Of a stretch of 64,000 nt of DNA, positions 1 through 64,000 are shown in pieces. The stretch lies in the NCBI GenBank assembly GCA_030062745.1, contig CP099839.1, positions 14,864,044 through 14,928,043 on the forward strand. The letters run 5' to 3'. Every line of letters starts with the position of its first letter. Positions within the stretch are counted from its first letter, which is position 1. Below the pieces are notes generated by a model, which saw only the letters and a list, made by a program, of their open reading frames with translations, was not told the DNA's origin and made no database searches. The position numbers were made by a program, and so were the translations under genes. Origin of the DNA: Capitulum mitella (taxonomy: Eukaryota > Arthropoda > Thecostraca > Pollicipedomorpha > Pollicipedidae).

Positions 1-12
1 ACATTCAAGCGT

Positions 13-250
13 CCTGTCAACAACTGCGCACCCTGACCGTGACGACACGCCCAAACCCCAGCTTTGCGATCAAGTGGGGGTGTGGGAAGGAGGGAGAGTG
101 ATAGTGAGGAAATGGCGTCGCCGCGTCTTGCCGATAACAGCCGAGTGTCTTGTCAACATCTCTGCAACGTGACCGTCACGATAGACCCACGGCGTGCGGT
201 CCAGTGGGGGGAGGGGGATGATAAGTGAACAGCCGGACATGCCGTCAACT
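13..250. repeat. Imperfect ~140 bp tandem duplication
   Basis: Two diverged copies follow one another. Each begins with a stretch like CTTGTCAACA, continues with a GTGACCGT block, and ends in a G-rich tract followed by TGATA. No gene is visible here. Confidence 0.4.
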
Positions 251-368
251 GTGACAAACAACCACCGTAAGTCACACCCGTGGGCAGGCGATAAAAGCCT
301 TAGTGACCAGCTACGATTCTGCGGAGTAGGAAAACCGAAAATGTGTGCCCGTTGTCGCGGATGGTGAC

Positions 369-488
369 TTAGAGTCACCGCAGAGATCATGTTCAACCTT
401 AGAGTCACCGCAGCGATCATGTTCAACCTTAGAGTCACCGCAGCGATCATGTTCAACCTTAGAGTCACCGCAGCGATCATGTTCAACA
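369..488. repeat. 30 bp tandem repeat, four copies
   Basis: The unit TTAGAGTCACCGCAGCGATC plus ATGTTCAACC is repeated four times; the first copy has one A for C change. Because 30 is a multiple of three, the array stays open in several frames and gives repetitive spurious peptides. I see no gene linked to it. Confidence 0.9.
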
Positions 489-564
489 CGCCTCAGAAAA
501 CCTGCTAAAGTCAACTAGTCTAGCTACACACTAAGCCCGCAAGAAGGGGACTTCCTGACATGAT

Positions 565-1897
565 GTGTGGATGCAACGGAACCAGGCGGATATAATCCCT
601 ATTTTCAAACAGGGAGACGAGAAACTGCAGTCAAATTGCAGATCCGTTTCTCTGCTTCCTCTCTCTGGGACGCTACTCGAGCGTGTGGTGTGCGACCAAC
701 TTCTCCGCCATGTGCAGCCAGTAATGTGTCCCGATCAGCCTGATGTTATTCCCTGGCGCTGATGTGGGATAAAACCGAACCGACACCATATACACAGGTC
801 ACTCCGCTGCTTTCCACAGCGTCAATCATCATGTAGTCATTCGTAAATTTAAAACTTCAATCATTTGCAGGATTACGCCTTACACTGGTGTGTTCCGTAC
901 CTGTCCGAAAGGCGCCGGAGGGTGGTCGTGAATGGTAAAACGTTCCAATGGAAATCGGTCATTTCTGACGTTCCGGGAGTATCTCTACTAGCTCCCCTTC
1001 CTTTTCTGTTTATAAATGACATTCCGCGTAGAACTGAAGCCGGCTGCCTTCTGTGTATCGACCGTATTAAAATTTTCCGAAAAATAACGCCTCCGTCTCA
1101 TGGGCTGCCCCTTCGGGACAACCTCAATCGCTTGCGGACGTGGTCTGTCCGATGGCGATTAACACAGTCCTGAAAAATGCAAATCGTCCACGATGACCCT
1201 CAGGCGCGCTCCCAGTGGTGAGGGACGGGGGGAAGGCAAGGTGCCCCATTAATCAGCGAAGTTTAACATTAACCCTATGGTGTTGCAGGGAATGGAATGG
1301 TTCAAAAAGCAGCGAGTGCCACCCCTCGCGCCGGAGCACCGTCCGCCGCTACAGCACGCTACCGTCCACACGAAATTTGATATAGGCACTGCTGAACTTG
1401 AAACAAGAGAAATTCGAAACACTGGCGTCACTCTGGATTCAAGGCTTAATTCTGCGGCACATATTTCACGCATGGTAAATTGCGCTGATAACGCACTCGG
1501 CCTCCTCACTGGATCCTTCCCAGCCGGCACAAAACGGTCAGCTGACTGCAGCCTTCTATGCCGATGCTCGATCAGCTTCAACATACTGCAGTGCGATATG
1601 GGCGGGAGCGGCCAAAACCCACACAGCGAGGGTCGATCGAGTGCAGCGCAAGTTTCTCATCTGGCCTCAAAATCATACCACTACATTTCGTCTCTTTCAT
1701 ATGACCATCATCTAATTCAACTCAATCTCAACGTCCTCCCAACTAGACTGGACTCCGCCATTTTCTCAGTTGCTTCTCTCTGCACATGCCGCCTCGACCG
1801 ACCCGCGACCCACAGCTGTTTGCTGTCCCTGAGACGCGGGTTGACACCGAGCGATCCCCTGACTGCGGATTTCTGTGCACGACACTTAGCGAAATAA
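565..1897 (+). mobile_element. Decayed non-LTR retrotransposon (reverse transcriptase fragments)
   Basis: Three open segments in different frames read like successive pieces of a LINE reverse transcriptase. At 565-760 there is the finger motif (IIPIFKQGDEKLQSNCRSVS, then LLERVVCDQL). At 865-1090 there is a piece resembling the block around the YLSxRxQRVVVNG and FINDIP motifs. At 1277-1560 there is a GVTLDSRLN segment typical of the region after the palm. The catalytic FADD-type box is not intact, and stops and frameshifts separate the parts, so the copy cannot be functional. A CR1- or Jockey-like clade is possible; I cannot decide. Confidence 0.7.
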
Positions 1898-1899
1898 AC

Positions 1900-4800
1900 G
1901 AGTTTTTTTAGCTGGTCAAACTGAAAATGCTAATATTTCAGAGGCAATTTTGTTCCATTCTGACGACGTCTACCGCAGTATTTGTCACCTTTACGGTCTT
2001 TGTGGTCATTACGATCACTTCTAGTCACCATCAATGATGTATTTCCATCTTTCACTTTTACAGACCTACACTAAAATGTTTTTTTTTTTATTCGCCATCA
2101 ATGTCATGTTTTGCCTGTTAGCTTTTCTAGTTCCGTTTTTACAGTCCAGTGCCATTTGGTACATGTTTTATGACGATTTGAATGCACGGATTGTAGTATT
2201 CTTTTCCTATCAATGACTTCGCTTGTAAGTGGAGAAGACTCCGATCGTGATGGGATTAATAAAAATAAATGAAATAAACAAATGTTGCGATTTTTTTCCC
2301 TGAATTTTAAGCCTTTATGAATGACAATGGAATCCCCCAGCGAATAACTGACTCCCGTCACAGCCAGATGAACCAGCTGGCAGCAAGTACGATGAGAGCG
2401 CTGAGACTGGCTCTGCAGAGGCGCGCACCAGACGGCATCCCATGCGAGCTCTAGCTGAGCAGGTGGCTGATGAGGCAGCAGACCACAACTCATTCGACGA
2501 CTTCAGACACCCTACCGAGCTGGTGACTGGCAGGAGACTGCGGACCAGGTACAGACACAGACTTGCACATGTACCTCGACCTGTATAAGGATGCGGACAG
2601 GTGCGGATGTGAACACCTATATCTGGATGGCAAAACAATCAAAACGCCTGATTCAACCAACTGGCCAAGGCCAGACAGATCATCGCCGGTGAAGTGTTTG
2701 CCCGGAATTACGACTCTAGGTAGCATTGTTTCCCCAGGCTCGTCATCAGCACTGACGGTCCTGCGTCTTACGGTAAGCCTTTGGAAGAGCGGCAGAGATA
2801 TGGCACAGTCTGGGGTTGGCGTGGGGACCACCTGCAGAGCAGGTGCTTATCGGCGGAAAATCCCCGGAGACGCAGAAGAGCGGCTCTCATTGCCATATCG
2901 GGCCGTTTCGGCTCTGTCAGGGCAGCCGCAGCCAGACTCGGGAGATACGACACAGCTTGAGTCACGCCAACAGTCGCCGTTGTCGGACAACGGCGCCACT
3001 ACGTCACAGCAGCCCGCCGGGCCAGAGGAGTCGCCGGAGGAGACATCTGGTGGCGCACTCACCGCGCCTTCCGCTACAGTGGCGCCACCTTTTCCTCCGG
3101 AAACAAGGGCTGAGAGCCTCGCTCAACAAGACTTTGTCGGCAACCAGAGTTTTATCATGCGAACACTACAAGAGTAATCTTGCATGCTTCTTGTGTTCCG
3201 CTCACCCCGTTTGATTCCCTACGCCGACCGTTATGGTTTCTTGCTGTGTGCTGAGCGCCATATGTCTGGCTGCTTCTTTTGGTTTATGTTTTTGGTGGCG
3301 ATTCTTACACTGTGTAGTTGCGGTTTTGCGAAAGAGAGAATGGAGCATCCGGTGGACATATGGACGAGACTGTGCGTGGCTTGCGGTGTGGTTACCGTAC
3401 TACGGCGGGCATCCCACGTGAAACGCCGGATATCGAATGTGGCCACGGGCCTCCGCCGCAGGGGGCCGCCAGTCAGCCCTGCTACGGAATACAGCCCAGA
3501 CGTTACTCTCACAGCAGCCTTCGTTGTGAAAAACGACTGCTACCGTCTGCCTAGCGGCGGCCGGCCAGCAGCCGGCCGGCCGCTGACCAGCCTGCGTAGA
3601 AATAGCTTTGGCGGAGCATCCGGAGGAGCTGGCACATCGTCCCGGGCTGTCCGTCTGGACCGGGAACATCCGGGACCTTTGGTCGGCAGGTGCGCTTGGT
3701 TCGTCGGTGGTGCGACGCAATTGTCTTCGGTGCATGTTTCGTGTGTTGTGCTGGTATGTGAAGTTCCTGTCGGCCACGCGCTCGGCGGGGGGTGGCCAAT
3801 CGTGGGGGCCCCCGAGAGGCCGACCAGTGGGGTCAGAAAGGATCGGTCGTTCAGCCGCTCAGCCACGAGGACACAGAGTGCAATGAAAGGGGAGACAAAC
3901 TCCCCTATGATCTCTGCCGCCGGTATGACTCATTCAGCGGTACCCGCGTCCCGAGCAGGCAGAGCGCTCCTCTGCGAACTCCGCCGCAAATTTGTAAAAC
4001 TGGGATTTGTGGTTTGTGCAAAGTCCGCCGCTGTCACACTGTGCTGTCGAATTTCTGGACATGAATATAGCCGAATGACGGCCTGCCGGGTTTTTGGCGT
4101 TGAGTCCAGTTGCTGAACAGCGCCGTCAGACCGGCGTCCGACTGGCAGTCGGCGCCATGCACATCCGATTGGATAGGGTTGTTGACATCCTCTCCCCTTT
4201 GGTGCCAGTGGGTCATGTTCTGGTTTGCCCGGTTTATTTTTTGATCAAATCAGAACTGAGGGAGCGTCATTTGTGCACGCTTGTTGATTTGAGAAATATG
4301 CAATTTTTAAACTGTTTGAACTTTCTGTACCCTTAGGGACTATGAGAGTCGGTTCTAGGTCATTCATCACCCGTTTTGGCGGCGGTGCATTTCCGTTCAC
4401 AACAGTTAATGGTGACTTGCCCCCAGCTCCATGTTTTGAGGTCAGTGATACTTTGCCAGATGACGATCACTGGAAGACACCATCACCGTGCACCGAAAAC
4501 GCCGGAAAAATGCCAATTTCCGAAAAAAGACCACGTAGGCTGAAAATGAGTTGACTTTCAATGACCTGAAAGTTCAGAAAAATCTGAGAAAGAAGATTTG
4601 TTGGGCCTGTCAAAATATCGGATCCCGCAACGTTTTGTTTTGGTATCTTGTTTCTTGTTAAGTATGAGGAGCTAAACGTTTCTGAGCATAGGTTCCTTTC
4701 ATCGGACCTACGTCAAACACCTGACCTGATCTGCGCTCGAAAGTAAAAGGCAAGCAAATTCTTTTTGGCACTGCGTTTGTTCGTGCTCTCGCAATGCTTG

Positions 4801-5100
4801 AAAAATCTCAGAGGGCCTGTCAACAACTCCTCCCCCTCCCAAGTTGGCAGCCAGTTTAACACCCTGTAGATCTCTCCAATTCGAAGAGCAAGATGTCATC
4901 ACAACTAAGCCACGTGCCACGCCGCAGACTGGCTGGCTGTGGATTATTTACGGACGCCTTGGGCTGCCTCTGCCGTCTGTGGTGGCTGCCTGTGACGCCT
5001 GTGGTGGCCGCCTGTGACGCCGGTAGTCGCGGGGAGAGGCGATACGGTAACGCCCGTCGAACGGCCTGTCTGGGCCGCAGTGCCGCCGGGGCCGGGGGGG
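1900..5100. other. Unassigned region left of TSR1
   Basis: No recognised gene. At about 2,365-2,590 (+) there is an open stretch without a start, preceded by an acceptor-like CACAG, rich in Arg, Glu and Asp. At 3,184-4,116 (+) there is a 310-codon open frame with no family resemblance, Arg/Gly/Ser-rich after one hydrophobic segment (roughly residues 30-48). Base composition changes several times, which suggests old inserted DNA. The missing C-terminal exons of TSR1 would be expected in this direction, but I do not find them here. Confidence 0.4.
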
Positions 5101-5127
5101 GGGGGGGCCGCCGTGGCCGTGCCGTAC

Positions 5128-8100
5128 CTGGCTGCCGTCCCGCCCCTCCTGCAGCACCAGCACCGGCGCCGGCCCGTACACGATCGGCGCGAACATGGTG
5201 GCCACCACGGTCGTGTCCGCCCGGAAGAAGCGCTCCATCTGGCGGCCGCCGCAGCCAAGGACAACGGTCAGCAGAGAACGATAGTCTAGCATACATGACG
5301 CTGATTTCCACCGACAAAACTGGGCCCAGTAACCAAAGAGACCGGTTACGTTCTTCGGAAAATTCATAAGGAAAGAGGTCGTTTCATGCTACAGGAAGCC
5401 CTTACAAGAAGGATTTCCTTGGGCTTACTGTAACATCAAACGACCCTTTTACTCACGAACAACTCAGAGATACGTAACCAATCAACAACTGGGCAAACAT
5501 GCCACTACAGAATCATATAAAACGAAACGGTTATTAAGACTCCGTACGTCCATGAACCTTGTGCATGACAATGACTTCACTAACCACTTTATTACAACTA
5601 GCAAGAGAAATAATGAAACAAATTCACACACAGAACTTTTCGCTTTAAAACATCGTAGTTCCTGCCCAAATTACCATAATAAACCAACAGAACAATTCCA
5701 GAAACGGACGATCTTACAATAAACATGGCACGTAAACTGCTCACATACCGTCAACAGTAACCACCCCTCTGCGTTCCGGCGCAGCGGCGCTCTGCCCCCT
5801 TCCCCACCCCTGGCGGCCGCCGCTCACCTTGTGCTTGTCTCCGTTGGTGTGCTGACTGAAGATGGGCGCCGCGGCGAACCGGCGGAAGCCAACGTGGAAC
5901 ACGAGCCGCTCCTTGGCGCGGATCGGCCGCTGGTGGCCGCCGCCGTGGCGCTGGAGCACGCAGTTCACCACGGACATCTTCTGCTCGTGCGCCAGCAGGC
6001 CGAACAGCACGAGCGGCGCGGCCGTGTCCCGGCTCAGCCACAGGTGGGAGGGCACGTTCAGCAGGCGCAGCGACACGTACTGGCCCGGCTGGCGGTGGGA
6101 CCGACGGCGACCGTCAGACGTACACAGCAGACCAGCAACAGAAAACAGACAGCCTGATAAAAACACACACTTTGAACAGGCGCCAAAAAGTAATAGCAAG
6201 TTACATGCATGCACCGCGTTTGCGTTTAACAACACTTTTGCGAAAACACCTACACAAAAGCAGCATTAACCGGGGCGACCTGGCGTTACTGTACGGCCTT
6301 CTCGGCGGGGAGTTTCAGCAGTCGCACCTGGGCGCCGTTAGACTCCTCGTTGAGCGCCTGCCGCCGGGTGCGCTCGAAGTTGGCGAACTGGAAGCAGCGC
6401 GCGTAGTCGACAGGCAGGTTCTCCTTGGTGTCCCAGGGAGAACTGCGGAACGACGCCAGGCCGCGGTACTTCTGGAAGCGCACGCGCGCTGGCACATCCT
6501 TCGGCGTGTCCACTTCGTCCGGAAACTGCTCGTCCTCGCGCGCCTCTGAGATGGGAGCAGGCCGTTGGCAAGCATTTCGAAAACGTGACACCAGGGTTCT
6601 ATTAAAACCAGCAATAGCTTTGCGAAATGATGGACACCAAGTCATGAGCACGTGGAACTGGGGTCAGCTAGTCGTGGTTCCATCACCGGTCACAACCATC
6701 TAATGATTGACTTGTCTGTGTAACAAAGTTCACATCATGGTTTTAAAGTTCCCGTATCAGAAAACCTTCGAATTTCAATGTTTGCTAAATTCTTTTCTAA
6801 ATCGCAGAGGTTTCCCTTCAAAAGCCTTTAGCTTGGAAGACCTTCTAAGGCTACCAGATGCCTTCAGCTCTAGTTCCCAGAGCCGGCACCGAAGGGAATC
6901 AGAAAAAGACGCCTGAGAACGCATTAACGCCTTCAGTATACCAATCGTGCCGCAGTGCCGCGAGGTGAATCATATCCGTCATGTTAAACGATACTCCCTT
7001 TTTCTAATATTAAACTAGCTTGCACCCGCGGAAACTTCTGAGCTCTTGCATCCGCCTTACATCAACCAGTTCTCTGAATTTCGTGCGTTCTCACGCTCGT
7101 TCATTGGCTAAAGCCTAGTCTTTCCAGAATATTCGGATTACAAAACGCTTTTTGATTGGTTGTATATGATATCACAACTGCACTATCCCCTTTCATCATT
7201 TCCATTCGTGGGTAGTATATAAGCAGGGCGGGTTTTCGCTAAGTAGCTATCGGTGTATCTGCCGACTCAACATGTGGTGGACCACGTGACGCTTGTGACG
7301 TAGTGAATTGCTAGTGCTGTGAGTGGTCAGTGTTTGACGTCAAGAGTATAGGTGGTGGAAATGGAAACTCTGTGTGTATGACGAATAAGCGAAGAATTGG
7401 CAAGGACTTGTGAAAAGTGAAGTACTGAAGTAGAGAGAAATTTGGCACAAACGAGGTCGCCAATAATCAAACTATCACGCAAAGCAGAAAACACTGCTCC
7501 AGTCTGAGCAGACCGCCACGGCTCCAGCACGACTTCCAACCAGTCCACCCGCCCGTCTCACCTCTGATCTTCTTCAGCGTGGCCTCCTCCTCATCCAGGT
7601 CCATGCCGCGGTCGTACTTGTCGTCGTCGACGGGGGCCTCCGAGACGGTGGCCGCGTCGTCGGCCGCCGCCTCGCCGTCGTCGTCGGACGCCGGGTCGTC
7701 GGCGGCGGCCGGCGCGGCGCCCTCGTCGTCTTCGTCGCAGGACATGCCGTCCGAGTCGGAGTCTCCACCGACGGCCTCGCCGTCTGCGGCCGGCCGAACA
7801 GCGTCGGTCACACGCCGGCCGGCCAGCCGATACACGGCCAGCCACGGAATTTCGCTGGGTTTGGTACGGCGTGACATCATTCACAACGGAATTTGCTTAG
7901 ATGCTGAATATTTACCAACCGACGCCAAAGGAAATTGCGTAAACCTAGCGATGCTTTAGATCGTCATAAAATGTGTTGCATTAATGTATCAATAATATGA
8001 AACATTGATCCTCGCTGTTTTCTTCATACGTGACAGTCCACACGACCAGACACCGAGCCATTCTCTCTGGTCCCCGCAGCCGCTCTCTGCTGCGTGCCCG

Positions 8101-11100
8101 TCAGTCACCGTCCGTCGGTCCGCCACCTCCCGACTGACCGCTGTCTATGATCCAGGCGGCCTGGTATTCGGACATGCCCCGCGGCACCTTCTTCTTGCGC
8201 GCCACCCGGTTCAGCGTCTCGGCGTCGCGCAGCGCGTCGTCGTCCGGCCACGCGTCGTCGCCGTCCATCTCGTCGTCGGGCACGTTCTCCGACTGCAGCG
8301 ACTCCTGCCGGCCACCGCGACAACATCGAACACGGCAGGCAGGGGCGGCCGGAGCCCTCTCGCCCGTCCGGCGCGAAACAAGGCGTCCCGGGCTCTGCGG
8401 AGCGCGGCCGGCGAGGCCGGGCGGCTCACCTGCGTGGCCGGCTCGGCGCGGCTCAGCACCGTCTCCTCGGCGTCGGCCATGGCCTGGTCGCTGCCGCCGG
8501 CTTTACGCGCCGCCAGCGGGTGCGGGTCGGCCGGCGCCGTGATCTCCGACATCTGGAAGTCGCCCCAGCCGCAGACGTGCACCAGCCGGCTGGCCGAGAG
8601 CGACCGCCGACCGCGCAGGTACCCGGACACCGTCAGCGAGCCGTACCCCGCCTGCCGGCGTCACGGAACACAGGTCAGAGCGGCACATACCGTCCGCCGG
8701 CATCAAAGAACACCGGTCAGAGCGGAACACACCGTCCACGGGCGTCACGGAACACCGGTCGGAGCGGAACACACCGTCCACAGGCGTCACGGAACACCGG
8801 CCAGGGCGGAACACACCGTCCGCGGGCGTCACGGAACACCAGTCAGGGCGGAATACACCGTCCGCGAGCGTCACAGAACACCGGTGAGAACAAACGCTTT
8901 GCCCAAAGCAAAGCAGATGCGTGTAACGTCACCTGCCACTGAAAATGCAGATCGCAAGTACTTCACGCCTACCGAGAAGTGCCAACGTCACGCTGAACGC
9001 CGCCCCGAGTGACAGCAGAGTTAGAAGCCGACACAAGCCCTCTACACACGAACCGCAATGACGGACCGCGGAGGTGACACGGGGGGGGGGGGACAGCGGT
9101 CCGCCATTTGAGGGGGCTCTCACCTGGTCCGGGTCTGGGGTGAACTCGAGCCGCTCTGCCAGCAGATGCGGCCGCCGCTCCCTGAACGTGATGGGACGCA
9201 GTTTGCCGTTAACCACATGGTGGAGCAGGGGCGCCACGTCGGCTGGCGACGACAGCACGTGGAGCCGGCCGTCGCGGCCGCTGAACCACCGCTCCAGCTG
9301 CTTCTGGATCTGCTTCTTGGCCTCACTCTGACGCTGAACGAAGGGGGACCAGGTCAATTCGGGGCAATTGGCTCGCTGGTGCACTCGCGAGCCGCCAGAC
9401 GATTGTAATGGCAACTTCCTAACTAAACGGTCTGATGATCTTAAAGCATCGGAAAGCCAAGGAACGGCGACAGGACGCATAACGTACAACGCGTACGTGT
9501 ATTTTACGGCACAATACACGTACTGAATCGTGATCTGACAAGATCTCCCTTCGTCCAGCGAGTTCGTTTTGCCGGGACGACAGACACCACCACCATCGCA
9601 CCGGGCGAACCAGCGATGACGTCTGCGGGGGGTGGAGCGTGTGTCGGCCGCCTACCTTGGGCGGGACCTGGTCCAGTCCGAGCACGGCCTGCACGCTCGA
9701 GGACACGCCGTGCGCGAACACGGCCGACAGCAGGCGCGCGCCGGTCTCGTCCGCGCCGTCGGCGCCCAGCAAGAAGAGCACGCAGTCGGCCACCTTGGCC
9801 GCGTCCAGCGCCGCGTACAGGTCGCCGCCGGCCGGCGCCAGCAGGGCCAGCCGCCGCCGCAGCCGCGGCACGCTGTCGGAGCGGCGACCGAAACGGACGG
9901 TCAGAGCGGCCCCGGCCACGCCAACAGCAGAAACAGCGGGGGGAGGGGGCAGAAAATCCACCTCAACCACGTCACCGGTCTGGAATTATGTTGTACTAAA
10001 CAGGTAACCAACATCGTTTCAAAAACCTACACGTTTTAAAATAACAACAATAATAAGAAACTACATACATCTCGTCATACACACCTAAACCACAAACCAT
10101 GTTCCCAATCGAAACTAACTAAGCAATGACGGCCGATGCAACCATCTCCAACTCCTCCTCCCAACTGACACGGGTCCCTGTGAGGACTGGTGACCGTCAG
10201 CTCCTCCCCTCACCTGACGTGGGTGACGCCCTGCGGTGACCTGGTGACTGTCAGGTCCTCCCCTCACCTGACGTGGGTGACGCCCTGCGGTGACCTGGTG
10301 ACCATCAGCTCCTCCCCTCACCTGATGTGGGTGACGCCCTGCGGTGACCTGGTGACTGTCAGCTCCTCCCCTCACCTGATGTGGTGACACCCTGCGGTGA
10401 CCTGGTGACTGTCAGGTCCTCCCCTCACCTGATGTGGGTGACGCCCTGCGGTGACCTGGTGACTGTCAGGTCCTCCCCTCACCTGATGTGGGTGACACCC
10501 TGCGGTGACCTGGTGACCGTCAGCTCCTCCCCTCACCTGACGTGGGTGACGCCCTGCGGTGACCTGGTGACCGTCAGCTCTACCACACCTGATGTGGGTG
10601 GCACCCTGCGGTGACCTGGTGACCGTCAGCTCCTCCCCTCACCTGATGTGGGTGACACCCTGCGGTGACCTGGTGACTGTCAGCTCCTCCCCTCACCTGA
10701 TGTGGGTGACACCCTGCGGTGACCTGGTGACTGTCAGCTCCGAGTCGGCGGTCGTTAGCAGCGACAGCACGTGATCGGCGCGCGCGCTCTCGTGCAGCGA
10801 GATGAGCGCCACCAGAAAAGGCGGCGTGCTCGCCGTGCCCAGCGCGCGCCGCCGGGCCAGCGCCTCCTGACGTTTGTTGGCGCGAAGCTGGCGCGCCAAC
10901 AGTCGCCGCTCGTGCCGCTTTTGGTCATGCTGTTTGCGGCGCGTCAATGCCTTCAACTGCACCTTGCCTGTACGCAAACACGTTGTTTACTAACTGAGGC
11001 TTACGGGCGCACCAACTGCCTTTAATTATACGGCGTCCATGTGCGCACACAGGAATGGCACACGAACCATCAGGAAGGATGCAACGTCATCTGCCACACC

Positions 11101-13044
11101 AACTTTGCTACATGAAAGTGGTGTAAGCACAATCAGCTGCCTGAAGATGTTGCCATCAAGGAAGTCGCAGCCCACTGCATAAACAGTGGAGCTCTGGACT
11201 TGTCAGGAGCCTGGCTCACTGCAAGAAAACTCGCTTCTACCATTTTAAACATTAAACGTTAGTTCTACGGGGGACGGTACCGCTATGTAGAGGCACTTCA
11301 CTCGTGGCGCGTGTAACCTGATTACGGCAGTTGGTGGGTACGTAAATGTGTAAATCGCGGAAAGCGGGCAGTTAAACTGGCCCGGTGACCCCCACAGGTG
11401 TGCAGCTCGGGGCAGTCGGCCGCCGCGAGTGCCCCGGCAACGCAAGGTTAAAATGGGCGGGTACAAGTTAAACGGCGACTTCCATGACAGGGGGCCATTT
11501 GCGTACTACATCAGTTGTTGACGTAGTTACCCAGCCCCCCCCCCCATGTAACCAAACGGATGTAAAACTGTACGCTTCCAATCTCTTCGCAAAAGTTGGT
11601 AAACATGGCGTCCAAGTTCCTTCAAACTTTCAGCACGTCTTTAGAAATCGTGCAACTGTCACACGTGCATGTTTTCTTGGCAACTCAGTCTGGGTTACTG
11701 AGTTAACCTGACAAACTGCACGTTATTTCTGCTTTTAATAACAGTCTATGGTAAGGATGCATTCAAGACAAAACTTCCAGAACGGACGGTGGAACGGCAG
11801 ACGTCTGGACGCCATCAGCAACTATACGACAAACTAAACAGGGATCGCATTTCTGACCGACTGTGTAGCTCAGACAGGGGTCCCACGACGTGAGCCGGGC
11901 GGCACGGGGAGGGGACGGGGACGGGGACGGGGACGGGGGACGGGGACGGGAGCGGCGAGAACCTCGTGAGCTGGAACTGAAGCGCCTTCCAGCGCGCACT
12001 TCAGTAGTTAGCCGTCCGGCGGAGAAGCCGCGGGGAGCGAAATGACGGCTCCACAGACATGACGGCAGAAGATCAGCCACAAGGACAGGATTCTGCAGTT
12101 AGATGTCATTAAGTCTTACGCTGAGGTTTATCAAGGCAAGAACACGATGAGACAAACGCAAACCAAAGAAAAGAGGCACGGGAAAAGGTCCAGGGAACTT
12201 TCAATCCAATCGCGGAAATCAAAACACCAAACAAATCTGTCTCGAATGACAACGAGGAAAGACGATTACATAGCTCGACGGAAGAAGATGAAAACTTGAG
12301 GAAAAACCCATCGAACACATCGAAACCCTAACACAAAAGGATGACACAAGATGGCGCACATTCACATACCGGCCTGCCTCCCCCCACTCCTCCAACACCA
12401 TTACAAGGTCACCTGTGAGTGGCAATGCTGTTTTGTTACCTAGCTTGGTGCACAGTTTTCGCCTCTGAATGGCGTTGACTTTTCATCTTTGCTCGCTGTG
12501 GCCCGGCGGCGGCGTGGGGGCGGCGTGAGGGCGGCGTCGGAGGACCGCGAGTGGAAGCGTTAGGGAGCGAGCAGGGCTTCGAGCTGTGCTGCCAAGGGAC
12601 GAGGACGCCGGACGTCCGGAGAACACGAGAGACGTCTGAGTGTGACTGTGTGTACCACTATGCAAGCATCCACAAACCTGTCAAGTGTGTAATACCACAA
12701 AACCTGAAAGTCTGCTAAAAAAGAAGCAACATTGGATGCCTGTTACTGTTTTCACCAATAAGCTGACAACGACCTGATTTATTATACATAAACATATATT
12801 GACAAGTTACAATATGCACCAAATGCCTGCTGCCGGTGCACAGAAGTCACCAGCAAAGCATACATTTGACAAAGTCTCTAACTGCAGTGTGTCAATCAGC
12901 CTCCCTAAAACGTCGTCCTGGACAAAAAGTGCCAACCTATCACATACCTTTGGTGATGCTGTCCAGGGACCGGTTACTCTTGTGCCTGCCAGTTTTGTGC
13001 TGCTTGTTTTGCTGTTTTAGACTGGATGCCCGATGGGAATGCAT
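5128..13044 (-). CDS. TSR1: TSR1 pre-rRNA-processing protein, 3' end missing
   Basis: TSR1 is a BMS1-related factor that accompanies late pre-40S ribosomal subunits. Ten coding exons join in phase (minus strand): 12948-13044, 10697-10967, 9656-9872, 9124-9333, 8430-8651, 8139-8304, 7562-7783, 6328-6545, 5828-6088 and 5128-5238, giving 665 codons. Exon 1 carries the basic N-terminus (KQQNKQHKTGRHKSN). Exon 3 has the inactive GTPase-like part (DAAKVADCVLFLL), exons 4-5 the AARP2CN region, exon 7 a highly acidic stretch, and exons 8-10 the conserved C-terminal domain (FPDEVDTPKDVPARVRFQKY, LLAHEQKMSVVN, FSQHTNGDKHK). The start exon is preceded by a good acceptor at 13065-13067, so a 5' UTR exon lies further right. 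The last ~140 residues of the family, including the GTHGHMK block, were not found downstream of 5127; the gene is partial here. Confidence 0.9.
8661..8892. repeat. 42 bp minisatellite next to TSR1 exon 5 acceptor
   Basis: Six copies with period 42 start at 8661, 8703, 8745, 8787, 8829 and 8871, each with a GGAACACCGGTC-like core. In transcript direction the array ends only about 10 bases before the acceptor of exon 5 (exon start 8651). The multiple-of-three period keeps long spurious frames open. Confidence 0.9.
10189..10742. repeat. 54 bp minisatellite carrying the TSR1 exon 2 donor
   Basis: On the minus strand each unit contains the last bases of exon 2 (GTGTCACCCACATCAG) followed by the donor GTGAGG. 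Donor copies lie at 10694, 10640, 10586, 10534, 10480, 10426, 10373, 10319, 10265 and 10211; the first is the true exon border. Continuing past it gives AGG TGA, so any more distal donor adds an in-frame stop. Confidence 0.95.
11905..11960 (+). repeat. (GGGGAC)n G-rich tract
   Basis: A run of hexamers GGGGAC with a few interruptions lies in the first intron of TSR1. Four or more spaced G4 tracts make a G-quadruplex on the plus strand plausible. Confidence 0.8.
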
Positions 13045-13609
13045 CATTTACTTCCTGGGGTTTCCTGAAAATATTAATAAGTTCTCCTGTATTCATCGGT
13101 CCCAGTGCCTTGTAAATGGCAATGCATGACCCTTCAATAATTGGCACATTTCAACTCTTGACAAGAACTACTTGGCTCACTACAAAGCAGTCCATGTAAA
13201 ACAAGTTCTGATGTGATGAAAACAATTCCAATCATATGGATGTACCCAGCTAGGGTAGCATTGTCTCTCAGGAGAACTAGGAAAGAAAAGAGGGAGAAAA
13301 ATCGCCAGTTTACCACAGCAGCAACTGGAGGAGCAGGACCTAGTCACATGGTAAAGTTAAGCTACGTAGGGCTTGCTATAGCTTACATCACATAGTACGT
13401 TACATTAGGTCAAATTACACCAGATAACATTATGATACAACTATGTAATCTACAGCTGTAGAAAAACAATACATTAAGTTTTAAGCAACCAGAGAAGGTG
13501 CAGTACTAAACTGGAGACATCTTGCTTGGAAACGTGGTAGCCTAGTCCGGCACCAGGCAGCCCTCATTCAACAAGGAAAAGCGCACTTTGGCCAAGCAAA
13601 CCAGAGGTT

Positions 13610-14230
13610 AGTAAACTATGAGGGGCATCCAGCTGGAGCAGGTTCAAAAATGGGATCTGGGGGTGCACGTGGACAAAGAACTGCAGTTCCACAGACATGC
13701 AGCTGCTACAGTGTCCAAGGCATCCCAGATCCTGCTGGTTATTTGACAGTCATTGATGCTTTTCCATCGCAAAAGCATGTCTGTCCTTAAAACTCTAGTC
13801 CGTCCCCACCCTGGATATGCTAATACCATTAGGGGGCCATTCAACTGTGCCGACCAGAAGCTGGTGACGTGTTCTGAGGCACAAGACCAAGATGGTGCAA
13901 AACATCGGGGCAATGTCACACCCTGAAAGGCTCCATACCCTCGGTCTGCTATCCCTACACTATCGCTTGCGATAGGGTGGCATGATCAGCATCTACATGA
14001 CCTTACACTTAGCTGACCTTCGCCCAGAAAAATTCTTCTCGCCAGCTACGACTTCTACGAATGGCTGCCCCTGGAAGCTCGGGCCTCTAGCAGATAAGAA
14101 GGAATGACTTAGGCATGAGGGTGGTGAACACCTGGAATGCTCTTATGCACAGAGTCGTTGCCTGCAGAACACTTCACCAATTTAAGTCTGGGCTCGACTC
14201 GCACTGGGCACATCTCATGTACATCATTCT
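13610..14230 (+). mobile_element. Non-LTR retrotransposon C-terminal relic
   Basis: The broken reading frame contains a WDLGVHVDKELQFHRHAAAT segment and later a block reading NTWNAL followed by LHQFKSGLDSHW. This pair is the usual end of CR1-like reverse transcriptase proteins. Stops and frameshifts are present, and no endonuclease or intact catalytic part is visible. Confidence 0.75.
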
Positions 14231-14635
14231 AGACCAAGACTGACATAGTTTAATGAGTCAGGAGCTCGACAGAGGGTCCTACAGGCCAAACGGGATCCTA
14301 AACACGGTTCAATGTAAGGTAAGGCATGGTCATGTGATACACACAGTGTGACCGTCTCATGTTTTGTGGACTGGATCCTTCTGCTGCACTGAAACCTTCT
14401 TTGTCCTTCTCTGCCTCCACTCTGAGCAAATCCATAGATCAATACATGCCACACTTCCAAACATAAACAGGGAAGTAGGTGAGGCTTGCCATCCATATTT
14501 ATTACACTGGTGTACTGTTTTTGTAAAGAGGAATTACACCTTATCTCACCTTACCTACAGCTGTTGGGAATTTCGAAAGTCACTAGGCTTAATGGTGTCG
14601 CTCACGTCAGCTCAGCACACAGCACAAGCATTTCT

Positions 14636-15690
14636 CCTAATGTGTGATGTCATACATGCGCTGTGCCCAATGCCAGTCCAGTCTGGATTTGAATGTTGTG
14701 ACTGCATCAGCAATCACCACATTGGCTGACAGGGAATTCCAGTCACTGATGACTTGATGACACTAAATGTCTTCTGATGAGGGGTTGTGCCAGGGCTTGT
14801 GTACCTTCCACTGGTGACCTCTAGTGACATCACAAACAGGAGAAAAGAAATCCTCCACACCAAGTGACATGCCACCATGATGGACCTGGAAGACAGCCAT
14901 GATATCTCCCTTTTAATGTCTGTAGTAGAGTAGGGAGGGCAGCTCAAGTGCCTGGAGCCTTTCCATGTATGGCACAAGCCTCAACTCCACCAGCCTCATA
15001 GCCTGCCTCTGCATTCTCTCCATGCATTTCTGGTCCATCTTGCCAAATGGGCCCCAGATCAGGTTTCCATACTCCAAAAATGGCCCAACTAAGACCTTGT
15101 ACAGCAATGGAAGAGTAAAGAGATCAAAGTTTGCAAACAATCAACAGACCACTGCCAGCATCTGGATGCCTTAGCCACTGCTGTTGTTGTTTGGTCATGG
15201 AGCCTGAGTCTGCTGTCCATCATAACTCCTACATCTTTTTCAGGCTCAGTGGCATGGATGTCCTTGCCATTCAGCAAGATGGTTTGCTGGGCATTTCCAA
15301 GACCAATGTACATTATCTTGCACTTTGACAAATTCGGTGATAAAAGCCAGCACTCAGAGCACCATGCCAGAGCATCACGATCTCCTTACAGCACGGATCC
15401 ACCCAGAGGTCTCTGAACATGGCTGTATAACTTTGTGTCAGTATCATTGGCAAAGAGCCTTGACGGAACCTTGTACGGATTGGGGAATGTCATTAACAAA
15501 GATATTGAACAGAGTTTGTTCCAAAATAGATCCCTGGGGATGATCGGGGAATAATGAACACGATAATGAACTGAGCTGGTCCCAAAATAGATCTCTCAGG
15601 GATGACACTGGCCACTTGAGTCCAATCTGACATGCAGCCATGTACAACCATGCTGCTGTAAGCCAGTTGAGTGCTTTTATGAGCATTATA
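14636..15690 (-). mobile_element. Non-LTR retrotransposon C-terminal relic
   Basis: On the minus strand the pieces run in family order: FVNDIPQSVQGSV (about 15.45 kb), then EKDVGVMMDSRLRLHD (15.25 kb), then LVGPFLEYGNLIWGPF with MERMQRQAMRLVELR (15.05 kb), and finally DWNSLSANVV with TTFKSRLDWHW (14.7 kb). Frameshifts separate them. It is related to, but not a close copy of, the plus-strand relic at 13.6-14.2 kb. Confidence 0.8.
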
Positions 15691-16345
15691 TATCTCCCCA
15701 GGGGAACAACATGGAATAGGACCAAGGAAGAGAGACTTCAATGGGACAGGGACAAAGAGTAGATTGGGAAGAGGCCAGGAGGAGAAGCAGAAAGGTGGAA
15801 CATAGGTCAGGGGGTAGAAGCAAATACAGACTGAAACAGGACTGGCACAATGATGGGACAATGGATGACACCATTAACCTGGCAATGACTGGGGTATTTC
15901 ATCAACTTCCACAGACAGAGGGGGGCTTTACCATCCCAGCCCTGTTTATCTCAGAAACCAACTGCAAGATCTGGCTCATTCAAACAGCAACTGATAGCCC
16001 CATCCTCTTACTCATCCCTGTCCCAACCCCATCCCCATGTCACTTTCCCTTTTCACCACTCTGTTCTAATACCTTTCCATGACTGTTTGTTGAGTCCTCA
16101 TCTCTCCCACCCTCATTCAGGTCCTCCATATCTCTGTACTGTCCAGTATCCTTGTCTGTCCCTATCCCTTCCCAGGCACTCATGTCTGTCTTTGTTCAGT
16201 TCTGTCTTGTTACAGAACTGCCTCAACAAGTCTTGTTCCAGAACTTCCTCAGCTTCTTTCAAATTCTGAGATGGCCACATTTTGATGGGTCTTTCAGTGA
16301 TGTCATATTGTCAGTACTTAAAAGCTGGTACTGATCTGTCTTGTA
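15690..16345 (+). repeat. Unnamed interspersed repeat, copy A
   Basis: This segment is homologous to 48,250-48,770 in the same orientation and to 47,600-48,250 in reverse. Shared blocks include TGGAATAGGACC, GACTGAAACAGGACTGGCAC and TGGCTCATTCAAACA. It is pyrimidine-rich in its second half. No coding potential or terminal repeats are evident. Confidence 0.75.
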
Positions 16346-16859
16346 GAGATACTGTGTTTTGAACTCACATTGGTCACTGAGGCATTGGGTGGGTGAATCA
16401 CTTCAAGAGATTAATTTGAGGAAGTTGTCAAAGCACTAAATGCCTCCTACTTAGCTATTTGTAACTGCACATTTTTTGGTTCCAATATGGCTTGGTAACT
16501 ACACAAATTTCTCAAGTTACAATGGGAGAGTATCATTATGGTTTGCAGTCTGAAGAAGGTTGGAAAAGGTGTTTTTCTGGCACTGAAGAGCACTGGAAAA
16601 CATGTGTTCCAAAAGCATTTTATGCTCCAAAAATATGAGTCTGCACCTCCATCAAAAAGTTACTTTATAACAATCATGACAAATTTTAACTCTGCAGGCA
16701 AATAACTGTCTCAATGCAGAAAGAAGCAGGTATGATATCATAACTGACTTATGCCAAGAATACTAAGTTAAACCAATATTACCATCTGTGAAATTTTGTC
16801 TCTAAAAACAGAAGTTATACTCAGACACCAAGAACAAAAGGCAAACTTCCAACACTGGT

Positions 16860-17250
16860 CTGGGGCTGGGTAATCCTTTAGAAGCGCGCGCCATAAACCA
16901 AGCACACTGGATGACACATATACGGCGTGCGTGGCAAAAGGAGACGTCAGCTGTTGCGAGAAACAACAACATTATGCACTGGAGCTCAGGGCCGTGGATC
17001 ACCTACTATTCGCTAACCTAACCTAACCTAACCTAACCTAACCTAACCTAGCCTAACCTAACCCAACCTAACCTAACCTACTGTGTAAAACAAGAGCGAA
17101 TAATAGGTGATCTACGACCCTGGAGCTCCAGTGCATAATGTTGTTATTTCTTGCAACAGCTGATGTCTCCTTTTGCCACGCACGCCGTATATGTGTCATC
17201 CAGTGTGCTTGGTTTATGGCGTGCGCTTCTAAAGGATTGCCCTGGGGCTG
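16860..17250. mobile_element. Foldback element with telomere-repeat core, copy 1
   Basis: Two inverted arms of about 150 bp begin GGTAATCCTTTAGAAGCGC on the left and end with its complement (GCGCTTCTAAAGGATTGCC) on the right. Between them is about 65 bp of (CCTAA)n, at about 17,018-17,085. The element itself spans 16,869-17,241 and is flanked by the 9 bp direct repeat CTGGGGCTG. It has no open frame of its own. The long arms and 9 bp duplication recall Mutator-like foldback elements, but the superfamily is not proven. Confidence 0.9.
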
Positions 17251-17399
17251 TGCAGGGCAGCAGAATTAGACTAACACATTTTCAAGCTTCTATGAACCCT
17301 CAACAAGAAACAAGTGCTAAGATATGACCAGACATTTCATGTCACATTTCCAAGAAGTAGGCCAGGGTTCTCCCTTTTCCCTTTTTCCCTCTTCTCCTA

Positions 17400-18150
17400 A
17401 CTCCCTTTTCAAACGGAGTTAGGGCACGGGAATGGATAACACATCCAATCAATTCCTCTCGCTGCCCTGGAGCTCTGTCGGCCTATCCATAAATCACGGC
17501 ACGTCGATCATCCGCAAAACACCAACCCACCAGAAAATGAAGGTTTTCAAACACCCATCACTACAGTCATATCGCAAGCACACAACAGCGCATACAGCCA
17601 ACGGCAATGTAAAGAACTCGTGAACGTCGCACGTGCTCTTCCCGATGCATTTCTACGTTGGTGTGCAGTGCTCGAAATGTTTGTAGCACGTGCGCTGTGG
17701 TTGTCGAAAATCACGAACCTTCTTTTTGTGTCTAACAATTTCATCGTTTGCCTCGTTCATGCCACAACATTACTTTATTTCTTCATCAAAATGTCGTATG
17801 ACGAAAACTACTAATCAAAAGATGAAATAATTGTCGGGAAACGGCATGATTTTCCCTGACTTTTTGCCTCGAGCCACTACTTATCATCACGGGCAACAGG
17901 GGGCCAGTGTGCGATGTAGGCGTATGTAGGTGTCGTCTGTGGAGAATAGGTACGCACGGCATTGTACCCTCATGCGCGTTGGAAACTTGTCTTGTGTGGG
18001 GAGGGCACAAGGAGCATAAGGCCATATTGACAACGACTGCTTTGTGGATAATTTGCGCTGACTGGCGGTGAAATTTTCTGGTGAGGGATCTGCCTTGGTT
18101 CGAAGGAAGCGCCGTTTGCGCCCAACAGCTTGCATGCATTGAACATTACA
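17400..18150. promoter_or_regulatory. Candidate two-way promoter for TSR1 and MKLN1
   Basis: CpG is nearly absent from the surrounding 13-20 kb but returns to normal density here (clusters such as CGGCACGTCGATCATCCGC). The start exons of both TSR1 (acceptor at 13,065) and MKLN1 (acceptor ending 19,220) are preceded by splice acceptors facing this stretch, so both need upstream 5' exons. The promoter role is inferred from position and composition only. Confidence 0.4.
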
Positions 18151-19220
18151 AAGGACACCCATTGAGCTCTGAAATTTGTTTTTCAATAAAAGCATTCATG
18201 GTTTTTGCATGTCCATGTGCAATTTTCCATGAGGAAATGAGTGGTAGTCTCAAAATGTCTGATCATGTTGTAGCACTTTTCTTGTGGAGGATACATAAAA
18301 GCCTAAAAATGTGATTATCTAATTTTGCTCTTTTGCTACACCCCAAGACTGAACCATAACAAGTATGTGCTAGAGGTATACCAAGACCTTGAGGGAAAGT
18401 TTGTCAAAGCTTGTACATCATGCCCATGTACCATTAGGTCACCCCAAAGTGGTGGGTAGGATTTGACATCTGGTTGGGCCTAAAAAAGCAATGAAAATCA
18501 CATTTTCATGGCATTTTATGGTGTCTGATGTAATGCCATATCTGTCATGATGTCACCTCTGTGGAAAAATACTCAGCTAAACAAACTTCCCACAAACATA
18601 ATGGACATGTTAATTACTCCCAGTATTATACACTGCATTGTTCACCCATGTTGCAAAAATGGAATAGGAAATCAAAAAATTTGAAAAGGGCTTGATTTCA
18701 TCTTTCCCAGTTCAAGTTGCTCAGTTCACCTGGTAGAAAAATACAGAATTCTTACAATATGAACACAATGGATAATTATACAGTTCTAGCTTTTCATTGA
18801 ATGATCATGTTCATGATCAACATCATAATCCATTTCACCTAGGCAGTTCATATAAACACAGGTGACATGTAGCCCAGTGCCACTCCATGCTCAAGCCACT
18901 ATTAGTCTGATGGCACATATGCCTGTTGATTTTGTTACTGCTCATTTTGGCAGGATAATAATCTTAGATATGTAGAAGTTCCTGCATTTTTGGAATAAGG
19001 TTACTGTTGTTAAGTACTGTTCTGAGAGTTAAATTCTGTAACATAATTATCCAGCAATCCATATGATGTGCACAGTTGTGTGTGGTAAATATTGTAGGAG
19101 TACATTGCAATCTGCAAAGTCTATATATTCAAGTGAGTTGTGTCATGCATGCACACTAACAATGAGTGATCCTTTCTGCATTCTTCTATGTCTACATATG
19201 GAAAATACTCTCCTTTTCAG
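18150..19220. other. AT-rich intron-like DNA, no gene seen
   Basis: This stretch is CpG-depleted and rich in TG/CA. An AATAAA at 18,184 lies in no visible gene. I see no exon or repeat of note up to the start exon of muskelin. Confidence 0.4.
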
Positions 19221-19223
19221 AAC

Positions 19224-26928
<7,705 letters not shown>

Positions 26929-27119
26929 GCCGCGCACCAACCTCACCGACCTGATCGTCCTCGACAAGTGAGCCGCGCGCCACCGTCGCCGACCTGACCG
27001 TCCTCGATAAGTGAGCCGCGCGCCACCCTCACCGACCCCGACAACTGAGCCGCGCACCAACCTCGCCCTGACCTGATCGTCCTCGGCAGTTGAGCCGCGC
27101 GCTGACCTCACCGACCTGA

Positions 27120-29366
27120 TCGTCCCGCCGCCGGCACCTCAGCACGCCGCGCGGCACTGCTGAGCCGATCGGCCTCGGCGTGGCCTGGAGTCCGGCCACG
27201 GTCTGGCGTGACCTGCTTCAGGACTCGGCGCCCGGCCACGGCAGTTTGGTGCCCTGGGTCAGGAGGAACGGGTGCCCGGTCTGGTTCCCCGGATCAGGAG
27301 GACCGGTCGCCGGGTCTGGTCCCCTGGATCAGGATCGGGCGCCCTGAAACCACCTGGCCGTCGTGGACAGGTGTGAGTGAACGATGAACAATGATGAGAG
27401 AATGAACGACCCACCAAATCAGGTATCCGATTGTTGGGACAAGTGAAGGAGACAGCGACGCCACTGTCACCACCATGAACGGAAGTCACCAGCGTGCTTG
27501 CTTTCGTATACGTGGACGATGTGTGTGCGCGGACATCCTGGACCGCCTGTTAGTCGTCCGGGCACCATCGCCACAAGTCATCGCGTCCGCGGTCATTCAG
27601 CGCGTGGCGTTTTGTTTTACTCAAGTCCGGTGGTAGGTCGCACTCACTCGTGTTAACATACCGGCAAGCGGCTGCCTCCTCTCGCCCGTTGAATGGTAGG
27701 CGGGCGGGCGGCGCGGCCGGCGCCGGCGGAGGCCTGGTGTTGCGTGCTGACGAGGCGGACTGGCACCGGCGGCCCGGCGGTGGCCGGCGGTCGACGTCAC
27801 AGGGAGGGGCGGTGCCGGCGCCCGACTGGCCGGCAGTCGGCGCCGAGTTTTCTGTTCGCAAGTCGGCCTGCCACAGCAGGAGACATGGCAGCGTCCATTG
27901 AGTTCAGTCTCCAGTCCGGTGATTACGAGTGTGTTGTGTTTGTTTGGTGTTGTGTAGGTCATGAATGGCCTGGATTGACGGGCTTCCTCCGGAGGTTATA
28001 CCGCTTGTGGTGGTCTTTCGGATAAGAATGTCCTGGAACTGTTCCCGGCGAATCTCGGAATGCGGAAAGAACGTCAAAGGACAAAATTTAACATCGTCGC
28101 AGCTATGAGGTGGTTGTTATTTGCGACCTGTCAGGGTTTTTTCGAAAGTTTGCGTGGCGATCGCGAAAACTGCATACATTTTCCAATTTTAATCCAATCC
28201 GAGCAGGCATCTGAGCGGAATTCCTCCTCGTGGTTACAACGACGTCTGGCCATCGAGCGACGACGGACACCCGATGTGCGTTCGGAGTGTGGGTGCTAGT
28301 GTGGCGGACGCTGCGCCGCGCCGTGTGCCCCAGGCGCTGGCGCGCGTGACGTCCGAGCGGTGTGAGCGGGGCCGATGTGTGCGTGTCTAGTCAGTAGGCG
28401 GAGGGCCCACCCAGCGAGCGGCGGCGGACTCGCCCGACCGCGGCGGCGCCCACCGCGTGAATGGAATGTTTCTATACAGTATTGAGTGGAGTCGATGGCG
28501 TTTTCCTGCAGCTGGTGGTGCAAGCGATTCGTGGCATATTCGGGGGCCGTCTGGAGGCTTTGAATGGAAAGGAGGTGGTACGAAGATATTTCAGAATCCG
28601 AAGCTGGCTAAAGCAGTTTAACGAACAAAAGAGCCGCTAGCGAATTACAAATGATAGGATAAATGAAATCAGGCATTGAACTATTCTGGCTTCCAATCAC
28701 CAGCAGTTCTCGTCTTGCTGCATAAACGGTTCTCCACACTTTTCGGTTGGCAGTTTCTGCGCACAGGCGAGTATAAACGTGCAATGACCTTGCCGGTCGA
28801 TTTTTTTTTTACTCAAAACTACGACAGTGGCTGGGTGGGGGGGGGGGGGCTCTGCCTGGATGCACTTTTAACAGCTGTATGTCATAAACGTATGGCATTC
28901 GCGCTATGGAGAAGTGTTTGGAGCATGTATACCGACGAAGACAGTTGGTGTGAACGTATTTCGCGAAGTACCCCTTTCCTAAATTTCACAACGGAATCCA
29001 AATCCGTCCTTATCCAAACCAGTTTCTGCTGTGACGCTTTTCAATGCATCCATACATTCCATCCTACCATGGTGGTTCATCTTTTTTGGAAATAAATTAT
29101 ACGATAATCGTCCATCGAAGCATCAAGTCATCCGCTGTTTCATATTTCACACGAACTCCCTGCCACAAGACACATCCGGCGTTCTCAAAAGTACGGCCGT
29201 AAAGCACGGCAAACAAGCATCCATCGCACCATCACCACCAGTCGATCACGAACCGCGGCTACCGGGGCACCACCGTCCCGAATCGTCCCGCAACGGCTCT
29301 CCAGGCGCGCCTACCACAGTCGCCCGGTCACCGACTCTGCCACCGTCCGGCGGCCCACCGACGCCG
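27120..29366. other. Convergent intergenic region MKLN1/NDUFAF3
   Basis: The region contains about three copies of a ~35 bp unit at 27,244-27,345 (GGATCAGGA with CCGGTCTGGT blocks). Otherwise I see GC-rich sequence to about 28.4 kb, then AT-richer sequence with short homopolymers near 28,800 and 28,840. No coding exon is recognised. The 3' UTRs of both neighbours must lie here. Confidence 0.5.
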
Positions 29367-32258
29367 CTACGACTCGAGCAGCTCCCTGCGCTCGGCCTTC
29401 TCCAGCTGCTCGCGCTCGCGGTCCACCAGACGCACCTTGACCGGCGGGAGGAGCGCGCCGGCCACGCAGCGCCGCTCCAGGTTCATGAAGTTGAACGTGG
29501 CGCTGGCCTGCTCCGTCGGCAGGATCTCGAAGCCGATCCGCTTCTGGCGCAGGAAGGCGATGACGTCCTTGCTGACGGTGGTGCCGCGATCGCCTGTGGC
29601 CGGGGCAGGACCGAGCTGAGCGGCACGGGACGGTGAGCGGGCAGCCGCCGTCCGCGCTCTGGCGGGCTGCTGTTTAGCGAAAGACGCACAGCGGGCTGGC
29701 AGTAACATGGCCAGCAATAGACGGTTGACACATAGATAAGATCTACTTAACAACACCATTATGAAAGCTTGACGAAATCATTGCAAGTAACTTATTGTAG
29801 TCTTACTGGTGATGTACCGGAACAATGCGTTAGCGTACGCTTCTTTGACAATGACGCCGAAGACCCGCCAGCAGCCACTGTCCGGGCCGATCAAACAATG
29901 CTCCATCCCGAGTCCACTGCAGTGGCCGGCCCCTCTCCTTACTGGCCAGTCCCGATGACAAGACAGCCCTTACTGACTAGCCCCAAAAACCAGACAGCCC
30001 TGAATAACCAGTACCGATGACCAGATAGCCCTGACTGACTAGCTCCGAAAACCAGACAGTCCCGACTTTAGTTGGAATTTTGTATTTTCTTCTTCGTGTC
30101 TGAATATCATCACTGTTACACAGCACAAAATTTTCAGGTAGATTAACACTGGACTAAGCTGGCATTCTTGGTGTAATTCAGTTGTTGCATCATACCTGTT
30201 TCTTACTGAATGGTGAAAGTCATTTGCTTGCTGAGTCAGACATTTGTTAGCATGGTTACTGCTTTTTGATGGATGCACAGGATCAATCCTTTGAAGTATA
30301 AAATGTGTTCTGGAGCACAGATTTTTTGGTGTTTTTCAACACTAGAACACAACACGTTTTCCGACCCTGGTCCCGACTGACCAGTTCCAATCACCAGACA
30401 GTCCAGCCGCGGCTCCAGGATGGCGAAGAGCGCCAGCGAGGCGGGCGTGATGTCGGCCGCCGACGCCACGTTCCAGCCGAGCACCGTGCGCGGGAACACA
30501 GCCATCGGTCCGATCACCACCACGCCCGTGTTCAGGTGGAACCCGTACTGCCGCCGCAGAGACGACACACCAGACTCAGACACTGACGGCGGGGAAGGGG
30601 GAGCCTGATACCAAGGCCACGTGCAAGCCACAAATATTGCGGCCGCAAATACGGGCCAAGGACAGACAGTGGAGAAGTGGGGGAGTCAACACTACGCTCA
30701 AGTTCAAGGCTATGTGGCCTTTTGATTAGCTTTCCTGCAATGTCCATCCATCAAAAGGTCACACTAAGAGCCTGATAAGAGGTGCCTAAGCATAAAAATC
30801 ATGTTTATGTGAATTGTCAATGTGGTTCACACCTGATATGGTTGAGGAAAAGAGCACACAGAACATGATGTGATAGAAACTTACTGATGGACAACTTTTG
30901 TCTATTGTCATACAATGACATATTCCAAAAGAAAACTGGCAACTTGTGTTAGATAAAACATGTGGCTGAAAAGGCCTACGATCATACATTGGTAACATAG
31001 ATGGACTGAAATATTAGGAATAAGCTACTCACTTGGCTGATTCCATCAACACTGATCATATCTCCCATCTCACGATTCAGAAGAGTAACTGTAGTTTTCT
31101 GGTCCTCATTGTGTTCTGAATGCAAGTATCTCCAAGCAGCCAGTACTGGTGGTGTGTTCTGGTAACAAGGTCTGATGAAGAATATAAGGGAGTCAAAATA
31201 GAAGCCATTTCCAACAAGGTGTGTTTACACATTTCTCTGATTCATTTGCTGTAATCAAATATCAGCAATGCCAGGATTCCACAGAGCAGACAAAATAATA
31301 GTAACTGAAATGTACTGATGCTGTTTAATAATGATAATACAAAAAACAAAACTGAATGGAAACAGCAGTTTGCTGTTTCATGTTATTATGATTGTATTTA
31401 TGTATGCACAGACATAATTTACAAAATAATTCAATGTTTTTCTGGCAACAATAAAGGCATGCCTTAGACACATTTGCTCACTGTTCCATACTAGCAGCCA
31501 ATTCAAACCAATTGCTAGAAGTCGTGAGAAGCTAATCTGTTAGAGCCTGTAAACAAAACATCTTTTAAAACAAAAGATCAAAACAATGTTTCTTTGATGC
31601 TAATATCCATGGGTACAACAACTAGGATAAGATTTGGGCAGGCCATCATAGCAGGGTGAGGAACCTGCCATTTTAGGAAACAAATTGCTTGAGCCAAAAT
31701 ATGCTTAATCTGAAATAAACTGTATCCACCAATCAAATGATGATGTTCAAACAAGATTCCAAACTTTGAGAGAGGTAAAAAAGAGGAGACATGGTAAAAC
31801 ATGCATGCTCCACCAGACCTTGCATCAGTGTCCATTTCACGGACTATTCAATATTTTCATTAATTTGGCATCTGAATATTACAAACTATACATGCTATGC
31901 CTGATTAGCATTTACAGTTTCCTATAAATCTGTTTTTTTATACATTATGCAATGATGGAGGCAGTAAATGTCATGATCATCGGCATTCTACTGACCGAGT
32001 GAATGAGAGAACATTATGCAATGATGAAGGCAGTAAATGTCATGACCATCGGCATTCTACTGACCGAGTGAATGAGAGAAAAATAAGGTCAGGATAGCAC
32101 TGGGGTGATGGCAAAACCTCAAGCAAAATGAATTACATAACTTACGGAAGACATTCCCTTTGTCCCTCATTCCTGAACATCTCACTGGCCATCTCCCAAA
32201 CTCACCTCTGATGTAGGACTCTCCGAGTTACATGCTGCACAGACCTTAAAAGGGACAT
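29367..32258 (-). CDS. NDUFAF3: NDUFAF3, complex I assembly factor
   Basis: NDUFAF3 works with NDUFAF4 in mitochondria during early assembly of respiratory complex I. Four exons join in phase to 194 residues (human 184): 32206-32258, 31033-31171, 30382-30547 and 29367-29593. Exon 1 encodes MSLLRSVQHVTRRVLHQ, an Arg-rich presequence without acidic residues, as expected for mitochondrial import. The Mth938-type domain follows: TVTLLNREMGDMISVDGISQ, VVVIGPMAVFPRTVLGWNV, FAILEPRLDCLVIGTGDR and ASATFNFMNLERRCVAGALL all align with the human protein. The C-terminal tail is longer and charged (EREQLEKAERRELLES). Exon 1 lies in a CpG-normal stretch that faces MYO19. Exons 1-2 are AT-richer than exons 3-4. 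Confidence 0.93.
29930..30420. repeat. Degenerate copies of the NDUFAF3 exon 3 donor, split by an insert
   Basis: The true border reads, on the plus strand, CCCGACTGACCAGTTCCAA then TCACCAGACAGTCC (30,373-30,406). Diverged copies with ACTGACTAG and CCAGACAG(T/C)CC follow at about 29,930-30,065. The two parts are separated by about 300 bp of AT-rich, CpG-poor DNA (30,066-30,365) that looks inserted into the array, since CAGTCCCGACT occurs on both sides. Confidence 0.7.
31944..32081. repeat. 69 bp tandem duplication in NDUFAF3 intron 1
   Basis: ATTATGCAATGATGGAGGCA through GAGTGAATGAGAGAA occurs twice at exact 69 bp spacing with very few differences, so the duplication is recent. Confidence 0.9.
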
Positions 32259-33070
32259 ATTGGGATTCCACCGGCCACTGAGGGCCTCTGCAATGTGTAT
32301 ACTTATGGAGGAAGTAAGCAGACAAGCTGGAAGCAAGAGAACCCCTTTCAATCGAGCAGAAAGTTCTTTTTTAGTGATTCGGAAGCCTCATTGTTTGATA
32401 CGTTCCACTTCTAAACCATGCTTTCATAAGCAAGTGATACGCGTTGTCGTCTGGGCAAAATAAAAATCGGATCCATCGTTTTCTCACTTCGTAACAATTA
32501 TGACGCTACTGACACATAATATTACGCAATGAAGGAGATTAGAATTAATGGAGGAATTCATTTAAAAAAAAATAGTTACTACCCATATAAAAAAAATTCC
32601 AAGTGATCTCCGCCAGGCAACTTGTAAAATTTATTGCGATAACTTCTCAAGTAAGCTGTTCAAAAAAGCACTGGATAGGTCATACTTCGTAGTTGAGCCG
32701 TTTTTATTAAATTGCCAGCGTCTTATTCCCTTCCATAAGTCATGTAATGACGCAGAAGAGACTATTCTTGGTTTGGTGGAAAATTTAAATGTTTCAGTCC
32801 AGACGACTGACCTACGCCCGACGGGACACAAGACTTGACGTAAGACACGGACGCTTGAGCCCAAGAGGCTGTGCGTCCTAACCCACAACAAACAAACAAA
32901 CAAATGTTTCAATCACGTGAGGGTTCTAACGTTTGGGGGGCGTAAGTATACACGAATAGTCATGGATTTGTAGATACAACTAAGAGTCCATGGCTGTAGG
33001 TTTGTGGCAGTACGTCTTGGTCTCATTGTAGCCAGCGTTGATGATCTCTCAGTAAGACGTATATGAAAAT
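32200..33070. promoter_or_regulatory. Candidate two-way promoter for NDUFAF3 and MYO19
   Basis: CpG density rises here inside otherwise CpG-poor DNA (30.8-33.9 kb). The NDUFAF3 start exon lies at its left edge. The MYO19 start exon at 33,667 is preceded by an acceptor (TTTTTTTCAG) and so needs an upstream exon. I see no clear TATA box. The assignment is inferred. Confidence 0.45.
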
Positions 33071-33694
33071 GCAAGAATATCACCATGTCCATGTAGAGTT
33101 GCACTGCTTGCTGCTGCTAAATGTGGATGGCTTGCATGTGCCACTTTCCTTGTCATCCTGATTTTCCTGTTTGCAGTGAACATTCCATCAGACAGCATTT
33201 CTTGCAATTGCATATGGTTCCAAGGATATAAAAATAAGATGTATTGTGAAAAGGGGAAATACTAAATTGATAAGGGTAATGGTTGAAGAAAGGGGTTTGG
33301 CTGTTTAATGAATATTAATGAAATCGAAATATTCACATTGAAGACTTCTTATAAAATCCTTTGTGTCTCACATCCTTAGGCCAATTCTATTATGTATGTC
33401 CCAATTATTGCTATTATTTTCACTGATTTTTATTTTTGTAATATGACAGGACTAGTACTAAATTCTTCCCAAGGAACCATGTATTGGTAGAATTTGCTTG
33501 GTCACTGCAAATTCCTGGATTTTTTCCTTTTTCTATCCAAGCTGGAAAGAGATGTAATGTTCACATGAAAACATTTCCTGTGCTGAGCATAAGCTTTACA
33601 TATTCATGAATGGTGCTTTCTCACTATCGTACTACTTTGTTGATGTCATCCTGCAGTTTTTTTCAGATAAATATCTACCCTGCTGCACTGAAAC

Positions 33695-33709
33695 ATGACA
33701 TCTGAATAA
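33695..33709 (+). promoter_or_regulatory. Four-codon upstream ORF overlapping the MYO19 start
   Basis: ATGACATCTGAATAA lies in the MYO19 leader. Its stop overlaps the predicted start as TAATG, a stop-start arrangement that could allow re-initiation. Whether the transcript begins upstream of it depends on the inferred acceptor at 33,666. Confidence 0.5.
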
Positions 33710-36642
33710 TGCAGCTTCAAATGGAGTACTCAGACCTTGGCAAACTGCCATGCATCTCAGAGGACTATATTGTCACTTACCTGAAGAACAGGCTTATTTC
33801 CAAGATTATCTTCACATGGGCTGGCTCCAACCTCATTGCGGTAAATCCATTTGAAGATGTTGGTACCTTTGAGGATCCTGAGCTGGACCAACAGATACAA
33901 CAACTTGACAGGATATGCCTGCCACTACCAGCCCATGTGCATTCTGTTGCTCAGAGGGCACACCATGGACTGCTGGATGGGGCTGATCAGGCAGTTGTTA
34001 TCAGCGGAGAGAGCGGTGCTGGCAAGACCTTCTCCGCACATCGGGTGCTGCATTACCTAGTGCGACTGGAGGAGAGGTCTGGCCGCGGTGCTGGCCATGC
34101 CATGGAACAGAAGCTGAACGTCTCCAACCCAATGCTCGAGGCGTTTGGCAACGCCCGGACGACCAACAATGGCAACAGCAGCCGGTTCTGCAAGCTGTTT
34201 CGGCTGTCGTACGCGGCCGGCCGGCTCTGCGGCGGCTCGGTGCACACCTGCCTCTTCGAGAAGACGCGCGTCACGTGGCAGTCGGCCGGCGAGCGCGGCT
34301 TCCACATCTTCTACCAGCTGCTGGCCGGCCTGCCGGCGGCCTCGCTGCACACGCTCGGCCTGGAGCGGCACGCCGCGCTGGCTCCGCTGTCCGGCCGGCC
34401 GAGCGCCGCCGACGCGGCCGACTTCGCCGTCACGGAGGCGGCCATGTCGGAGCTGGGTCTGGACGGCGGCCAGCGGACGGCCGTGTTCTCCGTGCTGGCG
34501 GCGCTGCTGCATCTCGGCCGGCTGACGGTCGTGCCGCACGGTGACCGGTTCTGGGTGGACAACGACGCGCCGCTGCTGGCCGCCTGCCGGCTGCTGGGTT
34601 TGTCGGCCCCGGCGCTGGCCGAGACGCTAACCGTGCAGCAGCTGGTGGCCGGCCGGGGCAGCGTGGTGCGCCGGCCGTGCGCCTCCGCCGTCGAGGTACT
34701 CGCCCGCCGCGATTGTCTGGCGCGCGAGCTGTACGACGGCCTCTTCCGCTGGCTGGTCGACTGGATCAACGGCCAGATCGCGCCGGCCGGCGCCGCGCCG
34801 CGCGCGCTCTCACTGGTCGACATCTCCGGCTTCGAGAGTCTCGAGTGCAACAGCCTGGAGCAGCTGTGCATCAACTACGCCAACGAGCGGCTGCAGCAGT
34901 TCTTCCTGCGCTCGTTTCTGCGCCAGCTGGAGGCGGCATTCTTGGAGGAGGGCCTGCTCGGGGCGCCGCTGCAGTACCCGGACAACGGGCCGCTACTGGC
35001 TGCCCTGGACGGGCCGGCGCCATCCGTGTTCGGCGCAGTGGACGAGGCCAGCGGACTGCGCCAGCCGGTGCCGGCCGACCGGCTGAGCGCCGCGCTGCAG
35101 CGCGCGCCGTGCGCGGCGGCCGGCGCCGGCGGCGCGCACACCTTCACTGTGCGCCACTTTTGCGGCCCGGTCACCTACGACGCGCGCCGGTTGGTCGACA
35201 AGAACCGCGACCGCGTCGACCCGTGCCTGCGCGCGCTGCTGGCGGCCAGCTCCTCGCCGCTGGTCGGCCAGCTGCCGGCGCCGGCCGAGCCGCTCGGCAC
35301 GCCGAGCGGCGCCCGGCGCCGGCACACGGTGCTGGCGCGCCTGCAGCTGACCGTCGGCACCCTGCTGCGGCGGCTGGCCGGCGCCGACGTGCAGTACGTG
35401 CGCTGCGTGCGGCCGAACGGCGTAGGCCGGCCGCGGCTGGTGTCGGACGGCTACCTGGGCCGGCAGCTGCGCGCCGCCGGCGTGGTGGCTACGGCCCGGC
35501 TCAGCGCCGCCGGCTTCCCGTTCCGCCTGACGCCGGCCGAATTTGCCGCCCGGTTTCCGGCCCTGCTGCCGCCGGCCGCGCGCGCCGCCCACGAACCGCC
35601 GCCCCGCCAGCTGCTGCAGCAGGTACGACGACGCTTAGATGGCGTCCTAGCTGGCGCGCTTTGGTCCGTGTTGTTTAGACTTCGATTTTTCGTCCCTATT
35701 TTGTTGCGGTATGATGCAAATGCTTTAGTGCGGACAGCTTGGTAAACATTGTCTCACTGCGTACATGATTCCTTTTCGAACATGTGTTGTTTTAAATTCA
35801 TTTTTGCATTTTTCCACGATAACCCAATGCATTTGCCGGACGTGCTTTGTTCTGTGCTTCAGACGGTCGACGGCTGGCTGCCGGACGACGCCTCTGTCCG
35901 GGTCGGTACCGGTCACGTGTTCCTGACGCAGCGCGCCTGGTACCGGCTCGGTGGCCTGTGCCAGCTGCGGCGGCGCGGCGCCGCCGCTCGGCTGCAGCGG
36001 GTCTGGCGGCGCCGCCGCCGGCAGCGGGCGGCCGCCATCCTGCAGCGCTGCGTCCGCTCCTGGCTGGCCCGGCGCCGCCTGAGCACCGCGCGACTCCAGC
36101 GCCGCCGAGCGGCGGCCGTCATCCAGCGGCGGGTCCGCCAGTGGTTGGCCACCAGGAGGCGTCACCGAGCTGCAGCCTTCATCCAGCGGCGGGCCCGCCA
36201 GTGGCTGGCCACCAAGAGGCGCCACCGGGCGGCGGCCGTCATCCAGCGGGCGTACCGGCGTCACGCGCTGCGCCAGCGCCGGCGGTTCCGTCACGTGACG
36301 GTGGAGCGGCGCCGGCGCGGCCCGGGCCGCGGCGCCTGGAGCCCGGTCTCGGACGGCGACTCGGGCGTCAGCTGCCGCAGCTCGCCGTCAGAGGGCGGCG
36401 GCTGGGGCGCGCCGCGCCGCGCCGAGACGCCGCGCGAACGGCTGTCTCAGGGCATCAGAGACGTCCCGCGGACAGCCGAGTCGCTGCTGTTGGACAGGGC
36501 GCTGTTTTGGAAGCGAGGGATCGCCTCGCTGCGGCATGTGTTTGATGTTCCGCTTAGGTTTCATACGCGGAAAACGTGTTTGCCGTATTCGTCGGAGCTG
36601 CCACGTCTTCTCGTTCCGCTGGGGTTGCTGGATCTTCTGTGA
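33709..36642 (+). CDS. MYO19: Myosin-XIX, mitochondrial motor
   Basis: Class XIX myosins move or anchor mitochondria on actin. Two coding exons, 33709-35622 and 35863-36642, join in phase to 897 residues (human 970). The P-loop GESGAGKT is at residues 100-107, switch I NNGNSSRFCK at 153-162, switch II DISGFES at 371-377, and the actin-binding end YVRCVRPNG near 563. About five IQ motifs follow (roughly 675-785). The C-terminus (VPLRFHTRKTCLPYSSELPR) resembles the mitochondria-binding tail of human MYO19, which is why class XIX is preferred over other unconventional myosins. The Gly that normally follows SSRF is Cys here. A second in-frame ATG at 33,721 is an alternative start. The first ~290 bp are CpG-poor; the rest is extremely GC-rich in the same exon. 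Confidence 0.88.
36105..36262 (+). repeat. 69 bp coding repeat in the IQ region of MYO19
   Basis: Two near-identical 69 bp units encode AAAVIQRRVRQWLATRRRH and AAAFIQRRARQWLATKRRH, followed by a partial third (AAAVIQRAYRR). The 23-residue period equals the usual IQ spacing, so the duplication added calmodulin-type sites without breaking the frame. Confidence 0.85.
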
Positions 36643-38700
36643 CCGCTACCTTCATGGGCGTTTGCTGCATTAATCGGGACGTACATCTGCATTGGTTCAA
36701 AGGGCTTGCTGTGCCTTGGAAGACGCCTTCTCCACTTTAATTGTAATTGTCGGCGAAAGAAGTGTACGGTGTGTGTGAGCCCTACGCACTCGTAATGTGT
36801 AAGCTTTGTGTTACGTTCACGCTGATACGGCGTGATTCAGATGCCTCGTGATGGGGCATTTCGCCTCCCATTTGACCTCCGCCGACCACGAGTTGGTGCT
36901 GCGTCCCGCTCATTTCCTTGCTGATGGCAGGCCTGGCTGTATTAATTTGATTAGGATGATCAGTGGATCATCAGTGCCACTGTGGCACTGGTGGGGGCAC
37001 TGACGACCAGTGGATCAGATGACCGGTGCCGACCTTCACAGTATGTTACTGTTGGCGTTATCTGTGCTTGGTGCTACGGGTGAGTAAGGCTTGCTTCAAC
37101 GCAGTTAATCTGTGGCGACCTGAGCTGACGGTTGAGCAAGGTACGCACTGATTCCAGATTGTGTGACGCTGTTTCGCTATGTGACAGTCCAAAACTAGCG
37201 TGCTCGTGCAATGTGATTTTAGCGTGCTGTCGCACGAGAAGGTTGTGGTGGGCTGGGTACCTGTCTCGCATTGTGCAATTTACCGCTGGTTCATGGTATA
37301 ATAAAGTGGCATTAGCCGGTAGGTAACATCAACGTCGTCAGTTGGTCGGAAATACGTGGCACAGACGCCTGACGATCACGTGACAGCACCTGCGGCGCCC
37401 GTCACTTGAGCGGCTTATCAAATGTATCGCAGCGTTCTGTGTAGCAATGAAAAACATGTTCGACACGTATTACGTATCACGTAAAAACACGTATCAAAAC
37501 ACGTTCAGCACCGTTCTTCACTCCCTGACCCAACCTCAGTTCTTCACTTGTCGCACATAGAAGAGAAATAGCAACTGGTACCATAAATACTCCTAAGTTC
37601 CCGCCATCGCCGCACCTACAGTTCATTTCCTGTATACGACACCCGTACATTCCAGGCCAAGCTTAAGACGCGTGATCGAGAGCAGAAAACTTCCCAGTTC
37701 GAGAAATTCGCGTAAACGAGACGAAAATGAGAACTCATTGCAGTGCACCGCGAAAAAGTTGACAAAATCGCCCAGCCACTGCGTTAGCACCTTGAGGATA
37801 TTGTCAGGAAGAACCACGTGTATTCAACGTACTTTCAAAGACGTGGGCGAGGGAGGCACTGACAGGGGGCTTACAATGGACGCATTGGGAAAGCAAGGCT
37901 TGGACACCGAAAAATACATTCTTATACTGTTAAAATATTGTGGAAATGGAAATTGAGCGTGTATCGCTACAACACGTTATTAACTCACCCTAAATGACCT
38001 GCAAACGCTAAGAGCACGAAACAATTCAAAAATGTAATACGTTAAAGCCCGCGCAGCCATGAACTGCGACACATATATACCGAGCAGACGTCCCCCCCCC
38101 CCACCCACCCGTTACAAACCAGTGCAATATCGCCGCAAAGTTACACCGTATAATTGGTTTGAGCCATGCCATCCGCCACGCCATCATGCCATCGCTTAAT
38201 CTATCAAATGGTACAACGATCTCAGAAAATATCGATGAACATATAGCAATAGCGCGACAATGCATACAAAGTAATATGGGACAAAACCTAACGTAATTTG
38301 TCTGTTGGGAACCGAAATACAAGACAGCTAACTCTCGTTCACAATGATTTGCCACAGTGCTCTTTCTAGACATATATGCAAAACATACAGACCGATGCCG
38401 TCCGACCACAGGGATACGTTCATAAAAAGGCAGCGACCAGGCAGTACAAAATAACCCGGTGCGTACTGTAATCACCGGAACACCCGTCGCACGCCTTTGA
38501 GCAGGCCACCCGCCGGTGAGTGGCCTTCTGCGCGCTCTGTGTAAGGCACCGTTCACCGACCGCAGACGCGCTCTGGTGCTGCGGCCGGTCAGGTCGGCTC
38601 AGATTTCAGCTGGGCGGGCCACGGCCGGCCGGAACGTCGGCACACGCCCGGCCGCCCGCACACCCGCAGTCTGGACGGCAGCGACGGCGACATCGGTCTC
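36643..38700. other. Convergent intergenic region MYO19/PPM1H
   Basis: No coding exon is recognised. An AATAAA at 37,300-37,305 is the first such signal downstream of MYO19 and could serve its 3' end. A C-run at 38,092-38,102 and otherwise unique-looking sequence fill the rest. Confidence 0.45.
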
Positions 38701-38715
38701 GAGATGCCCTCTGAG

Positions 38716-39255
38716 CTAGCTCCCGGCCGGAGACGGGGAGTCTGCGAGGCTGGGGAGGAACGAGGCAGGGACAGACGGCCCCACCGGCTCCGACCAGGCA
38801 GGGGGAATCTGAGGCAGTGTGGTCTGACTTGACGTGGGAACCTGGTCTACAACTACGGCCACAGCTGGACCGGACGTGACAGGCGCGGTCTGACCCGAGG
38901 CGGAGACGCTCTGGCTCGGCCGCGGATCGCCGGTCCGTTCTGGGTCGGCAGCAGGGGCAGCCGGACCAGACGGCGAACTGGAGACCGTCCCCGCCGGACC
39001 GGGAGGGACCGCCTGCCCGGCCGCGGGGCGGACCGCCTGACGAGACGGCGGCTGATGGTCCGGCGTCCCCGGCACGCCGTTCACCGTCGTCACGGGAGCC
39101 GCCTCCGGTCCGGCCGGGACTTCTCCGTGCGGGGGACCCAGGTGTCCGTTCAGCACGGGGCCCGGGACGACGGCCGGCTGTTCCGACACACCGTTCACCG
39201 CGGCAAGCACGGCTGGGGACGGCCGCTCGTTCTCCGCCTGTGAACGCACGTTCAT
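38716..39255 (-). other. Pro/Ser/Val-rich open frame, possible extra exon
   Basis: This is a 179-codon open frame just downstream of the PPM1H stop. It has internal near-repeats (AVNGVSE, TVNGVPG, VLNGHLG) and many Pro, Ser, Ala and Thr residues, more protein-like than most chance frames here. An acceptor-like TTCACAG lies just inside it (about 39,240). I found no good donor in PPM1H exon 8 that would join it, so it may be an alternative terminal exon, an unrelated gene part or a chance GC-rich frame. Confidence 0.3.
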
Positions 39256-39286
39256 CGAGTCACCAACAGCCGTCCTCTGTCGGCAA

Positions 39287-42200
39287 TCACACTACATCGG
39301 CGCGGTTTAAGCATATGTGCTGTGGAAATCGTCCCACTCTGCCGCGTAAAACACGGAGTGAACGTGCCTTCCACAGCAGGTGCTCCTCCCTGTAGGCCAG
39401 CAGCGGGATGACAAAAACGCTGATGTCGTCCACGGTGGCCGGGGCGCCGTCGGCCATACGCCAGTGTCGGTCCTGCAGCTTACCGCGTGCCGCCATCACC
39501 AGCTCCTGAGCGGCCGACGTACACCTGAAAGGACAAACAGGACCAGTCAGTCAAAATCACATGGTGTCAGACTTTCGAGGCGTTCCCATCGACTGCCGTC
39601 GCCGCTGTCGAAAAGACTCGTTTCTTTCCCGTGCGTCCACTGACGCCCCAATATCGAGTCATTTGCTCTGCAGCTCCGACTCACAAATTTAAGTTCGTTT
39701 CACTCGACACAAAATGAGATGAACTTCGCTCCGGCACTATCTACGAGAGGTGCAATGTTTATAGTTCTACGCGGATCCGACAAGACCGACAGTACCTGTA
39801 TCTCTTCATGGTCTCGTCCTCGACTGGGAACTGGCTGAGCGCACGCTCCACCAGTTCAGCCACCCTCTGGTTGCAGGTGACGTCCCAAAGGCCGTCGGTG
39901 GCCATCACCAGGACGTCTGATGCCGTTACCTGGTCCTCCTCCAGGTCAATCACCAACACCTGACACAGGGACCATCATCAGAACAGAGTCATCTGATTAC
40001 CCTCCAGATCCCAGATCAACACCTGACACAGGGACCATCATCAGAACAGAGTCACCTGATTACCTTCCAGATCCCAAATCAACACCTGACACAGGGACCA
40101 TCATCAGAACAGAGTCACCTGATTACCTTCCAGATCCCAGATCAACACCTGACACAGGGACCATCTTCAGAACAGAGTCACCTGATTACCTTCCAGATCC
40201 CAAATCAACACGACACAGGGACCATCATCAGAACAGCGCTGATACCTTCACATCCCAGATCAACACCTGACACAGGGACCATCATCAGAACAGAGTCACC
40301 TGATTACCTTCCAGATCCCAGATCAACACCTGACACAGGGACCATCATCAGAACAGAGTCACCTGATTACCTTCCAGATCCCAGATCAACACCTGATACA
40401 GGGACCGTCATCAGAACAGAGTCACCTGATTACATTCTAGATCCCAGATCAACACCTGACACAGGGGCCATCATCAGAACAGAGTCACCTGATTACCTTC
40501 CAGATCCCAAATCAACACCTGACACAGGGACCATCATCAGAACAGTGTCGGCTGATTACCTTTCAGATCCCAGATCAACAACTGACACAGGGACCGTCAT
40601 TAGAACAGAGTCACCTGATTACCTTCCAGATCCCAGATCAACACCTGACACAGGGACCATCATCAGAACAGAGTCACGTGATTACCTCCTAGATCCCAGA
40701 TCAACACCTGACATATGGACCCTCATCAGAACAGAGTCGCCTGATCTTCATCAGCCAATTATATCAATACCTGGCACGAGGACCATCATAGCAACTACAT
40801 CTAATCACATTCCACACCCAGTATCAAAGAATGAACAGCGTTCATCTCCAGTACAGCATGACGAATCCCTCTCCCGAGCAGCCACCAGCAGATGAACGGG
40901 GGAAAAGCAAATCAGCTGACAAAACAACACAGGCCATCCTCATATATGTCCACATTGAAGACACATCGCGCAATAAGGGAAACATTCGACGACAGAACGC
41001 AAACGGAACAAGACAACCCACCACAAAGTGTAGACCATAGGGTGTACAAATCCTTAGTCATTTTCTGAAGACGCAATGGATTTCGTGAAGAGAACGCAAA
41101 AACAAGTCCCGATAAACCTTGCGCATGCAAAAGCAAAGCACCAATTGCGTCTGGCACTGCCGGCCAGCTGCGGCGGGCCACAGCGTGCGCGCCTACCTCG
41201 GGCTGCGACAGCAGGAACGGCTTGACGAGCACGTTGGTGTTCTGGGCGCGCAGGCCGTGGTCGCCGAAGCCGCGGGTCACGCCGATCGTGGCGCACACCC
41301 GACTCTGCCGACAGGGCCACCGCCAGCCGTCACACGGGCCACGGCCAGCCGTCACACGGGCCACCCCCCGCCGTCACACGGGCCACCCCCAGCCGTCACA
41401 CGGGGCACCGCCAGCCGTCACAAGGGCCACCACCAGCCGTCACAAGGGCCATCGCCAGCTGTCACAAGGGCCAACGCCAATCGTCACAAGGGCCACCCTC
41501 AGCCGTCACACGACGACTCGGGCACGGGGAGAGGCACCATAGCAGATGGTAGTCTGCCACAGTGCAGATGGAACATCTGCTCCGTTAGCTCTCAACGTAG
41601 CAGATGAAACATCGCACAGCTGGCCGCGGTGAACTCAGCAATTCATCACCCAGCACAGCAATCTTCCAACACAAACGAATCGCCGCAAGCCACCGTCAAA
41701 TATCCCGACACGATTACCCTAAAGGAAAGCAGTAGTCTAACAGTTCTTACTGATCAGTTTTTGGAGAGCATTAACCACAATCGAAGCTATCGCATCGAAG
41801 CCATCGCATCACAATCCCAATCGAGTCACGTTACGCCTCCAAAACCTGCTCTGACCGCACAGGCCCGGCTCAAGGGATAAGGAGCGCCCTGCTGTTCAGC
41901 CACACGGCACACTGACCCGCTTCCCCTCGCCGCACACCACCGGGAACTTGACGTCCTCCTCGGTAACGGTCTTGTAGGCCCAGCCGGTCATGTGGGCGTC
42001 TCGGTAGAGCAGCCTCTTGCCGAGGTCGCGCCGGCTGACGCGGCGACAGAAGTCCAGGTGGGTGAACTCGCCGCCCAGCAGCGCCGGCTGTCGGCTGGCC
42101 TGCAGAGGACCGGACATCGGCCGTCACGGCCGAGCACCGCCGTCACGTGACGTGCTCTGATTGTGGTCAGAATACGCGTCTGCCCTGACCACAGGCTGCC

Positions 42201-45066
42201 TTCACGAGCACACAGCAATGAGCCATTCAACAGCCAACAAAGGCTAACTAGAGCTTGGTCAGTGGTCATGTACAGTAGTGTAATACGAAGGTCATTCCAC
42301 TTTTCATTCGGGTAAAGGAAAACAGCTCCGCGACAGGCTGTCCAGCAGCTACAATGCTCCATACTATTATCAATGAGCTTTTGCATGTGCTGCCTCTCTA
42401 TCTGTTGTTACTCAGGTCCATGAAAAAACAAGTTAACATCACAGCATTAACAAAATTCTACATTTTGTGGCTGACGACGTCGTGTCCCGGCACAAATTGA
42501 GTTTTTCCGGACAAAACGAGAAATAACATAGATTTGCTACATATATCGCAATTTTCTGGAAAACGACAGTTGGCCGGAATTAAGCATAACTGTGAAGATG
42601 GTTGTTTGAAATTATTAAACAGATGTCAAGGACGACGCTGGCTGGTGGCCAATGACTGGCTGGCTGGGTGGTTACCACCACTGACCAGCTGGGTGGTACC
42701 CATCATTCAGACCCCGTTACCACCATTGACCGGCTGTGGCCCCGTCACTCGGACCCAGTTACCGCCACTGACCAGCTGCCGGACGCGCTGCCGCTCCGTC
42801 TCGGGCGTGAAGTCGTGCGACGCGACGATGGCGCGGCCGCGGCGGCAGACGATGGCGCGCGAGTCGCCCGCGTTCGCCACGTACAGTCGCCCCAGCAGGA
42901 AGAGCGCGACCAGTGCCGTACAGCCGCCGCGCATGTCGTACTTGCGCCGGTCCTCCGCTATCAGCGCGTCCTGACGAGAACGGGACAACGACCGGAACGT
43001 GACAGACAAACACCCGACACCAAACATACGACTCAGGATGGAAAATGTGGCGAACCGATGGTGAAAAATACAGCACTCATGTATTGCTGGTTGTTAGAAT
43101 TCGGTTTATCAAACCACATGATTAGTACTTCATTAAACAACGTCATAATTTTACACAATGCCTCATAATGTTAAGAAGTGAGAAGAGCACCTGTGCGTGA
43201 AGAAAACGAGACTTCACTGAAAATGGCTTTGTATGATTCAGCCTCAACAAAAAGCCAGTCCTCAACAATTGTGTTCAGATTCTCGGCGGTCCGCGCGGTA
43301 CCGCTGATGCACCAGACGAGGCACGGGTGAGCTTCCCGCCGGCAGCGGCGGCAACAGCACGACCGCCCCGTGGCCGTCCCACTGACCATGTCATTGAAGG
43401 CCGCCTCCAGGGCGCCGGTAACCAGCTTGTTGACAGAGAGCTCGTCGGAGGGGATCCAGAGGAAGGCGGGCCGGCTGCGGTCCGTCTCCGTCGGCTCCGG
43501 CGGCAGCAGATGGTCGATCACGTCCACCAGCTTCTCCTGCAGCAGTCGGACGTCGCGTCGTCGGCTGGCCGCATGGTGACGGAGGGACGGGACAGGACCG
43601 GTCACAAGAACGACGACCCAGGGACGGGACAGGACCGGTCACAAGAACGACGACCCAGGGACGGGACAGGACCGGTCACAAGAACGACGACCCGGGGACG
43701 GGACAGGACCGGTCACAAGAACGACGACCCGGGGACGGGACAGGACAAATCACAAGAACAACCTGGGGAAGGGACAGGGCCAGTCACAAGAACGGCTCCG
43801 ACAGGGCAGAACAAAGCAGACCATAAAGATGGCCACACAGAGACAGGACAAAGCTGGTCACAAGCACGGCGACACTGTGACAGGGTGTCGACGGTCACAA
43901 AAACAATGGCTACCATTCTTTTGTCTTGTGGGCAGGATGGGGTAAAACAGCGACATATACAAGGGGAGCACCAGTCACAATGAAAGACAGTCCTGCAGAC
44001 AGCTCACCAATGGCCACTAACTGCACAACAGGAGCTGAGTCATGCACAACACTAATGACACAAGCTAGGCATGAGGCATCCTGATTCTGACAAACATGGA
44101 CCACAACCAGTCATAATCAGTGGCAGCTTACTGGATCACCATCATGCTCCCAGAAAACCCCTTCAAGCCATGCCATGTTCCTCAATCTGAACTGCAGCCT
44201 GCCTTGGGCTGTCAGTGTCTTACATGGACAATGTGATGCAGCTGGTTGGCAGCGGCTGTGGCGGCACCGTGGCCAGCGTGACCGTCGAACATTCCAAAGT
44301 AGTAGTACCGGACGCCGCGACCTGCTGGCTGGTCACCTGCACCGGCTGCCTCCCCTGGTCTAGTGCTGGTCTGGTGCAGCATGCCCACATGGATGCATGC
44401 ATTGTCTTCATTCCGCTTGCTCTTTCCAGCATTGACAGCCCTAGGGCATATTTGGTGACCTGACATTACCGTCCAAAAAGTGATGCAATTCTACCTACTT
44501 TGTGGTGAGAACATTAATGAGTGATGTTCATGTCAAAAAACATAGGATCTTATAATGGCTGGGTTTCACCTTTCTACATTTTAAGCCATAGCACGCAGTC
44601 AAATCCCTTACGCATCAGAAGTGTATGTGATGTATTTCAGATGCAAGATTCACTCAAGTATATGATGCACGATATTCGTAGAAAGGTAACAAAAAAACTG
44701 GCAACATCTAGTCACTGTTAAACAGTAATCATGTCACTAACCACTCCATAATACCACCTCTATCACTAACCCTTTTGCAATAAAGAAGATCTTAAGAATC
44801 AGAACTGATTCAATCTGACAGTACACTCACTCAGCATAGCCTGACATCCAGGGCATTCTGCTGACATCCCGTGGCACCATGATGGGCCGTATGGTGCGGT
44901 CGCCAGCCACCTGAGCCTCATCCTCAGAAGTCAGGTGCAGAAACTGAGGACGGCTATATGGAAACTTTGGGGCTCGATGCTCTGAGAGCTCCCTCAGATT
45001 TGAAGTCTGTCCATCATCCCAGCTTCCAACAGCACTGTAGATGGCTGATTTGAACTTGTTCAACAT
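39287..45066 (-). CDS. PPM1H: PPM1H-type protein phosphatase (PP2C family)
   Basis: This is a metal-dependent Ser/Thr phosphatase of the PPM1H/J/M group; vertebrate PPM1H dephosphorylates Rab GTPases. Eight exons join in phase to 497 residues (human PPM1H 514): 44831-45066, 44224-44440, 43387-43536, 42773-42970, 41917-42099, 41197-41304, 39796-39959 and 39287-39524. Metal-binding and catalytic motifs are intact: RNED (about 88-91), FDGHAG (about 130-135), GGCTAL and YVANAGDSRA in exon 4, FTPETERQR, MTGWAYKT in exon 5, GVTRGFGDH in exon 6, ATDGLWD (about 384-390) and DDISVFVIPL near the end. The N-terminus MLNKFKSAIYS and the FPYSRPQFL motif match PPM1H best, but PPM1J or PPM1M orthology is not excluded. 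The start exon begins at an acceptor (exon start 45081), so a 5' UTR exon lies to the right. Confidence 0.92.
39959..40760. repeat. 63 bp minisatellite carrying the PPM1H exon 7 acceptor
   Basis: On the minus strand each unit contains CCCTGTGTCAG followed by GTGTTGATCTGGGATCTGGA, a diverged copy of the exon 7 start. About 13 junctions lie at 63 bp spacing from 39959 to 40707, with one shortened unit near 40,211. The copied frame reads VLIWDLEGNQVTLF then stop, against VLVIDLEEDQVT in the real exon. Confidence 0.95.
41308..41515. repeat. ~21 bp repeat beside the PPM1H exon 6 acceptor
   Basis: About nine copies of a unit like GCCAGCCGTCACACGGGCCAC begin a few bases upstream (in transcript sense) of the acceptor of exon 6 at 41305-41307. 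Confidence 0.9.
42660..42790. repeat. Three copies of the PPM1H exon 4 donor
   Basis: TTACC(A/G)CCA(C/T)TGACC(A/G)GCTG occurs at about 42,672, 42,718 and 42,759. On the minus strand each is CAGCTG (or CCGGTC-type variant) followed by GTCAGTGG or GTCAATGG. The 42,759 copy is the real border (exon end 42,773). Confidence 0.8.
43584..43770. repeat. 37 bp minisatellite upstream of PPM1H exon 3
   Basis: GGGACGGGACAGGACCGGTC plus ACAAGAACGACGACCCA recurs at exact 37 bp steps (43584, 43621, 43658, 43695, 43732), with diverged copies to about 43,800. It begins about 45 bp from the exon 3 acceptor. Confidence 0.9.
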
Positions 45067-45486
45067 TTTATGATAGTCTGTCTGGTAAATAACAATAAGA
45101 CACTGACAGAGTAGTTGCATAAAGAGACAATGCATATGTGTGACAAAGCTGATTAACTGCTGCTCAATTTATGGTAATCTTTACCAAATGTGCCACCACA
45201 GCCAGAGGTCAAGGTTCCCTGAAAGACTTCACTGACTGCTGAGAAGTGCAAGTGCTGGTACAACTATGCAATGGCTCATGATATCACAGAGGTCCAAGGA
45301 CAAGTCTTGTGAGTCCTCCTTTATCATTTGTCTGCATAATTAGGAAATGCCATGGTAGTTCTAGTGCCTGAGTTGGCCATGCCAATGCTCGTGATGTCAC
45401 AAAAGTTGTGGTCCTAAGTCCTGTGGGTCTGTTACAATCACTTATCTGCAAACCTAAGTGACACCATGGAGCTCAAAGTATGGGTT

Positions 45487-45862
45487 CCTGGGGCTGGCAA
45501 TCCTTTAGAAGCGCACGCCATAAACCAAGCACACTGGATGACACATATACGGCGCGCGTGGCAAAAGGAGACGTCAGCTGTTGCAAGAAACAACAACATT
45601 ATGCACTGGAGCTCCAGGTCGTGGATCACCTACTATTCGCTAACCTAACCTAACCTAACCTAACCTAACCTAACTTAACCTAACCTAACCTACTGTGTAA
45701 AACAAGAGCAAACAGTAGGTGATCTACGACCCTGGAGCTCCAGTGCATAATGATGTTGTTTCTTGCAACAGCTGACGTCTCCTTTTGCCACGCGCGCCGT
45801 ATATGTGTCATCCAGTGTGCTTGGTTTATGGTGTGCGCTTCTAAAGGATTGCCCCTGGGGCT
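45487..45862. mobile_element. Foldback element with telomere-repeat core, copy 2
   Basis: The structure matches the copy at 16.9 kb: inverted arms of about 150 bp beginning GGCAATCCTTTAGAAGCGCA, a core of about a dozen CCTAA units at about 45,641-45,692, and the complementary arm. The element spans 45,496-45,853 and is flanked by the 9 bp direct repeat CCTGGGGCT. Further flanks are unrelated to those of copy 1. The arms differ from each other at only a few positions. Confidence 0.9.
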
Positions 45863-46559
45863 TCCAAAATCATTTCTCTGCTAAGCTTAGTGATGGAATG
45901 GTAGCTGTACTCATTAAATCATACTCCTACAGTGTAGTGACAACATGGAAGTTGTAGTATGGGTTCTGGGATTACTGATATAATTTATCACTAGAGTATC
46001 CCATAATTTTACACTAACTTGCATTTTAAATAAAATGACATCACTACTACCTTATCACTAATGCAGACAAATAACATCATCAGAAGCACACAACTTGTCA
46101 TACAATTTCTGGAATGTCCTAAGAACCATGCCAGCATTTGCCCTTCACAGTGTAGCCTTTTGAAAAATGTTGACTTTTGACTGTGGTGGTGCACTTGGTA
46201 AAGACTACCCAACTTACACCCACATGCATTATTTTTATTTAAATCGAAATTTACATTTGTATTTGGACATAAGTTGGGTCCCACTTGTACTGGGATGTAA
46301 GATGTAAGCCCAATTACATAAATCCAAATATGTTGTGTCAATAAAAGAAAACAAATGTAATATGGCACACATGAGAGCAAATCATAACTCGAACAAAACT
46401 TCGGTACATTTTAAAAGTGATGGGAAAGGAATGCACTCACAAACACGGGAACTAGTCCTTAATCGAAGCTAGGCAAGGAGAATCCATACGTCTAGATTTT
46501 TTTGCAGTAAGGAAAACGGCAGTTATGGTAGTGCAACAAATATTTAGCATGCCCGTTTC

Positions 46560-47060
46560 TAAGAAGTACTGAGTATCGCACTCCTTCCTAACTATTCCCA
46601 ACAGCTCACCAATCCTCAATACAATCCCACCCGCGCTGAAACGCGTGGAGATGCGTGTACACACAAACCAATGCCAAGAAACTTGTGTACTGAAAGATAC
46701 CTGTATACTAAAATATCTTACTGCCAAACAAAGTTTTTTGGATTGGTTGAGTGGCTACTAGACGCCATTTTACTATAATATGTCGACAAATGCTGCGCGC
46801 CGGCTTGGCGCTCACTTTTCCGGCGCGTGCACAACGTTCTGTTCATGTGGACTGATTGGCTGCGGTGTCGTATTCGATAGTCAGTATTACTGTTTTAAAT
46901 GCCAAAGAAAGGCTGAATTGCTTTATTTGGGCGTTTCAGTTACCCTACACAGGTTTACGAACACTGCAGGGTGTGCTGTTTGACAAATAATGATTTCATA
47001 CAACCACCTGAACAACATGAACGGTCGGAGGGAAAGGTACGCCGCGTGTACGACGTGTGG
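46560..47060. promoter_or_regulatory. Candidate two-way promoter for PPM1H and HNRNPM
   Basis: A CpG-rich stretch (CGCTGAAACGCGTGGAGATG, GCGCGCCGGCTTGGCGC) lies in CpG-poor DNA. It ends at the predicted first coding exon of the HNRNPM-type gene and faces the PPM1H start exon, which requires an upstream 5' exon. The promoter role is inferred. Confidence 0.45.
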
Positions 47061-50000
47061 ATAGTTATCGAAATTGGTTATGCCATTAGACTTTCAGTAA
47101 TGGTTGTTTATTTTAGTCAGTCGTTTCTGATGTATTGTAAGTTAAGTTAACGGTGGAGAAGTACAGTAGAAAATTTTCCAAATCATAATTACATTGTAAC
47201 TAGCTGTCAGCCACTGCAGGGTCGTTGCACCAAACTTGGTATGAGCATCCATCCATGGTATCTATGTGTGAATATTGTATTATAGATCATAACCACTCTA
47301 GAAACATGATGTCTCCATCAAAGCAGTCATTGCTGAAACAAACTTCATGTGATGCCTACAGTTACAGTTCTGATCCATTTACTGTGCTTATGGTAACATA
47401 AATTTTCTAGGCATAGGCTTCCCACTTCTCATAACTCCAGAAATCCACATAATTACCAAAGTTTATGGGTATCAGAGGTGCACAATAAAAAATGGGCAAA
47501 TTGCAGGCATTTAATGCCTCACCACCAACACCACTACCTCAAAATAATCTCTTGAAATGATTCATCTACCCACTGCCTCAACAAGTAGCATGAGCTCAAA
47601 GCATGGAGGATCTCCCTGAGGTGGATCAACACCAACTTTTAAGCTTTAATGGTTGGTAAAAGTGCCATGAAATATGATATCACTGAAAGACCTATCAAAA
47701 TGTGGCAGTCTCCAACCTCCAAGTGGGCTGAGGCTACTGGAATGGGATGTGGAGGTGGATTGGGACTGAATAAGGATAGACTTGAGTGCCTGGGAGGGAA
47801 CAGGGACAGACAAGGAAAACTGGGAGTGTAAAAATATGGAAGGAGTGGATGAGGTTAGGAGAGAGATGAGGACAAACAGGAACAGGCATGGAAGGGTATT
47901 AGGACATGGCAGAAAGGGACCAAGCTTAGAAAGAGAAGGAAGGGAATGAGGATGGGATAGGAACAAGTAAGGGGGATGGAGCTATCAGTTAGTGTTTGAA
48001 TGTTTGAATGAGCCAAATCATGAGTGTTTGAATGTTTGAATGAGCCAAATCATGCAGTTGGTTCTTGAAATAAACATGGCCAGGGTGTTAAAGGCCCCCC
48101 ATTTTGTTAAAGGTGATGAAAGACCCTAGTCAGTGCCAGGTTAACAGTCCCATCCAATACCCCATCATTGCACCAGTCCCATTCCAGTTTCTGTTTGGTT
48201 CTATCCCATGATTCTTGTTCCCCTTTCTGCCTCCCCCCTCCCGGTCCCATCCCACAGAGGAACTATATGGAATAGGACCGAGGATAAGGGACTGTAACAG
48301 GACAGGAACAAGGAGTAGATTGGGATGTGACTGGTTGGGGGAGAGGCAGAAAGGGCGGAAACAAGGGTCGTGGGATAGAAGAAAATAGGGACTGAAACAG
48401 GACTGGCACTATGATGATATATTGCACAGGACCATTATCCTGGCATTGACTGGAACATTTTGGTATTTCATTACCATCTGCAGACTGGGGGTCTTTAACA
48501 CCCTGGCCCTGTTTATCTTGAGAATGACACAATTTGGCTCATTCAAACAGCAATGAAGCACAACATCCCTATTACCTGTCCCTGGCCCATTCCTGTTTCC
48601 TTGTTTGTCTCTTTCCAAGCCCAGGCCCTTTTCATCATTATGTCCTGATACTCTGTCATGCCCATTTCATTAGTCCTCATCAATCTCCTAACCTCATCCA
48701 GTTCTTCCATATCTCTGTACTGTCCTAGTTTTCCTTGTCTGCCCCTGTTCCCTCCCAAAGATTGTAAAAGATCTTATGGCATAGGCAGTCATAAGGTAAT
48801 AATACCTAACTTGACCTAATCTAACCTAAGTATGGGAAACTAATCAATACACCTACAGCAAACTGATGACTGTGCTTACAATGAACCATCTTTTGTGCCT
48901 ATGGCAAACTGATTACTATGTCTAATGCAAACTGACTTGCCAGTTTGGTCTTGTGGCCTTATAACCTGTAAGCCTCTGTCCTGTACAACCTTTGTTCTGA
49001 ACAATCTTTTACCCAGATACCCAACAATGGCATCACCAAACTGTGGAGAAAATTGATTTCACTAGACCTATTGAACTTGTACTTTGACTTCTGTGACCTC
49101 ACAAGCATTTGGGTAGCCATACCAGCATTTGTGTGTATGTTGTAGAGGCTTCTTAGGAATGTTGGCTTCTGGTTGGGGAGGTATGCATAATAATGACTAC
49201 TGAATTTTGTCATGTTTGTTCAGCCATATCCAGTATGCCATATCTCTCATCACTGGACAGCTGGGAACTGGCACATGGTCTATTAGTAGAAGCTTTAACA
49301 CTGTTTGAATGATGTTTCTTAAAGTCTTTGATATTTTTACTTTTTTCATGCTGCCTTTTTACCTACTTTGCTTTTTAACATCATTTCTGTCTTCATGAAG
49401 GAAAAACTGAAATGTTGCTTCAGTGTGATATAGCTAATATTGATGTTAGAAAAAATTACGTTTCAATTCCAGGTTTGAGAATTGGTTTCATTGAACATTC
49501 CTGAATACAAAATTTGCAAAGTGACAACTGGCATGGCAGGAAAAGGTCCAGAAATTGCAGCATTCCATTGCACATGTTTCTTATCTCTAGAATTTCTTGC
49601 AAATGTACATGGTTGCATATCTATTTATTATAAGCTGGAAGTTGTCATGTGTTTGACTGTCATTTACTGTAGCTCCTTCTTCCATATTTTCATTTTCAAT
49701 TCTGGTGCATTATTTGGAGGAGGTGGCATATATCTCATTTTTGACATGCAACATTTCAGAGTAAATAGTTACCAGTTAATTTTGTGAACAGAAGCATCAG
49801 TTTTCCAGCACTCTACCAGCCGGAAATTTATTCCCATTTATGTCATCTCCATTTGGATTTTAGATATTTATTATGTCAGTATTTCACATGAAATTAGTGA
49901 ATATGAATTTTTTCAGTAATTCAAGTGTTGGGATGGCAAGTCACTAACCACATAAGCTTTAATGTGTGTGTAGATAGTGTCAGACAAAATTACTCCGAAA

Positions 50001-53000
50001 ATGTCCTTTCTTGATTTGTTACTTTTCCAAAATATTCCACTGATCTTGGATGGTTCAGCATGTAATTGAGTCCTGCAGAACGTGCTTGGCTCATCATTCA
50101 GAGGTTGTCCGCACTCCAGCACTCTACCAGCCGGAAATTTATTCCCATTTATGTCATCTCCATTTGGATTTTAGATATTTATTATGTCAGTATTTCACAT
50201 GAAATTAGTGAATATGAATTTTTTCAGTACTTCAAGTGTTGGGATGGCAAGTCACTAACCACATAAGCTTTAATGTGTGTGTAGATAGTGTCAGACAAAA
50301 TTACTCCGAAAATGTCCTTTCTTGATTTGTTACTTTTCCAAAATATTCCACTGATCTTGGATGGTTCAGCATGTAATTGAGTCCTGCAGAACGTGCTTGG
50401 CTCATCATTCAGAGGTTGTCCGTGAGGTGCGACTTCTGATCTGCGGTGTTTGCCTGCCTCGGTTTGCAGGTCGCCGGTGCGCGGTGACCGGGACATCGAC
50501 CAGGGCGGCCGGCTGCGCAGCGGCGAACGAGACCGGCCGCCGCGCCGCTTCCCCGGCGACAGGGACCGCGACCGGCCGGGACCGCCGGGACGGGACCGGC
50601 CCGGCGGCGGCGCCCCCGGCAGGTGCGCCCAACCCTCGTCACGCTCCCCCGGCGCCCATCTCGGGCCTCTTACGCACTTCGGTGCCTCGACCCGTCAGGG
50701 CTGGATAGTTGTTGCCTGGCTGTGACGTAATGAAAAAATGAAGACCTGTCTTCTTAACTTTAAGTCTTAGATGTGTTTAATAATAGTTCTGCGCCGTTTG
50801 TTTTCTGCTATAGCAATGACCATTGCTTCCTTCGCTTCTGCAGGCGCAATCGCCCGGAACGCCGCCTTTATGTTTCAAACATTCCGTTTGACTTCCGGTG
50901 GCAGGAGCTCAAGGATCTCTTCCGCCACGAGGGTAAGTCGAGCTGAACTCCGGATTGTTTGGGACCTGTGTGGCCGGATGCGATGCGGAAGGCGTTCATA
51001 AAAGCGCGAGTTTATCTTATCCCAGCTCTACTCGTATTGTTAAACAATGCAACATTGACGTTTGAATTTCGCGTAGTTCAATTCGGCGTTTGTCAAAGTG
51101 CACCGATTGTTTGTTGTTAACACTGCGATAAGGGGAAAGTCGCAGATTAGCTCGATCTGGACCGGCGTTCGCCGCAACGGAGCCCCTCTGATTGGATGCT
51201 GGCGGCCGTCTGTGCCGCAGTCGGCGAGGTCTCCTTCGTCGAGCTGTTCACCGATGATACAGGCAAGTCCCGCGGCTGCGGCATCATCGAGTTCGACTCC
51301 AACGAGCTGGTGGACCTCGCCCTGGAGAAGATGCACCGCTACGACCTGAACGGGCGCAAAATCGTCGTCAAGGAGGTGAGCACGGCGGTGGTTGGCCGTG
51401 TGACATGCTTCCCTAGGCTGCCTTCTGGCGTCTTTGAAGGTTTGCAGCACACAGAACAAGAGCATGCTGCAATTGGGCAGCAAACCGGGTAGTGGATGAG
51501 CCAGAAATCCGCTCCGACGTGGTAGCTGGTCGCAGAGGTGCGAGAGCCATGGGGCCAGGGGGCTTCAGCCCCCCCCCCCGCAACTGTTTCGAAGGTTAAC
51601 ATTGACCCTATGGACGTTATCTGGAAAGAATTGACCCGAAATGCTTCTCGGCCACCCCAGCTGAAGAGGAGCTGCCATGCCCCTGGCTGGCCGAACTGAC
51701 GTTGCGCCGCCCCGAACGAACTAACCGAACTTACCCGTGTTCGCGTCCCCGGTCTTGTGTTTGAGGGCCGGCGTGGCCGCGTTCGTCGTCTGTGGTCGGA
51801 CCCTGCCGCTGGTCCGGTCACGCTCCGGCCCGGCCGTGTTCGTGGTCTGTGGTCGGACCCTGCCGCTGGCCCGGTCACGCCCCGGCCCAGCCGTGACGAG
51901 CCCCGCTGTCCGGCCGCCGGCAGGACTTCGGCGTGGAGCGCGACCGGTACGGCCGGATCGTGCGCGACGGCGTGCCGCACGGCGACCTGGGCGGCGGCGG
52001 CGGCGGCGGCGGTGGCCCGCCGCGCGGCGACATGCCGGGCCGCGACGGCCGGCGGGGCGGCTTCCTGGGCGAGTCGGGCGGCCCGTCCGGACCGTCCGTG
52101 CCGCCCGAGGCCAAGTACACCAACACGTACGGCCTGAACGTCAGCTTCCTGGAGAGCCTCGGCATCGAGGGGCCGCTCGTCAACCGCGTCTTCGTGGCCA
52201 ACGTTAGTAGGGGCTTCTGTTCTGCCCGATTGTCTGCCAGTTGACATCAGATTTCGTTCTGTGACTGCATTGTCTGACTGCGCTGCGTGTAGTTTGTGAC
52301 ATGTTTAAACGTTATCTGTTATCTCATCCATATTGGATGCCTATAGATGGATAGTTCGAATTACTGTTTTCCCCATTTTCAGCGCTTGATACGTAGCATT
52401 GTTTGATTCATGCGATGCTATGGAAGGGTGAGCTGTCCGTGTTTCAGGCATTCACAACATCATCTGATATGGCATGACGTTTGATTTCAGCTGATATACA
52501 AGGTGGACGAAAAACAACTGAAGGAGGTGTTTAGTCTGGCGGGCAAGGTGGTCTCGGTTTCCATTAACAAGGACCGTGAGGGCAACAGCAAAGGGCACGG
52601 TGTTGTCGAATTTGAGCACCCAGTTGAGGCAGTCCAGGCCATCTCCATGCTGAACAATCAGATGTACATGGACAGAGTCATCAGGTGAGATACAATTGGC
52701 ATAGGCGCGATATGACCACTTTGCCGACGTGCTCCTAAAGCCCAGATTACTGGGATGCTGTGGTCATGGTTTATGGCCGATTTGTTTCCAACATTATCAT
52801 TAATGGTTTAGTGTTGTTAACTGGATTTTTCTCTGTTTTCTCACTACTTTTCACCAACAATCATCTGTTGCTGGATGCCTGTCCAAATAAACTCATTTGC
52901 CGTCTTGCCGAGATGAACATACTAGAGCAGCACTAATCTTTTAGTGTTCATAGTTCGATTTTAGGTTACGTTTGCCTTAACTTGTATAATGCGTTCTTAT

Positions 53001-56000
53001 TACTGAAGCGTAGTGCCTGACCACACACCTTTATAATACAAAAACATGTTTTATGCCATGGAAAATCCTTTGGGTTGGTATTCCCGAGAACTCCCTAGGA
53101 TGTGATGGAGCCGTTCGTCAGCCTCCCGCCGACTGCTGTTGGTGTTTGCCGCGGTCGGCCGCTGTGCTCTGCCGCTGCGTTGTGCTCTGCCGCTGCGTTC
53201 TCTGCCGCTCTGCTCTCTGCCGCTGCGCTATGCGCCGCCGGCCAGTCTGACGCCGTCCTCCGGGTTTCAGCGTCCGCATGGACCGCGTGACGGACCGTAA
53301 GGAGCGCGACTCGGGCCCGACCCTGCCGCCAGGTCTGCAGGGCCTCGGTCTCGGCCTGGGCGCCAACGGCAAACCGCTCTCCGACGTGGCCTCCAAGCTC
53401 GGTAGGTTCCCCGAGTCCCGCCTGCATGACCTCTCGACCAGGGCGGCCACCACGCGACAGCGTACCCGTGCGGCAGCACCATTTTCTGCTTTAGAATACG
53501 AGAGAGAACGTGCGTGAGAAAAAAACTGCGGTCGTTATGATGTTCTCGCCTCCGGATTTAACTTGTTAAGATATAGTTGGAATCGGACATCCTTCCCAGT
53601 AGGCTAGTTTCTGTAGTGTTAGTAGCTTGGAATGCTTGTCTGTAAGCGAGATGACACACTCGCGCTGATGTTGCGCTGAGTCCGTCGTCTCGTCGTGGCA
53701 TTCCGGCGCAGTTGGGGGCGGGTGGCCCGGTCCGTGTTGTCTGCGCTCTTGCTGACGGCCGCCTCTCCTCGGCAGCCGAGTCGGCGGCGGCGTCCGCGCC
53801 GGCTCCGGCGCCGGCCGCCGGCGTGACGGCCGCCCAGCTCGGCGGCCTCGGCGGCCTGACCGCCAACCTGGCGGCCGCCAACGGCGCCTCGGCGCTCGGT
53901 CTGATGGGCGCCGCGCCTGGAGCGGCGCCGGCAGGTCAGTGGACGCCCGGCGCCCGCGGCCGCGGCCGAGCACCCGTCCGCCGTCCCGACACCGCCGGGT
54001 GACCGCGGTGTTCTCGGTGTGCTGGCGTCAGTCGTGTGCGAGGCGTGCGCCTGTTGGATGGGGGACGTGTCGGTGTTGGTGTGTCGCCGAGCGCGACCGG
54101 TGTGGCATTCCGCGCAAAAAACCGCACCTCCGTCAAATTCAAGTCAAGGAGAAGGTAGCGTCATTGGGTGCTGAATTGGGCGTGCAGTCAAACCGTGGCC
54201 GGTACTTGCAGGTGGGCCGGACCGCTTTATAGCGACCGGTGCTTTATGTGCAGTATCCTGCGTATTCTGCCCAGATATGGCATCCGTCCGTCCCCGAGCC
54301 GTTCTCGCCCTTCGGGGCGGGGCTGGTGGTGATAATGTCGGTCTTGGTACCTAATCGTTGTTGACGGTGGCCCTCGCGGCAGGCGTGGTACCCGGCCCCT
54401 GTGTGCGACATGTGTCAGATACGGTGCTCTGTGCCTGTGTAACGCAGATACGGTACTCGGCGCCGCTGGACGTGGTAGCCGGCTCCGGTGTGTGACGCTG
54501 CCCTCTCGGCAGGGTTCCCGGTGGGCGTACCGGGCGTGGGCGCGGCCGGTGCCGGGGTCGGCCTGGGCGGCCTGCCCGGGCTGGGCGCCGCCGCCGGTCT
54601 CTCGCAGCTGGGCGGCACTGCTGGCCTCGGTCAGCTGTCGTCGCCGGCGCTGGGCCAGCTGGGCGGCGGGCTGGCCGGCCAGGCGGGCGGTTTCGGCGGT
54701 ATGGCCGGCCTGGGCGGCGGTGACGAGCTGCGCCTGGGCGGCCGCGGCGGCGGCATGGACCAGGGACGGCCCGGCGTCGAGCCCGGCCGGCCCGGCCGCG
54801 CGCCGTACGGAGGTGCCGGCGGCGGCGGCGGCGGCGGCGGCGGGGGTTACGGATCGGCGATGAACGCCGGCAACGACTTTGGCGGCTCGGCCAGGAACTT
54901 CTCCGACTCGATCATCGTCAGCAACGTGAGTGTGGAGCCGGCCTCGGCCGCTGTCGTGCTGCGGTCTGATCCAGCCGGGACTCGGTAGCCCACCATGCAT
55001 GGGTGGTTCAGCGACGGAACACCAGGTGGCTTTTCACAGCTCTGGTCTCGTCGTCCACAGTCGCCAGTTGTGTCGGAAATCTGAAGCTGTTTGAACAGAC
55101 TTCCGTGGTGGTATTATCTCGGTTTCTCCGGAGAAGTTAGGATGGTAGGAGGAATTCCACTTCCCTGAACAAAGTATTCGTCACAGATTATGGTGGCCAT
55201 ACATCCCAAATCTGAGTTGCACAGATGGCGCAAACCCGTGGAGTTTTGGAGACATGTATTAAAGGAATCCGGTGCCGTCCTATATATTATCCACGCCACA
55301 TCGGGTCGAGTCGTAGTTCGTGGAAAACGGCTCGAATGGATTGCGTCACGGCGTGGAGAGGTTGACTTTCGCTATGCTGCGATTTTACATAAAGACTGAG
55401 GCTGGGTCCACAGTGGCTGCGGCTGGCGGCGGTGCAGCAGAGATGTCCTCAAATGAACAAACTCCTGACGTTCTCCGGATAAACGCGTCGGGTGTACCAG
55501 TCTTGCCGTCCCTGCAGGACATAATGGTGTATTTCATCAGATGCATGTTCCGCAATGTGTGACCACGGAGATTATAGCGTTTGTGGTGGATGTCTGCTAG
55601 CAAAACATCCCATCTTCCGCTTCAGATGATTTCCTCTCGCTTTCTTTAAAGCGTTTGATAATTAGAATGGTCTGAAAGTTATTTGATGCACTTCTTTAGC
55701 TTGTTTCTCTGGCAAGAGAAGTGTCCCACAGTTCTGGGTCATAACTTAAACGCGATGAGTAAGCTGTTGGCTGCGACCTCTCAAAATACACATGCGACAC
55801 ATGGAAAGGTTTTCGCCATCCGAGGTCACAGTGGGGTATAAGTGCTGAAGTATGAGGCTGGATGATAGTGTTTTGGACCTCAACGTCGTCTGCTGTTCTT
55901 AGACCATTTCACTACCGGAAGAATGTTGGCGGCTGCCTCTGCCGTCAGTACTAACCAGGTTGTGCACAGTGGACTATCCTGCCGGTGCCGCCGACGCGTT

Positions 56001-56322
56001 CCCCAGGTACGCCGCTGCCGGCAGGGCACCTGTTCACCAGCTCCTGCCGAGGACGGGCGGCTCTCAGACCGCGGGGCCTCTGGCACGCGCGCCGCCCGCT
56101 GACGGTACCGTCTGTGTGTCTTTTCAACAGCTGGACGCCGGCTTCACGTGGCAGATGCTGCGCGACCATTTCCGCGACGTCGGCGAGGTGCGCTACGCCG
56201 ACATGAAGGGTAAGGGCGTGGGCGTGGTGCGCTTCTCCAGTCCGCTGGAAGCGCAGCGCGCCATCAGCCTGATGGACGGCTCGCGCTGCGACGGCCGTGT
56301 GCTGGACGTCCGCTCCTACTGA
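47017..56322 (+). CDS. HNRNPM: hnRNP M / rumpelstiltskin-type RNA-binding protein
   Basis: This nuclear RNA-binding protein has three RRMs; relatives are vertebrate HNRNPM/MYEF2 and fly rumpelstiltskin, which act in splicing and mRNA localisation. Ten exons join in phase to 594 residues: 47017-47036 (inferred), 50470-50622, 50844-50932, 51221-51375, 51924-52202, 52491-52684, 53271-53401, 53776-53934, 54513-54925 and 56131-56322. The N-terminus is Arg/Gly/Asp-rich. RRM1 (about 63-140) has LYVSNIPFDFRWQELKDLF and GKSRGCGIIEF. RRM2 (about 228-297) has VFVAN, then LIYKVDEKQLKEVF and KGHGVVEFE. A Gly/Ala/Leu-rich linker with two glycine runs replaces the MERMG-type repeats of vertebrates. RRM3 (about 525-594) has IIVSN, LDAGFTWQMLRDHF and GVGVVRF. 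Exon 1 (coding MNGRRER) rests on a matching donor and phase only. A 35 bp alternative exon near 55,970 is possible. Confidence 0.9.
47600..48250 (-). repeat. Unnamed interspersed repeat, copy C (reverse)
   Basis: The reverse complement matches 15,690-16,345, including the blocks around CAAATCATGCAGTTGG and ATGGAGCTATCAGTTAG. It lies head-to-head with copy B, so the pair forms a ~1.1 kb imperfect inverted repeat inside the first intron of the HNRNPM-type gene. A 31 bp TGTTTGAATG-based duplication occurs inside at 47,995-48,050. Confidence 0.7.
48250..48770 (+). repeat. Unnamed interspersed repeat, copy B
   Basis: It is homologous to the first ~500 bp of copy A (TGGAATAGGACCGAGGATAA, GACTGAAACAGGACTGGCAC, GTTTATCT-GAGAA, TTGGCTCATTCAAACAGCAA) in the same orientation, with small indels. 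Confidence 0.75.
49806..50421. repeat. 311 bp tandem duplication in HNRNPM intron 1
   Basis: CAGCACTCTACCAGCCGGAA through CAGAGGTTGTCC occurs twice at 311 bp spacing. I could find essentially one base difference (CAGTAATT against CAGTACTT), so it is very recent or an assembly artefact. It ends about 50 bp before the exon 2 acceptor. Confidence 0.95.
51760..51900. repeat. 60 bp direct repeat upstream of HNRNPM exon 5
   Basis: Two copies of a unit with GTCTGTGGTCGGACCCTGCC and GGTCCGGTCACG lie 60 bp apart, ending about 25 bp before the exon 5 start at 51,924. Confidence 0.85.
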
Positions 56323-57700
56323 TCGCCAGCTCCGTCTGGTGGGCCGCTGAGTCGGCCGCTCCTGCGCGGCCGCGCCGTCGGCCGGCGCTCCGCTAGGCTG
56401 CCTGCCGATCCTCCTGGACGACGTCGCAGGCCGAACGGGTGTGCGGTGCTGAGCGTCGTCTGTCCGGACTGTTGCTGCTCCCTGGACCGGTTGCAGGCGT
56501 CGCTGGTCGCGGCGTCTCCCGTCTCCTCTGGTCTGGACGTCAGGACGTATGGGCGGTGTACGTAGGGGTCCGGCCGGCGGCAGACGGCTCCGGCGTCTCG
56601 GCCGAGGCTCGCGGGATTCGGGCGGCCGTCCGCGCCGCGCCGGCCGCCGCCGGGTCGGGGCGTTCGTCGAAGCGACGCGGCACAGGGCACTGAGGGCATC
56701 TCGGAGAGCGCCGATCAGCGCTGCGGCGTCGGACGTGAGAACTGCAGGCGGCCGCCGCGCGTTTCGGCCGGCCTGAGTTGGCCCGGAATTGGTGCGTTCA
56801 TTCATCGCTGTCTAGCTTGTTCATTTAGTGGTGCGCCATCGGAATACACAGCTGTCTCGGCCTCCACGCTTGTGGTTTTGTGCGGGTTTGTCGCCTGAGC
56901 AGCGGGCACGAGCGGACGAAGTGGAATCCTGGACAGTGCGGACCGCGTGCGACCGGCACCGGGCGGGTCTGAACAACTCTGATCCGACTCCCGGTTCGTG
57001 CATGTCAGCTGACGGGCTGCGGCGCGAAGTCGTAGAGGCGCGACCTCCGGGGTTTCCGTCGCCTCTGCACCCTGATATCCGTGGGGTGTTGTGGAAATAT
57101 CGAGTGTCGCTTGGCCACCGTTCTGCAGCGACTGTTTCAGGAGCTGGTCACGGTCAGGCAGCGTGCTGCCGGCGTTTAAGTCATAAATTTATCTGTCGGA
57201 TTTGGTGAGACCGTCGCGTTTGAAGACCATCGGAGCAGAGACCGGCGCTTCAGTTGCGTCAAGTGCTGCGGAAAGCATTGTATTCGAAGACGGACTGGCG
57301 GCCCGAATTGGACCTCGTTCTTCAAAGAGATAGAAAGATCGGTTTGACGAAAGAGTGATTCTTGTCAGCTGACACTGAGGTGATTATCCGCAACTCCAGC
57401 GTTTCAGCACCACCAAATAACTACATCGTCGCAGGATTGCAGCGTTTGTGCCGGACAGCGCATCTGCCGGCGATGTGAGGCCGACCCTGGGTACATTCGT
57501 TGCGTCTGACGTGGACGTCTAACGTGAATGTCGGGCTGCGCCGCGCCGCTGTGCAGAGGGTAAAATGGGCCGGAACTACAATCGGCCACGGCCGAACTGC
57601 AACTTTCCGCCGGTCATGTGCAACCGATGCGTCTGCCAGACACCGGTTGCGTGGCGGCGACGCTTGGCCACAGAGTAATCGGAGAAGGGTGCGCGGTCGC
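56323..57700. other. Downstream of the HNRNPM-type gene, no gene recognised
   Basis: This is GC-rich sequence with several short open frames in all directions and no family resemblance. The 3' UTR of the RNA-binding protein gene must begin here, but no AATAAA signal is evident. Confidence 0.4.
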
Positions 57701-58180
57701 GCTGTCACGGCACCGCTGGGCCGACTGTCGGCGGGCCGTGCGTCACGAGGCGTTATCACGCTGTCACGGCACCGCTGGGCCGACTGTCAGCGGGCCGTGC
57801 GTCACGAGGCGTTATCGCGCTGTCACGGCACCGCTGGGCCGGCTGTCGGCGGACCGTGCGTCGCGAGGCGTTATCACGCTGTCACGGCACCGCTGGGCCG
57901 ACTGTCGGCGGGCCTTGCGTCACGAGGCGTTATCGCGTTGTCACGGCACCGCTGGGCCGACTGTCGGCGGACCGTGCGTTACGAGGCGTTACCGCGCTGT
58001 CACGGCACCGCTGGGCCGACTGCCGGCGGGCCTTGCGTCACGAGGCGTTACCTCGCTGTCACGGCACCGCTGGGCCGACTGTCGGCGGACCGTGCGTCAC
58101 GAGGCGTTATCACGCTGTCACGGCACCGCTGGGCCGACTCGGCGGGCCGTGCGTCACGAGGCGTTATCGGTCTGGGAATC
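57701..58180. repeat. 59 bp minisatellite, eight copies
   Basis: GCTGTCACGGCACCGCTGGG followed by CCGACTGTCGGCGGGCCGTG and CGTCACGAGGCGTTATC recurs at 57701, 57760, 57819, 57878, 57937, 57996, 58055 and 58114; the last unit is shortened. The unit has no stop in any plus frame and 59 is not a multiple of three, so three long overlapping artificial frames arise. Confidence 0.97.
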
Positions 58181-58193
58181 GGACAGCGGCGGC

Positions 58194-58266
58194 GGCCACG
58201 TGGAGGACGCGCCAGACCGGTGATCGGCCACGTGGAGGACGCGCCGGACCGGTGACCGGCCACGCG
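58194..58266. repeat. ~33 bp direct repeat
   Basis: GGCCACGTGGAGGACGCGCC followed by (A/G)GACCGGTGA occurs twice, with a third truncated start (GGCCACGCGGA). Confidence 0.85.
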
Positions 58267-58269
58267 GAG

Positions 58270-60500
58270 CGGGAGGGGCCCGAGTCGAGTGCTGAAAGGA
58301 AGGTGTCCAAATCAGGAACGGGTTTTACCTGATAGTCAGTCGTTGAGGTGAACGTTCTAGGAACCTCGCGCCACGATTTAAACAAAACGAAGCATGCCTT
58401 TTCTGGGTCGTGTTGAATGATACCCAATGGAAGACATGGCGGGTCATCGTTAATCTTGGAACATTTGTCTCATTTCCTGCATCCCCTGCGGTGTCGAAAA
58501 CTATTTTCGTTAAGGATGTTAGAGTTACATTTTCATTTGGAGCATGCAATTTTGCCAGTCTCGGACGGGAAATACAGTTTCCAGCTACGGTTTTCAAGTG
58601 TTATTACTTGTTTTTGCTGATAGCTTAGGTTTACATTTGGTCGTTTGTAATGGATACTACCTCCTGTTGCATCAAAAATCTCATTTATTCGCCATATCGT
58701 GTGTCCTGACCCCTGGCTTGCGGTGGTCTGGCCGGGTCAAAGCTAACGGTAAACTTGATTGCTCCGAACTAATTTGCGCACATTTTCAAAAGCAACAGTA
58801 AGGTCACGAGAAGGGATTCGCCCCATATTTTTTCAAATACTCTTCTGTCATTAATGATGACATGTCAACGTTTAAGTCAACATTTCTTTACTGAGTGTAG
58901 GCACCCCAGAATCAGTGGTTTCATGGTCGCCGTACGGTGGTTTCATGGTCAGTGGTTTCATATCGCCGTACGGTGAGCCGCTCACGCCAACTGTTCTAGC
59001 ATGTGCCCCATTGGCAATGTTTTCCTGTCGAAACGGGGTGCCGAGTACACTTGAAGCCAGTTACATTACGCCGTTATACGTTTTGACAGTCGTTTCAGGT
59101 GTTTTCCAGTTCCAGCAAGGTTCGGTCGCGTCAGCTGACCCGGGCGAATTGTACGGCTGGGTTGTCCCACCAGCTGTCTTGAAAAATTCCGTTTGTAATT
59201 TGTTACTGGATGAGGTCGCATTGAACGAAAACGTATTCAGATGTTCGGTACCCCGTCACTGGCTTTGATATTGACGATAGCCCCTTGGTTTGATTTAAGG
59301 TTAACTTTGCGCGAGCGCATATTCGGCAGCACTCATTTGTGCATTGCGTAGTGAATAATACAGATAGCACAGCCATGATAAATCGTGCGAGATGAAAACT
59401 CTTCTAAGGGTCCTTTTCGTTCTTCCAGCGTTTGCATGCTGCCAGTTAAAAATCAAAAATATTTGTAGTACTTAAGCTTCCAGTTGGGTGTGTGCTGACT
59501 GGAGAATCACATTCGCTGCGTTCGCTGCGGCCAGTTTGGGAAATGGAAGCTGCCCTTGAACTTCGGGGAAGCTATGTCAAAGGTTTTAACTTTGCATGGT
59601 AACGCATTTTTTAATTTCACTTACGTCTGTTGGTGCAGATGCTCTGTGGAATACCCCCTGCAGAACTGTGTATAGGGCGTTTGTGTTGCTTACGATGCGA
59701 AATGACAAAGTACTCCAACTCTTGGATGAGTGGATCGTATGGTGTAATTTTTCTGTACAAGAATTTATCAATACCTGAATGTGGATCAGTCTTGAGCGAA
59801 GTTCTGCCTCGCCGGCGAAATGCAGTGACACTGTGTGTAGAGGTTTTGCATCATGTGTAACAGCTGTACCGCTGATTGGGAAAATTTGGGGCGTTCTGTA
59901 TGCCATTGACTTCTAAAATGGCCAGTGCCATCATAACGTTAGGAATATATGCTTATGACACATTTTCAAATGTTTTGTCATGCACAAAACGCCGGTTTAT
60001 GGCGCATTCTTGATATTGCTTTCCGCTCAAGGTTGATTCCAGTTAACGACTAAGCTCCGAGTTTTTTTCGCATTGAAATCCGGTGTCATTCCAGTCCAGC
60101 AGCCTGGAAAGGGTGTTGTCGATCCGATTGCGAGTTTCGGCGAGCGACGAACGCCGTAAGGTGGGTCGTGTCCGACCCCTGGTTCGAGCTCCGCGCTTTT
60201 GATGTGTGACAAGCCCACTGTCACTCCGAGCAGGCTTCTTCCTCACGAGTCGTCTCGAACAGCCGTCGATGCAAGTGTTCGTACGTTCTTCCCCGGAACG
60301 TTTTTCGACTGGTGTATTGTTTGTCTTGTTTCCGTCGCGCCCCACCAGCCACGCTGTCATGGCCTTCTGCCGAAGCTCCAGGTGAACTCGGCAATATGTA
60401 GTGGACCGAGTACATGGTTCAGGTTTGTATCGCTGCACAGTATTATTAAACGAAATTATGAGGTCAGGAAATCCAGTGCTGGTGTCAGGTGTCACATGGA
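58270..60500. other. No gene recognised
   Basis: Mixed-composition sequence with only short open frames. A small direct repeat (TGGTTTCATGGTC, CGCCGTACGGTG) lies at about 58,915-58,975. I see no splice-linked coding segments. Confidence 0.4.
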
Positions 60501-60503
60501 CGC

Positions 60504-61709
60504 TTAACCCTATTCCCGGCAGGGGGGGGGGCGGAATCCGCCCCCCTCGGGTTTTTGCTTGCCAATTCCAGGATTTTTAACGCAGCTTCACGAAACTTGG
60601 TGACTTTTCCTAGCTATTCTTTCTACGTACTGTGACAAAATTTCAAAATTCTATTTTGCTCAGGGGCGGAGCCAGGCAACGTTTTTGGGAGGCACCTCAT
60701 GCCATTTTTGGCCATGTTGAGGGTAAAAGGAAAATGTCTGCCAAAAACAGAGTGTTTAAGATAGAACTTAAAACTTTATATGGATGTATAGCTAAATAGT
60801 TGGGCAATGTGCAGATATAATTTTGTTTATCTGAGGTCATTTTACAAGGTTAGGTCAAGGTCAAAAGTCAAAAATTGTTTTTTTCGCTATAATTTCGGCG
60901 CCATTTTTTGAAATGCAAAACCCGGAATATATATGACGTAGAAGGGTGCCCTCTACTTGTGTACCAAGTTTCAGCTTGATATCGGGTCGGGTCACGGAGA
61001 TATGACCTAAAATGTCAGTGCGCGTACCCTATATCGCAATAGCCGTAAAATGAAATTTTTGAAATAGAGTGAATTCAAATGATCAAAAACGTTTACAAAT
61101 AATATTAAATGCACACGGGATCATTACAAGTGACCCCAAGGTCATTGGAGGTCAAAGGTCACAAGTTGATCTGAGAAACGTGTGACCGTGACAGTTCCCC
61201 CTTTTTCATATCCCTGGCACCGCCTATGCTAACATTATACAAACATTGTAATGCGGTTTGTACTTCGTTAGTATAACATGACTAGCAGAAGCCAAAAAAG
61301 GGCGTTTGCCTCTTTTGTTCATTCAGTTGTTGAAAACTAATCCCCTATTTTTGAAACCCTGTGAACGCCCATGAATTTTCTCAAAATTTCAGATTTGCGG
61401 ACCCATGGCAAAAGCCCTATCCGTAATCTCTCGATTGATGCCAGTTTCATCGAAATCGGTCCATAAACAACGGAGTTATAAGAAGTCCAAAAGTACCCCC
61501 CATTTTGACCCTTTTGCCCCCCTGTATCCACAAATTTCGAAATTTTGAATTTTTTTTATAAAAATGTAGTTCACGTCACGGCGAATCGATTGCCGTTTGT
61601 TGCGATGAAATCGGACAAGTAGTTCTCGAGATCTCAGGGGGGGCCGAATCCGCCCCCCCCCCCTGCCGGGAATCGACCATACCGTCTAGCCCTCCGGGAA
61701 TAGGGTTAA
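60504..61709. mobile_element. piggyBac-like non-autonomous element
   Basis: The ends are CCCTATTCCCGG (from 60,508) and its inverse CCGGGAATAGGG (to 61,705), flanked on both sides by TTAA (60,504-60,507 and 61,706-61,709), the target site of piggyBac transposons. A second, inner inverted repeat contains CCGGCAGGGGG and GGCGGAATCCGCCCC near both ends. The 1.2 kb interior has no transposase frame, so it would depend on an enzyme encoded elsewhere. Interior words such as GGTCAAAGGTCAC are common in repeats of this kind. Confidence 0.8.
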
Positions 61710-63590
61710 GGCCGCTTACTGCAAGCGAGCCTCATATTCGTGAATTTCATTTCCCGTGAAAGTAACGATATCCTGTCGTGGTCAGGCTTGTGCTTCGTTT
61801 TGGATCGATTCGAATCGATTCTAAATCGAGTCAGTAATGCTATGCTTTCTTCGTGAATCAGAACCAGAATAAGTTCACTTAAAAGTCGCAGTGAATCAGA
61901 ATCGGAATCGAATCGCAAACTTGTGGCCATTTAACCACAATGGAATCAGAACTGGATCTGTTCGTTTTTCTAGAACCGCTATGAATCATAATCAGAACCG
62001 ATTTGCAGCTCAGTGAATAAACGTATCGATTTACTCAAGATGAACCAAGCACAAGTCTGGTCGAGGTGCAAAGTTTCTTAGTGTTCCGCGAATTTATCGA
62101 CTTGTTTTCGCCTGGGCCTCTGAGGGTGTTCCTGCAACATCAGTACGCAAGGGGTCGTCTCGAGCGATTGTGTACTCATCCGATCTGTCCCCGTGCCTGT
62201 TAACGCATTTTCCCAGTGAGACAAAAACGGAACGTTCAGACAGACAGTGGTGACTGCCATCGCTCCGTGTTATCGGGAACGGCAGCATCGTCTGATGAAG
62301 GGATCCCGGAAAACGAACCGATTGTTCTGGCCCGTGAATGACGTAAATGGCCCGGGCAAATGTGAGGCGAAGTGCAACAGAAACCACCCTGTTATATGAC
62401 ATCTGGGCCGCCGTACTGTTCGTGCAGATCAAATACCTGACCTGTGTCAGTTTCCTTACTCTGTGCTCGTGCGTTCGTCGTGCTGTGGGGCCTTCCGCAG
62501 AGCTGGTAATATGAAGTGCGCCGACCGTCTGACGGGATGAGAGCTCTTTCCAGCTTGTCAACATATTGTGTTTCACGTGCGCTCCCAACATGAGGATAGC
62601 AGTGAAACGGTTTCGAATAAAAATCGCAGTAACTTTCCGGAGACTGGACGGACGCCGGTCAGTGTGAAAATGTTCTGTTAGCAAACAGCTCGTATTTTGG
62701 AGTTCGTATGAACTTTTCAAGCACAGTTGACGACGATTGGAAACTTCCGACTTTGGTAGCGTCCGACGACCATTCGGAGGTTCCGTGTTCATCTTCTACC
62801 GTAAATATATGTATCTGCCGACTTCCGCATCATGCGACTGCGGCATCGCTCGGTTCGAATTCCAGTGGTGTCAAACAGCGTGTCGGACCGAGGGACTGGG
62901 CGTCCGGGTGAGGCTGGGATCTCCGCCATCCTCGAGAGGCGGGACAGGGCTTGGATCGGGATCTCCTGCGGTCGTTCGTGGGCGGCGACAGGGGTTGGAG
63001 GTATGGATGGATCGTGCTCCGGCTGGCTGTGATCGGCGGCTGACCGTGCATTGCATGCTGTTGGTCCTGGTCTGATCACCGTAATAGTCTGCAGGAGAAG
63101 TCGTCACGAAGAGGAGTGCAGCAGCCGTCAGTAACATGATGCTTTCCTCATGTCATATTCCCACCTATATGAGATCAAGTTGATTGGTACAGTAATGTGA
63201 TATCTGAACGCGCACGGACTACGGAGGACGTCGGTGTTCAAATCTGTGACTGGTGTCATACGATGTTGGAAACGGGGACAGTTTTGTAACATTTTGTGGC
63301 TGGTAAGATTTCTGGACTACCGAGAAACGTCTGGCTGTAATCTGTTGTGTGATAAACACACTGGTCTCAGAGACGGTATTCGGTGTACTCCTCTGCGGCT
63401 GGCAGTGAGTTGCACTTCTCGGGGATGAGGGACAGAGCTGCCATCTGAGCCTGGGGCCTTCTGTAGCCGTCGGCAGTGTGAATACGGCGGCCAGATCTGA
63501 GGCGGACCAACCCGTCCCGCCCGCTGTTCGATCCGAGACCGACCCACTCTTTGGAGATTGCTCGAATGTCCGAGGACGAACGGAGAGGAG
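61710..63590. other. No gene recognised; GAATCG-rich tract at the left
   Basis: From about 61,795 to 62,030 the sequence is built from degenerate GAATCGATT/GAATCAGAAC words, a decayed simple repeat. The remainder holds short frames on both strands without recognisable motifs or a splice-consistent exon chain. Confidence 0.4.
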
Positions 63591-63609
63591 TCTGGAGTCT
63601 GAACGGGAG

Positions 63610-64000
63610 GGCAGAGGCCGGGTGTGTGGGTCCGACCCGCTGCTGCTGGAGGGGACGGCGGAGGCCGGGTGTGTAGGTCCGGCCCTCTGCTGCTGGAGGG
63701 GACAGCGGAGACCTGGTGTGTAGGTCTGGCCTTCTGCTGCTGGAGGGGACGGCGGAGGCCAGGTGTGTAGGTCCGGCCCTCTGCTGCTGGAGGGGACGGC
63801 GGAGGCCGGGTGTGTAGGTCCGGTCTCCTCTGCTGCTGGAGGGGAGGCGGAGACCGGGTGTGTAGGTCCGGTCTCCTCTGCTGCTGGAGGGGACGGCGGA
63901 GACCGGGTGTGTAGGTCCGGTCTCCTCTGCTGCTGGAGGGGACGGCGGAGACCGGGTGTGTAGGTCCGGTCTCCTCTGCTGCTGGAGGGGACTGCACGGA
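63610..64000. repeat. ~47 bp minisatellite running off the right edge
   Basis: GTGTGTAGGTCCGG...CTCTGCTGCTGGAGGGGACG recurs at 47-50 bp steps (63622, 63669, 63716, 63763, 63810, 63858 and on). At least eight copies are present and the array is cut by the window end. Its long minus-strand frame, rich in Pro, Ser and Arg, is a by-product of the repeat. Confidence 0.95.

Follow-up and report, generated by a model that had tools for sequence, protein, structure and literature searches.

The 64-kb window, by which we mean the whole stretch of DNA that was analysed, lies on contig C1 of the barnacle Capitulum mitella, within a genome of 477 Mb assembled in 16 contigs at 53% GC; a figure legend in PMC11331182 gives a chromosome number of 16 for the barnacles C. 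mitella and P. pollicipes. Three of its genes, MKLN1 (muskelin), PPM1H and TSR1, were modelled by hand and their exon borders then compared with the tandem arrays found by TRF, which returned 49 rows for the window. Aligned with PDB chains, the models reach E-values of 1.4e-191 (muskelin), 4.7e-93 (PPM1H) and 8.4e-38 (TSR1, query residues 27-218), and their splice sites, as checked, are GT and AG. Exons come from a predictor, rather than from hand-set models, for TSR1 from 8304 on, for a putative NDUFAF3, which owes its name to the first-pass annotation, and for a gene at 51-56 kb. One muskelin stretch of about 25 residues in the PDB chain has no exon that could be found in 21906-22827, between the exons ending at 21905 and starting at 22828. 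Among the 13 hand-set donors of MKLN1 and PPM1H, five carry C at intron position +3, which seems unusually frequent for an animal.

Repetition in this region takes several forms. Interstitial (CTAAC)n arrays, presumably of the arthropod telomere type, lie at 17013-17080 and 45640-45692 (TRF), and a 311-bp unit, longer than those of the other arrays, stands in two copies of 99% identity at 49804-50422 (TRF). Some 1.15 kb at 62841-63992, including a terminal 47-bp array, recurs 3.4 kb further on (in L027) at 89% identity, and there overlaps an 18-copy array of a 49-bp unit. On the largest scale, a direct tandem duplication of 11.2 kb (window 1-7440, L025:4458-10000, L026:1-5689; 98.1% identity) has one copy running from 3.8 kb ahead of the window's first base to position 7440, with the other just upstream across a 502-bp spacer. 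The 3' part of TSR1 lies within it and is thus present twice, and one of the duplicates may be a retained haplotype.

The first-pass annotation had drawn attention to seven minisatellites, in four genes, whose units copy a splice junction together with adjacent exon bases. Six of these, identified by TRF, do span their hand-set border. In TSR1 (minus strand) the array at 10187..10741, about 10 copies of a 54-bp unit, holds 45 bp of exon around the true donor after 10697 and keeps GT in all 10 copies found; this donor is supported by reading frame and splice signal, because the PDB alignment begins at the first residue after it. In MKLN1 (plus strand) three borders are spanned: an acceptor with exon start at 23922 (array 23486..23939, 58-bp unit, 18 bp of exon inside, AG kept in 7 of 8 copies found), a donor after 24554 (24528..24727, 61-bp unit, 27 bp of exon, GT in 3 of 3 copies found) and the acceptor of the last exon at 26655 (26537..26685, 37-bp unit, 31 bp of exon, AG in 4 of 4 copies found), where the true site outscores every copy. 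PPM1H (minus strand) contributes an acceptor-spanning array at 39954..40745, with 12.7 copies of a 63-bp unit at exon start 39959, and a donor-spanning one at 42671..42778, with a 42-bp unit at the donor after 42773. By TRF the former includes 6 bp of exon, with a decayed exon copy extending further (P=0.026) and AG kept in 13 of 14 copies found; the latter likewise includes 6 bp of exon and keeps GT in 3 of 3. Of the five array-bearing borders in MKLN1 and PPM1H, four are crossed by an ungapped PDB alignment; at the acceptor 23922 the alignment has a gap of two residues. The seventh array, in NDUFAF3 (29937..30067, minus strand, 31-bp unit; TRF, predictor exons), touches no border and instead lies 315 bp from the donor junction 30382 that it resembles. 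The resemblance is close, with 27 of 33 aligned bases identical over 23 exonic and 10 intronic positions, and only 3 of 3,474 control 51-mers score as high (P=0.0009), so that the copying of this junction was borne out and its placement was not.

Other arrays stop short of a border. That all of them are hidden border copies was rejected by the exon-copy test: in MKLN1 the array at 20932..21107 (plus strand, 88-bp unit, 39 bp from acceptor 21147) yielded no exon copy (P=0.84), nor did the PPM1H array at 43583..43794 (minus strand, 37-bp unit, 18 bp from acceptor 43564; P=0.67), and the values were P=0.11 for PPM1H 41314..41512 (minus strand, 22-bp unit, 9 bp from acceptor 41304) and P=0.056 for 51768..51895 (plus strand), which lies in an intron 28 bp upstream of the predicted acceptor 51924 of an RNA-binding gene that we take to be hnRNP M-like. 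Exon copying is favoured for the displaced NDUFAF3 array and for the TSR1 array at 8657..8889 (minus strand, 42-bp unit), which ends 5 bp from the exon start at 8651 and contains a faint exon copy (P=0.005). The earlier description of the abutting arrays as not visibly copying the exon agrees with these values at the two PPM1H acceptors and gives way at TSR1 8651. A further array in MKLN1, at 26885..27125 (plus strand, 43-bp unit), covers the coding end and 3' UTR, repeating about 14 last codons across the stop at 26926-26928; the predicted protein end aligns to the muskelin C terminus of the PDB chain. It has the same form as the border arrays, and a splice site need not be involved in its making.

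Arrays of this anatomy extend beyond the window. We surveyed 280 kb of additional sequence (20 stretches of 10 kb drawn at random, 40 kb on the flanks of the window and a further 40 kb next to two of the random stretches) with a self-trained exon predictor, which placed 127 borders there; the random stretches, tried as a dense source of genes, had to be given up as such, only 9 of 20 holding a predicted gene scoring above 25, while 200 random kb held 71 arrays of period 15-200. Spanning arrays occur at 6 of the 127 predicted borders (about 5%, CI 1.8-10%). A predicted gene that begins with ankyrin repeats (Pfam) has two of them, one copying about 50 exonic bases at a donor and one copying 7 at an acceptor; donors of an MgtE-type transporter and of an RTEL1-type helicase (both Pfam) each have 13 exonic bases copied, and the remaining two are acceptors, of a zinc-finger gene (Pfam; 37 bases) and of a predicted gene in L025 (42 bases). 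Unit length among the spanning arrays is 31-70 bp. It may be asked whether wrong gene models or assembly errors conjured up the pattern, given that borders were drawn from the DNA sequence, that the predictor was exact for only 12 of 19 hand-set exons and that the assembly contains at least one 11.2-kb duplicate of 98% identity. Such an origin is scarcely credible when the MKLN1 and PPM1H borders are backed by PDB alignments, all six outside cases were read by eye and the array units differ from one another.

What the copied splice sites do is a separate matter. In the six window arrays 40 of 42 close copies, true sites included, keep AG or GT, a count that comes from a search accepting close matches and missing badly decayed ones, and five of the six, MKLN1 26655 being the exception, have one copy or more that matches the true site in score. 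Such constancy could be read as a sign that duplicated sites are retained for their usefulness, as back-ups, as means of splicing regulation or as controls of intron length, and yet homogenisation among copies accounts for it without selection, the search passes over decayed copies, the array at 26655 contains nothing that reaches the true site's score, and use of other copies would mostly shift the reading frame, as 8 of the 12 spanning periods are not divisible by 3. We regard usefulness as a very unlikely explanation. Worked through by hand, reading through the TSR1 donor meets a TGA at the second codon, and an upstream copy of the MKLN1 acceptor 23922, if used, would meet a TGA before the next copy; at these two borders, therefore, only the exon-side site yields the conserved protein. 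Several units also carry AG|GT and could serve as acceptor and donor at once, as would suit a scheme of intron gain or boundary sliding in which the arrays are intermediates, an exonic copy becoming a new exon and the repeats between a new intron. The accessible parts of the amphioxus reports propose this for globins; here, however, the MKLN1 and PPM1H alignments contain no exon inserted from repeat copies, though a small two-residue gap does fall at MKLN1 23922, and as an account of these arrays the scheme seems quite improbable.

Coding frame bears on which arrays are found in exons. Of the 11 arrays lying wholly inside predicted exons, 9 have a period divisible by 3, while outside exons the proportion is 35 of 94 (Fisher P=0.006; arrays of period 15 or more, small numbers, both in-exon exceptions containing indels); spanning arrays are free of this constraint (4 of 12). 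Duplications thus occur in exons, at borders and in introns alike, and coding frame decides which of them survive in exons. The share of 30-mers with a copy within 1.5 kb is 0.00 deep in exons, 0.03-0.05 at the border and 0.09-0.14 from 40 bp on; at 110 borders outside the window no peak of near-copy coverage was found, only a smooth fall into exons, and at 66 window borders coverage rises likewise to 0.13-0.15 and then varies between 0.06 and 0.20. Both the smooth fall and the pattern of periods speak for one of the two readings first offered for these arrays, that selection tolerates them as long as the exon side retains the true site. Coverage counts expanded copies, and is thus by itself no measure of the seeding rate.

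Seeding was addressed by collapsing each array to one unit and placing it uniformly in its half-intron, for periods of 20-250 bp and arrays within 400 bp or half the intron and, outside the window, for exons scoring at least 6 in genes scoring at least 25. Under this uniform null the window, with 65 borders and 15 array-border pairs (NDUFAF3's array enters once for each of its two borders), has 6 spanning arrays against 2.34 expected (P=0.016) and 9 within 25 bp against 3.84 (P=0.004), P values that, like all those for the window, are biased because the window was chosen after its arrays had been noticed. Outside (127 borders, 19 arrays) the figures are 6 against 3.43 (P=0.091) and 9 against 5.36 (P=0.038), and over all borders 12 against 5.70, a ratio of 2.11 (CI 1.09-3.68). 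With a limit of 1000 bp instead of 400 bp, spanning counts are 6 against 3.51 outside and 6 against 2.24 inside the window. This procedure replaced an earlier intron-by-intron test (11 and 26 arrays; 6 spanning against 2.73 in the window, 3 against 3.09 outside), which had the TSR1 period as 215 bp rather than 54 bp and missed cases at broken gene chains.

A uniform null, however, takes no account of base composition. Array density per kb is 0.09 in 40% GC bins, 0.74 in 70% bins and 0.43 in a small 75% bin, and intron GC outside arrays is 0.70 over the 25 bp next to the exon and has dropped to 0.50 by 150-200 bp; as arrays are about eight times denser at 70% than at 40% GC, and intron GC is highest beside the exon, a GC-weighted null was used. 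Its rates were derived from 49 distant arrays and are uneven at the 50-55% bin, which has 1 array; close to a spanning array, its weights also take in the GC of that array's own unit. Spanning arrays then number 6 against 4.25 in the window (P=0.22), 6 against 4.83 outside (P=0.33; ratio 1.24, 95% CI 0.46-2.70) and 12 against 9.08 overall (P=0.15), with 18 against 13.33 within 25 bp of all borders (P=0.052). The intersection of arrays with borders, run on the window and the 280 kb, thus returns a uniform-null excess in the window and no clear GC-weighted one, and the initial impression that chance placement was unlikely survives against the uniform null in the very window where the arrays were noticed and fails outside it once GC is weighed. 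The apparent preference for borders probably stems from many short introns, units that are long relative to introns and the GC peak beside exons. Measured against absolute rates far from exons, by contrast, spanning arrays are 12 where 4.7 would be expected and flank arrays 34 where 22.1 would be, so that distant rates underpredict the arrays of gene flanks.

The other reading first offered was a replication or repair process that duplicates exon edges and then expands them, and in a wider form it would be a border-directed mutational process whose cause might be, for example, damage at splice sites linked to transcription or replication, or a sequence motif there. The uniform-null excesses and the words found in near-exon units, described below, lean towards it. 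Set against these are the want of a border peak in copy coverage, the spanning P value outside the window, which misses significance even under the uniform null, and the shrinkage of the excess there to 1.24-fold with GC weighting. On the GC-weighted results border-directed seeding is unnecessary, and we consider it unlikely; a modest border bias, up to 2.7-fold outside the window, may exist and is compatible with the interval around that ratio.

The strongest lead against plain slippage comes from short words within the units. Either TGAC or GTCA is present in 12 of 16 near-exon units in the window (6.4 expected, P=0.004) and in 13 of 20 outside it (7.4 expected, P=0.007), P values that are optimistic because the word was selected post hoc out of all words of 4 or 5 bases in the pooled set. 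Pooled over the window and L005-L032, in either orientation and with one array copy inside the 11.2-kb duplication dropped, the count is 25 of 36 against 13.8 expected, compared with 18 of 57 against 16.0 in distant arrays. TGAC is also frequent in near-exon arrays that span no junction (17 of 24 against 8.0), and this tells against its marking a process aimed at borders. CAGG and AGGG are nearly as enriched in near-exon units; for CAGG the pooled near-exon count is 27 of 37 against 14.6, with depletion in distant arrays (7 of 56 against 16.5), an enrichment due at least partly to the splice sites that spanning units contain. Splice words as a mark of all genic arrays were rejected on the counts of CAGGT, found in 7 of 12 spanning units (1.7 expected), 3 of 24 other near-exon units (2.1) and 2 of 57 distant ones (3.6). 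A proposal that would give the TGAC/GTCA enrichment a role, in which exon edges are preferentially seeded by two- to threefold in connection with a TGAC/GTCA-like word of genic repeats and about one border in twenty bears a mirage array, strikes us as unlikely.

The arrays are probably the outcome of random, slippage-type duplications, tolerated at borders since the splice site on the exon side is the one used. Slippage or unequal exchange would create tandem duplications of some 30-70 bp across the genome, with a preference for GC-rich DNA that the density of arrays attests. Now and then the first duplication would straddle a splice junction by chance, and the exon-side copy would stay in use under selection, a supposition for which three things argue: the protein alignments, the periods mostly not divisible by 3, and the stop codons into which other copies would lead. 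Later copies, which lie within the intron, would be spliced out, free to expand and presumably to homogenise together, while duplications inside exons would survive mainly if in frame, as the small numbers available indicate. The array across the MKLN1 stop codon counts in favour of chance duplication, as do the equal numbers of donors and acceptors hit and the amphioxus precedent described below; the uniform-null excess over all borders, the surplus within 25 bp that persists under GC weighting, the excess over distant rates and the near-exon words count against it.

Extrapolated to the whole genome, a border rate of about 5% would mean that the spliceosome meets a series of near-identical donors or acceptors at thousands of borders, a direct test of the proximity and exon-definition rules that guide it. 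The arrays also suggest that repeats of this kind are no lancelet oddity, and they provide a base rate for judging claims of border-directed mutation or intron gain. If exon-edge seeding were true, the genome would serve as a natural experiment, on a large scale, in the spliceosome's choice among many identical tandem splice sites.

Although the first-pass annotation knew of no named system of this kind, one has been described. The accessible parts of PMC3087553 and PMC3902484 report 'mirage' minisatellites in amphioxus, tandem repeats across intron-exon borders in the Adh3, globin (BflGb6/BflGb9), troponin C and PGBD5 genes, with normal mRNA splicing and units of 10-72 bp in Adh3, 60 and 108 bp in PGBD5 and 150-160 bp in the globins. 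Among the barnacle titles listed on minisatellites or on tandem repeats and introns, none has border-spanning repeats as its subject. As in amphioxus, the repeated unit crosses the intron-exon boundary and takes exon bases with it, which is the case for six arrays of the window and for those at 6 of the 127 predicted borders elsewhere. Borders of the 5' and 3' kind are alike affected, with three donors and three acceptors in each set, and the spanning units overlap in length with those of the mirages. Differences lie in the barnacle lineage, in the presence of several affected genes within one 64-kb window and in the estimated border frequency, and also in the nature of the evidence: splicing and copy-number instability are reported for amphioxus, whereas the arrays here are known from the DNA of one assembly. 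From the ordinary intronic minisatellites of the same genome, which share their unit size, GC richness, copy number and occurrence in introns and intergenic DNA, the border arrays differ only in having begun from a unit that lay across a splice junction. With intron gain by tandem duplication, as the Rogers model is outlined, they share a tandem duplication containing a proto-splice site, except that existing introns carry the copies here and no new intron is shown. Judged by their anatomy in the assembled DNA, the border-spanning arrays are mirage-type minisatellites; the kind is already known from lancelets, and what is new is the lineage and the estimate of its frequency.
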